Origin: Bacillus sp. F19
GTDB lineage: Bacteria; Bacillota; Bacilli; Bacillales; Bacillaceae
Direction: 5' to 3'
Length of the DNA stretch: 64,000 bases
Assembly (NCBI GenBank): GCA_023823795.1
Contig: CP085710.1
Location: 894,001 to 958,000 of the forward strand
The first letter of the stretch is position 1. The number at the start of each line of letters is the position of its first letter. The translations under genes were made by a program, and so were the position numbers. Under the pieces are notes generated by a model. It had not been told where the DNA came from, did not search any database, and worked only from the letters and a program-made list of their open reading frames with translations. Shown here in pieces: positions 1-64,000 of the stretch.

Positions 1-279
1 GCAGAACAATTATATATTTCACTGAGGCTTGCCCTTGCCCATCACTTGAGCACTGGACAGGGCCTCCCGGTAATTATTGATGATGGTTTTGTAAATTTTG
101 ATTTTGAAAGGACAAAACAAGTCCTGTCACTGCTGAAGGAATTTTCAAAACAGCACCAGATTATTTTCTTTACGTGCCAGGAGCACCTGCTGCCGCTGTT
201 TGAAGAAGATCAAATTCTTGATTTAAAAGCAGATGAGTCAGCTTCAAAACAAGTATCTATTGAGCAGAGATTATTGTAA
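1..279 (+). CDS. yhaN: YhaN-like AAA ATPase, C-terminal fragment
   Basis: The frame is open from base 1, so only the last ~92 residues of a longer gene are present; the TTG at 46 is not a real start. The fragment contains an ABC-type signature-like stretch (EQLYISLRLALA) followed by a Walker B/D-loop region (PVIIDDGFVNFD), which is the tail arrangement of the large SMC/Rad50-like YhaN ATPases. In B. subtilis yhaN sits directly before yhaM, which is found here one gene further on, supporting the name. The family is associated with DNA handling together with YhaO. Identity is inferred from the tail and gene order; the start lies outside the window. Confidence 0.8.
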   Translation, partial: AEQLYISLRLALAHHLSTGQGLPVIIDDGFVNFDFERTKQVLSLLKEFSKQHQIIFFTCQEHLLPLFEEDQILDLKADESASKQVSIEQRLL

Positions 280-316
280 AATGAACTGACGAAAGGTACC
301 TGAAAGGAAGTACGCA

Positions 317-1531
317 ATGCAGCAAAATAAACATGAGAAAAAACCGCTTGGCAAACCTCTTTTTTTACTGAGCTTTAACTTATTTATTATTATGGTGGGC
401 ATAGGCTTAGTCATCCCGATTCTGCCGTTTTATGTTGAAAAATTCGGAGCAGATGCAGCAACACTTGGATTTCTGGTTGCTGTATTTGCACTCATGCAGT
501 TTTTTTTCGCCCCGATATGGGGGCGGTTATCTGACAGAATTGGCCGAAAACCGTTGATAACACTTGGTTTGTTTGGATTCGCATTAGCTGAATTTATTTT
601 CGCTTTTGCAACGGATTTATGGATGCTGTTTTTATCAAGGATAATTGCAGGTATATTCGGTGCGGCGATTATGCCGAGTGCAATGGCATACGTTTCTGAT
701 GTAACAACACCTGAAAAACGCGGGCAGGGAATGGGGTATTTAGGCGCCGCAATGGGTCTTGGTATTGTAGTTGGCCCGGGGATCGGCGGATGGCTTTCTG
801 AATTCAGTCTTTCTTTCCCGTTTCTTTTTGCGGGTATTGCGGCATCACTGGCAGGAATTGTATCAATCTTCGTTTTGCCTGAATCTCTTTCAAAAGAAGC
901 GATGCAAAAGACCACAGATGAAAATGAAAAACGCGAAAATCAATTTATTCTAATCAAAAAAGCTCTTCAAAGCCCTGTAGGCTTTTTACTGATCCTAGTC
1001 TTTATGATGAGTTTCGCATTAACGATTTTTCAGGCGATCTTTGGCTTCTACGCATTAGAGCGCTTCGGCTATGGACCGCAGGAAGTCGGTCTGATTATCC
1101 TTATAACAGGGATTGTTGGAACAATCACACAAGGAGCAGCAGTTGGAAGGCTTGTGGCTAAATTCGGCGATGAACGGGTTGTCACCTCTGCTCTTTTGTT
1201 GAGTGCATTTGGATTTGTGATTATGACATTTGCTAACTCCTTCGCAACGGTCTTATTGACAACCTCTGTCTTCTTTTTAGGGAATTCTATTTTGAGACCT
1301 TCTTTAAATACGTTTATCTCAAAATTAGCAGGAAGCAAGCAAGGTATGGTGATGGGGCTTAATAATTCTTTTATGAGTCTTGGGAATGTCGCGGGCCCTA
1401 TTTTAGCGGGTTACGTATTTGAGTATCAAATCAATCTTCCTTATTATATTGGTGCTGCGGTCATGCTTGCTGCACTTATTTCAACTAAGGTTTGGATTTC
1501 AAGAAGACAGCAAGCTGATGTCTCAGCCTAG
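317..1531 (+). CDS. MFS multidrug/tetracycline-type efflux transporter
   Basis: 404 residues, with about 12 hydrophobic segments and a hydrophilic central loop near residues 195-215. Motif A (GRLSDRIGRKP, ~69-79) links helices 2 and 3, and the antiporter motif C (GIVVGPGIGG, ~149-158) lies in helix 5; together these mark drug:H+ antiporters of the Bmr/NorA/TetA type. It would export a small hydrophobic compound across the cytoplasmic membrane; the substrate cannot be read from sequence. An AAGGAAG sequence precedes the ATG. It sits between yhaN and yhaM, which are adjacent in B. subtilis, so it looks like a lineage-specific insertion into that operon. Confidence 0.85.
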   Translation: MQQNKHEKKPLGKPLFLLSFNLFIIMVGIGLVIPILPFYVEKFGADAATLGFLVAVFALMQFFFAPIWGRLSDRIGRKPLITLGLFGFALAEFIFAFATDLWMLFLSRIIAGIFGAAIMPSAMAYVSDVTTPEKRGQGMGYLGAAMGLGIVVGPGIGGWLSEFSLSFPFLFAGIAASLAGIVSIFVLPESLSKEAMQKTTDENEKRENQFILIKKALQSPVGFLLILVFMMSFALTIFQAIFGFYALERFGYGPQEVGLIILITGIVGTITQGAAVGRLVAKFGDERVVTSALLLSAFGFVIMTFANSFATVLLTTSVFFLGNSILRPSLNTFISKLAGSKQGMVMGLNNSFMSLGNVAGPILAGYVFEYQINLPYYIGAAVMLAALISTKVWISRRQQADVSA

Positions 1532-1604
1532 CTGCAGACGGGAAAAAGAGACAAAATTTATGCTATACTCAGGATACTGAGGCAATTTGGGAGGGACCGT
1601 TTTA

Positions 1605-2552
1605 ATGATGACAAAAGGAATTAATCATTACGAGGTAGGCGAGCAAGCGGATGTTTTTCTGCTCGTTAAATCATCGACTAAAGGAATAGCCAGTAACGGA
1701 AAACCATTTTTAACATTGATTCTCCAAGATCAATCCGGGGAGATTGAAGCAAAGCTATGGGATGCCGGACCAGATGATGAGGTGTCCTACAGTTCACAAA
1801 GCATTGTAAAGATATATGGCGATATTCATCACTACCGTGGACGAAATCAGTTGAAGATCCGCAATATCCGAACTGCCTCAAACACGGATAACGTAAAAAT
1901 TTCTGATTTTCTTGAAACGGCTCCGGTTGGACAAGAAGAAATGATGGAAAAAGTAACACAATTTATTTTCGAAATGAAAAACCCTAACATACAGCGTGTG
2001 ACAAGATATCTCATGAAAAAGCATCAAAGTGAATTCCTAGAATATCCGGCTGCAACAAAAAATCATCACGAATTTGTATCTGGATTAGCTTATCATGTTG
2101 TTTCAATGCTTGATTTAGCAAAGTCCATTGCAGCTTTATATCCAAGTCTTGATACAGATTTGCTTTATGCAGGGGTCATTCTGCATGACCTTGGGAAAGT
2201 AACTGAGCTCTCAGGTCCTATTGGCACAACTTATACAGTCGAGGGAAACCTGATCGGCCATATTTCCATCATGGTAAATGAAATTGCCAAAGCAGCAGAA
2301 CATTTAGGCATTGAGGGAGAAGAAATTGTGATCCTTCAGCACCTTGTCCTCAGTCATCATGGCAAAGCAGAGTGGGGAAGCCCTAAACCGCCGCTGATCA
2401 AAGAAGCCGAAATTCTTCATTATATTGATAATCTCGATGCGAAAATGAACATGCTTGACCGTGCATTAGAGCGGGTGAAGCCCGGCGAGTATACGGAACG
2501 TGTTTTTGCACTTGATAATCGGTCGTTTTACAAACCAACGTTTCATAACTAA
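1605..2552 (+). CDS. yhaM: 3'-5' exoribonuclease YhaM
   Basis: 315 residues, the usual length of YhaM (about 314). An N-terminal OB-fold nucleic-acid-binding domain (~15-90) precedes an HD phosphohydrolase domain with the metal-binding pair H194-D195 (HDLGK) and earlier histidines around residues 157-165. The family degrades RNA, and can act on single-stranded DNA, from the 3' end in the cytoplasm. The open frame extends to TTG 1587, but GGGAGGG at 1589-1595 is spaced properly for ATG 1605 (or ATG 1608, which aligns best with the B. subtilis start). A good terminator follows the stop codon. Confidence 0.93.
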
Positions 2553-2560
2553 TCAGGAGA

Positions 2561-2590
2561 GTCTTTCTTCTTTGAAGAAAGGCTTTTTTT
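2561..2590 (+). terminator. Terminator of yhaM
   Basis: Ten-pair stem GTCTTTCTTC/GAAGAAAGGC with a 3-nt loop followed by seven T. Confidence 0.85.
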
Positions 2591-2620
2591 GCTGTTATTG
2601 AATAACCGGCATAAGACTTG

Positions 2621-3913
2621 AAGTCTCGGAAACTCGTAAAAAAGTGTGGAAGTCTCGGAATTAATTGAAAGTCTCGGAAAAAAGTGTGAAAGTCTCGGAA
2701 TAAAGTGTGAAAGTCTCGGAATAAAGTGTGAAAGTCTCGGAATTAGTTGAAAGTCTCGGAATAAAGTGTGGAAGTCTCGGAATAAAGTGTGGAAGTCTCG
2801 GAATTAATTGAAAGTCTCGGAATAAAGTGTGGAAGTCTCGGAATAAAGTGTAGAAGTCTCGGAATAAAGTGTAGAAGTCTCGGAATAAATTGAAAGTCTC
2901 GGAATAAATTGAAAGTCTCGGAATTAATTGAAAGTCTCGGAATAAAGTGTCAAAGTCTCGGAATAAAGTGTGAAAGTCTCGGAAAAAAGTGTGGAAGTCT
3001 CGGAATTAGTTGAAAGTCTCGGAATTAATTGAAAGTCTCGGAATAAAGTGTGAAAGTCTCGGAATAAAGTGTGGAAGTCTCGGAATTAATTGAAAGTCTC
3101 GGAATAAAGTGTGGAAGTCTCGGAATAAAGTGTAGAAGTCTCGGAATAAAGTGTAGAAGTCTCGGAATAAAGTGTGAAAGTCTCGGAATAAAGTGTCAAA
3201 GTCTCGGAATTAATTGAAAGTCTCGGAATAAAGTGTCAAAGTCTCGGAATAAAGTGTGAAAGTCTCGGAAAAAAGTGTGGAAGTCTCGGAATTAGTTGAA
3301 AGTCTCGGAATAAAGTGTGGAAGTCGCGGAATTAGTTGAAAGTCTCGGAATGAAGTGTGAAAGTCTCGGAATTAGTTGAAAGTCTCGGAATTAATTAAAA
3401 GTCTCGGAATTAATTAAAAGTCTCGGAATAAAGTGTCAAAGTCTCGGAATTAATTGAAAGTCTCGGAATTAAGTGTGGAAGTCTCGGAATAAAGTGTGAA
3501 AGTCTCGGAATAAAGTGTCAAAGTCTCGGAATTAATTGAAAGTCTCGGAATTAATTGAAAGTCTCGGAATAAAGTGTGAAAGTCTCGGAATTAAGTGTGG
3601 AAGTCTCGGAATAAAGTGTCAAAGTCTCGGAATTAATTGAAAGTCTCGGAATAGAGTGTGAAAGTCTCGGAAATAATTGAAAGTCTCGTAATTAAGTGTG
3701 AAAGTCTCGGAATTAGTCGAAAAGTCTCAGAATTAGTTGAAAGTCTCCGAATAAAGTGTGAAAGTCACAGAATTAGTCGAAAAGTCTCCGAATAAAGTGT
3801 GAAAGTCACAGAATTAGTCGAGAAGTCACGGAATTAGTCGAAAAGTCTCAGAATAAAGTGTCAAAGTCCCGGAATTAAGTTAAAAACTTCGGAATAAAGC
3901 TTGAGAGTCCCTG
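2621..3913. repeat. Tandem array of ~64 units of 19 or 21 bp
   Basis: The core AAGTCTCGG recurs about 64 times, counted by eye. Each core is followed by one of two tails: AATAAAGTGTGG/GA (21-bp unit) or AATTAATTGA (19-bp unit), in irregular order. Units are nearly identical from ~2640 to ~3650 and decay towards the yhaL side (CTCAG, CTCCG, CACAG, CCCGG variants after ~3680). No frame stays open through the array because 19 and 21 bp units keep shifting the phase and TAA/TGA occur in the tails, so it does not code. It fills the whole yhaM-yhaL gap. Function unknown. Confidence 0.95.
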
Positions 3914-4057
3914 AAAAAAATAAAATAACTATCACGATTTATTGCATCCAAGAATCATAACAAGTTCTCTTTTCATCTTCTAAAAATCATGTATAAATGG
4001 AGCGAGATTCTCATATAGTGCAGTAAAGGGCTTGTCAATGAAAAGGGGGAAGCGGGA

Positions 4058-4249
4058 ATGATCTTGCTGCCGTGGTGGGTTTACCTCTGTATACTTGGGA
4101 TTTTATACAGCGGTTACATGGCTTTTTCAACAACAAGGAAAGAGAAGATTGTTGAGGAAGCGTATATAGAACAAGAGGGTAATGTTTATATTGAAAGAAT
4201 GCTTAAGGAACGTGAGATTCGAAGAAAAAATCAGGATGATGAAATGTGA
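4058..4249 (+). CDS. yhaL: Sporulation protein YhaL family
   Basis: 63 residues: one N-terminal transmembrane helix (~4-22) followed by a charged cytoplasmic tail rich in Lys, Glu and Arg. The size, topology and position immediately before the convergent prsA match YhaL of B. subtilis, a small protein linked to sporulation whose biochemical role is not known. GGGGGA at 4045-4050 precedes the ATG. It shares a bidirectional terminator with prsA. Confidence 0.8.
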   Translation: MILLPWWVYLCILGILYSGYMAFSTTRKEKIVEEAYIEQEGNVYIERMLKEREIRRKNQDDEM

Positions 4250-4282
4250 AAAACTCCCCCATTTTAAAAATGGGGGAGTTTT
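4249..4282. terminator. Bidirectional terminator between yhaL and prsA
   Basis: Perfect inverted repeat AAAACTCCCCCATTT/AAATGGGGGAGTTTT; T-runs result on both strands, serving convergent yhaL (+) and prsA (-). Confidence 0.9.
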
Positions 4283-4286
4283 GCTG

Positions 4287-5156
4287 TTATTGTCCTTCAG
4301 CAGGCTCTGCAGGAGCTGCGGGTGCTTTGAATGTATCTTCTAATTCTTTGTCTTTAACCTGAACGTCTGCTTCTTTAAGGGCTTTGTCCAATGCTCCCTG
4401 AACAGCATCAGGCTGACTTGTTTTTTGTTTTTTTACATCTGCTTCAAGTTCTTTTTTCATTTCTTCATACGGCTTTAACGTTTTTGTCACTTTAATGATG
4501 TGGTAGCCAAATTCAGATTTTACAGGGTTGCTTACTTCGCCTTCTTTAAGGGCAAATGCTGCTTTTTCGAATTCAGGCACCATTTGTCCTTTGCCAAACC
4601 AGCCTAAATCTCCGCCGTTTTGTCCAGATGGATCTTTAGAAGCTTCCTTCGCTAAATCCTCAAACTTTTCGCCTTTATCAAGACGGGCTTTAATTTCTTT
4701 TGCCGTTTTTTCATCTTCAACGAGGATGTGGCTTGCTTGTACTTTGCCTTTTAGGCTTTCATAGTATTGTTTTGTATCTTCTTCTGTTACTTTCACTTCT
4801 TCCTCAGCTGCTTTTTTGCGAAGCAGATCGACTTTCACCATATCTTTAACAGTCTTTTCGCCTTGCTGCTGAATGACTGCTTCAAATTGAGGGCCGTATT
4901 GCTGAGTTAAATTGTCAATTTCTTTATTTACTTCTTCGTCAGAAACTTTGTATTCTTTGCTTAAAACTTTTTCATGTACAAGCTCTGTCAGAACATCTTT
5001 TCCGAAGCGGTCTTTCATTGCTTCATAAAATTCGTCTTTTGTTACATTGCCTGCTTTTGTTTCAGCAATGACCTCGGAACCGCCGTCATTATTATTGCAT
5101 GCGCCTAGCGCCAAAACACTTGATGCTGCTGCTAATGCAAGAGCAAATCTTTTCAT
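4287..5156 (-). CDS. prsA: Foldase lipoprotein PrsA (parvulin peptidyl-prolyl isomerase)
   Basis: 289 residues. The signal peptide ends in the lipobox LGAC (Cys ~20), so the protein is a lipoprotein on the outer face of the membrane. An N-terminal SurA-like chaperone helix region is followed by a parvulin PPIase domain (~132-225: ASHILV ... GGDLGWFGKGQM ... FGYHIIKV) and an acidic, Ala/Pro-rich tail. PrsA helps secreted proteins fold after export, which is relevant to the secreted glycosidase encoded later in this window. The frame runs on to TTG 5165, but that codon abuts the AGGAG at 5166-5170; ATG 5156 has a 9-nt spacer and is the start. Confidence 0.95.
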   Translation of the reverse strand: MKRFALALAAASSVLALGACNNNDGGSEVIAETKAGNVTKDEFYEAMKDRFGKDVLTELVHEKVLSKEYKVSDEEVNKEIDNLTQQYGPQFEAVIQQQGEKTVKDMVKVDLLRKKAAEEEVKVTEEDTKQYYESLKGKVQASHILVEDEKTAKEIKARLDKGEKFEDLAKEASKDPSGQNGGDLGWFGKGQMVPEFEKAAFALKEGEVSNPVKSEFGYHIIKVTKTLKPYEEMKKELEADVKKQKTSQPDAVQGALDKALKEADVQVKDKELEDTFKAPAAPAEPAEGQ

Positions 5157-5333
5157 CTGATACAACTCCTACTTCTGTTTAATTTAAAGACTGCCTAATA
5201 ATTGGAACACTATCACATTGTGCCATGAACTAAAAAGTTTTGCAATAGGACTAGGGTAATCAGGGCATTCGTCTAGGTCAATATGGGAAACTGTCCATAT
5301 GATGTATGGAACGCCGATAAGGGAGGTTTTAAC

Positions 5334-5420
5334 ATGGGTGGAGGAAATTCAAACGGTTTTGCCTTGCTTGTTGTTCTGTTTATTTTGTTGATCATTATTG
5401 GTGCTTCTTACATTTGCTAG
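5334..5420 (+). CDS. YjcZ-family small sporulation peptide (copy 1)
   Basis: 28 codons, GGGAGG at 5321-5326 before the ATG. The peptide is a short Gly/Asn head (MGGGNSNGF) followed by a single hydrophobic helix (ALLVVLFILLIIIGAS). This is the typical YjcZ/YrhC-like tiny hydrophobic peptide found in Bacillus spores and mother cells; the function is unknown. A CATATGATG box ~35 bases upstream resembles the -10 element of mother-cell sigma factors, but a matching -35 is not convincing. Confidence 0.75.
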   Translation: MGGGNSNGFALLVVLFILLIIIGASYIC

Positions 5421-5480
5421 GAAGCAATAAGTGCTGAGATTTTATAATATATGTCTATTTTTTACATGAGGATCGTGCAT

Positions 5481-5561
5481 ATGGGAGGATACGCTGGAGG
5501 CTTCGCGTTAATCGTTGTTTTGTTCATCTTATTGATCATTGTCGGTGCTGCTTGGCTGTAA
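5481..5561 (+). CDS. YjcZ-family small sporulation peptide (copy 2)
   Basis: 26 codons (MGGYAGGF head, then ALIVVLFILLIIVGAAWL helix), clearly a paralogue of the peptide 60 bases upstream; the two share the FAL-VVLFILLII core. GAGG at 5468-5471 precedes the ATG. Tandem duplication of such peptides is common in Bacillus. Two hairpins follow. Confidence 0.75.
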   Translation: MGGYAGGFALIVVLFILLIIVGAAWL

Positions 5562-5572
5562 GCCAAAATAAA

Positions 5573-5642
5573 CATAGCTAACAGATTAACCTGTCAGCTA
5601 TGATTGGATAAGCTGTGTGCTAATGATTGCATGCAGCTTTTT
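5573..5642 (+). terminator. Double hairpin after the YjcZ pair
   Basis: First stem CATAGCTAACAG/CTGTCAGCTATG (5573-5602), then an 11-pair stem AAGCTG.../...CAGCTT at 5610-5640 running into T5. The second is a normal intrinsic terminator. Confidence 0.7.
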
Positions 5643-5655
5643 ATAATGGTGAAAT

Positions 5656-5835
5656 CTAAGTAAATAAGATTTCTATGTAAGAAGAAACTAATAAAATGGT
5701 AATCAGGACGTTGATTGTCCGGAATACTTTTGTTTGTCGGTCTTCAGGAATCTCTCGGACCAGGCACAGCGTATTGGTCAATTTATTTATATAGAATAAA
5801 ATGAACACGGCAAACAAAATGAAAAATGCTATCAT
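5656..5835 (-). CDS. Small membrane protein, 59 residues, unrecognised
   Basis: Open frame MIAFFILFAVFIL... ending IEILFT, with GAGAGGGGG seven to fifteen bases before the ATG. Two hydrophobic segments (~2-15 and ~41-57) flank a polar loop with a K-L-T-N-T and R-E-I-P-E-D-R stretch, suggesting a hairpin in the membrane. It lies between prsA and the yhaJ-like gene, on the same strand as both, where B. subtilis has the small gene yhaK; whether it is the same gene is not established here. No function is assigned. Confidence 0.6.
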   Translation of the reverse strand: MIAFFILFAVFILFYINKLTNTLCLVREIPEDRQTKVFRTINVLITILLVSSYIEILFT

Positions 5836-5924
5836 ATGAGATTCCCCCTCTCCTCACTGATACATATTACATTACCAAAAAAATGATGAAAAAGATAGCG
5901 ATGACTCCTAATAAATAGCAAAAG

Positions 5925-5954
5925 AAAAGCTTCTCCTGAAAGAGAGGCTTTTCT
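5925..5954. terminator. Terminator downstream of the yhaJ-like gene
   Basis: Eleven-pair stem AAAAGCTTCTC/GAGAGGCTTTT with loop CTGAAA; T-rich on both strands, so it can end transcription coming from yhaJ on the minus strand. Confidence 0.75.
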
Positions 5955-6024
5955 TATATATATATAAGCATATCATATTCATTCTAAATAAACTGCTTAA
6001 CCATATGTCCAGAACAGTTTTTAT

Positions 6025-6561
6025 TCATTTCTGAAATAAGATTTCAAAGCTTTCATCGGCTTCTTCAATGAAACAGGCTTTCGGAGCTTTGGAGAGCTGG
6101 CTCAAAAAAATGAAATCAGTGATACACAACCCGGTATGAAAGGCAATTCCTAAACAAAAGTAGTGCAAATAAGAAGGAAATTGAATCAATCCTGCAGTCA
6201 TAAATGAAGTGACAACTATAAAAGGTGTAATAAGAGACAACAGCATATTGGTTTTACTTACATTACAGTTTGTTTTCAAAAAAAGAATCGGAATGAAAGA
6301 CTGGAACTTCAGTTTAAGTGATACGCGGTATCCGGACATCCACAAAGGCAGGGCATGAAGCAGTTTGTGACATGGCACGATGCCTGCGATAAACAGCAGC
6401 AATAAGAAAAAGTAATCTTCTTTTAATTGGATAGAAGGAAAAACGACCACAAGCGGTAAATATATGCTAATAAAGGTAATCATCATTGTTAATACAGAGA
6501 CTATAAAAAGTCTATGGAATCCATAATCTTTTGAAAGATTAATGGTTTTCCAGCAATTCAT
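6025..6561 (-). CDS. yhaJ: DUF3267 membrane protein (YhaJ-like)
   Basis: 178 residues with four predicted membrane helices. A histidine pair in the second helix (PCHKLLHALP) is the hallmark of the DUF3267 family, whose HxxxH resembles a metalloprotease motif although the usual Glu is absent here. Size and position before yhaI/hpr match B. subtilis YhaJ. Function unknown. Confidence 0.7.
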   Translation of the reverse strand: MNCWKTINLSKDYGFHRLFIVSVLTMMITFISIYLPLVVVFPSIQLKEDYFFLLLLFIAGIVPCHKLLHALPLWMSGYRVSLKLKFQSFIPILFLKTNCNVSKTNMLLSLITPFIVVTSFMTAGLIQFPSYLHYFCLGIAFHTGLCITDFIFLSQLSKAPKACFIEEADESFEILFQK

Positions 6562-6776
6562 TTAAATCACCGTCCGAAAGTTATAAATGTTAATGCGGGT
6601 GCATGATTGATCAAGTCCTTACATACTTTACGATGTTAAGTTGGAAAAAGCAATATGAAATTTTGCGTGTAAGCGATTAAAATAAAAAGTAAAGTTTTAC
6701 AAAATAAGAAACTTTCGAAAAAGAGAAGAATGATTTAAAATAAATAAACGAAGAAGAATGAAAGAAGTGAACCTTA

Positions 6777-7112
6777 GTGGAATCCTTAGAAAAACGAATG
6801 GCAAATTTGGAGTACTACCAGAGGTTGCTTGTAAAGATGGTTGACGCGGATAAATACCCTTTTTATCTGTCGGTCATGAAAACAGGTTTATCTGCTGAAG
6901 AAATTGAGGACATTCATCGCATTTGCGAGGAGCTTGAGCAAATGCTTGCAGAACAAAAAGAGCAAGGACTCCTCGATTACATGAGTCTCCTTACTCTTTT
7001 CGCCGGACAGCTGGACCATAGGCTTTCAGTTGATGATACGATTCTTGCCTTGAATAAGCAGGGAATGTATGTGCCGCTGATGACAGAATTCAAAAAAATT
7101 ATTCGGAAATAG
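6777..7112 (+). CDS. yhaI: DUF1878 protein YhaI
   Basis: 111 residues, all-alpha and acidic, without signal or membrane segment: a cytoplasmic protein of the DUF1878 family. It starts with GTG 6777, preceded by a weak AGAAGTGA. Its 3' end overlaps the convergent hpr gene by 14 bases, the same yhaI-hpr head-to-tail arrangement seen in B. subtilis. Function unknown. Confidence 0.8.
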
Positions 7113-7695
7113 CTGAAGCCGTTTCAGCAGCAGGATCTTCCCGTTTTTTTAGCTTCCGGTTTTCCTCAACAAATTCCTTCTCAATATTCGTAAAGGAATG
7201 TTCGAAGATCTCCATAAAGTCATCTCCGTATATGTTTCGTATGATACACATCATTTCCATAATTTCAGGGAATTTACCATATAGGTTCTGAAGCGGCAGA
7301 GCGCCTTTAAACACAGCGTTTCTGCTTGGATCATAGTCTTCTAAAAGCTTCAGAAGTATTTCCTCTCCCTGTTCCGTCAGCTGAATGTACGTATTGCGTT
7401 TGTCATTCTGCTTTTTCGAAAACTCAAGATAGCCTCGCTCTTCAAGCTTCTTTGAAAAGTTGAATGCAGTCGATACATGCATCACACCAAATTTAGCAAT
7501 CTCTGAAATAGAAGCACCCTTTAAATGATAAGCAATCCATAAGATATGATGCTCATTGATATTCAAATCATAGGGCTTAATCCATTGCTGCCAGTCTTTT
7601 TCGATGGATTTCCACAAAGCTTTGCTGAGCTGCGCGATTCTCTGGCTGAATAAAAGCGCTTCTTTTATAGAATAATCCTGTTCGTTACGTTTCAT
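7099..7695 (-). CDS. hpr: MarR-family regulator Hpr/ScoC
   Basis: 198 residues (B. subtilis ScoC about 203). A winged helix-turn-helix domain (~35-115; [30 protein letters not shown] is the recognition region in parts) is flanked by helices that form the dimer. ScoC represses extracellular protease, sporulation and peptide transporter genes during growth in Bacillus. Convergent overlap with yhaI of 14 bases. Start ATG 7695, preceded by a GGTGACTGGGG sequence. Confidence 0.92.
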
Positions 7696-7827
7696 CCCCA
7701 GTCACCTACTTTTTCTCTTTTGCTCTTATATTCTATTATGCCAATAAAATAAAGATTAATAAAGATTAAATTTACAAAATTTTTAAATAAATCTTAAATG
7801 CTTAGGAAAAGCGTTGCATTTTCAGGT

Positions 7828-7863
7828 AAAAAAAAGAGCGGCATTTGAGGAAATCTGCCACTC
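7828..7863 (-). terminator. Terminator of yhaH
   Basis: On the minus strand GAGTGGCA.../...TGCCGCTC followed by a long T-run, just downstream of the yhaH stop. Confidence 0.75.
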
Positions 7864-7896
7864 GTACAAGTTAATTGCTTTGTCTACAAAAATATT

Positions 7897-8253
7897 CTAT
7901 TTGTTTAAAGTTTGCTCTAATTCTTTAATTTTCTGTTCGATTTCATTAATTTCTTTTTGAAGTTCATTTTTATGAGGCTCAATGTCTTCTTGCCAAGTCT
8001 TAATTGATTTTTGGAGATCCGCTGTTACATCTTTTAGGACTACAGCACTTTCTTTAGCTGTTTTTATAACTTGCTCTTTTAGCGATACACTGTCATCTTT
8101 CAGCTGAATTAAAATATTTTCGAGTTTTTGTTTATTTTGCTTTAGCTGGCTGCGCAGCTCTTTTCCGGAAGAAGGGGCGGAGAGGATTGCTGCTAAACCT
8201 CCAATAACGCTCCCAACTAAAAGACCGGCCATTAATGATTTTCCTTTTGACAT
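7897..8253 (-). CDS. yhaH: YtxH-domain protein YhaH
   Basis: 118 residues, equal to B. subtilis YhaH. The N-terminal Gly/Ala-rich hydrophobic helix (GLLVGSVIGGLAAILSAP) and SGKELRSQL segment define the YtxH domain; the rest (~45-118) is a long amphipathic coiled coil. YtxH proteins are stress-associated and likely membrane attached. The frame extends to GTG 8262, but this codon lies within the GGAG ribosome site; ATG 8253 has an 8-nt spacer. Confidence 0.85.
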   Translation of the reverse strand: MSKGKSLMAGLLVGSVIGGLAAILSAPSSGKELRSQLKQNKQKLENILIQLKDDSVSLKEQVIKTAKESAVVLKDVTADLQKSIKTWQEDIEPHKNELQKEINEIEQKIKELEQTLNK

Positions 8254-8411
8254 AGGTATCACTCCATTTTGAGTATAATTGTATGTACTTTTTCAAGAAA
8301 TGAACAGGAAAGTCCTTCTTATATAAGTACCCCCTGTCAGAATAGATAAACGCTGTTTTATACATAGCTTGTGATGCCTGTGCATAGATATGAGTAAAAG
8401 GGGGGAGGAGC

Positions 8412-8603
8412 TTGGCTGTTGTTATCTTTCTATTTTTCACCATAAGCTTGCTTTGTTTCATAGGGACTTTTCATTACCTCAAACTAGCGCAGCAATCAGC
8501 ATCCTATCCGCCAAAACATGTTGTTCACCAAAAAGCTGCTGTGCTTGCAGGAGGCGGCGTACTTGCACTGATGATCGGCATTTTATTCTATTCTTTCCAA
8601 TAG
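8412..8603 (+). CDS. Small two-helix membrane protein, unrecognised
   Basis: 63 residues starting with TTG, directly after a strong AAAAGGGGGGAGGAG ribosome site. Two membrane helices (~2-20 and ~43-61) join through a short polar loop with a HVVHQ stretch. It is divergent from yhaH and convergent with trpP, with which it shares a terminator. The strong ribosome site and clean terminator argue that it is real; function unknown. Confidence 0.65.
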   Translation: MAVVIFLFFTISLLCFIGTFHYLKLAQQSASYPPKHVVHQKAAVLAGGGVLALMIGILFYSFQ

Positions 8604-8627
8604 GCTTCATTTTGATAGATTTTCACA

Positions 8628-8656
8628 AAAAACCCGACCGGCTAGGATCGGGTTTT
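8628..8656. terminator. Bidirectional terminator, small membrane gene / trpP
   Basis: Nine-pair stem AAAACCCGA/TCGGGTTTT with a 10-nt loop between converging genes. Confidence 0.85.
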
Positions 8657-8664
8657 CTTATATG

Positions 8665-9186
8665 TTATTCAACAGCGATGTTAGAACGCTTCAATATAGT
8701 CTGTACAATCGGATAAATGAAAACCATTGCGATGGTATTAAGGGCAACTGTCGGCAAGACAACTGCTATGAATAATGCCATAAATCCTGCACCGCCCGGA
8801 AGACCGACAATGAATAATGCGGCTGTCAGGAAAACAGTACCGGAAACAAGTGTTCCGACCGCTGTCAGGATTCCTGCTCCAGCAGTGGATGCAGCAAATT
8901 TCTTAATTCCAATAACTAAAAGATAAAAAACAAATGCAGTCACAAATTTATCAATGACATTCGGCAGAAGTCCGCCTGGAAAACTAGTTGTTAAACCGGA
9001 CAGGACACCAGTAACGGCTCCAAGTAAAAACACATTGCGAATGTTTGGGAACAGCAGGATGCCTAAGAACATCATAGTGAGCATCATATCTGGCTTCATT
9101 CCACTGAAAAAGGGCGGGATAATTCCGTGCAATGCCAGTCCCATTGCGACAAATAAAGATAAAACGACTAAAACTTTTGTATTCAT
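8665..9186 (-). CDS. trpP: Tryptophan transporter TrpP
   Basis: 173 residues (B. subtilis TrpP 172) with five to six membrane helices, including the SFPGGLLPN and IVGLPGGAG loops. It imports tryptophan across the cytoplasmic membrane. The assignment is strengthened by its leader: a run of GAG/TAG triplets with 2-3 base spacers covers the ribosome-binding region, the signature of control by TRAP (see the separate entry). It lies downstream of serC on the same strand but separated by 116 bases. Confidence 0.93.
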   Translation of the reverse strand: MNTKVLVVLSLFVAMGLALHGIIPPFFSGMKPDMMLTMMFLGILLFPNIRNVFLLGAVTGVLSGLTTSFPGGLLPNVIDKFVTAFVFYLLVIGIKKFAASTAGAGILTAVGTLVSGTVFLTAALFIVGLPGGAGFMALFIAVVLPTVALNTIAMVFIYPIVQTILKRSNIAVE

Positions 9187-9188
9187 TT

Positions 9189-9212
9189 CTCAACTCTCCT
9201 CAGACTAAGCTC
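9189..9212 (-). promoter_or_regulatory. TRAP-binding triplet repeats over the trpP ribosome site
   Basis: Reading the minus strand: GAG-CT-TAG-TCT-GAG-GA-GAG-TT-GAG-AA-ATG. Five triplets with 2-3 base spacers end two bases before the start codon and include the Shine-Dalgarno. A sixth GAG lies 11 bases upstream and a TAG occurs just inside the gene. In B. subtilis tryptophan-bound TRAP (MtrB) blocks translation of trpP through such triplets. Confidence 0.85.
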
Positions 9213-9302
9213 TTATTTTTGAACTCCCCAATAATGACCTATGTCTTATTGCAGGAGAACTTACAAAAAGTATAACAGGTATTTCAGACCTTGTAAAAAA
9301 AA

Positions 9303-10379
9303 TTATTCGTGCTTTTTCTGGAATTCAGACATGAACTCAGCAAGTGCCTCGCACGCTTCTAGCGGCACAGCATTATAAATGGAAGCCCTGCAGCCCCCAA
9401 TCGACCGGTGTCCGCCAAGACCTGAAAAGCCTTTTTCAATGGATTCTTTTAGAAAAGCTTTCGTTAAATTTTCATCTTTAAGAGTAAAAGTAACATTCAT
9501 TGCTGATCGGCTATCCTTTTTTGCGTGTCCCTTATAGAAGCCGCCGCTTTGGTCGATGCACGAATAAAGCAGGCTTGCTTTTTTCTTATTCAGATCTTCA
9601 ATCGCTTTTAAACCGCCTTTATCCTGCATCCACTCCAGAACAAGGGAAAGCATGTAAATCGCAAATGTAGGAGGTGTATTGTAAAGGGAATTCTGCTTTG
9701 AATGTGTGCTGTACTTCAAAATAGCAGGGATACCCTCATTTGCATTCTCCAGCATTTCTTTTTTTACTATGACGACTGTAACACCTGAAGTGCCAAGGTT
9801 TTTTTGTGCTCCGGCATAAATAAGCGAGAAACGGCTGACGTCAATTTCCCTGCTCATGATGTCGCTTGACATGTCTGCAATTAAAGGCAGTTTTGTAGAA
9901 GGGAATTTTCTCCACTGTGTGCCGTAAATTGTGTTGTTTGAGGTTAAGTGTATATAGCTTCCTTCTTCAGGATCCTCAAAGCTTTCCGGGATATATGTAT
10001 AACGATCTTCTTTACTTGTTGCAATGATAGTCGTGCTTCCGAGTTTGCCTGCTTCTGATTGTGCTTTTTCAGACCAGACTCCGCTCATGATGAAATGGGC
10101 AGAAGACCCGCCTTTTAAAAAGTTCATCGGAATCATAGCAAACTGAAGGCTGGCCCCGCCTTGAAGAAATAGCACTTCATAATCCTCAGGGATCTCCATC
10201 AGTTCTCTCAATAAAGAGACAGCGCGGTTGTGAACTTCTGCATAAGGTTTGCTTCTGTGGCTCAGCTCCATGACTGACATGCCTGTTCCGTTAAAATCAA
10301 CTAGTTCGCTTTGCGCTTTTTCCAAAACAACAAGAGGGATTGCTGCTGGCCCTGCGTTAAAGTTATACGTTCTTTTCAT
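9303..10379 (-). CDS. serC: Phosphoserine aminotransferase
   Basis: 358 residues, class-V PLP aminotransferase. The N-terminal FNAGPAAIP motif and the PLP-binding lysine K193 (GAQKNLG) are present, as are the C-terminal GHRSIGGCRAS phosphate-binding residues. It converts 3-phosphohydroxypyruvate to phosphoserine in serine biosynthesis (and the analogous pyridoxal-pathway intermediate in some bacteria). ATG 10379 is preceded by AGGAGTG. Cytosolic. Confidence 0.96.
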   Translation of the reverse strand: MKRTYNFNAGPAAIPLVVLEKAQSELVDFNGTGMSVMELSHRSKPYAEVHNRAVSLLRELMEIPEDYEVLFLQGGASLQFAMIPMNFLKGGSSAHFIMSGVWSEKAQSEAGKLGSTTIIATSKEDRYTYIPESFEDPEEGSYIHLTSNNTIYGTQWRKFPSTKLPLIADMSSDIMSREIDVSRFSLIYAGAQKNLGTSGVTVVIVKKEMLENANEGIPAILKYSTHSKQNSLYNTPPTFAIYMLSLVLEWMQDKGGLKAIEDLNKKKASLLYSCIDQSGGFYKGHAKKDSRSAMNVTFTLKDENLTKAFLKESIEKGFSGLGGHRSIGGCRASIYNAVPLEACEALAEFMSEFQKKHE

Positions 10380-10490
10380 GGGAAAATGACACTCCTTACT
10401 TTGTCGCGTTGCATGATTAAATACTTTTTATTATCCTAACATGAAATAGGGGGGTGGAGTCGGAATTTTAAAAAAATATTACAATCAACA

Positions 10491-10513
10491 AAAAAAACCC
10501 GCATGATGCGGGG
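10491..10513 (-). terminator. Terminator of hit
   Basis: On the minus strand CCCGC-ATCAT-GCGGG followed by seven T, immediately after the hit stop codon. Confidence 0.85.
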
Positions 10514-10514
10514 G

Positions 10515-10940
10515 TTAGAGCAAGCCTTCCTGAATGGATGAAGCGATTTGCTTTAAGTCTTCTGGCGTATATTCTTCTGTATGCGTTTTCCAGACAGCGC
10601 CAAATCCATCACCCTTTCCATAGCGGGGAATCAGGTGAATATGGTAGTGAAACACTGATTGTCCGGCTTTTTCGCCGTTATTATTAAGAATATTCATGCC
10701 GATAGGCTCGAATTGTTTTTTAATGGAATTTGCGATTTTTGGAACGGCTTCAAATACATTTCGTGCGATATCCGGTGTTAGCTCATAAATATTTTCTTTA
10801 TGTACTTTTGGAATAACCAGTGTATGTCCTTTTGTCACTTGACTAATATCCAAAAAAGCAACTACATGTTCGTTTTCAAAAACCTTTGCACTCGGAATCT
10901 CTCCGTTTACAATTTTACAGAAAATACATCCGCTCATCAT
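10515..10940 (-). CDS. hit: HIT-family nucleotide hydrolase/transferase
   Basis: 141 residues. The histidine triad HYHIH (98-102) with the preceding FHYHIHLIPR is intact, and the N-terminal CIFC pair (C5, C8) can bind zinc. HIT proteins of this class hydrolyse nucleoside phosphoramidates or dinucleotides in the cytosol. ATG 10940 or the adjacent ATG 10937 can serve as start; AAAGGGATG lies upstream. Position next to ecsA matches B. subtilis, where hit is divergent from the ecs operon. Confidence 0.93.
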   Translation of the reverse strand: MMSGCIFCKIVNGEIPSAKVFENEHVVAFLDISQVTKGHTLVIPKVHKENIYELTPDIARNVFEAVPKIANSIKKQFEPIGMNILNNNGEKAGQSVFHYHIHLIPRYGKGDGFGAVWKTHTEEYTPEDLKQIASSIQEGLL

Positions 10941-11016
10941 GTTTCATCCCTTTCTCAATATAAACTGAATCTTAACCGTATTTTACCATAAATAATTGAG
11001 GGATAAAATCACTTAA

Positions 11017-11090
11017 GAAAAGCGCAAGCGCCTTTTTGCGAAGGCATGGCGGATTCGTTCTGACTGAGGAGTCAGGCGCTTTTGCTAGCC
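11017..11090 (-). repeat. Dispersed palindromic repeat, copy near hit
   Basis: Starts with GAAAAGCGCAAGCGCC, the reverse complement of the end of the copy at 30807-30893, and contains GACTGAGGAGTCAGGCGC. It belongs to the same family as the array at 20895-21510, inverted. Confidence 0.7.
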
Positions 11091-11131
11091 ATCAATTCGC
11101 AGCCTTTTCACTTTCCTAAAGTTAAAAAGAA

Positions 11132-11158
11132 ACAGGATGATCAAAAAGATCATCCTGT
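11132..11158. repeat. Perfect isolated hairpin
   Basis: ACAGGATGATC-AAAAA-GATCATCCTGT: 11 perfect pairs and a 5-nt loop, with no T-run on either side. Possibly a degraded terminator or part of a decayed repeat. Confidence 0.7.
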
Positions 11159-11340
11159 CCTGCAGAGGAAGCAGCTGGCGCAGCTTAAAGATTAAGGCTC
11201 GCAAAACTCTTTGTCATTTCCCTCATTTGCTTGGAAATGAAGGAAAAAAAAGAGTGAATAATCGTTGTTAAACATTGTTCAAAGCAACCATCCCCTAGTT
11301 AAGAAAATCACATAAAGGATAAACTCTTAACAAATCAGTA

Positions 11341-11525
11341 AACGGTCTTTGACGAACACCTCATTCACAAAATGAATTTATATATGAGCATCTATTACGA
11401 AAAGTAACGGCCCGTAGACACCTCATCTCGAAATGGAAATTGATCATCATTTTTTCAATGTTAACTTACTCAAGGATTCCTTAACATAAACTGTCTTTGA
11501 CACACACCTCATTTGAACTGAATGT
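11341..11525. repeat. Three diverged copies of a CACCTCAT motif upstream of ecsA
   Basis: The 709-base gap between hit and ecsA holds three related segments: AACGGTCTTTGACGAACACC (11341), a degenerate one at ~11406 and AACTGTCTTTGACACACACC (11489). Each continues with TCAT(T)-N4-6-AATG. They could be binding sites or worn repeats. The rest of this gap holds only the palindromic repeat, the hairpin and, presumably, the ecsA promoter; no gene is seen. Confidence 0.5.
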
Positions 11526-11649
11526 CTGTGACAGCTGCTTTCCTCTACACTCATTATGATGTCCGGAAAAGAATTGATTATGCATCGTAAATTAGCAAAA
11601 GTGTCGCGTGATTTGTTAAAATAAAAGAAAACGGTGAAGGGACGAAAAC

Positions 11650-12396
11650 ATGAGCTTATTAAAAGTAAATCACCTGACAGGAGGATACACACGTAATCCT
11701 GTCTTAAAAGATATATCATTTGAAATTGAAAAGCACCAAATTGTCGGTCTGATTGGTTTAAACGGAGCCGGAAAAAGCACAACAATCCGTCACGTGATCG
11801 GGTTAATGGAGCCGCATAAAGGAGAAATTGCCATTAACGGCATTTCCTTTCACGAGCAGCCGACTGAATACCGAAGCCAATTTTCATTTATTCCTGAAAC
11901 ACCGATTCTTTATGAGGAATTAACGCTTTATGAGCACTTGGAGCTCACGGCGATGGCGTATGGACTTAGTCAGGAAACGTTTAAACAGCGTCTTAACCCA
12001 TTATTGTCTGAATTCAGAATGGAAAAAAGACTAAAATGGTTCCCAAGTCATTTTTCAAAAGGCATGAAGCAAAAAGTCATGATTATGTGTGCGTTTTTAG
12101 TTGAGCCTGAGCTCTACATTATTGACGAGCCATTTGTCGGATTGGATCCGCTCGCTATCAATGCCCTGCTTGAGATGATGAACAAAGCGAAAAAAGACGG
12201 AGCGGGAATTTTAATGTCAACACATATTTTAGCAACAGCGGAACGCTACTGTGATGCGTTTATTATTCTACATAATGGAAAAATCAGAGCAAAAGGGTCG
12301 CTTGAGGAGCTCCGGTCGGAGTTTGGAATGAGGGACGCGACGCTTGATGATTTGTATATCCAGCTCACGAAGGAAGATCAAAATGAGCAGCATTGA
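11650..12396 (+). CDS. ecsA: ABC transporter ATP-binding protein EcsA
   Basis: 248 residues. Walker A GLNGAGKST (36-44), signature FSKGMKQ (135-141) and Walker B YIIDE (156-160) are intact. EcsA drives the EcsAB transporter, which affects protein secretion, regulated intramembrane proteolysis and competence in Bacillus. GAAGGGA precedes the ATG. Gene order ecsA-ecsB-ecsC is as in B. subtilis, with a 14-base overlap into ecsB. Confidence 0.95.
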   Translation: MSLLKVNHLTGGYTRNPVLKDISFEIEKHQIVGLIGLNGAGKSTTIRHVIGLMEPHKGEIAINGISFHEQPTEYRSQFSFIPETPILYEELTLYEHLELTAMAYGLSQETFKQRLNPLLSEFRMEKRLKWFPSHFSKGMKQKVMIMCAFLVEPELYIIDEPFVGLDPLAINALLEMMNKAKKDGAGILMSTHILATAERYCDAFIILHNGKIRAKGSLEELRSEFGMRDATLDDLYIQLTKEDQNEQH

Positions 12397-13612
12397 TCAG
12401 ATTTGGAAAACCCGATTAGAGGCTCATCTAAAAGAAGTGCAGTCTTATACAAAATATATGTTTAATGACCATTTAATTTTTGTTCTTGTATTCTTGGGAG
12501 CAGGCGGTGCTCTATCTTATCAGGAGTGGCTGAAATCAATGCCAGATGACTTTCCGGTACTTGCGATATTAACGGCTGTATTTGCTCTTATTATTACGGC
12601 ATCGAGTGTCCGGACGCTCTTAAAAGAACCTGATTTAGTTTTTCTTTTGCCGCTGGAAGAAAAAATGGCCGGCTATTTCCAAAAAGCTCTTGTATACAGT
12701 TTCTTTAGTCAGATGTATGTGTTTTTAATCGCAGCATTAGTCCTCGCACCCATGCTGTTCAGGGCTGAGAGCTTAACCGGGACAGACTACCTGATTATCT
12801 GTATTCAAATCATTCTTGTAAAAGGCTGGAATTTAATGCTGAATTTTAGAATATCCTTTTATACTGAGCGGTCAGCCAAAATATATGATTTTATTGTACG
12901 TCTGGCAATAAATGCATTAACTATTTTCTTTTTGCTGTCAAAGGCCTATATTTACGTATTCATTATGTATGGGGTTATGGCAGTGCTCTGCATTTATTTT
13001 CACAAAGCCACAAAAGCAAAAGGAGTTAAATGGGAAAAGCTGATTGACCTGGAGCTTGAGAAAAAGCAGTCCTTCTATAGAATCGCAAACCTCTTTACAG
13101 ATGTTCCAAAGCTAAAGAAAAAAGCAAAGCGCAGAAAGTATTTAGACGGACTGCTTGCGTTTGTTAAATACAAACAGGAAAGCATGTACAGTTATTTATA
13201 TACAAGGGCATTCTTTCGTTCCAATGATTATCTGGGCATCTTTTTGCGTCTGACAATTATCGGGGGAATCGTCCTCTATATTATCCCTACAAATCAGTTT
13301 AGTGTGCTGGCGATAGCCATTCTTGTTCTCTATTTAACCGGGATTCAAATGATCGGTCTTTATAAGCATTACGACATGCTTGCTCTGCCGGACTTATATC
13401 CGGTTCAGCCGCAGTTTAAAAAAGCAAAATTCCTTAAACTGCTGTTTATCATGGTAATAAGCCAGCACGTGATATTAACTCTGATCGCTCTGCTTTCGGG
13501 GAATATCATCCCTGCTCTAAGTCTCTTTGCAGCCGGATTTATTTTTGCCTATGGGTTTGTTTATCTTTATGTGAAATCAAGGCTGGTGAAAATGGATGCC
13601 AGCGTATTCTAG
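12383..13612 (+). CDS. ecsB: ABC transporter permease EcsB
   Basis: 409 residues (B. subtilis 408) with about eight membrane helices in clusters and a large basic cytoplasmic loop (KKKAKRRK, near residue 245). Integral membrane partner of EcsA. The frame extends to 12344, but that would place the start well inside ecsA; ATG 12383 follows AAGGAAG and overlaps the end of ecsA by 14 bases, a typical coupled start. Confidence 0.93.
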   Translation: MSSIDQIWKTRLEAHLKEVQSYTKYMFNDHLIFVLVFLGAGGALSYQEWLKSMPDDFPVLAILTAVFALIITASSVRTLLKEPDLVFLLPLEEKMAGYFQKALVYSFFSQMYVFLIAALVLAPMLFRAESLTGTDYLIICIQIILVKGWNLMLNFRISFYTERSAKIYDFIVRLAINALTIFFLLSKAYIYVFIMYGVMAVLCIYFHKATKAKGVKWEKLIDLELEKKQSFYRIANLFTDVPKLKKKAKRRKYLDGLLAFVKYKQESMYSYLYTRAFFRSNDYLGIFLRLTIIGGIVLYIIPTNQFSVLAIAILVLYLTGIQMIGLYKHYDMLALPDLYPVQPQFKKAKFLKLLFIMVISQHVILTLIALLSGNIIPALSLFAAGFIFAYGFVYLYVKSRLVKMDASVF

Positions 13613-13626
13613 GGTAAAGGCAGCTG

Positions 13627-14340
13627 ATGCAGGTGATATATGAAAAACAACTGGAAGAGGATTTATTTCAGTGGAAAAAGAAATTGATTAGAAAGTCCTC
13701 CATGCTTGAACGTGTTTCTAAAAAAACACAAATGAAGATTAATGAGCACATTCCGGAAAAAGTCCATGCAATCATTACGGAGAGCATTAAAAAGATGGTG
13801 CAGGCAACACTCGCGGGATCAAACCTCACAACAAGCGAAAAGAAGCTGGAAGGACTGACACTTGAAGAAAAAGAAAAGAAAGTCAGGCAAACTATCGGCA
13901 CCTTCCAAAAGACTGCTGCCGTAGAAGGAGCAGGAACCGGGGCCGGCGGAATTTTCGGGTCGGCTGCTGACTTTCCTTTACTCCTTGGCATTAAAATGAA
14001 GTGCTTATTTGAAATTGCGACTTTATACGGGTTTGACCCTAAACAATATGAAGAGAGACTGTTTTTACTCTATGTCTTTCAATTGGCTTATTCCAGTGAC
14101 GAACATCGAAGAAATACGTTCGAGCTGATTGAAATCTGGGACAAAAGAAAAAATGAACTGAAAGAGATTGACTGGCAAACCTTTCAGCAGGAATACAGAG
14201 ATCACATTGACCTTGTCAAACTGCTGCAGATCATGCCGGGAATCGGCGCAGTTGTCGGCGGTGTAGCGAACTACCACCTTGTCCGGCATTTAGGTGAAAC
14301 GGCAATGAATTGTTATCGGCTTCGAATTATGAATAAATGA
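13627..14340 (+). CDS. ecsC: EcsC family protein
   Basis: 237 residues (B. subtilis 236). The EcsC domain includes a Gly-rich stretch (EGAGTGAGGIFGSAADFP, ~99-116) and a second one near the C-terminus (MPGIGAVVGGVANY). No signal peptide. It is the last gene of the ecs operon, 14 bases after ecsB; the role is unknown. A perfect terminator follows at the stop codon. Confidence 0.93.
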   Translation: MQVIYEKQLEEDLFQWKKKLIRKSSMLERVSKKTQMKINEHIPEKVHAIITESIKKMVQATLAGSNLTTSEKKLEGLTLEEKEKKVRQTIGTFQKTAAVEGAGTGAGGIFGSAADFPLLLGIKMKCLFEIATLYGFDPKQYEERLFLLYVFQLAYSSDEHRRNTFELIEIWDKRKNELKEIDWQTFQQEYRDHIDLVKLLQIMPGIGAVVGGVANYHLVRHLGETAMNCYRLRIMNK

Positions 14341-14341
14341 A

Positions 14342-14371
14342 AAGAGTGCGATTTTAAATCGCACTCTTTTG
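14342..14371. terminator. Bidirectional terminator, ecsC / yhaA
   Basis: Perfect stem AAAGAGTGCGATTT/AAATCGCACTCTTT between converging genes. Confidence 0.9.
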
Positions 14372-14382
14372 GATTCTAATAC

Positions 14383-15582
14383 TTATTTCTCAACCGAAAC
14401 AGCATTGTGTTCAGACTGATAAGTCAATAATGCCAGACTGAATGTTTTTGCTGCGATCAGCATAGCTTTTTCATCAATATCGAATTTAGGATGATGGTGA
14501 GGATAAGCTGTTTCTGAATAAGTTGGTTTCGCTCCAGTGAAAAAGAACGTGCCTTTAACATGCTGCAGATAATAAGCAAAGTCTTCGCCGCCCATTTGCA
14601 TTGGGCTTTCTTCGACAATTTGAACACCGGGCACTTTTGAAGCAAGATCTGCAAGCAGCTCTGTTTCCTCGCGGTGATTGACTACAGCGGGGTAGCCTCT
14701 CTCAAAATGATATTCGTAGTCAGCGTCATAAAGGGCGCAGGAAGCTTTGACCACACGTTCAATTTCTTCCTCAATCAAAGTTCGCACATCTTCCTCAAAA
14801 GTACGGACCGTTCCAATCAGTACCGCAGAATCTGCAATGACATTAAAAGGATTTTCAGCCACAAAGGATCCGACAGAGACGACCGCTGAATGAACTGGAT
14901 CAACTTTTCTGCTCACAATCTGCTGCAGGTTCAGGACAAGCTGGGAGCCGATAACAACTGCATCTTTCGTTTTATGAGGCTGTGCGCCATGTCCGCCTTT
15001 TCCATTTATCGTAATCTGGAACCGATCGGAAGCAGCCATGATAGGGCCAACACGATATTGAATTTTCCCGGTTGGTTCTCCTGCCCATAAATGAGTTCCG
15101 AAGATGACATCAACCCCGTCTAAGCAGCCGTCTTCAATCATGGAAACCGCTCCGCCCGGTGCATATTCTTCAGCATGCTGATGAATAAATACTACGCTGC
15201 CTTCAAGAGTACTGCTGTGTTTATGTAATATCTTTGCTAGTATAAGTAATGCTGCTGTGTGGCCATCGTGGCCGCAGGCATGTGCTACACCCGGGACAGT
15301 CGATTTATAAGGAACATCTTTTTCATCCCCTATAGGAAGTGCGTCAAAATCGGCGCGGAGAGCAATGGTCTTTCCAGGCAAATCACCTTTTATAACAGCA
15401 ACGACTCCGTTTCCGCCTACACCTGTTCTGGCTTCAATGCCAAGCTTGTGATAAAACTCGGCGATGAAGGCTGCTGTTTTGAATTCCTGGAATGAAACCT
15501 CCGGATGCATATGAAGGTAGCGTCTGATCTCCACCATTTCTTCAAAGCTCGCATCTAAATCTGAACATATGTCAGTGTACAA
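14383..15582 (-). CDS. yhaA: M20-family amidohydrolase YhaA
   Basis: 399 residues, close to B. subtilis YhaA. Metal-binding motifs of the M20 aminoacylase/amidohydrolase family are present: ACGHDGH (C103, H105), HQHAEEY (E138/E139) and MGGEDFAYY near the end. It should hydrolyse an N-acyl amino acid or similar amide in the cytosol; the substrate is not predictable. The frame extends to ATG 15621 but no ribosome site precedes it, while GAAAGGA stands eight bases before TTG 15582, so TTG is preferred. Confidence 0.85.
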   Translation of the reverse strand: MYTDICSDLDASFEEMVEIRRYLHMHPEVSFQEFKTAAFIAEFYHKLGIEARTGVGGNGVVAVIKGDLPGKTIALRADFDALPIGDEKDVPYKSTVPGVAHACGHDGHTAALLILAKILHKHSSTLEGSVVFIHQHAEEYAPGGAVSMIEDGCLDGVDVIFGTHLWAGEPTGKIQYRVGPIMAASDRFQITINGKGGHGAQPHKTKDAVVIGSQLVLNLQQIVSRKVDPVHSAVVSVGSFVAENPFNVIADSAVLIGTVRTFEEDVRTLIEEEIERVVKASCALYDADYEYHFERGYPAVVNHREETELLADLASKVPGVQIVEESPMQMGGEDFAYYLQHVKGTFFFTGAKPTYSETAYPHHHPKFDIDEKAMLIAAKTFSLALLTYQSEHNAVSVEK

Positions 15583-15672
15583 AAATCTCATCCTTTCTTT
15601 TTTAAGACTTATATTCATCAAATCACTAATAAGATAAAATAAATACAGATATTACAATAAATTCTAGATAAA

Positions 15673-16245
15673 TTGTTTGAAAATTACAAGAATAATGTTT
15701 GGAAAGGGGTAGCATATTTTCTTATTCTCACAGTCGGAATCATTCTTTCGATGGATACTGCATTTACAAAGCAGGCAGATGCAGATGCGCGTGAGGCAGT
15801 TTCATGGGTTCACAATTCAAATTTCCTGCTTTCTTTTTTAGATGGTATAGGATTCCTTGCTTTGAAAACAGGAATAATAAGCTTACTGGCTCTTGCCGCT
15901 ATCTTACTAGCACTTTTATATAAGCACCCCTTGCATATAGAAGAAGGCTTCAGTTTTCCAAGCAGGCATGCGATGGTCGGAGTTATTTTCTATGGATTTT
16001 TAATCTATTTGCTTGCAGGGAAAATAGCATCAGCAGCAGTAAGAAGGTGGCTTTACGCTGCTGTCGGCATTCTGATGCTGCTGATCGGCATGAGCAGAGT
16101 TGTCACGAATGCTCATTTTTTATCTGATGTGATTAGCGGATATTTCATTGGTCTGATTTGTTTAATTTTTGTGATTGCGGATTATGAAAAACTGAATGAA
16201 TTTCTTTCTGCTGCAAGAAGCAAAAAGAGCGGCGTATCTGTTTGA
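15673..16245 (+). pseudogene. PAP2-superfamily phosphatase with catalytic motif 1 deleted
   Basis: 190 residues with membrane helices and two of the three PAP2 motifs: FSFPSRHAM (motif 2, where the family usually has PSGH) and SRVVTNAHFLSD (motif 3). The expected segment with motif 1 (KxxxxxxRP) is missing: the sequence passes directly from LLYK to HPLHIEEGFSFPS, about 30 residues shorter than relatives. The only start is TTG 15673 with no recognisable ribosome site. The frame itself is intact, so it may be a shortened expressed protein, but loss of the substrate-binding motif suggests it is inactive. Confidence 0.55.
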
Positions 16246-16266
16246 AACAGTTCGGACGCAATTCAC

Positions 16267-16297
16267 AGAGGCACTCTTTCGGGTGTGCCTCTCTTTA
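16267..16297 (+). terminator. Terminator after the PAP2 gene
   Basis: AGAGGCAC-loop-GTGCCTCT followed by CTTTAT. Confidence 0.75.
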
Positions 16298-16338
16298 TAT
16301 GCTGATCTTATCTCTGGATGCTGGTCATTTTAAGCTTT

Positions 16339-16391
16339 GGTGGATAAATTTCGTAAATTCGGTTGATAAAAGTCAATTATAGGTGGATAAA
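16339..16391. repeat. Three GGTGGATAAA repeats, 21-22 bp apart
   Basis: GGTGGATAAA at 16339, GGTTGATAAA at 16361 and GGTGGATAAA at 16382, between the PAP2 terminator and the end of yhfA. Confidence 0.6.
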
Positions 16392-16421
16392 TAAAACTTG
16401 GGACGTTCCTTTTCTTTCTAT

Positions 16422-17807
16422 TTATATAAGAAACATAGCCACAATCGTTGTCACAATCAACCCAATGGTCACAGGCAGAATATTTCGTCTTGCGAGTTCA
16501 AATGGATCGACTCCGCAAATGGCAGCAGCGGGAATCAGCGCCCATGGAATGAGTGTTCCGCCTCCCACCCAGATGGCTGTGACTTGGCCTAATGCGGTTA
16601 AAGCAGCAGCTCCCGTACCAATTGCTGTGGCAAACAAGCTGGCTATTGAGCCTGCAAGCGATATACCTGAAAACCCAGAGCCATCAAGACCTGTAAGCAC
16701 ACCAACACCAGTCAGTGTAATAGCACCGATTTCTTTTGTTAATGGAACAACAGATGCGAGAGCAACCCCGAGGTCATTGACTATTCCATGTGAAGTTTTT
16801 GGCAAAAAGTCCCCGACAATTCTTATAAATCCGGCATCTCCCAGATAAAAGAAAGCTGCAATCGGAATGACAGGGCCAAACACCTTAAAGCCAAACTGAA
16901 ACCCTTCAATCATGTATCCGGTTGTTTTTTCAAGACTTTCATTTTTATGGGCAAGCAAACAAACGGAAAGCAGAATCACAAGCGCTGTTCCTCCGATTAA
17001 AGCTGTTGCATCTTCGCCCTGCAAGTTAAGCTTAACCATTAGAAGAATATCAATCACAAATAATATAGGGATAAACAAGGCCATAAACAGTTTCATCCTG
17101 CCTGTCAGCAGCTGCATTTTTTTCTCAGCAGAGATTGGCATTGTTAGAGAAGGGAAAGGCTTTCCAAGCTTCATATCTCTCATTAAGAAGCAATATGCTG
17201 TTAAGGTTGTAACTGCCCCCATAACAATAACGAGCGGAATGGACGCGCTGATTACATCAGTAATCGGAAGACCGGCTGCATCTGAAGTGAGTTTTGGAGC
17301 GGCTTGAATGACAAAGTCGCCTGAGAGAGCAATTCCATGGCCGAATAAGTTCATGGCCATTGCTACCCCTAATGCCGGGAGACCTGTTTTAATGGCAACA
17401 GGAAGCAGTACGGCGCCAATCAGGGCAACAGCGGGCGAAGGCCAGAAAAACCAAGAAATCGTCATCATTAATAGTCCAATTGTCCAGTAGGCAAGCGTTG
17501 GATTGCGAATGATTTTCGTGAATGGCGACACCATGGATTCGTTGATTCCGGTTATTTCTAAAATCTTGCTCATTGAAACAATGATAGAGATAACAAGGAT
17601 TGTCGGGAGCAGCTCAGTAATAGCATAAATGAAGCTGTTAAAGACACTTGTAATTGAATGACTTATAGAGTGGCTTGCAACAAAAGAAATGACAATGATT
17701 CCAATAATGCTGATCACTGTTGTATCTCTTCTAAAAAGCATAAAGCCTATGATGCTTATAATAAAAAATACATAAAACCAATGTATGAGCGTTAACTCAG
17801 CTCCCAT
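16422..17807 (-). CDS. yhfA: Putative transporter YhfA
   Basis: 461 residues (B. subtilis YhfA about 463), with some twelve hydrophobic segments and hairpin-like re-entrant stretches (FWPSPAVALIGAVLLP; GLDGSGFSGISLAGSIASL), typical of the ion-transporter superfamily that includes citrate and Na+/H+ carriers. Substrate unknown. The frame extends to 17861, but AGGAGTGATTACT before ATG 17807 is a clear ribosome site. Position after yhaA matches B. subtilis. Confidence 0.8.
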   Translation of the reverse strand: MGAELTLIHWFYVFFIISIIGFMLFRRDTTVISIIGIIVISFVASHSISHSITSVFNSFIYAITELLPTILVISIIVSMSKILEITGINESMVSPFTKIIRNPTLAYWTIGLLMMTISWFFWPSPAVALIGAVLLPVAIKTGLPALGVAMAMNLFGHGIALSGDFVIQAAPKLTSDAAGLPITDVISASIPLVIVMGAVTTLTAYCFLMRDMKLGKPFPSLTMPISAEKKMQLLTGRMKLFMALFIPILFVIDILLMVKLNLQGEDATALIGGTALVILLSVCLLAHKNESLEKTTGYMIEGFQFGFKVFGPVIPIAAFFYLGDAGFIRIVGDFLPKTSHGIVNDLGVALASVVPLTKEIGAITLTGVGVLTGLDGSGFSGISLAGSIASLFATAIGTGAAALTALGQVTAIWVGGGTLIPWALIPAAAICGVDPFELARRNILPVTIGLIVTTIVAMFLI

Positions 17808-17945
17808 AGTAATCACTCCTGTATATGCCTGAATTTCTGTAATACAGGTTATGTCCGGCATAGCAGGGGGGGATTGTTAATTTATAAAGAATAGGGGGCA
17901 GTATTTTAGTAGAATGCTGTCATTTCCAAGGAAATATTGTCACAA

Positions 17946-17990
17946 GAAAAGCGGAGCCGTTATGACCGAGGAGTTAGGAGGCAGCGCTAC
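17946..17990 (-). repeat. Dispersed palindromic repeat, partial copy
   Basis: GAAAAGCGGAGCCG followed by GACCGAGGAGTTAGGAGGC matches, in reverse complement, the CGGCTCCGCTTTTC and GCCTCCTAGCCCCTCGGCC parts of the array at 20895-21510. Confidence 0.7.
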
Positions 17991-18023
17991 GACTGATGTG
18001 TTCAAAAATCTTATCTTTGAAAT

Positions 18024-18060
18024 AAAAAAACCCCTCTGAATGCGAAGGGTTCAATTTTTT
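18024..18060 (-). terminator. Terminator of hmoB
   Basis: Minus strand AACCCTTCG.../...GGGGTTTTTTT; five-pair core AACCC/GGGTT extended by TC/GA, ending in a seven-T run. Confidence 0.7.
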
Positions 18061-18063
18061 CAT

Positions 18064-18567
18064 TTATTCAGATACAGCATGGTAGGTTGTAACGTAAGAA
18101 GGTCTTGGGAAAATCGTTTTTTGGTCCGCGCCTTCGCTTGTCCCTCTTTTTTTATGAGCCTGTTCAAAGGATTTTGATTGCTGCCAGTTTCTAAATGAGG
18201 ATTCATCTTCCCATAGGGTAAGAATGACATATGTATCATCATTTACAGGTCTAAGGACGCGAATCGCGACGAATCCCGGCTCGCCTTCAATCATTCTGGC
18301 CCGTTCTTTGAAGCGCTGTTCAAAGAGAGGCTTTCCTTCATCAGATACAGGGATATTGTTCAGCACAGCATAGCTTCCTTTTTGGAAGTCACCCGCGCCA
18401 TCAAGAACCTCGTATTTTTTAGGCTCCTTAAAAAGGGAAGGGGCATCACTTTCATGTAATAGAATCCCTTTATCCTCATTTTGCATAAGAAGCATTTTTT
18501 CATTTTGATGTCCAGATGACGTTTTAGCTAAATAGTCTGCAGTTCCAAATGTGACATAAAAATTCAT
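18064..18567 (-). CDS. hmoB: Haem-degrading monooxygenase HmoB
   Basis: 167 residues (B. subtilis HmoB/YhgC about 166). The C-terminal half (~65-155) is an antibiotic-biosynthesis-monooxygenase-type ferredoxin-like domain with the conserved WEDESSFRNWQQS segment and a following histidine in FEQAHKK expected to bind haem. The family opens haem to release iron in the cytosol. Its position two genes from hemEHY fits haem turnover. ATG 18567 is chosen because GAGGTGAATGT precedes it; the frame runs on to 18612 without a ribosome site. Confidence 0.88.
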   Translation of the reverse strand: MNFYVTFGTADYLAKTSSGHQNEKMLLMQNEDKGILLHESDAPSLFKEPKKYEVLDGAGDFQKGSYAVLNNIPVSDEGKPLFEQRFKERARMIEGEPGFVAIRVLRPVNDDTYVILTLWEDESSFRNWQQSKSFEQAHKKRGTSEGADQKTIFPRPSYVTTYHAVSE

Positions 18568-18714
18568 TTTACATTCACCTCTTTTTGTTTCATTATAACA
18601 ATGATTGCACAATTATTGCTATTTTCAGCCTCCATTGTACATATTCATTCCTTTTTTTAACAATAATAAGCTTATCTAAATTAAATCTAAATTAAACGAA
18701 TTGTAGGTGATGAC

Positions 18715-20856
18715 GTGCGGAAAAAAATCATTCTTTCAGCAACTGTTGCGCTTTCAACAGCTATTATTTCTTTTGCAGTCTACCTGCTTATTTTAGTGAT
18801 CGGCGATTATTCAATTGATGAGAAAAAGCTAGTTATGGATTCGACAACTACTTTAGTGGATTTAAAAGGCAACGAGGTTGCAGAGCTGTATTTGCAGAAC
18901 CGCGAGCCTGTCACGATAAAAGAGATTCCGGCACATGTACGCCATGCATTTATTGCTGTAGAAGATAAACGGTTTTATGAACATAATGGAATCGATATGA
19001 AGGCTATAACAAGAGCTTTGTATAAAGATTTGATTGCAGGCCAGAAAGTAGAGGGCGGAAGCACAATTACTCAGCAGCTTGCAAAAAATACGTTTCTCTC
19101 TAACGAGAAGTCTCTTTTAAGAAAAATAAAAGAAGCTGCCATCGCCATGAGTCTTGAAAATAAATACAGTAAGAATAAACTGCTTGAAATGTATTTAAAT
19201 CAGGTGTATTTCGGTCACGGTGCATATGGCATTCAAAGCGCTGCACTTTATTATTTCAATAAGGATGCAAAGGATCTGTCAGTCGAAGAAGGAGCAATGC
19301 TTGCGGGTCTACCAAAAGCACCTTCGAATTATTCCCCGATTCTTCATCCTGAAAAAAGCAAAGAGCGCCGTGATACGATTTTAAGTTTGATGGGCGATCA
19401 GAATTATCTGACACCTGAAGAAGTTGTCCGCTCACAAGGGAAGACGCTGGGTTTAAACATCTCGGAAGAATCCGAAACGCCATGGCTTACAACATACATT
19501 GATATGGTCATGGACGAAGCGAAAGAAAGATATGCTTTATCTAATGAAGAATTAATGCGGGGAGGCTATACGGTCACGGTCCCTATAAATACGGAAATGC
19601 AGGAAACAGCCTACGAGCTGTTCAAAAAAGAAGAATATTTTCCGGGAACAGATCAGCATGCAGAAGGAGCATTTGTCCTTCTTGATAATAAAACCGGCGG
19701 GGTTCTGGCTGCGATCGGAGGCAGAAATTATACACAAAAAGGGTTTAATCGCGTCAATGCTAAAAGACAGCCGGGTTCAACTTTTAAGCCGCTTGCCGTA
19801 TATGCCCCGGCGATGGAGGAAGAAGAATTCGGCCCATATTCTCTTCTTGAGGACAAACCGGCTTCATATAACGGGTATCAGCCCAAAAATAAAGATCAGC
19901 AATATGATGAAGAAGTAACCATGTATGACGCTATTGCTGCTTCTAAAAATGCTCCAGCTGTATGGGCATTAAATGAAATAGGCATTTCAAAAAGCAAGAA
20001 GTACCTCGAGAAGTCGGGTTTTTCAATAGAAGATAACGGTCTTTCGATTGCCCTCGGCGGATTAAAGGACGGGGTTTCACCCCTGCAGCTTGCAAATGCC
20101 TACAGATCTTTTGCTGAGTATGGAGTTTATAGTGAGCCGTTTGTTATCCAAAAGATAGAGGACCGTGAGTCAAATAGAATTGGTGAAGTGAAACTAGAGA
20201 AGAAGCGTATCTTTTCTTCCCAGACTGCATGGAATATGACGAGGATGCTTCAAGAGGTTGTTAACGACGGAACAGGACAGACAGGTTCGTACGAAGGTGA
20301 GCTTGCCGGAAAAACAGGAACAACCTCTTATGTCGATAAAAAAGGCGCTGTTAAAGATGCATGGTTTGTAGGCTACACCCCGAAAGTCTCAGGTGCTCTC
20401 TGGATGGGCTACGATAAGACAAATAGGGAGCAGCATCTAACACATGGCAGTTCCTATCCAACGAGACTTTTTAAAGAAATTTTGATGAATACTTCGATAG
20501 ATCAGGATGTTGCGTTCAGCCTTCCAAAAGATGTAGAGGATTTGGAAGAACCAATCAGACTGAAAAACCTGGGTGCGGTTGACGCAAAATATACATTCAA
20601 GCCGCTTGGTTTATTCACCGTCACACTGAACTGGCAAGCTCAGGAGGATGATCGTGTCGTCTACAGGATTTATGAAACAATAGGAAATGAGGACAGGCTT
20701 GTTGGCTATGTTAAAGGAAAAGATTCATATGAAATCCCTTATTCTAACCTTTTCTCAGAGGCTTCCTATAAAGTTGTTCCTTATAATGAGCAAACTGAAC
20801 AAGAAGGCAAAGGCTCAAAACCTGTAAAACCAAAACTATTTACATCAGCTCCTTAA
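18715..20856 (+). CDS. pbpF: Class A penicillin-binding protein PbpF
   Basis: 713 residues (B. subtilis PbpF 714). One N-terminal membrane anchor (~7-30); GT51 glycosyltransferase domain with the catalytic glutamate E83 in EDKRFYEH and GGSTITQQLAKN (114-125); transpeptidase domain with S355TFK358, S410KN412 and K533TG. A C-terminal ~80-residue beta-rich extension follows. It polymerises and crosslinks peptidoglycan outside the membrane; in B. subtilis it is sporulation-associated. GTG 18715 follows TAGGTGATGAC. Confidence 0.95.
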   Translation: MRKKIILSATVALSTAIISFAVYLLILVIGDYSIDEKKLVMDSTTTLVDLKGNEVAELYLQNREPVTIKEIPAHVRHAFIAVEDKRFYEHNGIDMKAITRALYKDLIAGQKVEGGSTITQQLAKNTFLSNEKSLLRKIKEAAIAMSLENKYSKNKLLEMYLNQVYFGHGAYGIQSAALYYFNKDAKDLSVEEGAMLAGLPKAPSNYSPILHPEKSKERRDTILSLMGDQNYLTPEEVVRSQGKTLGLNISEESETPWLTTYIDMVMDEAKERYALSNEELMRGGYTVTVPINTEMQETAYELFKKEEYFPGTDQHAEGAFVLLDNKTGGVLAAIGGRNYTQKGFNRVNAKRQPGSTFKPLAVYAPAMEEEEFGPYSLLEDKPASYNGYQPKNKDQQYDEEVTMYDAIAASKNAPAVWALNEIGISKSKKYLEKSGFSIEDNGLSIALGGLKDGVSPLQLANAYRSFAEYGVYSEPFVIQKIEDRESNRIGEVKLEKKRIFSSQTAWNMTRMLQEVVNDGTGQTGSYEGELAGKTGTTSYVDKKGAVKDAWFVGYTPKVSGALWMGYDKTNREQHLTHGSSYPTRLFKEILMNTSIDQDVAFSLPKDVEDLEEPIRLKNLGAVDAKYTFKPLGLFTVTLNWQAQEDDRVVYRIYETIGNEDRLVGYVKGKDSYEIPYSNLFSEASYKVVPYNEQTEQEGKGSKPVKPKLFTSAP

Positions 20857-20894
20857 TAGCAGGCAGTATTTCAGTTTTTTTTAGATTTAATTTT

Positions 20895-21510
20895 GCGGCA
20901 GATGTTTGGTTTTTGCGCTAAGCCCTTAAAGGATCTGGCAGTCAAGTCAAACCCGGACTTTTCTGCCGGATCCTTATCTGTCTACCCGAGTCTGACCAGT
21001 CGGCTCCGCTTTTCGGTTTTGTCTAGCTCCATCGCCCAGCTCCTCGGCCAGAACGGCTCCGCCAGCAAAGGCAAAAGCGCCTTTGCTGGCGGATCCTTAT
21101 CTGTCTGCCTGCGCTAAACGGGCGATTCCGCTTTTCGGTTTTGTCCAGCTCTGCCTCCTAGCCCCTCGGCCAGAACAAATTCCCCCAAAAAGTCAAACCC
21201 GGACTTTTCGGGTGAATTCTTATCTGTCTGTCGGAGCTAAACGGGCGATTCCGCTTTTCGGTTTTGTCTAGCTCCATCGCCCAGCTCCTCGGCCAGAACA
21301 AATTCCCCCAAAAAGTCAAACCCGGACTTTTCGGGTGAATTCTTATCTGTCTGTCGGAGCTAAACGGGCGATTCCGCTTTTCGGTGTTGTCCAGCTCTGC
21401 CTCCTAGCCCCTCGGCCAGAACAAATTCCCCCAAAAAGTCAAACCCGGACTTTTCGGGTGAATTCTTATCTGTCTGCCCGAGTCTGACCAGTCGGCTCCG
21501 CTTTTCGGTG
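20895..21510. repeat. Five-copy, ~123-bp hairpin repeat array
   Basis: CCGCTTTTCGG occurs at 21006, 21128, 21251, 21374 and 21498 (spacing 122-124 bp). Between these, each unit has a fixed part (CAGCTC...CCTCGGCCAGAAC ... TTATCTGTCTG) and a palindrome whose arms vary: GGATC-GGCAG/CTGCC-GATCC (~20933), CCGCCAGCAAAGGC/GCCTTTGCTGGCGG (~21059), and three copies of AATTC-CCC-AAAAAGTC/GACTTTT-GGG-GAATT (~21179, 21302, 21424). It fills the 780-base pbpF-hemE gap apart from the hemE promoter zone. Apparent open frames here are produced by the repeat and are not genes. Confidence 0.92.
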
Positions 21511-21636
21511 TTTACGTCAATTTTTTGACATTTAATTGTGAAATCTATACAAGCAAGATTGAAACAGTTATAGTGTAAGAAGCAAAAACTTAGGATAGCG
21601 TGTTTGTTTTACATAGAAAGGTGGATTTGAGGATTT

Positions 21637-22698
21637 ATGACGGATACAAAGCAGTTTAATGATACATTCCTTAGGGCGTGCAGAGGTGAAAAAACAGATC
21701 ATGTTCCTGTATGGTATATGAGGCAGGCAGGAAGATCGCAGCCTGAGTACCGTGCTATTAAAGAAAAATACAGTCTGTTTGAGATTACACATCAGCCCGA
21801 GCTTTGTGCATATGTCACGAGATTGCCGGTTGAGCAGTATGGTGTAGATGCGGCTATTTTATATAAGGATATCATGACACCGCTTCCATCGATTGGGGTA
21901 GATGTAGAAATCAAGTCTGGCATTGGTCCTGTAATAGATAATCCAATTAGATCGCTGTCAGACGTTGAAAAGCTTGGCGAAATCGACCCTGAAAGCGACA
22001 TTCCATATGTGCTGGATACGATTAAATTGCTGACAACAGAGCAATTGAATGTTCCATTAATCGGGTTTGCGGGAGCTCCATTTACAATGGCAAGCTACAT
22101 GATTGAAGGCGGACCGTCTAAAAGCTACAACAAAACAAAAGCATTTATGTACGCAGAGCCGAAAGCTTGGTTTGCGCTTATGGATAAGCTTGCAGACATG
22201 ACCATCATTTACTTGAAGGCTCAAATTAAAGCAGGGGCAAAAGCGATTCAAATTTTTGATTCATGGGTCGGAGCATTAAATGAATCGGATTATCGTTATT
22301 TTATTAAACCTGTAATGAAACGCATTTTCACTTCAATGAAGGAAGAAAATGTTCCGATGATTATGTTTGGTGTGGGAGCAAGTCATCTTGCACATGAATG
22401 GCACGACCTGCCGCTTGATGTAGTCGGTCTTGATTGGAGACTGCAGGTAGATCAGGCCCGCTCTATGGGACTGACAAAAACGTTAATGGGAAATCTGGAT
22501 CCTGCAATCCTTCTTGCGCCTTGGGAAGTGATTGAAGAACGTGCTAAAAACATTCTTGATCAGGGAATGAAGCAGGACGGTTATATTTTTAACCTTGGAC
22601 ATGGTGTTTTCCCTTCTGTCAGTCCGGATGTTCTCAGAAGATTAACAGGTTTTATTCATGATTATACAAAAACTGCCAAGCGTGCGGAGAGCATCTGA
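21637..22698 (+). CDS. hemE: Uroporphyrinogen III decarboxylase
   Basis: 353 residues. The [10 protein letters not shown] signature (24-33, with R29 and R33) and D78 ([10 protein letters not shown]) bind substrate. It converts uroporphyrinogen III to coproporphyrinogen III in the cytosol and is the first gene of the hemEHY operon. AAAGGTGGA precedes the ATG by about 12 bases. A candidate TTGACA lies at ~21533, but a good -10 is not obvious. Confidence 0.96.
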
Positions 22699-22768
22699 TT
22701 TGGAATCTTGCCCTGAGTAATGGCAAAATAAGACTAGATCTTATAACTAACCAAAGAGGAGTAGGAAA

Positions 22769-23707
22769 ATGACAAAGAAAACAATGGGTCTGCTCGTTAT
22801 GGCATACGGAACACCATATAAAGAGGAAGACATTGAACGCTATTACACACATATTAGACACGGCCGTCCGCCTGCTCCTGAAATGCTGCAGGATTTAAAG
22901 GACCGCTACGAGGCGATTGGCGGCATTTCTCCTCTTGCTAAAATTACATTGGATCAAGCCAAGTCCCTTGAAGAACATTTAAATGCTATTCAGGATGAAG
23001 TGCAATTTAAAATGTACCTGGGACTTAAACATATTGAGCCTTTTGTTGAAGATGCAGTGAAGCAAATGAAAGAAGATGGCATTGAAGAAGCCGTCAGCAT
23101 CGTGCTTGCGCCTCATTTCTCTACTTTCAGCATCAAATCATATAATGGGCGGGCAAAGCAGGAAGCGGAAAATCTGGGCGGACTAGAGATTACATCTGTT
23201 GAGAGCTGGTATAAAGAGCCTAAATTTATTGATTACTGGACGAAAAAAGTAAAAGAAACATATGCATTAATGACCTCAGAAGAACGAGAAAAAGCTGTTT
23301 TAATTGTATCTGCACACAGCCTGCCTGAAAAGATTATCGCAGCGGGAGATCCATATCCTAATCAGCTTAAGGAAACAGCTGATCTGATCGCAGAAGCAGC
23401 AGGCATTGAAAACTATGAGATCGGCTGGCAAAGTGCGGGAAATACACCTGAACCTTGGCTTGGACCAGATGTACAGGACTTAACAAGAGATCTATATGAA
23501 CAAAAAGGATACCGAACGTTTGTCTATATACCAGCAGGTTTCGTTGCGGATCATCTAGAGGTTTTATTTGATAATGATTATGAATGTAAAGTTGTTGCAG
23601 ACGAACTTGGCGCCAAGTATTACAGACCGGAAATGCCAAATGCCAAAGACGAATTCATCGACTGTCTGGCAACGGTTGTTTTAAAAGAACTATCTATGAA
23701 AAAGTAA
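22769..23707 (+). CDS. hemH: Coproporphyrin/protoporphyrin ferrochelatase HemH (CpfC)
   Basis: 312 residues. The metal-site residues H183 (SAHSLPEK) and E264 (FVADHLEVL) occupy the same positions as in B. subtilis ferrochelatase. It inserts Fe2+ into coproporphyrin III in the coproporphyrin-dependent haem pathway of Firmicutes. AAAGAGGAG precedes the ATG. Second gene of the hem operon, 70 bases after hemE. Confidence 0.96.
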
Positions 23708-23758
23708 GGCTCTTTCTGTGGAGAGACTAAAAGTAAACAAAAAAGAAGGCGATAAACA

Positions 23759-25180
23759 ATGACTGACAAGAAAAAGAAAGTTGTCATCATTGGCGGAGGG
23801 ATAACTGGATTATCCGCGGCATTTTACTTGCAAAAAGAAATACAGGAAAACAACCTGCACGCAGAGTCAATCTTGATTGAAGCAAGTCCAAGACTTGGCG
23901 GTAAAATTCAGACTGTCCATAAAGATGGATTTATCATTGAACGCGGACCTGACTCGTTTCTAGAAAGAAAAGCAAGTGCACCGCAGTTTGTTAAAGATGT
24001 TGGACTCCAGTCAGAGCTTGTAAACAATGCAACAGGACGATCATATGTCCTTGCAGGAGATCGGCTGCATCCAATACCGTCAGGCGCCGTAATGGGAATC
24101 CCTACACAAATCCTTCCATTTGTTACGACAGGGTTATTTTCCATTCTGGGGAAAGCAAGAGCTGCAGGTGATTTTATCCTTCCTGCGAAACGGGAAACGG
24201 GTGATCAATCACTGGGTCATTTTTTTAGAAGACGTCTCGGGAATGAAGTTGTAGAAAATCTGATCGAACCTCTCCTTTCAGGGATTTATGCAGGGGATAT
24301 AGACAAGCTGAGTTTAATGTCAACTTTTCCGCAATTTCATAAAGTGGAGCAGGATCACCGCAGCTTGATACTTGGTATGAAAAAAGGACTGCCTGCATCG
24401 AACCAAAAACATGAACCAGCCCGAAAAAAAGGTATTTTTCAAACCGTAAAAGGCGGACTGCAGAGTTTGGTGGATGCCGCAGAAAGCAAGCTAACAGATA
24501 CAAAGATTTTAAAAGGCGTTAAAGTAGAAAGCATTGCAAAAACTACCGCTGGATATATTCTCCGGTTAAGCAATGGGGAGATTATTGAAGCTGATTCCCT
24601 TATTATCACAACTCCTCATCAGCAGACCGCGAACATGCTGCCTGATAAAGAAAATTATCAATACATGCAGGAAATGCCCTCAACATCGGTCGCTACTGTT
24701 GCCATGGCTTTCCCTGAAGAAGACATTGATATTGCAGGGAATGGCACAGGATTTGTTATTTCCAGAAATGGTGATTACACGATTACTGCATGTACATGGA
24801 CTCACCGAAAATGGCCTCATACGGTACCGGCAGGCAAAGCGCTGATCCGGGCATATGTAGGAAAAGCTGGTGATCAGGCGATTGTGGAGCAGCCTGATCA
24901 TGAAATTATTGCTGCTGTTTTAGAGGATTTAAACAAAATCATGAAGATTGATAAAAAACCGGATTTCACCGTCGTTTCAAGATGGAAAGAATCGATGCCG
25001 CAATATAACGTCGGTCATCTGGAAGAAATTCTTGAGGTGAAAACAAAAATCATGAATTCATATCCAGGAATGTTTTTAGCAGGTGCTTCCTTTTCCGGTG
25101 TAGGAATCCCGGATTGTATTGATCAGGGAAAAATGGCTGTTGCTAATGCATTGGACTATCTTAAAAAGGCAACTCTTTAA
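23759..25180 (+). CDS. hemY: Coproporphyrinogen III oxidase HemY (CgoX)
   Basis: 473 residues. An N-terminal FAD-binding Rossmann motif (VVIIGGGITGLSAAFYL, ~9-25), the GGKIQTVHKDGF substrate-side segment and a C-terminal FAD-binding GVGIPDCIDQGK region identify the protoporphyrinogen oxidase family. In this pathway the enzyme oxidises coproporphyrinogen III to coproporphyrin III. Last gene of hemEHY; a terminator overlaps its stop codon. Confidence 0.95.
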   Translation: MTDKKKKVVIIGGGITGLSAAFYLQKEIQENNLHAESILIEASPRLGGKIQTVHKDGFIIERGPDSFLERKASAPQFVKDVGLQSELVNNATGRSYVLAGDRLHPIPSGAVMGIPTQILPFVTTGLFSILGKARAAGDFILPAKRETGDQSLGHFFRRRLGNEVVENLIEPLLSGIYAGDIDKLSLMSTFPQFHKVEQDHRSLILGMKKGLPASNQKHEPARKKGIFQTVKGGLQSLVDAAESKLTDTKILKGVKVESIAKTTAGYILRLSNGEIIEADSLIITTPHQQTANMLPDKENYQYMQEMPSTSVATVAMAFPEEDIDIAGNGTGFVISRNGDYTITACTWTHRKWPHTVPAGKALIRAYVGKAGDQAIVEQPDHEIIAAVLEDLNKIMKIDKKPDFTVVSRWKESMPQYNVGHLEEILEVKTKIMNSYPGMFLAGASFSGVGIPDCIDQGKMAVANALDYLKKATL

Positions 25181-25200
25181 TAAGAGAGTTGTTTTTTTTT
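25171..25200 (+). terminator. Terminator of hemEHY
   Basis: AACTCT-loop-AGAGTT followed by G and nine T; overlaps the hemY stop codon. Confidence 0.85.
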
Positions 25201-25265
25201 GATGATTCATTTATTTAAATCTTGATTGTGGGAAATTCATGTGATATATTTGTTTCTGTACTAAT

Positions 25266-25288
25266 TGACCTAAATTGTCATTTGGTCA
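25266..25288. promoter_or_regulatory. Candidate YhgD operator upstream of yhgD
   Basis: Imperfect inverted repeat TGACC(T)AAAT...CATTTGGTCA just before the yhgD ribosome site. The half-site TGACCAAAT recurs upstream of yhgE. Confidence 0.55.
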
Positions 25289-25309
25289 TTTCGAATGGAG
25301 GTTAGGCAG

Positions 25310-25882
25310 TTGAGCATTGATCGAAAACATTTGATTGTGGAGGCTGCAAAGAGGTCGTTTACACAATTTGGCTATAAGGCTACAACGATGGACTCTGTCG
25401 CAAAGCTTGCCAACGTGGGCAAAGGGACCATCTATACTTTTTTCAAAAACAAGGAAGAACTTTTTGATGAAATTGTTACTACGCTTCTTGCTGAAATGAA
25501 AATAGAAGCAGAAAAAGCAATGGATGATGATCTGCCTTTTTTCGAAAATGTACATCGTGCTCTTTACAGCCTGCTTGAATTTCGGAAAAAACATCAATTC
25601 ACGATCAAAATCTTTCAAGAAAGTTCAGATGTTGGCACTCCTGCCGTCCAGGAGGTTGTGCAGCGCCTTGAGAAAATGATTCTGCAATTTATTGCATCAA
25701 AGATAGAAGATGCAATTGCAAAAGGCGAGCTCCGGGAATGCAATCCTGAAGTAACGGCATTCGTCATGGTAAAGCTTTACATTTCCCTTATTTTCGATTG
25801 GGAAAAAAATCACGAACCGCTCGAAAAAGCGGAAATAGCAGATCTTTTTCAGCTTTACTTATTAAAGGGATTGTCAAAATAG
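25310..25882 (+). CDS. yhgD: TetR-family repressor YhgD
   Basis: 190 residues. N-terminal TetR helix-turn-helix (~5-50; QFGYKATTMDSVAKLANVGKG region followed by TIYTFFKNKEEL) and an all-helical ligand domain. It likely represses itself and yhgE, since matching inverted repeats precede both genes. The frame reaches ATG 25295, but GGAGG at 25297-25301 would then lie inside the gene; TTG 25310 is correctly spaced and gives the usual length. Confidence 0.88.
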   Translation: MSIDRKHLIVEAAKRSFTQFGYKATTMDSVAKLANVGKGTIYTFFKNKEELFDEIVTTLLAEMKIEAEKAMDDDLPFFENVHRALYSLLEFRKKHQFTIKIFQESSDVGTPAVQEVVQRLEKMILQFIASKIEDAIAKGELRECNPEVTAFVMVKLYISLIFDWEKNHEPLEKAEIADLFQLYLLKGLSK

Positions 25883-25907
25883 ATGGTCCTCATTTTTTTA
25901 AACAGAA

Positions 25908-25932
25908 TTGACCAAATGAACAAATTAGTCAA
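25908..25932. promoter_or_regulatory. Candidate YhgD operator upstream of yhgE
   Basis: TTGACCAAATGAACAAATTAGTCAA is an inverted repeat in parts: TTGAC-C-AA near the left end and TT-A-GTCAA at the right. It shares TGACCAAAT with the yhgD upstream site. Confidence 0.55.
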
Positions 25933-25961
25933 TATGTATATTTATAGGAGGAGATTTTTGA

Positions 25962-28439
25962 ATGAGCTTAATAGCGAAAGAATGGAGAGCCTTAGTTTCC
26001 AACAAAAAAGTTCTAATTCCTGTACTCGCTGTTTTATTTATTCCGCTGATGTACGCCGGAATGTTCCTTTGGGCTTTTTGGGATCCATATGAACAATTAG
26101 ATCAGCTGCCTGTTGCAGTAGTAAATGAAGATACTGGCGCTGACTACGAAGGAACTGAATTGAAAATTGGTTCAGACCTTGTTGATAATTTAAAAGATAA
26201 TCCTGAATTTAAATGGGATTTTGTATCAAAGGATGAAGCAGTAAAAGGTCTTGAAAATGAACAATATTATATGATGATTGAAATTCCAGATGACTTTTCT
26301 AAAAATGCTACAACTTTAATGGATGAAAACCCTCAGTCCCTGGAATTAAAATACGTTCCAAATGAAGGCTTTAACTTTTTATCAGGGCAAATTGGCGGAT
26401 CGGCTGTTGCTCAAATAAAAGAAGAGGTTTCAAATACTCTGACAAAGACGTACGCTGAAAGCATTTTCGAAAACATCGACAAGCTTGCAGATGGCATCGG
26501 TCAGGCAAGTGACGGTGCAAGCGAGATAAATAATGGCGTTGGAGATTTAAAAGACGGCTCTTTCAAACTGAAGGAAAACCTTCAAGCATTGGCAGAGAAG
26601 TCAATCAGTTTTAAAAATGGACTTAATGATGCATCTGCCGGTTCGAAAGAATTAGCAGCAGGTATTAATGATTTAGACAGCGGGCTTGGGCAATTGCAGA
26701 ATGGGGGAAAGCAGCTGTACAGCGGTTCTGCTGAAGCAGAAGAGGGCACTGTTAAACTGAATGAAGGTCTAGGTTCATCTTTATCAGGTATGAAAAAGAT
26801 GCAGGAGTCAGCTCCGAAGTTAACAGACGGTTCAGCGAAGCTCAGCGAAGGTGCAGGTGAGCTGTCAGGCGGTTTAAATCAGCTGGCTGATGGAAGCAAA
26901 GCTTTATCAGCTGGTGCAGGAGAACTTTCAAGCGGTTTAAATCAGCTTACTGATGGCAGTAAAGCATTATCAGCTGGTGCAGGAGAACTGTCAGGCGGCT
27001 TAAATCAGCTTTCTGAGGGAAATCAAGCCGCACAAGCAGGAGCTGCAGAGCTATCTGCGGGATTATCTTCATTAAATGATCAGCTGGCTGTATTGCTTCC
27101 TCAAATTGAAAAGCTGCCATTGCCAGAAGCAGAGAAACAAAGATTGATTGAGGCAGCAAAAGGTGTAAATCAATTATCACAAGGCAGCAAGAAGCTTGAA
27201 AGCAGTCTTGGAGAGCTTTCAGCAGGAGCAAGTAAGCTTGAAAATGGTGCGGCTGTCCTTTCGGAAAAATCCGGAAATCTTTCAGCGGGAGCAAGTGAGC
27301 TTGAAAATGGTGTAGCGACATTATCTGAAAAATCCGGGGAGATTTCAGCAGGAGCAAGTAAGCTTGAAAAAGGTGCAGCTACTCTATCAGAAAAATCCGG
27401 ACAGCTTGCTGCAGGTCAAAATCAAGTTGAGACTGCCTTAGATCAGCTTGTTTCAGGTCAAGAAGCTTTATACGATGGTTCTGTCAAGCTTTTAACCGGC
27501 CAAAAGAAGCTGACGGACGGTTTAGAAACATTTAATCAGAAATTTGCCGAAGCAAAAGCAGGATCTGCCAAGCTTGCAGCAGGAAGCGGTGAACTCAACT
27601 CAGGAATTTCGAAACTTGCAGATGGTTCATCCGCCATTCAAGACGGTACGAATCAGCTTGCTTTCGGTGCCGGCAAAGTAGATGAAGGTGTTGGCAAACT
27701 GTCAGAAGGAACAGGGGAGCTATCATCTAAACTTGGAGAAGCTGCAGAAGAGACAAAAGACACTGGCGGATCAGATAAGACGTATGACATGATTTCCGAT
27801 CCTGTAAAAGTGAAAGATGAAAAAGTAAATGCGGTTCCTAACTATGGAACAGGCTTCGCACCTTACTTTTTGTCACTTGGTTTATTTGTTGGGGCATTGC
27901 TGCTTTCAATTGTATTCCCATTGAGACAAGCGGCTGGAGAACCTAAAAGTGCAATCGGATGGTTTATGAGCAAGTTCGGCATTCTCGCAGTCGTTGGCGT
28001 GATTCAGGCATTGCTCGCAGATGCGGTCTTATTATATGGATTAAACATTGAAGTACAAAGTGTTCCATATTTTATCCTGTTCAGTATTATTACGAGTCTT
28101 ACATTTATTACACTTGTACAATTCTTAGTTACAACATTAGGTGATCCGGGAAGATTTGTTGCGATCATCATTCTGATTTTACAGCTTACAACAAGCGCAG
28201 GAACATTCCCGCTTGAACTGATTCCAAATGAGCTGCAGATTTTTAACGCATGGCTGCCGATGACCTACTCAGTCTCAGGCTTCAAAGCAGTCATCTCATC
28301 TGGTGACTTCGCCTTCATGTGGCAGCAGGCAGGAATCTTGGCTATCTTTATCGGTGCTATGATGATAGGTACAATTGTTTATTTCTTCTTTGCTTTAAGA
28401 AAGAATAAAAGAGAAGAATTAGAAGAGGCCGCTTCCTAA
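25962..28439 (+). CDS. yhgE: YhgE/Pip family membrane protein with 21-residue repeats
   Basis: 825 residues. An N-terminal membrane helix (~17-37) is followed by a long extracellular helical region (~40-610) and five to six C-terminal helices in an ABC-2-like arrangement. This is the YhgE/Pip (phage infection protein) topology, related to type VII secretion-associated EsaA-like proteins. The middle is built from 21-residue repeats: AGELSGGLNQL-DGSKALS (about residues 295-360) and ASKLENGAATLSEKSG (about 415-490). Function is unknown; control by the neighbouring TetR repressor is inferred. AGGAGGAG precedes the ATG. Confidence 0.88.
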   Translation: MSLIAKEWRALVSNKKVLIPVLAVLFIPLMYAGMFLWAFWDPYEQLDQLPVAVVNEDTGADYEGTELKIGSDLVDNLKDNPEFKWDFVSKDEAVKGLENEQYYMMIEIPDDFSKNATTLMDENPQSLELKYVPNEGFNFLSGQIGGSAVAQIKEEVSNTLTKTYAESIFENIDKLADGIGQASDGASEINNGVGDLKDGSFKLKENLQALAEKSISFKNGLNDASAGSKELAAGINDLDSGLGQLQNGGKQLYSGSAEAEEGTVKLNEGLGSSLSGMKKMQESAPKLTDGSAKLSEGAGELSGGLNQLADGSKALSAGAGELSSGLNQLTDGSKALSAGAGELSGGLNQLSEGNQAAQAGAAELSAGLSSLNDQLAVLLPQIEKLPLPEAEKQRLIEAAKGVNQLSQGSKKLESSLGELSAGASKLENGAAVLSEKSGNLSAGASELENGVATLSEKSGEISAGASKLEKGAATLSEKSGQLAAGQNQVETALDQLVSGQEALYDGSVKLLTGQKKLTDGLETFNQKFAEAKAGSAKLAAGSGELNSGISKLADGSSAIQDGTNQLAFGAGKVDEGVGKLSEGTGELSSKLGEAAEETKDTGGSDKTYDMISDPVKVKDEKVNAVPNYGTGFAPYFLSLGLFVGALLLSIVFPLRQAAGEPKSAIGWFMSKFGILAVVGVIQALLADAVLLYGLNIEVQSVPYFILFSIITSLTFITLVQFLVTTLGDPGRFVAIIILILQLTTSAGTFPLELIPNELQIFNAWLPMTYSVSGFKAVISSGDFAFMWQQAGILAIFIGAMMIGTIVYFFFALRKNKREELEEAAS

Positions 28440-28441
28440 TG

Positions 28442-28480
28442 AAAAAACGTCTAAAGCGATATGCTTTAGGCGTTTTTTTC
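28442..28480 (+). terminator. Terminator of yhgE
   Basis: AAAAACGTCTAAAGC-GATAT-GCTTTAGGCGTTTTT, one wobble, then T-run. The remaining ~160 bases before the next promoter show no gene. Confidence 0.85.
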
Positions 28481-28643
28481 TGGAAATATTCAGGGTGGTT
28501 TGCGAGCACAAATGCTTTTTGTATTGAAAATTGACGGTTAGAGGGCAGCCTCTGTTTTTAAACAAATCATTTAAAAGGGTTAAGAAGAAGTCAAAGAATA
28601 ATTATTAAACGATAAGTGCAGAAACAGTCAATCTTTTTATATA

Positions 28644-28672
28644 TTGAAAGCCCTTACATTTTGAAATATAAT
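28644..28672 (+). promoter_or_regulatory. Sigma-A promoter of the LacI-family gene
   Basis: TTGAAA (28644-28649), 17-base spacer, TATAAT (28667-28672): a near-consensus vegetative promoter. Confidence 0.8.
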
Positions 28673-28678
28673 GGGGAA

Positions 28679-28692
28679 TGAGAACGATTTCA
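28679..28692. promoter_or_regulatory. cre-like / LacI-type operator
   Basis: TGAGAACGATTTCA satisfies every position of the cre consensus TGWNANCGNTNWCA. It sits about at the transcription start of the promoter just upstream, so CcpA or the encoded LacI-type protein itself could repress here. Confidence 0.65.
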
Positions 28693-28737
28693 TTTTTATA
28701 GGGACACCATTCGTTCGCGAGATGAGGGGGAAAGCAA

Positions 28738-29751
28738 GTGTCTACAATTGAGGATGTTGCCAGACTTGCAGGACTGTCAAGGACCACTGTATCACGAGTC
28801 ATCAACAACCATCCGTATGTATCTGAATCTAAAAAAAGGGTTGTATTAGAAGCGATGGAAGAGCTTGGTTATGTGCCTAATTCTTCTGCCAGAAGTCTTC
28901 GCAATCAAAAAACTGAAATTATAGCTGTGTTTATTCCAAGAGTTCTTAATCCTTTTTTCAGCCAGTTCATTGAGTCATTGGAGATTGCTTCGTCTGAAAG
29001 AAACTATCAGCTGATTGTCTGCCAGACACAATATTCCAAAACTAAAGAACTTAAATATTTAAACCTGCTTAAAACAAAACAGGTTGATGGCGTCATCCTT
29101 GCATCCCTTGAAAATGACTGGAGCAAAATCGAACCGTATATGGAGTACGGCCCAATCGTATTATGCAATGAGTTTGAAGAGAATGCAAAAGTCCCTATGA
29201 TCAGATTAGATCAGGCATTTGGAGGCTACATAGCGACAAAGCACTTGATTGATCAGGGACACAGACATATTGCTTATTGCTGCGGAGGCCACAGAAGCAA
29301 TGTTGCAAAAGATCGGGAAAGAGGATTTAAACAAGCCTTGGCAGAAGCAGGACTGCCTTTTGACGAAAAAGCCGCGTTCAGAGACGCATTTAATATTGAA
29401 GACGGGAAGAGAGTTTTCCATGAATTAAAAGAGCTGAATGAGAAGCCTACAGCTGTTTTTACTGGTGCTGATGAAGTAGCAGCAGGAATCATTTCTGAAG
29501 CAAAGAAGAATGGATGGAACGTTCCGGAGGAGCTTGCCGTCGTGGGCTTTGATAACCAGGCGATTACTGAACTGCTTGATCCAATGATTACAACAGTTCA
29601 GCAGCCAGTTGGAGAAATGGCTAAAAAAGCAATGGATGTGATGATTGATAATATCAACAGGAAAATCTATCATTCTCATGAAATTTATCAGTTTCCTCTG
29701 AAGCTTATCGTCAGGGATTCGACAGTGATCAAAAACTTGGCGAAAGTTTAG
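28738..29751 (+). CDS. LacI-family transcriptional regulator
   Basis: 337 residues starting at GTG after GAGGGGGAAAGC. The N-terminal LacI helix-turn-helix (IEDVARLAGLSRTTVSRVIN, ~3-22) with the hinge helix (SSARSLR) precedes a periplasmic-binding-protein-like sensor domain. The ligand is not predictable. It stands alone, with its own promoter and terminator, so it probably acts in trans and on itself through the palindrome at its start site. No sugar genes adjoin it. Confidence 0.88.
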   Translation: MSTIEDVARLAGLSRTTVSRVINNHPYVSESKKRVVLEAMEELGYVPNSSARSLRNQKTEIIAVFIPRVLNPFFSQFIESLEIASSERNYQLIVCQTQYSKTKELKYLNLLKTKQVDGVILASLENDWSKIEPYMEYGPIVLCNEFEENAKVPMIRLDQAFGGYIATKHLIDQGHRHIAYCCGGHRSNVAKDRERGFKQALAEAGLPFDEKAAFRDAFNIEDGKRVFHELKELNEKPTAVFTGADEVAAGIISEAKKNGWNVPEELAVVGFDNQAITELLDPMITTVQQPVGEMAKKAMDVMIDNINRKIYHSHEIYQFPLKLIVRDSTVIKNLAKV

Positions 29752-29783
29752 CTGGTAAATAACAATCTTGAATAGAGCACTTA

Positions 29784-29813
29784 AAGGACACTGATTAAAG
29801 CAGTGTCTTTTTT
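29784..29813 (+). terminator. Terminator of the LacI-family gene
   Basis: AAAGGACACTG-ATTAAAG-CAGTGTCTTTTTT: stem of about 6-9 pairs and T6. Confidence 0.85.
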
Positions 29814-29907
29814 GATGGATGGAGAATAACTCTAAGGAGGGTTTTATTGTCGAAAATATTTGGTAATTCAATAGAGTAAATATAATAGAACGGAAGGAAT
29901 GAATCAA

Positions 29908-30429
29908 TTGGACAATCATTCTAAAAACAGCAAGGACGAACAGTTAGAAGCATACCGGGTGGATGATACGGGAAAAAAGCTGACAACGAATCAGGGGCTG
30001 CGTGTTTCAGATGATGAGCATTCTTTGAAAGCGGGTGTCAGGGGCCCAACACTTATGGAAGATTTTCATTTCAGGGAAAAGATGACTCATTTCGATCATG
30101 AGCGCATTCCTGAAAGAATTGTGCATGCTATGGGCTATGGGGCTCATTGTTATTTTCAGGTTTACGAGCCGATGAAAGAGTTCACAAAAGCTAAATTTCT
30201 TCAGGATCCATCTGCCTGTATTTGTCCGTTTTTCAACGGTGGCGGGCTCCAGGGGTTCAGGTGATACAGTAAGGGATGTAAGGGGATTTGCAACGAAGTT
30301 TTATACGGAAGAAGGAAATTATGATCTAGTCGGAAATAACATTCCGGTTTTCTTCATTCAGGATGCGAAGTAGACGCCTGAGGCATTACAGCTGCAGCCG
30401 AGCATCGCCACTGGGATAGAGAGGTTTAG
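29908..30429 (+). pseudogene. Large catalase, frameshifted and internally deleted remnant
   Basis: The first ~100 residues read as a haem catalase N-terminus (VRGPTLMEDFHFREKM, HFDHERIPERIVHA), but the active-site neighbourhood is altered: HAMGYGAHCYF where catalases have HARGSGAHGYF. At ~30210 a small deletion shifts the frame; the other frame then continues as catalase ([41 protein letters not shown]) to ~30370. Roughly 500 residues are missing, and the segment ends with AEHRHWDREV and a stop at 30427, the C-terminal signature of large catalases. So it is a dead gene. TTG 29908 was the likely start (GGAAGGA nine bases upstream). Confidence 0.88.
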
Positions 30430-30441
30430 AATAGCGGAGGA

Positions 30442-30466
30442 GACACTGAGAAATCAGTGTCTTTTT
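30442..30466 (+). terminator. Terminator of the former catalase gene
   Basis: GACACTG-AGAAAT-CAGTGTC then TTTTT, 12 bases after the relic's stop. Confidence 0.8.
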
Positions 30467-30472
30467 GTGCAT

Positions 30473-30503
30473 AAAAAAAGAGAAAGAACACAAGGTTCTT
30501 TCT
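30473..30503 (-). terminator. Terminator of yhfH
   Basis: AGAAAGAAC-ACAAG-GTTCTTTCT; the minus strand continues CTTTTTTT. Confidence 0.8.
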
Positions 30504-30535
30504 ATAAATATAGGCATTGTTAGGATGAACGAAGG

Positions 30536-30670
30536 TTAAATGTGATTAATTTTCATGCATTTATCGCATGTGTTGCCATAACACTCATGCTGTTCTTCAA
30601 TTTTATCCCCGCACTCTAAGCATTTCTTTGCAGGCAGGTTTTTGAAAAATTCAGTCATTTTAACTAACAT
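30536..30670 (-). CDS. yhfH: YhfH-family zinc-ribbon peptide
   Basis: 44 residues, start ATG after GGAGGGGATACCA. It carries a CLEC pair (C18, C21) and a second cysteine cluster (ECYGNTCDKC) that can form a zinc ribbon. The size and position directly upstream of yhfI match B. subtilis yhfH. Function unknown. It is too short for most gene finders. Confidence 0.8.
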   Translation of the reverse strand: MLVKMTEFFKNLPAKKCLECGDKIEEQHECYGNTCDKCMKINHI

Positions 30671-30806
30671 TGGTATCCCCTCCAAGTTGTTGTTAATATC
30701 ATTGTATTATAACAGATGGCAACATGTCAACATCTGTTTTGTAACAATATCATAAAACATGCCCTTTTCTTTGAAATTGATAAAGTATAAATTTTCGTGC
30801 ATACTT

Positions 30807-30893
30807 GTCAAGCTCCTGACTCTCGGAAAACCGGACTTTTTCTCTGGATCCTTATCTGCCTGTCGGAGCTGACCAAGGCGCTTGCGCTTTTCT
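30807..30893 (+). repeat. Dispersed palindromic repeat, copy before yhfI
   Basis: Contains ACCGGACTTTTTCTCTGGATCC, read in two parts, followed by TTATCTGCCTGTCGGAGCTGACC and GGCGCTTGCGCTTTTC. This is the same order of elements as the units of the 20895-21510 array, same orientation. Confidence 0.75.
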
Positions 30894-30942
30894 GATGAAA
30901 ATGGGTATATTGATAGAAGGAAAAAAATATGGGAGGTTTGTC

Positions 30943-31683
30943 ATGAAGGTAACAGTTGTTGGTTTTTGGGGCGGGTATCCTGCTGTTAATGAGGCGTCAT
31001 CAGGATATCTTTTTGAATCTGACGGGTTTAGGCTGCTTGTAGACTGCGGAAGTGCTGTTTTATCAAAGCTGCAGAATTATGTGAAGCCTGAAGAGCTTGA
31101 TGCTGTCATTCTTTCCCACTATCACCATGACCATATTTCAGATGTGGGACCTCTGCAATTTGCAAGGCTGATTGCTGCGTATTTAAAAAAGAGCAATAAA
31201 GCACTGCCGATCTATGGACATGCTGTCGATCAGAAGGAATTTGCAAGACTTACATATAAAGACGCAACAATAGGGAAGGCTTATAATCCAAATGAACAGG
31301 TTCAAATTGGTCCTTTCACCATTCGTTTTTTAAAAACAAAGCATCCTGTTGACTGCTTTGCAATGAGGATTTCAGATGGTGCTTCAGAAGTCGTTTATAC
31401 AGCTGACTCAAGCTTCATCGAGGAGTTTATTCCCTTTTCGGAAAATGCCGACCTGCTTCTATGCGAGTGCAATTTTTACGGAGAGATGGATGGGTCGGGT
31501 GCAGGCCATATGAATAGCTTCGATGCAGCAAACCTGGCGAACCGCGCTTCCGTAAAGGAATTAATGCTTACTCATTTGCCGCATTTCGGTAATCATTTGG
31601 ACTTAGTTGCAGAAGCCAAGACCATTTATAAAGGCCCTGTCCGCCTTGCTGCTTCCGGCTTACAGTGGACACAGGAAAATTAG
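30943..31683 (+). CDS. yhfI: Metallo-beta-lactamase-fold hydrolase YhfI
   Basis: 246 residues (B. subtilis YhfI about 244). The zinc motif HYHHDH (H59-H64) and later His/Asp ligands (TADSS, LTHLPHFG) identify the beta-lactamase fold, close to the RNase Z/phosphodiesterase branch. The substrate is unknown. The frame extends to 30895; GGGAGG at 30931-30936 and ATG 30943 give the right length. It is 12 bases before lplJ and probably co-transcribed. Confidence 0.85.
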   Translation: MKVTVVGFWGGYPAVNEASSGYLFESDGFRLLVDCGSAVLSKLQNYVKPEELDAVILSHYHHDHISDVGPLQFARLIAAYLKKSNKALPIYGHAVDQKEFARLTYKDATIGKAYNPNEQVQIGPFTIRFLKTKHPVDCFAMRISDGASEVVYTADSSFIEEFIPFSENADLLLCECNFYGEMDGSGAGHMNSFDAANLANRASVKELMLTHLPHFGNHLDLVAEAKTIYKGPVRLAASGLQWTQEN

Positions 31684-31695
31684 GAGGAACAAAAA

Positions 31696-32685
31696 ATGCT
31701 ATTTATCGATAATCAAGGGATTACGGATCCAAGAATAAATCTGGCGATCGAAGAGTATTGCCTGAAAAATTTAGATCCTGAACAAACTTACCTGCTTTTC
31801 TATATTAATGAACCTTCAATCATCATTGGGAAGAATCAAAATACAATAGAAGAAATTAATACGAAATATGTAGAAGATCAAGGGCTGCATGTTGTCCGCA
31901 GATTATCAGGGGGCGGAGCGGTTTACCACGATCTTGGAAACTTGAATTTCAGCTTTATTACGAAAGACGATGGAGACAGCTTTCACAATTTCAAAAAATT
32001 CACTGAACCTGTGACCCGTGCATTAAAACGTCTTGGAGTAGATGCAGAGCTTAGCGGAAGGAATGATATTTTAGCTGAAGGCAGAAAAATATCCGGCAAC
32101 GCTCAGTTCTTGGCGAGAGGCAGAATGTTCAGCCATGGCACACTTCTGTTTGATTCAGAGATGGAAAATGTTGTTTCCGCTTTAAAGGTGAAAAAAGACA
32201 AGATTGAATCCAAAGGCATAAAATCGATTCGCAGCAGGGTAGCAAACATCAGCGAATTTCTTGAAGAAAAAATCACGATTGAACAATTCAGAGAAATCAT
32301 TCTCCGTTATATATTTGATACAGATGGCGAAATTCCCCAGTATAAACTGACAGAATCTGATTGGGAAAAGATCAATGAACTCTCAAAAGAACGCTATCAA
32401 AACTGGAACTGGAATTACGGCAAATCGCCAGCCTTTAATCTTCAGCACTCAAACCGTTTTCCTATCGGCCAAATTGATATCCGTCTGGAAGTTCATAAAG
32501 GCAGGATTGAACACTGCAAAATCTTCGGCGATTTCTTTGGAGTCGGAGATGTTGAAGAAATTGAAAACCGCTTAAAAGGTCTTCAATATGATCGTTCATC
32601 AATTGAAATGGCTCTCAAGGATGTTGATATCAAACACTATTTTGGAAACGTAGAAAAAGATCAATTTATCGAGCTGCTGTATTAA
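31696..32685 (+). CDS. lplJ: Lipoate-protein ligase LplJ
   Basis: 329 residues (B. subtilis 331). The RRLSGGGAVYHDLGNLNFSF adenylate-binding region and the lysine in GRKISGNAQ are conserved. It activates free lipoate with ATP and attaches it to lipoyl domains of 2-oxoacid dehydrogenases and GcvH. AGGAGGA precedes the ATG; lies directly after yhfI as in B. subtilis. Confidence 0.94.
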   Translation: MLFIDNQGITDPRINLAIEEYCLKNLDPEQTYLLFYINEPSIIIGKNQNTIEEINTKYVEDQGLHVVRRLSGGGAVYHDLGNLNFSFITKDDGDSFHNFKKFTEPVTRALKRLGVDAELSGRNDILAEGRKISGNAQFLARGRMFSHGTLLFDSEMENVVSALKVKKDKIESKGIKSIRSRVANISEFLEEKITIEQFREIILRYIFDTDGEIPQYKLTESDWEKINELSKERYQNWNWNYGKSPAFNLQHSNRFPIGQIDIRLEVHKGRIEHCKIFGDFFGVGDVEEIENRLKGLQYDRSSIEMALKDVDIKHYFGNVEKDQFIELLY

Positions 32686-32695
32686 TGCAAGTAAG

Positions 32696-32726
32696 GGATG
32701 TCCGAAAAATCGGGCATCTTTTTTTT
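32696..32726 (+). terminator. Terminator of yhfI-lplJ
   Basis: GATGTCCGA-AAAA-TCGGGCATC with one wobble pair, followed by eight T. Confidence 0.85.
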
Positions 32727-32845
32727 GAAATAATTTAGGCGAGCAGTTTCTTGAGAATTTCTGTTCCATAAAATATAATAGACTTATAGTTTTAAATTTT
32801 TTGAAAATGAGTGGTTGTTCATTCATTTTTACAAGGGGTGGGAGA

Positions 32846-34402
32846 ATGAATTTATTATCACAGTTGTCTTTATCCGCAAAAACGTATAGAGACAAGCCGG
32901 CGTTTATCTTTGAGGGGAAGGAAACATCCTATGGGGAACTGGATGTTTTAATCAGCAAATTTGCCGATGGTCTGCAGAAGCTCGGAGTGAAAAAAGGGGA
33001 TCACCTTGCTCTTGTGCTTGGAAATTCACCATATTTTGTTATATCACTATATGGAGCAATGAGGGCTGGTGCTACAGTTATTCCAATCAATCCAATCTAC
33101 ACACCAGATGAAATCGGGTATATTTTAAACAATGGTGATGTAAAAACAATTGTAACCCTTGATGTGCTGCTGCCTTTATTTGAAAAAATGAATGATGTTT
33201 TGCCAATGGCGGAACATATCATCTCTTGCGAAACTCCTCCATCTGATGCTAAATCAGGATTGGATGTTTCGGCTCTCTCAATCAGCACAAAATTGAAATC
33301 GTTTACAAGTTTACTTGCTTCATCTGTGTCTGAGCCAGAAGAAGTCATCCTTTCAGAAGAAGATGTTGCCGTCATCTTATATACATCAGGCACAACAGGT
33401 AAGCCTAAGGGTGCAATGCTTACTCACAAGAATCTATACAGCAATGCGAAAGATATAGGGTCTTATTTGAAAATGAATGATGGGGATAAGGTGGTAGCGA
33501 CACTGCCAATGTTCCATGTTTTTTGTTTGACGGTTTCACTGAATGCGCCGCTGATCAGCGGCGCAACACTGTTAATCGTGCCGCGCTTCAGTCCTGCTGA
33601 AGTTTTTAAGCTGATTAAAACCTATAAGGCTACTGTATTTGCGGGTGTGCCGACGATGTATAATTTCCTTTTGCAGCATGAGGCGGGAGATGCAAACGAT
33701 TTACAGTCTCTCAGACTCTGCATTTCAGGGGGAGCATCCATGCCGGTTGCTCTATTAAAAGGATTTGAGCAGAAGTTTAAGGTCGTGATTTCTGAAGGCT
33801 ACGGTTTATCTGAGGCTTCTCCTGTTACGTGCTTTAATCCGCTTGACCGTCCGCGCAAAGCAGGCTCAATCGGCACGAACATTCTAAATGTCGAAAATAA
33901 AGTAGTAAATGAATTAGGCGAAGAAGTCCCTCCTGGGCAAGTCGGCGAACTGATTGTAAAAGGGCCGAATGTCATGAAGGGGTATTATAAAATGCCTGAG
34001 GAAACATCCCATATAATCCGGGACGGCTGGCTTTATACAGGGGATCTGGCCACGATGGATGAGGAAGGCTACTTTACCATTGTTGACCGCAAAAAAGATA
34101 TGGTGATTGTTGGCGGATACAATGTTTATCCGCGCGAAGTCGAGGAAGTGCTATACAATCATCCCGGAGTAGTGGAAGCGGCCGTTGTCGGCGTTCCGGA
34201 TCCTGACCAGGGGGAAGCTGTGAAATGCTTTGTTGTTTTAAAAGATCAATCGCTGACAGAAGAAGGATTAAAAGCATATTGCCGCGAACACTTAGCTAAG
34301 TATAAAGTTCCAAGTTCCATTGAGTTTTTAGAAGAACTCCCTAAAAATACAACGGGGAAAATTTTACGCAGGGCGCTAAAAGATCAAGTCCTTCAAAAAT
34401 AG
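32846..34402 (+). CDS. lcfB: Long-chain acyl-CoA ligase LcfB
   Basis: 518 residues (B. subtilis LcfB/YhfL about 513). AMP-binding P-loop [13 protein letters not shown] (~179-190), [10 protein letters not shown] and the hinge [19 protein letters not shown] are present, together with the C-terminal catalytic lysine in [12 protein letters not shown]. It activates fatty acids to acyl-CoA for beta-oxidation. GGGGTGGGAG precedes ATG 32846; the frame start at 32801 has no ribosome site. The following enoyl-CoA hydratase 17 bases later suggests a small fatty-acid degradation operon. Confidence 0.93.
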
Positions 34403-34419
34403 TCGGGAGGAAATCTGTT

Positions 34420-35190
34420 TTGACCAACATTTTATACACAGTAGAAAAAAACCTTGCCGTTGTGATGCTAAATCGTCCGGAGGTATTCAACTGCTTTAAC
34501 TATGACACTTTGCTTGAGCTTGAGGAAGCAGTTGAAGATATTCGCACGAACCCTGATGTAAGGGCGGTCATTTTTACAGGGGCAGGGGAAAAAGCATTTT
34601 GTGCAGGAGCCGATCTGAAAGAGAGAAAGACTCTGACCGATCAGCAGGTAAAGCGGAACCTATATAAAATAGGAGAGGTATTCACTAAAATCGATGCTCT
34701 CCCTCAGCCCACCATTGCAGCCATCAACGGTTATGCATTCGGCGGGGGCATGGAGCTTGCTTTGTCATGTGATTTCAGGCTGATAGCAGAAGGCACGTCT
34801 GTCGGGCTGACCGAAACAGGCCTTGGCATCATTCCTGGTGCAGGGGGAACGCAGCGTCTTCCGCGCATTATCGGCGAGGCTAAAGCGCTTGAGCTTATTT
34901 TAACTGCCCGCAAAATTACTTCCAAGCAAGCACTGGAGTATGGTCTTGTTTCAAAGACAGCTCCTGATGTCATAGCAGCTTCAGTAGAGCTTGCAGAAGA
35001 GATTCTCAGAAATGGGCCAATCGCTCTGCAGCAGGCTAAATTTGCAATCAAACAGGGGATGAATGCAGACCTTCAGACAGGCTTGCATATTGAGCGCAAG
35101 GCTTATGAAGTAACGATCCCAACCGAAGACCGTGTTGAAGCTTTAGCGGCTTTCAGCGAAAAACGAAAGCCTGTTTTTAAAGGGAAATAA
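34420..35190 (+). CDS. Enoyl-CoA hydratase/isomerase family protein
   Basis: 256 residues, crotonase fold. Both catalytic glutamates of hydratases are present: E112 (GGGMELALSCD) and E132 (TETGLGIIPGAGGTQ); the CAGADLKE loop supplies the oxyanion hole. It should hydrate trans-2-enoyl-CoA in beta-oxidation or a related pathway; chain-length preference is unknown. TTG 34420 follows GGGAGG by nine bases. Placed after lcfB, likely translated from the same message. Confidence 0.9.
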   Translation: MTNILYTVEKNLAVVMLNRPEVFNCFNYDTLLELEEAVEDIRTNPDVRAVIFTGAGEKAFCAGADLKERKTLTDQQVKRNLYKIGEVFTKIDALPQPTIAAINGYAFGGGMELALSCDFRLIAEGTSVGLTETGLGIIPGAGGTQRLPRIIGEAKALELILTARKITSKQALEYGLVSKTAPDVIAASVELAEEILRNGPIALQQAKFAIKQGMNADLQTGLHIERKAYEVTIPTEDRVEALAAFSEKRKPVFKGK

Positions 35191-35192
35191 AA

Positions 35193-35222
35193 AGGAAGCG
35201 GTCAAATGCCTGGCCGCTTTTT
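35193..35222. terminator. Terminator after the enoyl-CoA hydratase
   Basis: AAGCGG...CCGCTT with a 12-nt loop, followed by TTT; it also stands at the end of the convergent gene. Confidence 0.65.
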
Positions 35223-35762
35223 CTATGGCCTTTTTTCCCATGGCTCCATGATGCCGATTACCGTATCTTTAATATCCTCTTCTATACTTTTTATGACTCC
35301 TTCGCCAATTTCTTTATTTGTCAGCCACCTCGAACCATCTGCTTCTAAAACAAATCCAAGAAGGATCGAACGATATAAACAGTTTGGCATTACATCAACT
35401 GCTCTTTTCTCTAAGTGACTGCTGCTTCCTTGAATATGAAACAGCCGCCATCTAACTGCCGATTTTGAGACTTCCCCGGAAATGATGTCTAATACTTCAG
35501 AAGCGTAAGAATGAATCCAGCTGACAACAAGTGTGATTGGGCCATATCTTTCAATCGCTATTTTTATGTGCTGTCTTAGGTCTTCTTTGTCAACATAATC
35601 CACAATCAAACTGTTCAATTTCTTCATTCTTTCCTGCAGCTTCCTGTGTTTATGCTGCTTTCTCCCTATAACCGATACTTTTTCTGCATGCTGTTCAAGC
35701 CAGACGGATGCATCTGCAAGCATACCTGTTCCGCCAACAACTAATACATGAGAATGATTTAT
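35223..35762 (-). CDS. SDR-like NAD(P)-binding protein, start codon unclear
   Basis: The Rossmann beta-alpha-beta motif (HVLVVGGTGMLADASVWL in its parts, then VSVIGR) and a later ITLVVSWIH strand resemble short-chain-dehydrogenase-like proteins of Bacillus. The first ATG in frame (35723) lies inside the GGTGM nucleotide-binding loop and would remove the first strand. The frame stays open upstream to a TAA near 35777 with no ATG, GTG or TTG; an ATA codon at 35762 (ATA AAT CAT) is the only start-like position, with GAGGGG 12 bases before it. Either ATA is used, the ATG was lost by mutation, or the gene is dead. Confidence 0.6.
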   Translation of the reverse strand: MNHSHVLVVGGTGMLADASVWLEQHAEKVSVIGRKQHKHRKLQERMKKLNSLIVDYVDKEDLRQHIKIAIERYGPITLVVSWIHSYASEVLDIISGEVSKSAVRWRLFHIQGSSSHLEKRAVDVMPNCLYRSILLGFVLEADGSRWLTNKEIGEGVIKSIEEDIKDTVIGIMEPWEKRP

Positions 35763-35940
35763 CGCCTTTATCCACCCCTCTTCTTAACAATAGACTGTAT
35801 TCAGGTTTAAAGAATCGAGAGATAGATGGAGAGTTCCTTGGACTTCAGTCTTAAAAATCAGAATATTACTATTTCTATATTGTTCAAAATATAATACGAA
35901 TGTATACTATATAAAACAAACAAGTTAAAAGGGAGAACTT

Positions 35941-36492
35941 ATGAAATCACTGCAGGAACAAATTGGCATCAATTTAAAAAATGTCCGTAAAATGCGGCAG
36001 TACAGTCTTGATCAGCTTTCAGCCGTTACGGGAGTGAGCAAAGGCATGCTTGCCCAAATTGAAAAAGGCCAATCAAGTCCAACCGTTAATACGCTCTGGA
36101 AAATTGCGAACGGACTTGGCGTTTCTTTTTCGTCTCTGGTAGAAGAAGAACAGACTAATGTTGCGGTTGTACGCAGGACAGATAAAACAGCAATTCAGGA
36201 TTTGAATGAATTATATAATGTCTTTTCCTATTTTCCTTATGATCAGCAGAAGAAATTTGAAATTTTTCTGCTTGAGCTGCTTCCGGGATGCAAGCATGTA
36301 TCAGAGCAGCATCTAAGCGGAGTTGAAGAATATCTATTTGTAAGTGAAGGTGAAATGGCCGTTTCCATTGGAGAAGAGCGTTATGAGCTGAAAAAAGGAG
36401 ACTCCATCAAATTCACCGCTAATCGGGAGCATGTTTATGAAAACAAAGCGGATGTGGCCGCAAACTGTTTTCTGCTGATTTATTATCCGTAA
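35941..36492 (+). CDS. XRE-family regulator with C-terminal cupin
   Basis: 183 residues. An HTH_3 domain (~10-65; LDQLSAVTGVSKGMLAQIEKG) is joined to a small cupin barrel (~110-180; PGCKHVSEQHLSGVEEYLFVSEGEM). Such proteins sense small metabolites and control adjacent genes; the azlCD pair 17 bases downstream is the likely target and cotranscribed partner. GGGAGAACTT precedes the ATG. Confidence 0.88.
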   Translation: MKSLQEQIGINLKNVRKMRQYSLDQLSAVTGVSKGMLAQIEKGQSSPTVNTLWKIANGLGVSFSSLVEEEQTNVAVVRRTDKTAIQDLNELYNVFSYFPYDQQKKFEIFLLELLPGCKHVSEQHLSGVEEYLFVSEGEMAVSIGEERYELKKGDSIKFTANREHVYENKADVAANCFLLIYYP

Positions 36493-36509
36493 AGAAGAGA
36501 GGGAGTAGG

Positions 36510-37229
36510 ATGGCAACAACAGCATTTTTGAGAAAACAGTCACATTTTTCAGAAGGATTAACAGCCGGTCTCAGCATTGCAATTGGTTATATGCCTGTAG
36601 CTATAACATTTGGGCTTCTTGCAAGTGATACTGGACTCACTCTTTCAGAAACCGTCTTAATGAGTATTTTCGTTTTTGCAGGTGCTGCACAATACATATC
36701 GCTAAGTCTGATAGCAGCAGGAACCGGGGTCTTTGAAATTATTTTTACTACTTTTATCGTGAATATCCGGCATTTTTTGATGTCGGCCTCATTAAATGAA
36801 AAGGTCGAGGAAGACAGTTTGTGGAAAAAAGCGCTGTATTCATTTGGGATTACAGATGAAACATTTTCGGTTGCTTCTATGAAAGAGGGAAATGTATCAG
36901 CGGGTTATATGTTTGGGCTCATTTTCATTTCCTACTCGAGCTGGGTAGTGTTTTCAGGCGTTGGACATCTGATCGGCGCCAATTTGCCGGAAACACTGCA
37001 GGAAAGTATGTCTGTTGCATTATATGCGATGTTTATCGGGCTTTTAGTTCCTTCTATGAAAAAACAGCGGAAAGTTGTATTTTTAGCATCAGCTGCCGGG
37101 GTCATTCATTCGTTTATTTACCTGACTGGCCTGCTTTCAACTGGATGGGCAATTGTTTTATCTACGCTGCTTTCAGCTATTCTGATCGAAATGATCTATC
37201 CTAAGGAGGAGAAGCGCAATGATCAGTAA
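36510..37229 (+). CDS. azlC: Branched-chain amino acid exporter, large subunit AzlC
   Basis: 239 residues with about seven membrane helices. The AzlC/YgaZ family motif is seen in GYMPVAITFGLLA and NIRHFLMSASL. With AzlD it forms an exporter of branched-chain amino acids and analogues. Its end overlaps azlD by 11 bases; GAGGGAGTAGG precedes the ATG. Confidence 0.9.
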   Translation: MATTAFLRKQSHFSEGLTAGLSIAIGYMPVAITFGLLASDTGLTLSETVLMSIFVFAGAAQYISLSLIAAGTGVFEIIFTTFIVNIRHFLMSASLNEKVEEDSLWKKALYSFGITDETFSVASMKEGNVSAGYMFGLIFISYSSWVVFSGVGHLIGANLPETLQESMSVALYAMFIGLLVPSMKKQRKVVFLASAAGVIHSFIYLTGLLSTGWAIVLSTLLSAILIEMIYPKEEKRNDQ

Positions 37230-37524
37230 TGTCATGATGATGATCATCGGCATGGCAGTCGTCACTTATTTGCCAAGAATGATCCCTCTGGTGGCTCTAA
37301 GCGGAATTGAATTGCCTCCTTTTGTACAAAATGTATTAAGAAATGTTCCGTATGCGACCCTTGGCGCATTGATTGTACCTGGTGTTTTTCTTATCCAGGA
37401 AGATATCTGGTTTGGAATCATTGGGGCCATTTCGGCTTTTGCCGCTGCATATCTCGGTGTCAATGTCATTGTCGTCGTGATGAGCTCAATCCTGACGCTG
37501 ATTGTATACGGACTCTTGTTTTAA
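37219..37524 (+). CDS. azlD: Branched-chain amino acid exporter, small subunit AzlD
   Basis: 101 residues with three to four membrane helices; TYLPRMIPL near the N-terminus and RNVPYATLGALIVPG are typical of AzlD/YgaH. AAGGAGGAG precedes the ATG inside azlC, so translation is coupled. Confidence 0.9.
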   Translation: MISNVMMMIIGMAVVTYLPRMIPLVALSGIELPPFVQNVLRNVPYATLGALIVPGVFLIQEDIWFGIIGAISAFAAAYLGVNVIVVVMSSILTLIVYGLLF

Positions 37525-37597
37525 CCTGAATTTTAGTTCTAACTCTCTTTGTCCTGAACTACACTTATACAAAGAGCTTGTTCGAGGGGGCATCATC

Positions 37598-38866
37598 ATG
37601 CGCAAATGGCTGACTGTATCAGTCCTTATTTACTTCTTGTATGGCCTGTTTGTTTATTGGTATATCTATATGGGAGCAGATTCCGCCCTTCCAACTCAAT
37701 TTCAGGGGGGCTCTGCGGACCCAAATACGTTTATGAACAGTCGTGAGCTGGAACTGTCAGGCGAATATTCCAGTTTGAGGGATTTTCTCTATTTTGTCAC
37801 TGCGCCATTTGAATGGTTTATCTTCTTCGTCATTCTTGTAATAGGATTTTCTAAAAAAATACAGCATTGGTCTGAAGGCATTTCACGCTTCTTTGTGATT
37901 CAGACAGCGGTATATGTGTTTTGGCTTTCTTTTATCGTGGCACTTTGTGCATTTCCAATTGAATGGCTGCGATACAAGATCTCGCTTTCTTACCACATTA
38001 CAACGCAAGCCTTTACTGGGTGGATGAAAGATCAAATCATTGATTTCTGGGTCAATTATGCATTTATGATTTTAATTGTTGCTGTACTGTATAGTCTTAT
38101 CCGCAAGTTTTCCGGGAAGTGGTGGCTTTTTGCCTGGATTTTGTCGATTCCATTCAGTCTGTTCTTAATGTTTATACAGCCTGTGTTAATTGATCCGCTT
38201 TACAATGATTTTACCCCGTTAAAAAATAAAGAGCTTGAGGCGAAAATCCTTGCTATAGCGGAAAAAGCGGATATCCCGGCAGAGCATGTGTTTGAAGTGA
38301 ACATGTCTGAAAAAACAAATGCGCTAAACGCCTATGTAACCGGAATTGGAGACAATTCCCGAATTGTCCTCTGGGATACAACGTTAAATAAGCTGAGTGA
38401 AGACGAAATCCTGTTTATCATGGCACACGAAATGGGACATTACGTTATGAAGCATATTTACGTCGGAATAGCCGGCTACCTTGTTCTAACCCTTATTGGG
38501 TTATATCTGATCAACCGGTTAATGAATTTTACGATCAGGCGGTTCGGGCATATTCTCAATATCACCGAAAAACAGCAGCTTGCTTCGTTGCCGTTGTTTC
38601 TGATGCTCCTTGGGATGCTCACCTTCGCCTCAAATCCATTTTCCAACATCATTTCGCGCCATCAGGAAAAGGACGCGGATCTATACGCTATTGAAATGAC
38701 TGAAAATCCGGAAGCAGCCGTCAATACGTTCCAGGAATTGACGAAAGCAGGCTTAAGCCAGGTGAATCCGCCTGGACTGGTGAAAATTTTCAGATACAGC
38801 CATCCAACGATTCTTGAGCGGATTACCTATCTTGAAGAGTGGGGAAGCAAAAATCCTGATAAGTAA
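37598..38866 (+). CDS. yhfN: M48 (Ste24/HtpX-like) membrane metalloprotease YhfN
   Basis: 422 residues (B. subtilis YhfN 426). Membrane helices surround the zinc motif HEMGH (277-281) with a downstream glutamate ligand in RHQEKDADLYA. It resembles CAAX-processing Ste24 proteases; in bacteria the role is probably membrane protein quality control. The frame starts at 37502 within azlD, but CGAGGGGG before ATG 37598 marks the true start. Confidence 0.9.
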   Translation: MRKWLTVSVLIYFLYGLFVYWYIYMGADSALPTQFQGGSADPNTFMNSRELELSGEYSSLRDFLYFVTAPFEWFIFFVILVIGFSKKIQHWSEGISRFFVIQTAVYVFWLSFIVALCAFPIEWLRYKISLSYHITTQAFTGWMKDQIIDFWVNYAFMILIVAVLYSLIRKFSGKWWLFAWILSIPFSLFLMFIQPVLIDPLYNDFTPLKNKELEAKILAIAEKADIPAEHVFEVNMSEKTNALNAYVTGIGDNSRIVLWDTTLNKLSEDEILFIMAHEMGHYVMKHIYVGIAGYLVLTLIGLYLINRLMNFTIRRFGHILNITEKQQLASLPLFLMLLGMLTFASNPFSNIISRHQEKDADLYAIEMTENPEAAVNTFQELTKAGLSQVNPPGLVKIFRYSHPTILERITYLEEWGSKNPDK

Positions 38867-38872
38867 AAATAG

Positions 38873-38916
38873 TAACAGCGCTGTCTCCCTGAGGAGAAGC
38901 GCTGTTTTTATTTTTC
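38873..38916 (+). terminator. Terminator of yhfN
   Basis: AACAGCGCT-15-nt loop-AGCGCTGTT then TTTATTTTT. Confidence 0.85.
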
Positions 38917-39136
38917 GCCGTAAAATGGGCTGTCTTTTCACCAGAAGACAACCAATAAACTCCAATACACTAACCTTGGAAATCCCATTCTATCAATCAT
39001 TTAAACACCAAAAATAAAAAAATTCAAAAAATTTAAAAGAAAATGATTCCATTTTCAATTAATCTGTTATATATTAATAATATAAAATATTAACTGTATT
39101 ATAACAAACTAAACAAACTATTGGAGGGTTCAGGAA

Positions 39137-40423
39137 ATGACAAACGAAAGAGTGCAAAAATTAAAAGAGAATTGGGAAATGGATGCAAGATGGAACGGAG
39201 TAGAAAGACCATATACAGCGGAAGAAGTAATTCGTCTTCGCGGTTCGATTGATATTGAACATACACTTGCACGCAGGGGTGCTGAAAAGTTCTGGAACCT
39301 GCTGCAGACGGAAGATTATGTACATGCACTGGGTGCACTTACAGGAAATCAGGCAGTTCAGCAAGTAAAGGCAGGATTGAAAGCGATTTATTTAAGCGGC
39401 TGGCAGGTAGCGGCTGATGCAAACCTTTCAGGACACATGTACCCGGATCAAAGTTTATATCCGGCAAACAGTGTGCCGTCGGTTGTAAAACGAATCAATC
39501 AGGCTCTTCAGCGTGCCGATCAAATTCAGCATCTTGAGGGAGGAGGAAACATCGACTGGTTCGCTCCGATTATTGCTGATGCAGAAGCTGGCTTCGGCGG
39601 ACAGCTGAACGTATTTGAATTAATGAAAGGAATGATTGAAGCTGGAGCAGCGGCGGTTCATTTCGAAGATCAACTATCATCTGAGAAAAAATGCGGTCAC
39701 CTCGGCGGAAAGGTATTGCTGCCGACACAAACAGCTGTAAAGAATTTAATATCAGCACGTCTTGCAGCTGACGTTATGGGCGTTCCAACATTAATCATTG
39801 CAAGAACAGATGCGGATGCAGCTGACTTAATCACAAGTGATGTAGATCCTGAAGATCAGGCATTTATTACAGGTGAGCGCACACCGGAAGGCTTCTTCCG
39901 CACTGCTGCCGGCATTGATCAGGCAATTGCACGCGGACTCGCTTACGCTCCGTATGCAGACTTAGTCTGGTGCGAAACGTCAGAGCCGAACTTAGAGCAA
40001 GCGCAGAAGTTTGCTGATGCCATTCATGCGAAATTCCCAGGCAAGCTGCTTGCCTACAACTGTTCACCATCTTTTAACTGGAAGAAAAAATTAGATGAAA
40101 AGACAATTGCCCAGTACCAAAAAGAAATCGCTAAAATGGGCTACAAATTCCAGTTCGTCACTCTTGCCGGCTTCCATGCACTAAACTACGGCATGTTCGA
40201 GCTTGCCAGAAAGTACCGTGATCATGGCATGGCTGCTTATTCTGAGCTGCAGCAGGCTGAATTCGCAAGTGAGCAATACGGCTATACAGCAACAAGACAT
40301 CAGCGTGAAGTCGGTACAGGCTACTTTGATGAAGTATCACAAACCATCACAGGCGGAACTTCTTCCACAACTGCATTAAAAGGTTCAACAGAAGAAGAGC
40401 AGTTCACGTCAACTCAATCTTAA
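39137..40423 (+). CDS. aceA: Isocitrate lyase
   Basis: 428 residues. The catalytic signature KKCGH (184-188, with C186) and the [10 protein letters not shown] substrate region are intact. It cleaves isocitrate to succinate and glyoxylate, allowing growth on acetate or fatty acids; the lcfB/enoyl-CoA hydratase genes nearby supply acetyl-CoA, though the link is inferred. No malate synthase gene is in the window. TTGGAGGGTT precedes the ATG. B. subtilis 168 lacks this gene. Confidence 0.95.
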
Positions 40424-40429
40424 TACAGA

Positions 40430-40464
40430 AAGCTGCCGCAGCACATTGCGGCAGCTTTTTTTTT
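40430..40464 (+). terminator. Terminator of aceA
   Basis: AAGCTGCCGCA-GCACAT-TGCGGCAGCTT followed by T7. Confidence 0.9.
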
Positions 40465-40576
40465 GTGTTCTCGTCCTAGGGTGAGAAAGAACTGCTATTC
40501 AGGCGGTGGAGTTGCTTGATGATTTTGGCGGTGTGAGTGGAACGGTCTCAATTACACAATTTTCTCTTTTTACGAT

Positions 40577-40950
40577 TTCTTGTCCTCAATGCGGCTGAAT
40601 GAGGACATCAAACTGTTCTTTTGAGATCGAAGAACTTGTATGATGCCCTTCAATCGAGAAAAACTTAAACGAAGGTAACCAAAGGGGTTGTATGATACCC
40701 CAAAACCGAGAAAATCTTAAAAGAAGGTAATCAAAGGAGCAGTATGATTCAAACAAGAAAATACCATACGGAGAATGACAACTTCAAAGCACCTGAATGA
40801 GGTACTCAAACAACTCACATGACAACTTCACGACCTCAAAACGGCTGAATGAAGTACTCAAAATGCCGGTTTGACAGTTTCACAACCTCAAAACGGCTGA
40901 ATGAAGTACTCAAAATGCCGATTTGACAGTTTCACAACCTCAAACAGCTT
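40577..40950. repeat. 52-bp tandem repeat array, ~7 units
   Basis: Units start at 40781, 40833, 40885 and 40937 (partial) at an exact 52-base spacing: ACCTCAAAACGGCTGAATGA... ending GACAGTTTCACA. Upstream, ...TGATGCCC/TGATACCC...GAGAAAA-CTTAAA-GAAGGTAA-CAAAGG also repeats at exactly 52 bases (~40641 and ~40693), and a diverged GCGGCTGAATGAGGACATCAA copy lies near 40591. The two last full units are almost identical. No open frame; the remaining ~100 bases of the aceA to IDEAL gap hold only terminators. Confidence 0.85.
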
Positions 40951-40991
40951 CTTGCAGGCAGCCTTCGCCCTCCGCATTTTTCAGGCAACAT

Positions 40992-41023
40992 AAAAGCAAG
41001 CCCCGCTTAGGGGCTTGCTTTTA
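40992..41023 (-). terminator. Terminator of the IDEAL-domain gene
   Basis: AAAAGCAAGCCCC-GCTTA-GGGGCTTGCTTTT, overlapping the stop codon. Confidence 0.9.
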
Positions 41024-41254
41024 AATGATTAATCGCAGTTCTGCATATTCTTTGGCTAACTTTAAAAATAACGGTTTGTCATTGCGGTCCAAGGACTCAT
41101 CGATCTTTTCCTGAAGGAGGGACAGTTTCCGGGTTAACACAGCTTCATCCAACACCATTTGAATGTAAATATCAAGTACGGTTTCCTGTTTCTTTTCCAT
41201 CTTGAATGTGTTACGTGACTTCATGATCTCGGTATACGTTTTCTTGTTTTTCAC
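41021..41254 (-). CDS. IDEAL-domain protein
   Basis: 77 residues, GTG start after AGGGGTGATC. The C-terminal half (KIDESLDRNDKPLFLKLAKEY, in parts) is a variant of the short IDEAL helix-turn domain found at the C-terminus of several Bacillus regulatory proteins such as those near comK. The N-terminal part is a basic helix. Small cytosolic protein, function unknown. Confidence 0.7.
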   Translation of the reverse strand: MKNKKTYTEIMKSRNTFKMEKKQETVLDIYIQMVLDEAVLTRKLSLLQEKIDESLDRNDKPLFLKLAKEYAELRLII

Positions 41255-41506
41255 GAAAGATCACCCCTGATGCCTTTTTTTAATTATATGGATAAAAGGA
41301 CCGGAAATCAACTAAATATTTATAATTTTTAGAAAACTTATTCTTCAAATTCTGCAGTCATTAAATGGAACGGAAACAGAAGCATGAAAGGATATTTTTG
41401 TAAACTATAGTTGAAAAGATAATTCTTATGATGATGTTTTTGCAGAAATTTTAAGGCGAATGTATCGATTAACAATTAATTGAAGAGTTTTAAAGTGTAT
41501 GGACAG

Positions 41507-41544
41507 GAAACAGGCAGCCAAGCTTTGCTGCCTGTTTCATTTTG
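41507..41544. terminator. Orphan terminator upstream of the glycan locus
   Basis: GAAACAGGCAGC-loop-GCTGCCTGTTTC, perfect 12-pair stem, then ATTTTG. No gene precedes it on the plus strand; the 41255-41700 gap shows no coding sequence, so it may insulate the locus or belong to a lost gene. Confidence 0.75.
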
Positions 41545-41628
41545 TTTTGATCACTCAATAGGAGATATGGGCTCTTGTGAACTTTTATTAGATATGGTGG
41601 AAAAACCTTATCATTTCTTATCGTTTCA

Positions 41629-41657
41629 TTGACTCTACTTTTCAATCAAAATATTGT
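41629..41657 (+). promoter_or_regulatory. Sigma-A-like promoter of the mannosidase operon
   Basis: TTGACT (41629-41634), 17-base spacer, TATTGT (41652-41657). Confidence 0.7.
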
Positions 41658-41668
41658 TAAGGTAATAA

Positions 41669-41685
41669 GTAAGAAACCGCTTACA
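41669..41685. promoter_or_regulatory. cre-like operator at the mannosidase operon start
   Basis: GTAAG-AAACCG-CTTAC is a perfect five-pair inverted repeat; AGAAACCGCTTACA matches the cre consensus TGWAARCGYTWNCW at 12 of 14 positions. It lies 5-20 bases after the expected transcription start, a repressing position for CcpA or a LacI-type regulator. Confidence 0.65.
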
Positions 41686-41702
41686 ATAATGAGGTGGAAA
41701 AA

Positions 41703-44414
41703 ATGAAAAATAAAAGAACAGCACATATCATTTCCCACTCCCATTGGGATAGGGAATGGTATATGTCTTTTGAGAAACATCGATATTATTTAGTGAAATT
41801 AATGGATGAACTACTTGAGTTGTTTCAAAAAGAACCAGATTTTAAAAGTTTCCATTTAGATGGACAAACGATTCTGTTAGAGGACTACCTTGAAATTCGC
41901 CCTGAAAAAAGGGAAGAATTAAAAAAAGCAATAAGTGAAAAAAAGCTTCACATTGGACCATGGTATGTTCTTCAAGATGCTTTTTTAACAAGCTCTGAAT
42001 CAAACATACGAAATCTTATCTATGGCTTAAGGGATGCTAAAGAATTTGGATCGGTCTCAAAGCTAGGTTACTTCCCGGATACGTTCGGGATTTATGGTCA
42101 GGCACCGCAGCTGTTAAAGCAAGCAAAAATCGAGACAGCTGCATTTGGAAGAGGTGTAAAACCTACTGGATTTAACAATACGGTGGAAGATGCAAAAAAC
42201 TTCGAGTCACCCTTTTCAGAACTAAAATGGGAATCACCTGATGGTTCATCCATCCTTGGAATTCTTTTTGCGAATTGGTATTCAAATGGCAATGAAGTAC
42301 CAGAGGATGAAAAGGATGCTCTTAGCTTTTGGAATATAAAAATTGAGCAGGCCATGAAGTATGCGGCAACTCCACACCTGCTTTTCATGAATGGGTGTGA
42401 TCATCAGCCAGTTCAGCACAACCTTCCAGCAGCCATTTTAACTGCTAAAAAGCTTTTTCCTGACATCGATTTCGTTCATGCAAGCTTTGATGATTATCTA
42501 AAAAACCTTAAACCATCTTTACCTAATGAATTACAGACAATCACAGGTGAGCTGCGAAACCAGCGAACAGATGGTTGGTCTACACTTGTGAATACAGCTT
42601 CCGCAAGAATCTATCTTAAGCAAATGAATCAGGAGTGCCAAGTGTTACTTGAAAAAGCAGCCGAACCTCTTTCGGTAATGGCACATCTCGTTGGATTTGA
42701 ATATCCGAGTCACTTCTTAAACTATGCATGGAAAACATTAATGAAGAATCATCCGCATGATAGCATATGCGGATGCAGCGTAGATGAGGTACACCGCGAG
42801 ATGGTGAGCCGGTTTGAAAAAGTTAAGCAGATAACTGAAATGATTGTACAAGAAAAAGGAACTGAAATTGCTTCACGTATTGATACAAGGATAGATAATA
42901 ACTCAAAAACTTGCATACCTATTGTTGTTTTTAACGGATCTGGTTCGAAGCGTGAAGAAGTGATTACAAAAGAAGTTGAACTTGAGAAGATCTATTTTTC
43001 AGAAATGGATTTTCAGCAAATCCCAGCTTATCTTGCTGAAAAATCTATGCCAGTGCTTGAAGTGAGAGATCCAATGAGATCCGCAGTTCCAAGTGTCTAT
43101 CATGATAAAGGAATCCGTTTTGGCTATGACTTACCTTCTGACGGCTTTAGAAGACCCTATTTTGCCAGGATTGCAGAACTCACATTTTTAGCTGAAAATG
43201 TTCCCCAAATTGGTTATAAAACGTATTACGTAAACCAAAACGAAAATCCTGCTCAATTTAAACAGATTGACATAATGAATCATGACCGTGAAATGGAAAA
43301 TGATTTTGTTCGTATAAAAATCCATGAAGACGGCTCTTATACTCTTACAAATAAGAAAAGTGAAAAAACATATGAATGTTTAGGAGTATATGAAAATACG
43401 GGCGATATTGGCAATGAATATATGTTTAAAAATACTTTGGACTCAATCCCGCTGACTACAAAGGGCTTGAAAGCCCAAATCCAAGTGTTAGAAAACAATA
43501 GCCTAAGAGCAAGGGTTGAAATGATCCACAAATGGGTGATCCCAAAGAGCGCAGATCAAACATTTGAAAAGGAAAAAAGTATGTTAGTTTGGCACAAAAA
43601 CAGAAAAGCGTTTCGTTCAGCAGAAACCGCAACTATTCAGATAAGAACCATTATGACGCTAGATCAAACGTCAAGAGGACCATCCTTTCAAGCTTTTATT
43701 GAAAATCAAGCTAAAGATCATCGAATAAGAGTCTTATTTCCAACAAATATTCAAACTGACTCTCACCATGCAGATAGTGTTTTTGAAATCGTTAAAAGAA
43801 AAAATTGCCCTGAAATAGAATGGGAGAATCCTAGCTTTGACCATCATCAGCAAGGTTTTGTCAGTATGTCAGATGAACGGAACGGTTTGACCATTGCCAA
43901 TAAAGGCTTACATGAGTATGAAATCTTAGAAGAAAACAAAACCATCGCCTTAACATTACTTCGTTCTGTCTCTGAACTAGGGGATTGGGGTGATTTCTCT
44001 ACACCTGAAGCTCAATGTTTAGGGGAGAATGAAGCAGAATGGATGGTTATCCCTCATTCCGGTGATGTGATTACATCTGAATCTTATCATCTTGCCTATC
44101 AATTTCAAGCGCCGTTAACGATGATTCAAACGGATCTTCATCATGGGGACTTACCTAAGGAAAACCAATTCCTCGAATGGAATGGTCCATCGCTTGCAAT
44201 GACGACTATCAAGATTGCAGAAGAGGGCGATCACGTGATTACTAGATGGTTCAATACTTCAGATGAAAAAGTTGATTTAAAAGTAAACATGCCTCTTGTT
44301 AAACAAGGATTTGCCAGCAATATCATTGAAGAGAAGCTAGAAGGTTTGCCAAGCAACAACATTGAAATAGCCTTAAAACCATTCGAGATTAAGACGGTAG
44401 GCTGGACCCGTTAA
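41703..44414 (+). CDS. GH38 alpha-mannosidase (bacterial MngB/SpGH38 type)
   Basis: 903 residues, no signal peptide, so cytosolic. Zinc-site HSHWDREWY (H12-H14, D16), nucleophile D126 in GYFPDTFG and a later zinc histidine in NHPHDSICGCSVDEVH are intact; a long beta-sandwich C-terminal half follows. GH38 enzymes are retaining alpha-mannosidases; relatives remove alpha-1,2/1,3-linked mannose from imported oligosaccharides. Within the locus it should trim high-mannose N-glycan fragments. GAGGTGG is spaced for ATG 41703, not GTG 41694. First gene of an operon with GH125 (14-base gap). Confidence 0.93.
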   Translation: MKNKRTAHIISHSHWDREWYMSFEKHRYYLVKLMDELLELFQKEPDFKSFHLDGQTILLEDYLEIRPEKREELKKAISEKKLHIGPWYVLQDAFLTSSESNIRNLIYGLRDAKEFGSVSKLGYFPDTFGIYGQAPQLLKQAKIETAAFGRGVKPTGFNNTVEDAKNFESPFSELKWESPDGSSILGILFANWYSNGNEVPEDEKDALSFWNIKIEQAMKYAATPHLLFMNGCDHQPVQHNLPAAILTAKKLFPDIDFVHASFDDYLKNLKPSLPNELQTITGELRNQRTDGWSTLVNTASARIYLKQMNQECQVLLEKAAEPLSVMAHLVGFEYPSHFLNYAWKTLMKNHPHDSICGCSVDEVHREMVSRFEKVKQITEMIVQEKGTEIASRIDTRIDNNSKTCIPIVVFNGSGSKREEVITKEVELEKIYFSEMDFQQIPAYLAEKSMPVLEVRDPMRSAVPSVYHDKGIRFGYDLPSDGFRRPYFARIAELTFLAENVPQIGYKTYYVNQNENPAQFKQIDIMNHDREMENDFVRIKIHEDGSYTLTNKKSEKTYECLGVYENTGDIGNEYMFKNTLDSIPLTTKGLKAQIQVLENNSLRARVEMIHKWVIPKSADQTFEKEKSMLVWHKNRKAFRSAETATIQIRTIMTLDQTSRGPSFQAFIENQAKDHRIRVLFPTNIQTDSHHADSVFEIVKRKNCPEIEWENPSFDHHQQGFVSMSDERNGLTIANKGLHEYEILEENKTIALTLLRSVSELGDWGDFSTPEAQCLGENEAEWMVIPHSGDVITSESYHLAYQFQAPLTMIQTDLHHGDLPKENQFLEWNGPSLAMTTIKIAEEGDHVITRWFNTSDEKVDLKVNMPLVKQGFASNIIEEKLEGLPSNNIEIALKPFEIKTVGWTR

Positions 44415-44428
44415 AAGGAGTAGAGAAT

Positions 44429-45745
44429 GTGAACGCAACGATACCTGAGTCAATGAAAAAACTAATTTTAAAAGTGAATGAACATTTTCTGAATGATAAA
44501 AAACTTCAGGAGATGTTTGCACAATGTTTTATTAATACCTATACAACAACTTTAAAACCACAAGAAGATGGAACAACCTTTGTAATTACAGGTGATATAC
44601 CGGCAATGTGGCTAAGAGATTCAGCAGCACAAGTGAGGCCTTATCTTATCTTAGCTGAAGAAGATGAGCAAATCGCAAAAATGATTGAAGGTGTTGTTTC
44701 TAAACAATTCCAGTTCATTAACCATGATCCTTATGCAAATGCGTTTAATGAAACCCCAAGCGGTAAGGGGCACCAAAGCGACTTAACAGACATGACTCCT
44801 TATATTTGGGAAAGAAAATATGAAGTAGACTCCCTTTGCTATCCATTGCAGCTTGCCTATCTGCTTTGGAAATCAACGGGACGGACTTCTCATTTAAACG
44901 ATTCTTACCAAGCGGGATTAAAAAGCATTTTGAACGTGTGGAAGGTAGAACAAAATCATGAGAATAAATCAGCATACCGTTTCGAACGTGAAAATGTTCG
45001 GCAATCAGACACACTCACGCGCAGTGGTATGGGATCAGAGGTAATAAAAACCGGTATGACTTGGAGTGCATTTCGTCCAAGTGATGATGCCTGCCACTAT
45101 GGTTACCTTGTTCCAGCCAACATGTTTGCGGTTGTGGTTCTTAAATATTCTGCTGAAATTTGTCTTCAGGTCTTGCTTGATTCCGAACTTGCTAAAGAAT
45201 GCATGCAATTGGCTTGTGAAATCGAGGAGGGAATAAAAAAATATAGTGTGATCAACCATCCTGTCTATGAGGAAATGTACGTCTATGAGACAGATGGCAG
45301 GGGAGGTTATAACTTAATGGATGACGCGAATGTTCCCAGCCTTCTCTCGATGCCATATTTAGGTTATTGCGATTTTAACGATCAAACCTACCAAAATACG
45401 AGACATTTTTTGCTGAGCCGGGATAACCCTTATTATTATGAGGGGAAATTGGCAAGTGGAATTGGCAGTCCGCATACCCCAGATCATTATATATGGCATA
45501 TCGCCTTAGCAATTCAAGGTATGACAGCACAAGAGGAATCTGAAAAACAAAGAATATTATCTGTTTTTAAACAAACAGATGGAGATACAGGCTATATGCA
45601 TGAAGGGTTTAACTCAGATGATCCAAAGGAGTACACAAGAGAGTGGTTTTCATGGGCAAACTCTATGTTCAGTGAATTTGTTTTAAGTCTTTGTGGATAT
45701 GCAGTCAAAGGAAGTCCGCTGAATCAATGGCTTCAAAATAAATAA
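44429..45745 (+). CDS. GH125 exo-alpha-1,6-mannosidase
   Basis: 438 residues of the former DUF1237, now GH125. Conserved (alpha/alpha)6-barrel motifs are visible: GDIPAMWLRDSAAQ (55-68), SAFRPSDDAC-YGY (213-226, containing the acid) and GSPHTPDHYIWHIA. No signal peptide, hence cytosolic. Characterised members (Streptococcus pneumoniae, Clostridium perfringens) remove non-reducing alpha-1,6-mannose by inversion, the branch GH38 enzymes leave. GTG 44429 follows AAGGAG by eight bases; ATG 44427 would hit TGA at once. Confidence 0.94.
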   Translation: MNATIPESMKKLILKVNEHFLNDKKLQEMFAQCFINTYTTTLKPQEDGTTFVITGDIPAMWLRDSAAQVRPYLILAEEDEQIAKMIEGVVSKQFQFINHDPYANAFNETPSGKGHQSDLTDMTPYIWERKYEVDSLCYPLQLAYLLWKSTGRTSHLNDSYQAGLKSILNVWKVEQNHENKSAYRFERENVRQSDTLTRSGMGSEVIKTGMTWSAFRPSDDACHYGYLVPANMFAVVVLKYSAEICLQVLLDSELAKECMQLACEIEEGIKKYSVINHPVYEEMYVYETDGRGGYNLMDDANVPSLLSMPYLGYCDFNDQTYQNTRHFLLSRDNPYYYEGKLASGIGSPHTPDHYIWHIALAIQGMTAQEESEKQRILSVFKQTDGDTGYMHEGFNSDDPKEYTREWFSWANSMFSEFVLSLCGYAVKGSPLNQWLQNK

Positions 45746-45764
45746 TGAAATGGGGATGTAAGGC

Positions 45765-48410
45765 ATGGTTCGGTCTAAAAAGGGGTTATGTTCCATTGTT
45801 GCTTTTCTAGCTGTTTGGTTTGTGATCTTTATGCCATCCGGCAGCTTTGCAGCACAGCCGGAATCATCTTATTGGTTTCCAGAACAACTCCTTAAATGGA
45901 GTCCTGAAAAGGATCCTGATGCTCCATTCAATCGGAGTACGATTCCTTTAGCAGATAGGGAGACGCTTTATAATGTTAACAGCAATGCTCAATCAGAAGC
46001 AAAGCTTGTTGCATTATCAGCGTTAAACAAAAACACTAGCGGTGTACCTTCTCAAGGAGGAAAAGAGTTCTTTGCCAACACATTTAGCTATTGGCAGTAT
46101 GTCGATTTAATGGTGTATTGGGCAGGTTCATCCGGCGAAGGCATCATTGTTCCTCCAAGTGCAGATGTGATTGACTCTTCCCACAAAAATGGTGTTCCGA
46201 TTTTAGGGAATGTTTTCTTCCCTCCTGCTGTTTATGGAGGAAAAATAGAGTGGTTGAATCAAATGCTTGAGCAACGCGCGGACGGTTCATTTCCTGCAGC
46301 CGATAAACTGCTGGAAGCAGCCGAATATTATCGATTTGATGGCTGGTTTATTAACCAGGAAACAGAAGGCGGAAGCCAAGAAACCGCTCAAAAAATGAAA
46401 GAGTTTCTCATGTACCTTCAAAAAAATAAAAAAGATGGCATGCACATCATGTGGTATGACTCGATGACAGAGGATGGCAGAATTAACTGGCAGAATGCCT
46501 TAACTGATAAAAATAACGCCTATCTGCAGGATGGAAATAATCGGGTATCCGATAGTATGTTTTTGAATTTCTGGTGGAAAAACCAGGAAGCATCTAACTT
46601 AAAAGCTAAGGAAATCGGAAGATCCCCCTATGATTTATATACGGGCATTGACGTGGAAGCAAAAGGAACACAAACAAAAGTTCCATGGAATGGAATTTTC
46701 CCGGAAGGAAAAAGTCCAAATACTTCATTAGGAATTTATCGTCCGGATTGGACCTTTAACTCTTCTAAAACAATGAATGAATTTTATCAAAAAGAACAGG
46801 ATTTCTGGTCTGGCCAAAAAGGGGATCCTGCCAGTACGGATGGAAATGGTGATTGGAAAGGAATGTCATACTATTTTACAGATAAAACGGCAATTACTCA
46901 TTTGCCATTTGTGACTAATTTCAATACTGGCAGCGGACAATTTTTTGCCGCAGAAGGAATTATACTGAGTCATAAATCCTGGAACAACAGAAGTTTGCAG
47001 GATATCCTTCCGACTTGGAGATGGCTCATTGAAGGAACACCAATCTCTGTTCAATTTGATTGGAATCAAGCGTATACAGGTGGAAGCTCTTTAAAAGTGT
47101 CAGGTGAAATAAAGGGGAATGAATCATCCCATATTAAATTGTATAAAACAAAGCTTCCGGTTGAGTGGGATACGGAACTTTCGATTACCTATAAATCTGC
47201 AAAACCAAATATGAAGGTTGGCATCAGTTTCCTAGACAAACCGAATCACTTTGAATTTTTCGATGTGAAAAAAGAAGCCCAAGGAGAATGGGTGACTCAA
47301 AAGATTAAACTGAAAAGGTTTAAGGGAAAAGAAATCGCTGCCATCTCACTCAAATTTGATCAACAAGAAGCAATCGATATTAATATTGGTGAGATAAAAG
47401 TCTCTAACAAAAAAGATGACAAAAAAGTTCATCAACCTGAAAATGTCATGATAAAAGAAACGGAATTCCAAAATGGGATTTATGCAAATGTTTCTCTGAC
47501 CTGGGAACGAAACAAACAAGCAGATTACTATGAAATTTATCGGGTGTTGCCAAATGGTGATAAAGAATGGCTAGGCGGAACTCCAAACAACTACTTTTAT
47601 CTCTCTGATTTAAAACGAGAGGGAAAAGAGACGAAAACCGAATTGGAAGTAAAAAGTGTTTATAAAGGAAATCAGCGAAGCAATTCTGCTGAAGATGTAT
47701 TTGATTGGCCGCCCTATCCAATGCCGAAAGCGAATTTCAGTTCAGATAAAACACTTGCAGCCCCAGGTGAAGAGATTCAATTTATGAATCAATCATCAGA
47801 AGTGACGGAGGAGCTTGAATGGCGTTTTGAAGGAGGATCACCATCCAGCAGCACAGACGCGAAACCTGTTGTTACGTATGAATCAGAAGGAACTTACTCT
47901 GTTTCTTTAGTGGCAAAAAATAGTGAAGGGGAAGATATTGTCACTAAGGATGCCTATATTACGATTTCAAAAGAAGCAAAAAATGTTACGAATGCAGCAT
48001 TGAATAAGCAAGCTGCTGCTGATGGTCAATGTGCTTCATCTGAAGGTCCAGGATTTGCAATTGACGGTTCAAAATCGAGTAAGTGGTGTGCACTTGGAGA
48101 TGCACCACATTGGTTAAAGATAGATCTTGGCAAAAATCACGCACTTTCAAAATTCGTCCTTCACCATGCTGCAGCGGGGGGAGAACCAAATGCCTTTAAT
48201 ACAAAAGCTTTTAGAATTGAAGGAAGTACGGATGGGGAGAATTGGTCTGAAGTTGTTAAAGTGTCAGATAACACAGCAGATGTTTCCGAACATAGTATCC
48301 GATTGACTGAAGCAAGATATGTAAGGCTATGGATTGATCAGCCTACTCAAGGGGGAGATCAAGCAGCGAGAATCTATGAATTTGAAGTTTTTGGTTATCC
48401 TGCTCCATAG
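45765..48410 (+). CDS. Secreted GH85 endo-beta-N-acetylglucosaminidase with PKD and F5/8 C domains
   Basis: 881 residues. A signal peptide (~1-30, ending SFAA) directs export; no LPxTG or transmembrane tail is seen, so it is released. The GH85 barrel carries the catalytic pair N197 and E199 in FDGWFINQETEG, used in substrate-assisted cleavage of the GlcNAc-beta-1,4-GlcNAc core of N-glycans. It is followed by beta-sandwich regions, a PKD domain (~650-735, with WRFEGGSPS) and a discoidin/F5/8 C carbohydrate-binding domain (~740-881, HWLKIDLGKN ... YVRLWID). It follows GH125 by 19 bases and should generate the oligosaccharides that the rest of the locus consumes. Confidence 0.94.
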   Translation: MVRSKKGLCSIVAFLAVWFVIFMPSGSFAAQPESSYWFPEQLLKWSPEKDPDAPFNRSTIPLADRETLYNVNSNAQSEAKLVALSALNKNTSGVPSQGGKEFFANTFSYWQYVDLMVYWAGSSGEGIIVPPSADVIDSSHKNGVPILGNVFFPPAVYGGKIEWLNQMLEQRADGSFPAADKLLEAAEYYRFDGWFINQETEGGSQETAQKMKEFLMYLQKNKKDGMHIMWYDSMTEDGRINWQNALTDKNNAYLQDGNNRVSDSMFLNFWWKNQEASNLKAKEIGRSPYDLYTGIDVEAKGTQTKVPWNGIFPEGKSPNTSLGIYRPDWTFNSSKTMNEFYQKEQDFWSGQKGDPASTDGNGDWKGMSYYFTDKTAITHLPFVTNFNTGSGQFFAAEGIILSHKSWNNRSLQDILPTWRWLIEGTPISVQFDWNQAYTGGSSLKVSGEIKGNESSHIKLYKTKLPVEWDTELSITYKSAKPNMKVGISFLDKPNHFEFFDVKKEAQGEWVTQKIKLKRFKGKEIAAISLKFDQQEAIDINIGEIKVSNKKDDKKVHQPENVMIKETEFQNGIYANVSLTWERNKQADYYEIYRVLPNGDKEWLGGTPNNYFYLSDLKREGKETKTELEVKSVYKGNQRSNSAEDVFDWPPYPMPKANFSSDKTLAAPGEEIQFMNQSSEVTEELEWRFEGGSPSSSTDAKPVVTYESEGTYSVSLVAKNSEGEDIVTKDAYITISKEAKNVTNAALNKQAAADGQCASSEGPGFAIDGSKSSKWCALGDAPHWLKIDLGKNHALSKFVLHHAAAGGEPNAFNTKAFRIEGSTDGENWSEVVKVSDNTADVSEHSIRLTEARYVRLWIDQPTQGGDQAARIYEFEVFGYPAP

Positions 48411-48417
48411 TCAAGTA

Positions 48418-48448
48418 TTAAGGGGAATCCATCTAGGGTTCCCCTTAA
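48418..48448. terminator. Perfect hairpin between GH85 and the YesL-like gene
   Basis: TTAAGGGGAA-loop-TTCCCCTTAA, 10 perfect pairs, followed by AA rather than T. May act as a leaky terminator or 3' stabiliser for the upstream operon. Confidence 0.6.
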
Positions 48449-48554
48449 AAGCCGAAGCACCGTGTGACATAGCGGGGGCGGCGCTTTAGATAAACATGAA
48501 TGAATATCGGAAACTTATATCCTGGTATCCATTGAAAAAGGAGATGACGGTATC

Positions 48555-49190
48555 ATGGGCAAATTTGTCCAGGAAGCAAGTGAGTGGATTTGGAGAATTC
48601 TTGCCGCAAACGTGCTATGGGTAGGATTTACACTGCTGGGCATTGGAGTGTTTGGCCTTTTTCCATCCACAGTTGCCTTATTTACGGTTACAAGAAAATG
48701 GGTACAAAAGGATTTGGATTTTTCTATATGGAAAGTATTTAAAGACACATTTAAAAAAGAATTTATGCCTGCTAACAAATTGGGAACTTTCTTTTTAGGC
48801 ATAGGATCGTTTTTGTATATTGATTTGAAATTTGCTTTTACCATGCAAGGAACGGGGTCTGTCATCCTCTATTTCTTTTTAATCTTTGTCTCCTTTTTAT
48901 TTGTGTTAACACTTATTTACTTCTTTCCATTATATGTTCATTATCATTTATCATTTTTTCAATACATCAAACAACCTTTTATTCTCGCAATTCTTAGTCC
49001 TAAAACGACTATATTGATGGGAATCGGTCTGTTTTTTATTGGGTATTTGATTAAATCGATGCCAGGGCTGATCCCTTTTATAGCAGGAGTATTTCCGGCG
49101 TATTGGATCATGCATGTTTGTTACAAAAGATTTATAGAGGTAAAAGCCGACATTGGAAAGGAGAATACCCTTGTTTTATACGGAAAATAA
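48555..49190 (+). CDS. DUF624 (YesL-like) membrane protein
   Basis: 211 residues with five hydrophobic segments and the DUF624 N-terminal pattern (WIWRILAANVLWVGFTLLGIGVFGLFPSTVA in parts). YesL-like proteins almost always accompany YesM/YesN sensor systems and LplABC-type sugar transporters in Bacillus, as here; their function is not known. GGAGATGACGGTATC precedes the ATG. Its 3' end overlaps the next GH38 gene by 20 bases. Confidence 0.85.
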   Translation: MGKFVQEASEWIWRILAANVLWVGFTLLGIGVFGLFPSTVALFTVTRKWVQKDLDFSIWKVFKDTFKKEFMPANKLGTFFLGIGSFLYIDLKFAFTMQGTGSVILYFFLIFVSFLFVLTLIYFFPLYVHYHLSFFQYIKQPFILAILSPKTTILMGIGLFFIGYLIKSMPGLIPFIAGVFPAYWIMHVCYKRFIEVKADIGKENTLVLYGK

Positions 49191-52100
49191 GCTTGAAGCA
49201 AGAATTAAGGAATTGTCAGAATATCGGTACAGGCACAAACAGGAGATTTCAACATTCAATTGTATGCAAGATACTGGGGAGATAGGAGCCTATCCGCCGG
49301 ATAAAGCATCGGACAAGACAATTGGTATTGGGGACAAATGGAGAGGGCGAGATGTCTATTTATGGCTTCAGACAGATTTAGAGATTCCGGCAGAGTGGAA
49401 AGGAAAAAAGGCAGTTGGATTATTTGACTTTGGCCGGACAGGGGGAGGAAATAATTCAGGATTTGAGTCTCTCTTATTTTTAAATCAAAAGCCATTTCAG
49501 GGAGTGGATTCTAATCATAAAGAGGTCTTTTTCCCAGAAGAAGCTGCCGGTAAATCGATTCGGCTAGATTTTCGCTTATGGTCAGGACTTGAAGGGGGCG
49601 GACCGCAGAAAGAACAGGAATATACAATTCGAACTGCTGAGATTGCATGGCTTGATGAACAAATAGATGATCTTTATTTTACCTCACAAGCTGTCTATGA
49701 AACAATCAAAGAATTAAGAGAAGAGGCGCCTGAAAAGCAATTATTGTTAACGGCCCTGAACCAAAGCTACAAAGAATTGGACTGGACGGAACCTGGAAGC
49801 AGCTGCTTTTATAAGTCTTGTTATCAGGCTCGGGCCATACTTAATGATCGGTTGGGACAAATTGAAAAACATCATTCTGTTACGATTCATGCCATCGGCC
49901 ACACGCATATAGATGTCGCCTGGCTGTGGAGATTAAAGCATACACGAGAAAAGACGGCCCGATCTTTTTCTACAGTCTTAAGATTAATGGAACAGTATCC
50001 TGATTATGTTTTTTTACAAACTCAGCCGCAGTTATATGAATATTTAAAAACAGATTACCCAGAGATCTATGAACAATTAAAAATGCGGATTAACGAAGGA
50101 ATGTGGGAAGCTGAAGGGGCCATGTGGCTGGAGGCAGATTGCAATATTCCAAATGGAGAATCTCTAGTCAGACAAATTTTATATGGCAGTAAATTTTTGA
50201 AAGAGGAATTTGGGATCACATGTCGTTATTTATGGCTTCCAGATGTTTTCGGTTATAGCTGGGCTTTACCTCAAATCTTACAAAAATCAGGTATATCCAC
50301 GTTTATGACCACGAAAATCAGCTGGAATCAGTATAATCGGATGCCGCATGATACCTTCAGGTGGAGAGGGATAGACGGAAGTGAAATCTTGACACATTTT
50401 GTGACGACGCCAGAACCATGGAATTCAGATGACTCTTGGTTTTATACCTACAATGGTTTGATTACTGCTAAAACAGTTAACGGAGCTTTTAAATCCTATC
50501 GTGATAAAGATATAAATCAAGACTTGCTTCTTTCATATGGCTATGGGGACGGCGGCGGCGGAGTCAACCGTGAAATGCTTGAATTTAGGAGAAGATATGA
50601 CAAGATGCCCGGTTTGCCGCATGTAAAGCCTTCAAAAGCAGGTGATTATTTTACAAGACTTCACGAAAACATCCAAGCAGCAGAAGACTATGTTCATGAT
50701 TGGGATGGAGAGCTTTATTTAGAGTATCATCGAGGAACATATACAAGCCAAGCCTATAATAAAAAAATGAATAGAAAGCTAGAGCTTGCTTATAGAGAAA
50801 CAGAGTGGCTGCAAGTATTGCATGCCCTTCAAAGTGAATGGAGCCACTATCCGAAGAAAGAACTGGACCAGGGCTGGAAGATCATCTTGAGAAATCAATT
50901 TCATGATATCATCCCAGGGTCATCTATTAAAGAAGTATATGAAGACTCGAAACTTGAGTATGATGAGGCGTGGAAAAAGCATAAAAAATTCACAGACCAT
51001 GCAGCAGCTCAATTAACAAGTTCAAACACGGGGAAGCATTACACAGCCTGGAATTCCTCACATTGGCAATGTGTGGAGCTGGTATTCATACCTTTTGATG
51101 ATGATAATCAAAAGGCAGGGAGCTGGCATGATGACAAGGGCAGTGAATTAACTGGACAACAAACAAATGAGGGCTGGCTTGTTAAACTTACTAAAACCCC
51201 TTCATTTGGCGGAATAGCGCTAGAATTTATTGCATCTTCCTTGAAAGAGAAAAAGATAGTAAAAGCACCATTTCAAATGAATCAGAACTCTTTAACTACA
51301 CCTTTCTACGAAATTGCTTGGAATCATGCTGGCCAATTAACTCGAATATATGATGTGTCTGAAAAGAGAGAGGTGTTAGCAGAAGGTTCAAGGGCGAATG
51401 TCCTGCAAATTTTTGAAGATAAGCCATTAGCACATGATGCATGGGATATTGATCTCTTTTACCAAGAAAAAATGCAGGAGGTAACAGAACTTATTTCAAT
51501 AGAATTGATTGAATGCGGTTCTATTCGCACGATTGTACAGTTTATTTGGAGCTATAACCAAACAAAAATCAAACAGCAGATGATTGTTTATGGTCATTCC
51601 AAACGAATTGACTTCAAGACGCATATAAATTGGCAAGAACGCCGCAAGCTTCTAAAGGCTGCCTTTCCTGTAAATGTCAGAACGACAGAAGCGACTTATG
51701 ATATTCAATATGGGAATGTATTGAGGCCGAATCATTGGAATACAAGCTGGGATATGGCCAGATTTGAAAGCGTTGGGCATCAATGGGCAGATTTATCTGA
51801 AACAGGATATGGTGTAAGCTTACTTAATGATTGTAAGTATGGTTACGACATTAAGGGAAATGTTCTCCGGCTGTCTTTATTAAAGGGTGCAATGTACCCT
51901 GATCCAACTGCTGACTGTGGAGATCATGAATTCACTTATTCGATCCTTCCTCATAAAGGAGATTGGCGAGAAGGCGGGACAGTTCGTGAAGCTTGGTTTT
52001 TGAATAGTCCGCTCCTTGTACAGAAAGGTCAGCTATCGGATTGCAGCCAATCATTTATTTCTCTGTCCTCTCAAAACTTGCATATTGATGCTATAAAAAA

Positions 52101-52317
52101 AGCTGAGGAAAATGACATGGTGATCGTTCGGTTACATGAATTTGAAGGAAGAAGAGGCGAGGTTACTCTTTCCTCTGATTGGAAAATAGAAGAATGGCAT
52201 GAAGTGAATTTACTGGAAGAGCCCCTGTCAGAGACAAAAAGATGTTCAAGTGTCACATTTAAAATCAAGCCATATGAAATTAAAACCTTTGCTATCCGTT
52301 TCACATGCAGCCTATGA
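49171..52317 (+). CDS. GH38 alpha-mannosidase (long, Ams1-like type)
   Basis: 1048 residues without signal peptide. An N-terminal beta-sandwich region (~1-230) precedes the catalytic domain: GHTHIDVAWLW (zinc ligands H244/H246, D248), nucleophile D358 in WLPDVFGYS and QFHDIIPGSSI. This is the vacuolar Ams1/MAN2C1-like branch, different from the GH38 at 41703. It probably removes alpha-mannose linkages that enzyme leaves. The frame extends to 49153, but AAAGGAG at 49157-49163 points to TTG 49171; the start lies inside the DUF624 gene, suggesting coupled translation. Confidence 0.92.
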   Translation: MFYTENKLEARIKELSEYRYRHKQEISTFNCMQDTGEIGAYPPDKASDKTIGIGDKWRGRDVYLWLQTDLEIPAEWKGKKAVGLFDFGRTGGGNNSGFESLLFLNQKPFQGVDSNHKEVFFPEEAAGKSIRLDFRLWSGLEGGGPQKEQEYTIRTAEIAWLDEQIDDLYFTSQAVYETIKELREEAPEKQLLLTALNQSYKELDWTEPGSSCFYKSCYQARAILNDRLGQIEKHHSVTIHAIGHTHIDVAWLWRLKHTREKTARSFSTVLRLMEQYPDYVFLQTQPQLYEYLKTDYPEIYEQLKMRINEGMWEAEGAMWLEADCNIPNGESLVRQILYGSKFLKEEFGITCRYLWLPDVFGYSWALPQILQKSGISTFMTTKISWNQYNRMPHDTFRWRGIDGSEILTHFVTTPEPWNSDDSWFYTYNGLITAKTVNGAFKSYRDKDINQDLLLSYGYGDGGGGVNREMLEFRRRYDKMPGLPHVKPSKAGDYFTRLHENIQAAEDYVHDWDGELYLEYHRGTYTSQAYNKKMNRKLELAYRETEWLQVLHALQSEWSHYPKKELDQGWKIILRNQFHDIIPGSSIKEVYEDSKLEYDEAWKKHKKFTDHAAAQLTSSNTGKHYTAWNSSHWQCVELVFIPFDDDNQKAGSWHDDKGSELTGQQTNEGWLVKLTKTPSFGGIALEFIASSLKEKKIVKAPFQMNQNSLTTPFYEIAWNHAGQLTRIYDVSEKREVLAEGSRANVLQIFEDKPLAHDAWDIDLFYQEKMQEVTELISIELIECGSIRTIVQFIWSYNQTKIKQQMIVYGHSKRIDFKTHINWQERRKLLKAAFPVNVRTTEATYDIQYGNVLRPNHWNTSWDMARFESVGHQWADLSETGYGVSLLNDCKYGYDIKGNVLRLSLLKGAMYPDPTADCGDHEFTYSILPHKGDWREGGTVREAWFLNSPLLVQKGQLSDCSQSFISLSSQNLHIDAIKKAEENDMVIVRLHEFEGRRGEVTLSSDWKIEEWHEVNLLEEPLSETKRCSSVTFKIKPYEIKTFAIRFTCSL

Positions 52318-52341
52318 AAGCGTTTTATGTTTCTTTATAAT

Positions 52342-52377
52342 AGACGTAGTGCCATTTACGGTACTGCGTCTGTTTTA
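52342..52377 (+). terminator. Terminator of the YesL-like/GH38 unit
   Basis: AGACGTAGTGCC-ATTTAC-GGTACTGCGTCT (two wobble pairs) followed by GTTTTA. Confidence 0.75.
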
Positions 52378-52419
52378 TCTTTAAAGAAAGATCGATCAAT
52401 GATAGAGGGTGTAACTGCT

Positions 52420-54225
52420 ATGCTATTAAAAATAAGAGAATGGCGGAATAAGATTTTCCATCGCATTTTGTTCACATATTCTGTCATTATTTTATTGTGT
52501 ATGTTTTTGCTGTTTTCACTTTTATCTCAGTATTATACAGAAGTAGTTGTCCAAAGAGAATTGGATGCAAATACAAGAATACTAGAGAGAGTGGAAACTT
52601 ATTTTAATCGCAAACATGATTATGTTGACAGTGTTTTTAAGGAACTCTATTTTAAAACAGATCTTATTCAAGATATCTCATTCGCTTTGCAGCACGATTA
52701 TGATCAATATCTTTCCTACCGGCTTGACCGTTACAGTGAAAGCAGCTCTTTTGTACCAAGTGATCTCGAAACATTCATCGAGAATTACTTTAGTCAAGAT
52801 TCAGATGTTAATGCGGTCAGCATTAACAGTGATGCCACCCTTAGTGAATATTTGTATATTTTTAACCACTACAGATGGTCGCAGTCAATTAATCAAGTTA
52901 GTGAAATGAGTTTTGATAAAGATTTCCTCATATCTGAAAGGAAATACAGCGGACTTGTAAATGATATCAGTCAACGATCCATTCAAAACAGCTACCATGT
53001 CACGAAGAAATTAAATGACCCTGGCACATTAAAAAAACTTGGTGACATATCGATCTACTATAGTTTTGAAGGTTTAGAGAATCTCCTTAATTTACGTCAG
53101 CAGCAATTAAAAGGAACAGTTCTTATCTATAATCACTTAGGTGATCTTCTATATCCCTCAAAGGGAACTTCGATACAAAAGGAAGTAAGTAAGCCTGATT
53201 TTCAAACCATTTTAAAAAAGACTAGACTGAAAGGGGAAACCTATTATGTCAACACATTGGCTGATGAACGCTCACAGCTTATGCTTGTAGGTCTCATTCC
53301 TGAAAAAGAAATCCAAGGCGTTACTCTTGTTCACCGGACCATGCTGCTGATCACGATTTTGTTAACGGCTGTCGCCATTTCACTCACCTATATTGCTATG
53401 CGAAAATACTCCAAACGCATTCAGGTCATCGAGCATTCCATGTCTGAGGTACAAAAGGGAAACTTGGATGTCAGGATTCAAGATGTTCATCAAAAAGATG
53501 AATTGAGTATGATTTCAACCAGCTTTAATCAAATGGCAGAGGATTTAAATCGCTATATCGATCAAATGTTTATTTCAGAAATCAAACAAAAAGAAGCCGA
53601 AATGAAAGCCTTGCAATCTCAAATCAATCCGCATTTTTTATATAATACACTTGAAGCGATTCGTATGAAAGCAATCGCAGACGGGTCAAAAACAGCCAGT
53701 ACGATGATTTATTATTTAGCTCAATTATTCCGCTATTCTTTAAAAGATAGTGAAGCGGTCACCGTACAAGATGAAATAGAGCATGTGAAACAATATCTGC
53801 AATTATTTCAGGTGCGCTATCCAGAGCGTTTAAATGTACATTACGATATAGAGGAACAGGTACTAAACTATGAAATTCTTAAATTTATGCTTCAGCCCAT
53901 TGTAGAAAACTATGTCATTCATGGATTAAAAAAGCATGAAAGAACGAATCATCTATACATTGGAGTTCATAGGAAACAAACTCAATTAATCATCATGATT
54001 CGCGATAATGGAAGAGGAATAGCACCTGATCGATTAGCAGACATTCAAAAGCGGTTAAAAGAAGAACATGATACATTTGAATCGATTGGATTATCCAACG
54101 TCCTGCAAAGGATAAGGCTGAGATTTGGAGATGAGTACGGATTAATCATCGACAGCGCAGTCGATGCAGGAACAGATGTCCAGATATCAATGCCAATAAT
54201 AGGAGGAAATGAGCAGGATGTATAA
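52420..54225 (+). CDS. YesM-type sensor histidine kinase
   Basis: 601 residues. Helix 1 (~15-37), a ~270-residue extracellular sensor region, helix 2 (~306-327) and HAMP (~328-381) lead to a His_kinase domain with H405 in QSQINPHFLYNTLEAIR, and a HATPase with the N box QPIVENYVIHGL and DNGRGI. This is the YesM family, which senses extracellular carbohydrates or their binding proteins and phosphorylates a YesN partner. The frame starts at 52327 inside the terminator hairpin, so ATG 52420 (GAGGGTG ten bases upstream) is taken. Stop overlaps the regulator by 8 bases. Confidence 0.9.
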   Translation: MLLKIREWRNKIFHRILFTYSVIILLCMFLLFSLLSQYYTEVVVQRELDANTRILERVETYFNRKHDYVDSVFKELYFKTDLIQDISFALQHDYDQYLSYRLDRYSESSSFVPSDLETFIENYFSQDSDVNAVSINSDATLSEYLYIFNHYRWSQSINQVSEMSFDKDFLISERKYSGLVNDISQRSIQNSYHVTKKLNDPGTLKKLGDISIYYSFEGLENLLNLRQQQLKGTVLIYNHLGDLLYPSKGTSIQKEVSKPDFQTILKKTRLKGETYYVNTLADERSQLMLVGLIPEKEIQGVTLVHRTMLLITILLTAVAISLTYIAMRKYSKRIQVIEHSMSEVQKGNLDVRIQDVHQKDELSMISTSFNQMAEDLNRYIDQMFISEIKQKEAEMKALQSQINPHFLYNTLEAIRMKAIADGSKTASTMIYYLAQLFRYSLKDSEAVTVQDEIEHVKQYLQLFQVRYPERLNVHYDIEEQVLNYEILKFMLQPIVENYVIHGLKKHERTNHLYIGVHRKQTQLIIMIRDNGRGIAPDRLADIQKRLKEEHDTFESIGLSNVLQRIRLRFGDEYGLIIDSAVDAGTDVQISMPIIGGNEQDV

Positions 54226-55750
54226 CGTTTTTCTTGTTGATGATGAACCATTTATTATTGAAGGAATGAAATCAATTATTAATTGGGAAGATATCGGGCT
54301 TCAAATAATCGGGCATGCCTATGACGGAGAAGAGGCTCTAAAAACACTTCAAACAAAGGAATGCAACATTCTTCTTACTGATATCATGATGCCTCAAATG
54401 AACGGTTTAGAATTGATCACAGCTTTAAAAGTCATAAAGCCTCATATGAAATATATTGTGCTATCAGGCTACCAAGAATTTGAGTATGTTAAAAAGGGCA
54501 TTTCACTTGGAATTGAAAACTATCTATTAAAACCGATTGACGAAGAAGAGCTGGCTGCAACATTACGTAATACAATCGAAAAGCTTCAGCAATTGCAGCA
54601 CGAGGATGAAGACTACTATGTGCTAAGAGACAATGCAATCTGGAGATGGTTAAACAGAGATATCAGCCACCAGGAATTAAAAAAACGGCTGGAAATTTAT
54701 GATCTTCATCTTCATGATTCAACACTGGTATTTGCCGTTGTCCAGCTGGAACTTGCAGCTCACCATAGGGGAGAACGATCAGGGATTCGTAAATGGATTG
54801 AAGAATGTTTAGGATGTCTATGTGTACTGAATCCAGAGGAAGAAATGATATTAATTTGGTTAAGCAAACGGCCTGATGAGGTTGAAAGAGATTTACATCA
54901 TTTACAAATGAATCTTGATCAAAAGCAGGAGGTTCACGATTATTTCATCGCTCTTGGAAAAGAAAATGGTTCATCAGATAATATTTTTCTAAGTTTTTAT
55001 CGAACCAGGGATCTGCTGAAATATCGATTTGTCATTTCTGAGGGTACAAAGTTAATTCTTGAAAAGGACGCAGAAAAGTTCTCCGAGACCACGGAAATGA
55101 TTCGGACATTTAACTTTCAGGAACTTTTGAAACAGGTGTTGACGGGAAATCACTGTGAAGTGGAGAAATGGATTCATTCTGCTTTCGATCATTTTTCTGA
55201 ACGGATATCTTTGGATACCTCACAATTAGCTAAAAGCTTTTCCATCGAATTAATGTCCACCATTCGCAGTTCACTCGATATGCCAAATGATTTAATTAAG
55301 CTTTCAAAAGAGACATCAAGTGTTCTTCAAGCGGATACAATCACTGAATTACGAAAAGTGGTGATCGCATTTTTGAAAAATCTTATGGAGCAAATAAAAA
55401 ATCGAAATGACCAAATGAGCCCGATCATCCATAGTGTTCTTCAATATATTCAGACCTCATACCATGAAGAGCTCTCCCTAAAAACGTTAAGTCAAAAGTT
55501 TCATGTAAACACCATTTATTTAGGGCAGCTCTTTCAAAAAGAAGTCGGAAGTGTTTTCTCTGATTATATTAATCAGCTGAGAATTGAGAAAGCAAAGATG
55601 ATGTTAAAGGAATCCCATTTGAAATCGGGGGAAATTGGAAAAAAGGTAGGGTATTCAGACTCAACTTACTTTTATAAGCAATTTAAAAAAAGCATGGGTG
55701 TAACTCCAACCGAATGGCGAGCACTGCATAGTTATGAGAGCCAGTCTTAA
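54218..55750 (+). CDS. YesN-type response regulator with AraC DNA-binding domain
   Basis: 510 residues. Receiver domain with acidic pocket (LVDDEP), phosphorylation site D55 (LLTDIMMPQMNG) and K in LKPIDEEEL; a variable middle; and a C-terminal AraC double helix-turn-helix (~410-503; LSLKTLSQKFHVNTIYLGQLFQ and GEIGKKVGYSDSTYFYKQFKK in parts). It likely activates the transporter operon 260 bases downstream and possibly the mannosidase genes. AGGAGG at 54201-54206 lies too close to ATG 54209, so ATG 54218 is preferred. Confidence 0.92.
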   Translation: MYNVFLVDDEPFIIEGMKSIINWEDIGLQIIGHAYDGEEALKTLQTKECNILLTDIMMPQMNGLELITALKVIKPHMKYIVLSGYQEFEYVKKGISLGIENYLLKPIDEEELAATLRNTIEKLQQLQHEDEDYYVLRDNAIWRWLNRDISHQELKKRLEIYDLHLHDSTLVFAVVQLELAAHHRGERSGIRKWIEECLGCLCVLNPEEEMILIWLSKRPDEVERDLHHLQMNLDQKQEVHDYFIALGKENGSSDNIFLSFYRTRDLLKYRFVISEGTKLILEKDAEKFSETTEMIRTFNFQELLKQVLTGNHCEVEKWIHSAFDHFSERISLDTSQLAKSFSIELMSTIRSSLDMPNDLIKLSKETSSVLQADTITELRKVVIAFLKNLMEQIKNRNDQMSPIIHSVLQYIQTSYHEELSLKTLSQKFHVNTIYLGQLFQKEVGSVFSDYINQLRIEKAKMMLKESHLKSGEIGKKVGYSDSTYFYKQFKKSMGVTPTEWRALHSYESQS

Positions 55751-55767
55751 ATGGGCTGGTTTTTTTG
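55739..55767 (+). terminator. Terminator of the two-component operon
   Basis: GCCAG-loop-CTGGT followed by T7; overlaps the stop codon. The ~240 bases that follow contain no gene and should hold the promoter and activator sites of the transporter operon; no clear consensus was found. Confidence 0.7.
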
Positions 55768-56009
55768 TTTGGTTTGGACACAAACAGATTTGAATGTGAC
55801 TAAATGGATACATGTAAGCTCTCGGGGTCAATTCAGAAATTAAGTTAAAACCGGATTTCTTAGCTCTATGCAGCTTGCCCTAGGGTGAACAAGGTGTTTT
55901 CACTTTTCGAAGGAATCCTAAATTAGTCCATCAAATCTAAAAATTGTTAACTTTTATCCAGAAGCGTTCAAATTTACAATAAGAGTAGGAGAAGAAAGGG
56001 AGGGCCTCT

Positions 56010-56948
56010 ATGAAATGGATCAAGAATTTCTTTGTTAATGTGTACAAAAATCGTGTGTGGCTCCTCATGGTTTTGCCAGGGACGATTTGGTTTTTATTTT
56101 TCTCTTATTTACCGATGTTTGGAACAGTTATTGCTTTTAAGAATTTTCGCTACGATGCAGAAGGATTTTTGGCAAGTGTATTAAATAGCGAATGGGTTGG
56201 ATTTCAGAACTTTGAATTTTTGTTCAGTACAAATGATGCCTTCGTAATTACTAGAAACACAATCTTATATAACGCAGTCTTCATCATTTTAGGATTAATC
56301 CTTTCTGTTTTTATTGCGATCGTGCTGAGTGAATTAGCGAACAAAAAACTTGCAAAAGTGTATCAGACCGGAATGTTATTTCCTCATTTTTTATCATGGG
56401 TTGTTATTAGTTATTTTGTTTTTACATTTTTAAGTGTAGATAGAGGTTTGTTGAACAAAATTTTTGAGTGGTTTGGATTGGAAGCGGTTTCTTGGTATAG
56501 CGAAACGGAATATTGGCCATTCATTCTTATCTTTATGTCAATGTGGAAAGGTGTAGGGTACGGAAGCATCGTCTATCTGGCAGCGATTGTTGGTATCGAT
56601 CGAACATATTTTGAAGCTGCAATGATTGACGGGGCCAATAAGTGGCAGCAAATTCGCCATGTGACGATGCCGATGATAACACCGCTTATTGTCATTTTGA
56701 CTATTTTAAATGTTGGAAAAATTTTCAACTCTGACTTTGGTTTGTTTTTTCAGGTGCCGAGAGATTCCGGTGCATTATATCCCGTTACAAATGTTATTGA
56801 TACCTATGTCTATCGAGGATTAACGACTATGGGTGAAATAAGCATGAGCACGGCTGCAGGGCTCTATCAATCGGTCGTTGGCTTTATCCTGGTTATGCTG
56901 ACGAATTATCTTGTTAAGAAGATTGATAAGGAGTATGCCTTATTTTAA
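56010..56948 (+). CDS. LplB-like carbohydrate ABC transporter permease 1
   Basis: 312 residues with six membrane helices and the EAA loop EAAMIDGANKWQQIRHVTMPM (in parts), which docks the ATPase. It belongs to the oligosaccharide importers of the LplB/UgpA type. AAAGGGAGGG precedes the ATG. It heads an operon with permease 2, the binding protein, GH1 and ROK. No ATPase gene is present, as is usual for transporters sharing MsmX. Confidence 0.93.
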   Translation: MKWIKNFFVNVYKNRVWLLMVLPGTIWFLFFSYLPMFGTVIAFKNFRYDAEGFLASVLNSEWVGFQNFEFLFSTNDAFVITRNTILYNAVFIILGLILSVFIAIVLSELANKKLAKVYQTGMLFPHFLSWVVISYFVFTFLSVDRGLLNKIFEWFGLEAVSWYSETEYWPFILIFMSMWKGVGYGSIVYLAAIVGIDRTYFEAAMIDGANKWQQIRHVTMPMITPLIVILTILNVGKIFNSDFGLFFQVPRDSGALYPVTNVIDTYVYRGLTTMGEISMSTAAGLYQSVVGFILVMLTNYLVKKIDKEYALF

Positions 56949-56967
56949 TAAGAAAGGAGACGAAAGT

Positions 56968-57939
56968 GTGAGACCAGTAAATACTCAAGTAAAAGATACG
57001 GCTGTAAAGGTTGACGTACAGAAAAAAAAGAAGCGGCAAAGAAAATATAACCCGCATGAATTAAATGGCTTCCCAAATCTAATCATGAACGTGATCTTAG
57101 GCGGATTTGCCATGGTATGTGTGTTTCCTTTTATATATGTTATTATGATTTCTTTAACGGATGAAAAGACGCTTGCTGTTAACGGGTTCCAAATTATTCC
57201 TGAAAAATGGAGTCCAGCTGCCTATCAATATTTATGGGCTATGAAAGATCAATTGTTTCAATCTTATTTCATTACGATACTCGTTACAATTTTAGGTACA
57301 TTAATAAGTGTGATGACGATCTCTTTTTATGCTTACGCCATCTCAAGAAAACAGTTTTTGTATCGCAAATTTTTCACGTTTTTAGCTTTCTTTACAATGT
57401 TGTTTGGCGGAGGGTTAGTTCCTTTTTATATCGTGGCCACTCAGGTTCTGCAATTAAAAAATACGATCTGGGCTCTTATTCTGCCTCTTGTTGTAAACGC
57501 TTTCTATATTTTGATTATGCGAACTTTTTTCATCAGAGCGGTACCTGAATCTGTATTAGAATCAGCACGCATTGATGGCGCAAGTGAATGGAGAATCTTT
57601 TTTCAAATCGTTTTCCCATTATCCTTGCCTGGTATTGCAACCATCGCATTATTCAGTACACTAGGTTACTGGAATGATTGGTTTAATGCCTTGTTATTTA
57701 TTGATAATCCAACCCTGGTTCCATTGCAATCTCTTTTAATGAAGGTTGAGGGCAACTTGGAATTCATTCGCCAAAATGCATTAACAAATGGTCAGCAAGC
57801 CGGAATATTAACCTCCATTCCGCAAGATGCAGCAAAAATGGCGATGGTAGTCATTTCAACCTTACCGATTGCGATTGCTTATCCATTTTTCCAAAAATAT
57901 TTTGTTAGGGGGCTGACAATCGGCAGTGTAAAAGAATAA
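56968..57939 (+). CDS. LplC-like carbohydrate ABC transporter permease 2
   Basis: 323 residues. A basic N-terminal tail (QKKKKRQRKY) leads into six helices with the EAA loop ESARIDGASEWRIFFQIVFPL (in parts). It pairs with the upstream permease. The frame begins at 56911, inside permease 1, but AAAGGAG is eight bases before GTG 56968. Confidence 0.93.
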   Translation: MRPVNTQVKDTAVKVDVQKKKKRQRKYNPHELNGFPNLIMNVILGGFAMVCVFPFIYVIMISLTDEKTLAVNGFQIIPEKWSPAAYQYLWAMKDQLFQSYFITILVTILGTLISVMTISFYAYAISRKQFLYRKFFTFLAFFTMLFGGGLVPFYIVATQVLQLKNTIWALILPLVVNAFYILIMRTFFIRAVPESVLESARIDGASEWRIFFQIVFPLSLPGIATIALFSTLGYWNDWFNALLFIDNPTLVPLQSLLMKVEGNLEFIRQNALTNGQQAGILTSIPQDAAKMAMVVISTLPIAIAYPFFQKYFVRGLTIGSVKE

Positions 57940-57976
57940 TAGTTAGGAAGAAAACAAACAATAAGGGGGAAAAAGC

Positions 57977-59440
57977 ATGCAAAAGAAATGGGTATCGATT
58001 TTTATGGCTGTGATTAGTTTAACCTTGATTTTATCAGGATGCATGGGGGGAGCTAAGGAGAGCAATTCAACTGAAAATGGGGAAATGAAACCGTATGAAC
58101 TAACGTGGTATATGATCGGAACACCCCAAAAAGATGTTGATAAAGTCATGGAAAAAGTAAATGAATACACGAAAGAAAAAATAAATACTAAAATCAATCT
58201 GAAAATGATCGACTGGGGTGACTATGATAAAAAAATGCAAGTCGTGATTGCCTCGGGTGAGCCGTTTGATATTGCATTTACAAGTTCATGGGCAGCAAAC
58301 TATGTGTTAAATGCCCGAAAAGGTGCTTTTGTTGAATTAGATAAATTACTGGATTCAGAAGGAAAAGAATTAAAAGAAGCATTAGACCCTGCCTTTTTAG
58401 AAGGGGCAAAAATTGATGGGAAATTGTATGCCGTTCCGGCTAATAAAGAAGTAGGACAGCAAAGTGTTTATGTTTTTAACAAGAGATTAGTTGAAAAACA
58501 CAACCTGGACATTACGAAAGTTGAGTCACTTGAAGACTTAGAGCCATTATTAAAAACCATTAAAGAAAATGAACCTGATTTCACCCCGATTTCTACGTTT
58601 AATCCATACCTGCCGTTTGATTATATTTTAGATGATAAAATGCCGTTTGCTGTTCATCTGGATACAATGGATCACAAAATTGTGAATGTGTATGAAACAC
58701 CAGAGATGGAGCAAGCATTAAAAATGATGCACAGCTTCTATAAAGCCGGGTATATTAAGTCAGATGCTGCAACCAGCAATGATCCTTGGCCACTTGAAGT
58801 TGAAAACTGGTTCGTTCGTAAAGAATTGTATCAGCCATATGCTGAGCTTACATGGGCACGTACTTCAGGATATGATTTAGCAGTTCAGCCAATTCATGAG
58901 CCGATTACTTTTAATGCTTCAGTAACGGGTTCGATGCAGGCTATCTCTGTGACATCAAAAAATCCGGAACGTGCGATGATGTTCTTAAATTTATTAAATA
59001 CAGATCCATATTTACGAACTTTATTGGATAAAGGTATTGAAGATGTTCATTATGAAAAAGGAGAGAATGATAAAATTAAAGATTTACAAGCACGTATTGA
59101 TAACTTTAATATGCCAAGCTTTGCCATTGGAAATCAATTTATCCTGCCTTTATATGACAATGATCCAGATGATAAGTGGGATGCCTTTGAGAAATTCAAT
59201 AATGAATCTATACCTGCTCCAACGCTTGGGTTCTATTTTGATCCTAATCCAGTCCGTACGGAAATCGCTGCTATCTCTAATGTCTCAAGTGAGTTTTCAA
59301 AACCGCTCATGACAGGTTCAGTAGACCCAGAAGAGTACTTGCCAAAAGCAAACAAAAAGTTTAAAGAAGCCGGACTTGATAAAGTCATGGCTGAAATTCA
59401 AAAGCAATATGATGCTTGGAGAAAAACACAAGGTAAATAA
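57977..59440 (+). CDS. Lipoprotein solute-binding protein, LplA/LipO type
   Basis: 487 residues. The signal peptide ends at lipobox LSGC (C22), placing it on the outer membrane face. A type-1 extracellular solute-binding fold follows, with a C-terminal DUF3502 region typical of LplA/LipO proteins. It should capture the mannose-containing oligosaccharide released by the GH85 enzyme and deliver it to the two permeases. AAGGGGGAAAA precedes the ATG. Confidence 0.92.
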   Translation: MQKKWVSIFMAVISLTLILSGCMGGAKESNSTENGEMKPYELTWYMIGTPQKDVDKVMEKVNEYTKEKINTKINLKMIDWGDYDKKMQVVIASGEPFDIAFTSSWAANYVLNARKGAFVELDKLLDSEGKELKEALDPAFLEGAKIDGKLYAVPANKEVGQQSVYVFNKRLVEKHNLDITKVESLEDLEPLLKTIKENEPDFTPISTFNPYLPFDYILDDKMPFAVHLDTMDHKIVNVYETPEMEQALKMMHSFYKAGYIKSDAATSNDPWPLEVENWFVRKELYQPYAELTWARTSGYDLAVQPIHEPITFNASVTGSMQAISVTSKNPERAMMFLNLLNTDPYLRTLLDKGIEDVHYEKGENDKIKDLQARIDNFNMPSFAIGNQFILPLYDNDPDDKWDAFEKFNNESIPAPTLGFYFDPNPVRTEIAAISNVSSEFSKPLMTGSVDPEEYLPKANKKFKEAGLDKVMAEIQKQYDAWRKTQGK

Positions 59441-59448
59441 TCATACAT

Positions 59449-59486
59449 GACACCAAGCTGGATTAAGCGGCTTGGTGTCCTTTTTA
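59449..59486 (+). terminator. Hairpin with T-run between binding protein and GH1 genes
   Basis: GACACCAAGC-loop-GCTTGGTGTC then CTTTTT. It probably lets the binding protein be made in excess over GH1 and ROK. Confidence 0.8.
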
Positions 59487-59504
59487 AGGAAGGGGTTTAA
59501 AAAC

Positions 59505-60902
59505 ATGGAAAAACAAATGAATTATCTTTTTCCCAACGATTTTTGGTGGGGATCTGCATCATCCGCAACACAAATGGAAGGACATGCAGAAGGAGACAGC
59601 AAAGGTCAAAATATTTGGGATTATTGGTTTGAGACAGAACCGCACCGTTTTCATAATGGAGTAGGACCCAATCATACTTCAAAGTTTTATGAGAAATACA
59701 AAGAAGATATTCAATTAATGAAAGAAGCAGGACATAATAGCTTCCGATTTTCAATCTCATGGTCAAGGCTGTTTCCGGACGGAGAGGGAGAAGTAAATCA
59801 GCAAGCCATTCATTTCTATGAAGATGTCATCAATGAATTAATTATCCATAACATCGAACCTTTCATCAATCTCTATCATTTTGATATGCCGCTTGCTCTG
59901 CAAAAAAGGGGAGGATGGGAAAACCGTGAAGTAGTTGATGCTTATGTGGAGTATGCCAGCACCTGCTTTAACCTTTTTGGTGATCGAGTGAAAAAGTGGT
60001 TTACCCATAACGAACCGATTGTGCCTGTCGAAGGCGGTTACTTATACGGATTTCATTACCCTGCTATTTGTGACTTTAAAAAAGCCGTACAAGTAGGTTT
60101 TCATACGATTTTAGCTAGTGCAAAAGCTATTGAAGCATATCATGACAGCAGGAAAGACGGAAAGATCGGAATCATATTGAACTTGACGCCTTCCTATCCG
60201 CGCAGTCAGCATCCAGAAGATGTAAAAGCAGCCAGAATGGCGGACCTATTCTTTAACCGATCGTTTTTAGACCCTAGTGTAAAAGGGAAATTTCCTGAAG
60301 AACTAGTTGCTCTTTTGAAAAAGGAAAACTTCCTGCCTGAAATGAAAAAGAAGGATTTAGAAACCATTCAACAAAACACTGTTGATTTATTGGGGATTAA
60401 TTATTATCAGCCACGGAGAATAAAAGCAAAGGAACACCTCCCAAACCTTCAGGCACCATTTGTACCGGAAAGATACTTTGATTATTACGAAATGCCTGGA
60501 AGGAAGATGAATCCTTATCGAGGATGGGAAATCTATGAGAAAGGCATCTATGATATTTTGTTGAATGTCAAACAGGACTACGGAAACATTGAATGCTTTA
60601 TTTCTGAAAATGGCATGGGTGTAGAAGATGAGGAGCGTTTCAGAGATGAAACAGGCAAAATTATTGACGATTACCGAATTGAGTTTATGCAAGCGCACCT
60701 TAAATGGATTCACCAAGCGTTGAAAGAAGGCGTAAATGTCAAAGGATATCACCTCTGGACCTTTATGGATAATTGGTCTTGGCTGAATGCCTATAAAAAT
60801 CGATACGGGCTTGTCTCTGTTCATTTAGATGATCATTATAAAAGATCAATCAAGAAAAGCGGTCAGTGGTTTGCTCAGCTTTCAAAAAATAATGGATTTT
60901 GA
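59505..60902 (+). CDS. GH1 beta-glycosidase
   Basis: 465 residues, (beta/alpha)8 GH1 barrel without signal peptide. Acid/base E170 (FTHNEPIVPVEGG) and nucleophile E368 (FISENGMG) are present. GH1 includes beta-glucosidases, 6-phospho-beta-glycosidases and beta-mannosidases; the subfamily cannot be settled by eye. In this locus a Man-beta-1,4-GlcNAc-cleaving activity is otherwise missing, so it is the natural candidate. ATG 59505 follows AAGGAAGGGG; the frame extends to 59472 in the T-run of the hairpin. Confidence 0.9.
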   Translation: MEKQMNYLFPNDFWWGSASSATQMEGHAEGDSKGQNIWDYWFETEPHRFHNGVGPNHTSKFYEKYKEDIQLMKEAGHNSFRFSISWSRLFPDGEGEVNQQAIHFYEDVINELIIHNIEPFINLYHFDMPLALQKRGGWENREVVDAYVEYASTCFNLFGDRVKKWFTHNEPIVPVEGGYLYGFHYPAICDFKKAVQVGFHTILASAKAIEAYHDSRKDGKIGIILNLTPSYPRSQHPEDVKAARMADLFFNRSFLDPSVKGKFPEELVALLKKENFLPEMKKKDLETIQQNTVDLLGINYYQPRRIKAKEHLPNLQAPFVPERYFDYYEMPGRKMNPYRGWEIYEKGIYDILLNVKQDYGNIECFISENGMGVEDEERFRDETGKIIDDYRIEFMQAHLKWIHQALKEGVNVKGYHLWTFMDNWSWLNAYKNRYGLVSVHLDDHYKRSIKKSGQWFAQLSKNNGF

Positions 60903-60926
60903 AATTTAGAAAGCGGAGGGAGATCG

Positions 60927-61835
60927 TTGGAACTAACAGCGGTATTTGATATTGGAGGAACATCTGTTAAATCAGCCGTCATGAATAGTGATGGGAATGT
61001 AATTGAATCAAACTTGCATCAAACACCACCACAAGGGAACAATGAAATTTTCACCATGCTTATTAATCAAACGGAAGAATATAAACAAAAATATCCTATT
61101 AAAGGAATCGCACTCAGCGTTCCTGGAGCTGTTGATGTTCACACAGGGAACGTCTATTTTGCTGGGGCGGTAACTGATTTACAGAACAAAAGGATTAAGG
61201 AAGAGCTTAAAGGTTTGAACCTGCCTATAGAATTAGAAAATGATGCGAATTGTGCGGCGCTTGCAGAAAAATGGAAAGGTAACGCAATTGCTAACAATCA
61301 CTTTGTCGTCTTAACAGTTGGAACTGGGATTGGTGGTTCTATTTTTATCAACAATGAGTTATATAGGGGAAGCCAAGGTATGGCTGGAGAATTTGGTTTA
61401 ATGTGTCTGCAAATAACAGAAGAGCTGCCTTTACTAATGGAAACAGCTACACTGAGCAGATTAGGCTCTACTTGGAATCTGATCGACCGTGTGAATATTC
61501 GGCTTCATCAAGCTTATACAGGTGAAGAGATATTTGATCTTTATCAGAAAAAAAATCAAGTGATAATCGAAGAAATGGAAGCTTTTTTCACAGCCCTTGC
61601 AGTTGGGACTGTCAACATCATTCATTCTTTAGCTCCAGAAAAGATTCTATTTGGAGGAGGCGTAAGCTCACAAGAAGCTTTCATTTCTTTATTGAAGGAT
61701 AAGATTGGACTGATACGGCCTGAAGCATTGGAACTAGCAATTATTGATCATTGCCGGTACTTCAATCAATCAGGCTTGCTCGGTGCTTTATATCATTATC
61801 AAAAACAAAGAAATAAGAGAAAAAGAGAGATATAA
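60927..61835 (+). CDS. ROK-family sugar kinase
   Basis: 302 residues, TTG start after GGAGGGAG. The ATP motif DIGGTSVK (8-15), catalytic region ELENDANCAALAE and GTGIGG are intact. The usual ROK zinc site is absent: the GEFG motif is followed by L instead of H and the CxCGxxGC cluster is not there, as in some Firmicutes ROK kinases. It would phosphorylate a monosaccharide, mannose or GlcNAc being the expected products here. Last gene of the transporter operon, ending in the hairpin used by the insertion element. Confidence 0.9.
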   Translation: MELTAVFDIGGTSVKSAVMNSDGNVIESNLHQTPPQGNNEIFTMLINQTEEYKQKYPIKGIALSVPGAVDVHTGNVYFAGAVTDLQNKRIKEELKGLNLPIELENDANCAALAEKWKGNAIANNHFVVLTVGTGIGGSIFINNELYRGSQGMAGEFGLMCLQITEELPLLMETATLSRLGSTWNLIDRVNIRLHQAYTGEEIFDLYQKKNQVIIEEMEAFFTALAVGTVNIIHSLAPEKILFGGGVSSQEAFISLLKDKIGLIRPEALELAIIDHCRYFNQSGLLGALYHYQKQRNKRKREI

Positions 61836-61849
61836 CAATCTCTCTCTTT
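61822..61849 (+). terminator. Terminator of the transporter operon and left target-site copy
   Basis: AAAGAGAGAT-ATAACA-ATCTCTCTCTTT in pieces forms the hairpin; the same 28 bases recur at 63394-63421, where the original T-run is still attached. Here the T-run is cut off by the insertion. Confidence 0.9.
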
Positions 61850-63393
61850 CAGATTGTAGACAAAAGGCATTCGGATGAACTCTATCCGAATGCTTTTTGT
61901 CATTTCTAGGGCTAATTTGATGTTTGTAGGCCTATTCGTTGACTATTTTTATACCGCTTTCGCTGGCTTCCATGTCCAGGATGCCAACTTTTTCAAGTTC
62001 ATGGCAGCAAAAGTAAGCATCGCCTGCATGGACAATTTTTTGAGTCCTCTCAACGTTGTCCAACGCATACCATGCTTTTCTTTTGCATCTGCAAAGACAC
62101 GCTCTATCGTTTCTTTACGTTTTGCATAAATTGTTTTGTTCTCTTCTGTATGACGAAGGTGTTCAGCTTCATCTAAGTATTCTTGCCAGAGATGCCTTTC
62201 AATCAATTTCTGATGATTTTGGCTCTCCGTACATTGGCTTAGGAATGGGCAATTTTCACAAACCTTCGGATCGGAAGAGTATTGTCTGTATCCTTTTTTC
62301 GTAGTAGTTCTGTAAGGAAGCACTTGATCGTGCGGGCATATGTAACAATCAAAATGTTCGTCGTACACATAATCACTTTTCTTGAAAAATCCATCTTTTG
62401 TTTTTGGCCGTGTATAAGGAAAAACCGGACGAATTTCTTTTTCGTTCAAATAGTGAGCAAGAGCAGGGTTCTTGTAAGCAGCATCGGCAGCAACAGCAGC
62501 AGGTTTCTTGTGAAGCTCAGTTACTTGATCAAGTAGAGGCTCGAATATTGCACTGTCGTGCACGTTACCAGGCGTAACGATTGTCCCCAGAACAAATCCT
62601 TTTTCGTCAGAGGCTGCGTGAAATGAGTAAGCGAACTGTTTTGTTCTTTCATCTTTTACGTAATAGCCACTTTCCGGATCCGTCGTACTTTCTTTAATCT
62701 CTTTCTCTTCCGGTTCAAATTTATCTGGGGGAAAAGGCTTTTTCCGTTTTCTTCGCGGTCTAGATTGAGTTCGTTTTGGAGCCTTTCCTCATATGATTTC
62801 GTTTCTTTTCGTACGATTTTTTTCTGATACTTTCGTTTATTAGCACTAGCCTTTACGTGAGTTGAATCAATAAATACCTGTTCTCCATTGACCAGTTTCT
62901 TATCAATCGCCTCTTTTAAGATGCGGTAAAATATCTGCTCAAACAGATCTGTATCCTTAAAGCGCCGTTCATAGTTTTTACCGAATGTTGAGAAGTGGGG
63001 CACCTTGTCATGAAAACCAAAACCCAAAAACCAACGGTAGGCTAAGTTGGTTTCAATCTCTTCAATGGTTCTTCTCATGGATCGAATACCGAAAAGGTAT
63101 TGGATGAAGGTCATTTTAATCAATATGACCGGATCAATACTTGGACGACCTCGATCTGCGGAATAGACTTTCTCTACTAATGGATAGATGAAAGAAAAAT
63201 CGAGAGCTTGTTCAATTTTACGGACTAAGTGATCTTCCGGCACCAACTGTTCAAGTGTAATCATTTCTAGTTGATCGCGATTCATTTGATTATTTTTAGA
63301 CAACATCCAAATCACCTCTGTATTGTTCTATTTTCATTATATAAAAAAACTGCCGACAAATCCCCCAAAAAGGGGGGATTTGTCGACAGTCTG
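61850..63393 (-). mobile_element. IS1182-family insertion sequence
   Basis: 1544 bp. The ends form inverted repeats: CAGATTGTAGACAAA (left) against CAGACTGTCGACAAA (right, reverse complement), 13 of 15 equal. It is flanked by a 28-bp direct repeat (61822-61849 and 63394-63421). One transposase reads on the minus strand. Hairpins just inside both ends (61868-61900, GCATTCGGAT/ATCCGAATGC; and 63357-63385, AAATCCCCC/GGGGGGATTT) can stop transcription from outside. Confidence 0.92.
61949..63306 (-). pseudogene. IS1182-type DDE transposase, frameshifted
   Basis: Two minus-strand frames together give one transposase. The N-terminal part (63306 down to ~62744) contains the DUF772 domain (RGRPSIDPVILIKM) and the first catalytic Asp region (FIDSTHVKA); the C-terminal part (from ~62738 to 61949) has VAADAAYKNP and the final glutamate region ERVFADAKEKHGM. 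Dropping one base from the A-run at 62739-62743 (five A on the coding strand, six needed) explains the break. ATG 63306 follows AGAGGTGA. A programmed frameshift is not typical for this family, so it is probably inactive, or a sequencing error. Confidence 0.85.
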
Positions 63394-63421
63394 AAAGAGA
63401 GATATAACAATCTCTCTCTTT
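63394..63421. repeat. Right copy of the 28-bp target-site duplication
   Basis: Identical to 61822-61849 and followed by the original T-run (TTTTTT), which shows where the terminator stood before insertion. Confidence 0.9.
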
Positions 63422-63455
63422 TTTTTATGCTAAATTGACAGAGGAGGAATAGGAT

Positions 63456-63548
63456 ATGTTTTATGGTGAAATAGAAGCAGGTAATATTGGGAATTTGCAG
63501 AAAAAAGGGAAGAAAATAGGCTGGATTTTGAAAATAGTAATTGAATAA
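63456..63548 (+). CDS. Possible 30-residue peptide
   Basis: Short open frame (MFYGEIEAGNIGNLQ...) with GAGGAGG properly spaced before its ATG, ending IVIE. I do not recognise it; it could be the start of a deleted gene. Only the strong ribosome site supports it. Confidence 0.25.
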   Translation: MFYGEIEAGNIGNLQKKGKKIGWILKIVIE

Positions 63549-63581
63549 AAAAAAAGAGTAAGCTAGAATAGGTAGAGAAAG

Positions 63582-63595
63582 AGAAAGCGCTTACC
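63582..63595. promoter_or_regulatory. cre-like site before the broken sugar-binding gene
   Basis: AGAAAGCGCTTACC matches the cre consensus TGWAARCGYTWNCW at 12 of 14 positions, and shares CGCTTAC with the operator at 41669. Confidence 0.5.
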
Positions 63596-63663
63596 TTATT
63601 TTTTATCTTTAACTTTCTGAATATTTTGTCATGAGTGATCACGATGGCTAAAATCTGCTGCAG

Positions 63664-63855
63664 TTGAATCTAGAAGGGAAGCTTGCTGGTACAATTGCAC
63701 AAAGTCCTTACAACATGGGCTATCAAGGTGTCGAAAACGCATTGAAAGCAATTAAAGGGGAAAAGGTCAAAGAGCGTATAGATAGTGGAATAGATATCAT
63801 TACAACTGAAAACGCAGAAGAAAAATTAGAATTTTTAAAGAGTATTTCTAAATAA
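63664..63855 (+). pseudogene. C-terminal fragment of an RbsB-like sugar-binding protein
   Basis: About 63 residues (EGKLAGTIAQSPYNMGYQGVENALKAIKGEKV in parts) match the tail of periplasmic-type ribose/galactose binding proteins. The rest is missing: a TAA stands a few codons upstream in frame and no signal peptide or lipobox precedes. So it is a relic left by a deletion, ahead of an intact-looking LacI gene start. Confidence 0.75.
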
Positions 63856-63930
63856 GGTCTAAATTTGGTACAGCAAATTTCCTTCAAGCTAAACTAATGA
63901 AATAGACAAATCGGAGGAGTTTGAAAATAC

Positions 63931-64000
63931 ATGAAGCTCACAATTTATGATGTAGCAGAAAAGGCGGGAGTCTCCATTGCCACTGTATCCAAGGTGTTGA
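63931..64000 (+). CDS. LacI-family regulator, N-terminal fragment (cut by window end)
   Basis: ATG 63931 follows CGGAGGAG. The 23 codons visible encode a LacI helix-turn-helix (MKLTIYDVAEKAGV then SIATVSKVL). The gene continues beyond the window. It may regulate the vanished sugar operon at its left, or the glycan locus. Confidence 0.85.
   Translation, partial: MKLTIYDVAEKAGVSIATVSKVL

Follow-up and report, generated by a model that had tools for sequence, protein, structure and literature searches.

A candidate N-glycan utilisation operon in Bacillus sp. F19 that includes a 6-phospho-clade GH1 glycosidase and a BglK-like ROK kinase

Which substrate is served by a compact group of glycosidase, transport and regulatory genes in Bacillus sp. 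F19, and how would its breakdown be completed? The window, a stretch of 64,000 nucleotides (contig CP085710.1, positions 894,001 to 958,000), contains a locus that an initial annotation had interpreted as a complete set of genes for use of high-mannose N-glycans. The N-glycan interpretation was retained in the present analysis, although "complete" says more than the genes covered here can support, since these end at the release of Man6P and GlcNAc. Particular attention was given to the GH1 glycosidase and the ROK kinase, which had been assigned no role in the annotation and which are the most interesting members of the operon as well as the least well understood.

Gene content, conservation and boundaries

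Twelve genes on the forward strand span positions 41694-61835 (open reading frames and Pfam domains of the window; Table 1). All parts named in the initial annotation were recovered on this strand, and a broken or decayed locus was rejected because none of the twelve reading frames contains an internal stop. The first GH38 gene probably starts at ATG 41703, which is preceded by GAGGTGG, rather than at GTG 41694. Judged by eye, the true starts of the second GH38 gene and of the GH1 gene may lie a few codons downstream of the TTG codons assigned to them.

Table 1. Features of the operon and its flanks in the window.
Feature	Position	Strand	Basis
Cre-like palindrome (catabolite repression)	41671..41686		just 5' of first gene; match to WTGNAANCGNWNNCW
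GH38 alpha-mannosidase, first gene	41694..44414	+	Pfam; 3LVT E 6e-257, 2WYH E 7e-248
GH125 alpha-1,6-mannosidase	44429..45745	+	Pfam 7e-160; solved relatives 2NVP, 5M7I, 3QT3
Predicted secreted GH85 endo-beta-N-acetylglucosaminidase	45765..48410	+	GH85_C, PKD, F5/8 type C domains (Pfam)
DUF624 (YesL type) membrane protein	48555..49190	+	Pfam 4e-26
Second GH38, Ams1 type	49153..52317	+	Pfam; 7VQO E 5e-142, 6LZ1, 7UFR
YesM-type sensor histidine kinase	52327..54225	+	His_kinase, HAMP, HATPase_c
YesN-type response regulator, receiver and AraC HTH	54209..55750	+	Pfam domains
ABC importer permease 1	56010..56948	+	BPD_transp_1
ABC importer permease 2	56911..57939	+	BPD_transp_1
NgtS-like solute-binding lipoprotein (DUF3502)	57977..59440	+	Pfam; 5SWA E 4e-93; lipobox by eye
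GH1, 6-phospho-beta-glycosidase clade	59472..60902	+	Pfam; 4B3K, 5FOO
ROK kinase, BglK-like	60927..61835	+	Pfam; PDB best 4HTL; NCBIfam best BglK
Left copy of duplicated operon terminator	61822..61849		28-base identity with 63394-63421
IS, transposase in two ORFs	61850..63393	-	Pfam DDE_Tnp_1_6, DUF772

Sequences, motifs, domain families and a conserved gene order were established here. A synteny search, as the annotation had proposed, found the order GH38-GH125-GH85-DUF624-GH38-HK-RR-permease in 10 of the 30 loci compared from Bacillales, and a chance cluster is therefore no serious explanation. In 22 of 30 stretches from Bacillales whose GH85 is 54-67% identical, GH125 was present as well, and two congeners share the gene order of the operon. 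Loci of this type are thus common across Bacillales, and the one described here is no singular case. Among 200 genomes of the class, a strong GH125 occurred in all 23 genomes with a strong GH85 (E <1e-30), versus 8 of the 177 others; GH125 matches weaker than 1e-100 (3/34) were not counted as strong. Weaker GH85 matches in 17 of 40 genomes were left out of this count, including 12 weak partial matches over the curated cut-off, and none of these 12 genomes has a strong GH125.

Upstream of the first gene, the cre-like site matched WTGNAANCGNWNNCW, which we take to be the cre consensus, with 0 mismatches on the minus strand (41672-41686) and 1 mismatch on the plus strand (41671-41685). The orphan terminator proposed on the left corresponds to a hairpin of terminator-like form near 41507-41545, which was recognised by eye only, the terminator scan having begun at 44000. 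The IS proposed on the right was confirmed by its transposase domains; the genome carries 13 full-length and 3 partial copies, this one included. In two congeners the operon terminator is undivided and present in single copy, and the 28-base repeat is interpreted as a target-site duplication, with the IS inserted inside the operon terminator. The IS is no part of the pathway.

Release, uptake and trimming of N-glycans

Every activity, localisation and regulatory role given below is predicted from sequence. A GH85 of Bacillus halodurans has been characterised; the closest solved relative of the GH85 encoded here, which has a signal peptide as judged by eye, is Endo-A (2VTF, E 1e-210). Residues N197 and E199, annotated as intact, were both confirmed and belong to the 12 of 12 kept active-site residues that the available text of PMC2646837 names for Endo-A. 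With its carbohydrate-binding tail, this enzyme would cleave the bond that joins the two GlcNAc residues of the core and so free mannose-rich N-glycans from glycoproteins.

The best solved match of the binding protein was NgtS, the pneumococcal N-glycan receptor (5SUO, 5SWA, 5SWB), as described in the accessible part of PMC5215778. An equivalent of NgtS Trp81 is probably kept. Trp386 of NgtS, which stacks on Man-GlcNAc, is probably replaced by Phe, which counts against an N-glycan role; Trp80 and Phe382 of the binding protein align where presumed streptococcal homologues have Trp. As annotated, the twelve genes include no importer ATPase, and the genome has one OB_MalK-type ATPase gene, outside the operon (C1:851028). 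The lipoprotein and two permeases would import ManxGlcNAc, with energy supplied by an MsmX-type ATPase that is shared with other importers and encoded outside the operon.

In the cytoplasm, the two GH38 enzymes and GH125 would trim ManxGlcNAc to Man-beta-1,4-GlcNAc. The nearest solved structures of the first GH38 (3LVT and 2WYH, presumably SpGH38 and EfGH38) and of GH125 are alpha-mannosidases of these same families. The YesMN-type pair would sense the substrate. The DUF624 protein matched the MusI model weakly (22 versus a cut-off of 160 bits).

No GH92, GH20 or PTS gene was detected in the operon (for GH92, by Pfam among its twelve genes). Absence of GH92 speaks against N-glycan use, but was not counted as defining because the bifidobacterial route, in the portion of PMC10154615 at hand, needs no pre-trimming. 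The Endo-A-type GH85, the NgtS-type binding protein, the GH38 and GH125 enzymes, the importer without an ATPase gene of its own, the co-occurrence of GH85 with GH125, the conserved gene order and the place of ROK and BglA3 in the pneumococcal N-glycan regulon all back the proposed N-glycan harvest. The locus is very probably an N-glycan utilisation operon, and the reading best supported is that it serves to harvest N-glycans rich in mannose.

Fate of Man-beta-1,4-GlcNAc

As last step of the operon, the ROK kinase would phosphorylate Man-beta-1,4-GlcNAc on mannose, after which GH1 would split Man6P-GlcNAc into mannose 6-phosphate and GlcNAc. On sequence evidence, the chances that this proposal is correct are roughly even.

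The best solved relatives of GH1 were 4B3K (E 3e-151), which we take to be SPy1599, and 5FOO (E 2e-150), deposited as a 6-phospho-beta-glycosidase; the motif WSWLNAYKNRYGLV is identical in both. Ordinary beta-glucosidases have Glu in place of the Ser of the WSW motif, and this Ser was found in all 60 GH1 loci examined (an uneven sample, among the matches listed). GH1 passed no NCBIfam cut-off. NCBIfam was undecisive because the cut-off of the BGL (beta-glucosidase) model was missed (427 against 478.5 bits) and those of the 6-phospho models by more (at best 372 against 610 bits). A plain beta-glucosidase identity is possible but doubted; by clade GH1 falls among 6-phospho-beta-glycosidases, with predicted 6-phospho activity. 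In other genomes its clade often sits in operons of the lactose/cellobiose PTS type. In the tree, 22 of the 60 loci were PTS-linked (among the matches listed), and GH1 is thus not bound to N-glycan loci; its presence in 22 genomes of the class sample without a strong GH85 is a second count against such a restriction. Nor are GH1 and ROK general in GH85 bacteria: at E 1e-110, this GH1 was absent from 13 of the 23 genomes in the class sample that carry a strong GH85, namely all 12 of family f11 and G119, which weighs against the proposed step.

The ROK kinase was filed only as BglK-like because it scored 185.7 bits against model NF042998, far under the cut-off of 550. It lacks the zinc motif CxCGxxGC and the GExGH histidine (reading GEFGL). 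Both are likewise missing from 4HTL, a beta-glucoside kinase of solved structure, which has Tyr at a position where the ROK of the window has Leu. Of the 31 loci L007-L037, 29 were used (L014 and L033 omitted), giving 27 genomes searched and 26 with a GH1 match. A BglK-like ROK lay within 1.5 kb of the best GH1 in 20 of these 26; in the other six none was recognisable, which counts against the proposed step. One of the six, G018, has a second GH1 copy in the arrangement RR-GH1-ROK(Y type)-ROK, G017 has a second copy without recognisable ROK and G015 a GH1 without ROK. The remaining three correspond to loci L065, L068 and L069.

In a first alternative, the pathway is the same, with Man-beta-1,4-GlcNAc cleaved in unphosphorylated form by GH1 as an ordinary beta-mannosidase, and with the monosaccharides so freed phosphorylated by ROK as a mannokinase or GlcNAc kinase. 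A broad glycon range is common among GH1 enzymes, the several free mannoses released need a kinase, the operon encodes a single ROK, and the BglK cut-off was missed. The grouping of GH1 with PTS-operon relatives, the motif common to 4B3K and 5FOO and the 4HTL-like lack of zinc motif and histidine in ROK speak against this alternative. So does the finding that the GH1 locus of nine genomes includes a further ROK, which is of zinc type and lies upstream in three and is of Asn type in six, and that the Bacillus sp. F19 genome has an Asn-type ROK some 8 kb away from its second GH85. It is possible, and less probable than phosphorylation followed by cleavage.

That the disaccharide is instead split by a GH130 phosphorylase or GH2 beta-mannosidase encoded on contig 2, with GH1 and ROK merely co-operonic and serving other beta-glycosides, is unlikely. 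Both genes do occur in one contig-2 locus (GH2 was searched in the F19 genome), and all 12 GH85 genomes of family f11, each without this GH1, have a strong GH130, within about 11 kb of GH125 in four of them by coordinates. Of the 11 remaining class-sample genomes with GH85, in contrast, 10 have GH1, while the only one with a strong GH130 (E <1e-50) is that of the window; matches in G119 (E 2e-7, fragments) and G110 (E 4e-4) were weak. Moreover, congener G006 has the operon and no GH130 match.

An operon directed at alpha-mannosides such as the alpha-mannan of fungi or yeasts, and not at N-glycans as such, would agree with the activity of GH38 and GH125 enzymes on alpha-mannosides in general, but is highly improbable because the chitobiose core is indicated by GH85 as well as by the NgtS-type binding protein. 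Characterised GH85 enzymes are, in the available text of a review, exclusively N-glycan-active (PMC10154615).

Phosphorylation by ROK and cleavage by GH1 may extend beyond this operon. In pneumococcus, ROK and BglA3 belong to the TCS07 N-glycan regulon (accessible text of PMC7075642). The proposed step would fill a gap there, because the published model, as far as its available description goes, ends at ManGlcNAc despite the co-induction of ROK and BglA3; it would give both proteins a role and provide a testable answer on the fate of ManGlcNAc. We consider it about as likely as not that several Firmicutes families end N-glycan breakdown via Man6P-beta-1,4-GlcNAc, formed by a BglK-like ROK and split by a GH1 that derives, probably through more than one recruitment, from 6-phospho-beta-glucosidases linked to PTS genes. 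If true, this would add a fourth route for cleavage of the core disaccharide to those of GH2, GH5_18 and GH130, by an enzyme pair that was not found described in the open literature, where a search returned nothing on a 6-phospho-beta-mannosidase or on a beta-glucoside kinase with N-glycan.

Comparison with known systems

The Streptococcus pneumoniae system, as given in the available parts of PMC5215778 and PMC7075642, comprises EndoD, NgtS-P1-P2, a carbohydrate-processing locus and the TCS07 regulon, including ROK, BglA3 and ManA. The locus of the window resembles it in GH85, GH38, GH125, an NgtS-type importer without its own ATPase gene, a two-component system with an AraC-type regulator, a ROK and a GH1, the last likened to BglA3 by regulon membership. 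In contrast to the scattered pneumococcal regulon, the genes of the window form one operon, in which GH1 adjoins ROK. The GH85 of this operon is of Endo-A type with a PKD and F5/8C tail; the operon has an additional Ams1-type GH38, and is without GH92 and GH20.

N-glycan loci of Bifidobacterium and Cutibacterium share an endo-glycosidase, an ABC importer and GH38 with the window, but for Man-beta-1,4-GlcNAc have GH5_18 where GH1 and ROK are proposed for the window; enzymes for this disaccharide in other bacteria are GH2 and GH130 (available text of PMC10154615 and PMC6160142). GH1 shares its motif with 4B3K and 5FOO and differs from them in adjoining ROK in an N-glycan operon without PTS gene, while ROK has BglK as its best PDB and NCBIfam match at a score far below the cut-off (186 against 550 bits).

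A search of the open literature listed no work on an operon of this kind from a Bacillus, and the N-glycan systems described in the sources at hand are from gut, skin and pathogenic bacteria. The compact, single-operon Bacillales version would offer a further model system and a source of Endo-A-type enzymes. While this kind of system is already known from pneumococcus and bifidobacteria, the combination of a 6-phospho-clade GH1 with a BglK-like ROK in a PTS-free operon is new here.

Operon content and surroundings

The initial annotation had read the locus as an N-glycan (high-mannose) utilisation set, and this reading was borne out: with its gene naming matched by Pfam families throughout, the locus is, by its sequence, an N-glycan operon with genes for release, import and demannosylation, a known kind of system that is widespread in Bacillales. 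Its twelve genes stood head to tail, and none of the twelve open reading frames contained an internal stop. The catalytic pair Asn197 and Glu199 named for GH85 was present. The closest PDB sequence to GH85 was Endo-A (2VTF) from Arthrobacter protophormiae, and mapping of the Endo-A alignment rows showed that all 12 Endo-A residues named in the available text of PMC2646837 were kept. The first GH38 was closest to 3LVT/5KBP and 2WYH, the second to Ams1 chains and 7UFR, and GH125 to 2NVP, 5M7I and 3QT3.

Coordinates of the operon and of features in and beyond the window
Feature	Coordinates	Strand	Remarks
Cre-like palindrome	41671-41686		Upstream of the first operon gene (GH38)
Operon	41694-61835	+	GH38, GH125, GH85, DUF624, GH38, sensor kinase, response regulator, two permeases, binding protein, GH1, ROK (Pfam)
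DUF624 protein gene	48555-49190	+	
Insertion sequence (IS) with flanking repeats	61822-63421		Two-ORF transposase; inserted within the operon's terminator hairpin
Site of missing segment	63660		About 5.5 kb, directly downstream in two congeners (loci L044, 6701-12184, and L046), missing in the window
Second N-glycan-like region	G000:C1, about 4786-4814 kb		Same genome; loci L114, L041, L116
Leucine-rich repeat + Fn3 protein gene	L114:1958-6307		Near the second region; 1449 aa
Beta-mannoside locus (probable)	G000:C2, 364-383 kb		Same genome; L115

The DUF624 protein matched the MusI family very weakly (22 bits; cut-off 160); MusI assists a maltose ABC importer. With one mismatch tolerated and both strands counted, 65 cre-like sites were found in the whole window, against 39.6 expected from shuffles, none of 100 shuffles reaching 65. 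Twenty-eight bases including the terminator hairpin were duplicated on either side of the IS, of which the genome holds 13 full-length copies, counting that of the window; in two congeners the hairpin is single and undivided. The sequence left there, ahead of a LacI regulator gene and a catabolic operon of inositol/Kdu type, resembles by eye the tail of a gene for a sugar-binding protein.

The second region encodes GH125, a GH29 fucosidase, an oxidoreductase, xylose-isomerase-like proteins, an importer, DUF624, an AraC regulator, a second GH85 (33% identity) and a protein resembling GH42; an Asn-type ROK follows some 8 kb beyond. The region may serve fucosylated glycans. The nearby leucine-rich repeat protein matched the Pfam EndoS LRR domain (5e-21).

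Distribution of the locus

A scan of named genomes yielded 34 loci, 30 of them in named Bacillales genera, where GH85 identity was 54-67% (best segment) across nearly the whole protein; the other four comprised one from Lachnospiraceae (41%) and three matching C-terminal domains only. GH125 lay within the fetched stretch in 22 of the 30 Bacillales loci, the remaining eight including contigs that end near the GH85 gene. The window order GH38-GH125-GH85-DUF624-GH38-sensor kinase-response regulator-permease was kept in 10/30, the order GH85-GH1-ROK-DUF624-GH38-GH125-GH38 occurred in four, and the remaining eight with GH125 had other orders. Some Neobacillus and Fictibacillus loci (L012, L018, L035, L133) contained more than one GH85 gene, differing in similarity. 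Within the genus, GH85 was found in 3/8 genomes, and both other carriers had all twelve operon genes at 92-100% identity.

Of 200 sampled genomes of the class, 23 carried strong GH85 (E below 1e-30), all together with strong GH125, which was also present in 8 of the 177 genomes without strong GH85. The 23 leave out 17 genomes with weaker, partial GH85 matches, 12 of them above the curated cut-off; none of the 17 had strong GH125, and counting the 12 lowers co-occurrence to 23/35.

The GH1/ROK pair and a possible alternative last step

The GH1 was closest to 4B3K, which we take to be SPy1599, and to 5FOO, deposited as a 6-phospho-beta-glycosidase; the motif WSWLNAYKNRYGLV was identical letter for letter. 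The accessible text of PMC10360150 refers to SPy1599 as a 6-phospho-beta-glucosidase. Among the 60 GH1 loci listed, an uneven sample, 22 adjoined a PTS EIIC, 26 a ROK match without EIIC (very weak in L065), one operon genes alone, and 11 no gene of these kinds. A Pfam check of 20 GH1-flank proteins found PTS EIIC or EIIA in nine, the other EIIC calls being by similarity to one of these. In the tree of these GH1s, ROK-linked and PTS-linked rows were interleaved, and the ROK label needed five changes, the number forced by well-supported branches; the direction of recruitment is inferred, since the root is unsure. The window GH1 belonged to a supported group comprising 11 rows, of which 10 were ROK-linked and one lacked a labelled neighbour; a separate supported group of 10, mostly Neobacillus and Bacillus sp., had nine with ROK and one without. 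The residue after NRYG was Phe in 20/22 PTS-linked and Leu in 23/26 ROK-linked rows.

The best PDB match of the ROK was beta-glucoside kinase 4HTL, and the beta-glucoside kinase (BglK) model of NCBIfam scored best (185.7 bits; next 125.4), under its cut-off of 550. The ROK lacked the zinc motif CxCGxxGC, and Leu replaced the His of GExGH, which touches the reducing-end hydroxyl in glucokinases; 4HTL and 2GUP, the latter presumably the ROK encoded at the N-glycan locus of pneumococcus, have Tyr there. A Leu- or Tyr-type ROK lay within 1.5 kb of the best GH1 in 20/26 genomes. The remaining six had only an Asn-type ROK (one), only weak ROK-like matches (three, two of them at PTS-linked GH1s) or none (two); in one of the six, a second GH1 copy had a Leu- or Tyr-type ROK next to it. 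The 26 best-GH1 flanks showed no zinc motif, though the ROKs of loci L050, L052, L053, L055, L064 and L067 end too early past GExG for judgement; these six loci held an Asn-type ROK alongside a BglK-like one. Of ten ROKs scored against NCBIfam, BglK was the top model for 7/7 Leu/Tyr types and 0/3 others, none reaching a cut-off. In L015, L021, L023 and L037, a zinc-type ROK immediately preceded the first GH38; the genomes of the last three also have a BglK-like ROK at GH1, that of L015 does not. Two ROK types in one locus would fit two kinases for two substrate kinds.

Alternatively, the last step could be performed by the GH130 or the GH2 beta-mannosidase on contig 2, so that a rival route is present in the same cell. 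There, a binding protein, GH13, DUF1861, GH130, GH2 beta-mannosidase, an MFS protein and a ROK lie together in a locus that probably serves beta-mannosides. Window-type GH1 (E 1e-110) was found in only 10 of the 23 strong-GH85 genomes; the 13 without it were all 12 of one family (f11) and G119. Strong GH130 occurred in all 12 f11 genomes, in four of them no more than about 11 kb from a GH125 gene, and, among the 10 GH85 genomes with GH1, only in that of the window (p 1e-4 for the two distributions, although almost the whole of one side comes from a single family and the 23 cases are therefore not independent). Within the genus, GH130 was present in 2/3 GH85 carriers and also in three GH85-negative congeners. 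The split between GH1 and GH130 genomes is compatible with two alternative last steps and also with a simple lineage difference.

Comparison with the pneumococcal system

The closest PDB sequences to the binding protein were 5SWA, 5MLT and 5SUO (E about 1e-93), of which 5SWA and 5SUO are pneumococcal NgtS, whose Trp386 stacks on Man-GlcNAc and whose Trp81 contacts a terminal mannose (PMC5215778, excerpts). Alignment of 24 binding proteins, with presumed streptococcal rows numbered one or two off relative to that paper, gave Phe382 and Trp80 as probable equivalents; the platform would be aromatic too, yet not identical. As initially annotated, the operon encodes no importer ATPase; one OB_MalK-type ATPase gene was found genome-wide. 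The pneumococcal locus is likewise reported without one, and MsmK has been suggested there (PMC5215778, excerpts).

Presumed streptococcal GH1s (family f33) were 53-58% identical to that of the window, and at L105, the single locus where that side was scanned, a glmS-like gene adjoined, presumably as it does BglA3. In the available text of PMC7075642, the TCS07 regulon includes EndoD, NgtS-P1-P2, GH38, GH125, ROK, BglA3 and ManA, some of its genes lack an assigned function, and the model stops at ManGlcNAc, with free mannose possibly phosphorylated by ScrK. BglA3 is described there as not specifically inherited together with TCS07, which disfavours a tight link. A review names GH2, GH5_18 and GH130 as families cleaving Man-beta-1,4-GlcNAc (PMC10154615, excerpts), and no GH1 or kinase route was found described in the open-licence literature searched. 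We propose that the GH1/ROK pair could provide the last-step enzymes, ROK phosphorylating Man-beta-1,4-GlcNAc and GH1 splitting the resulting Man6P-GlcNAc; this pair is what sets the locus apart, as it offers a concrete suggestion, cheap to test, for a step so far unassigned.
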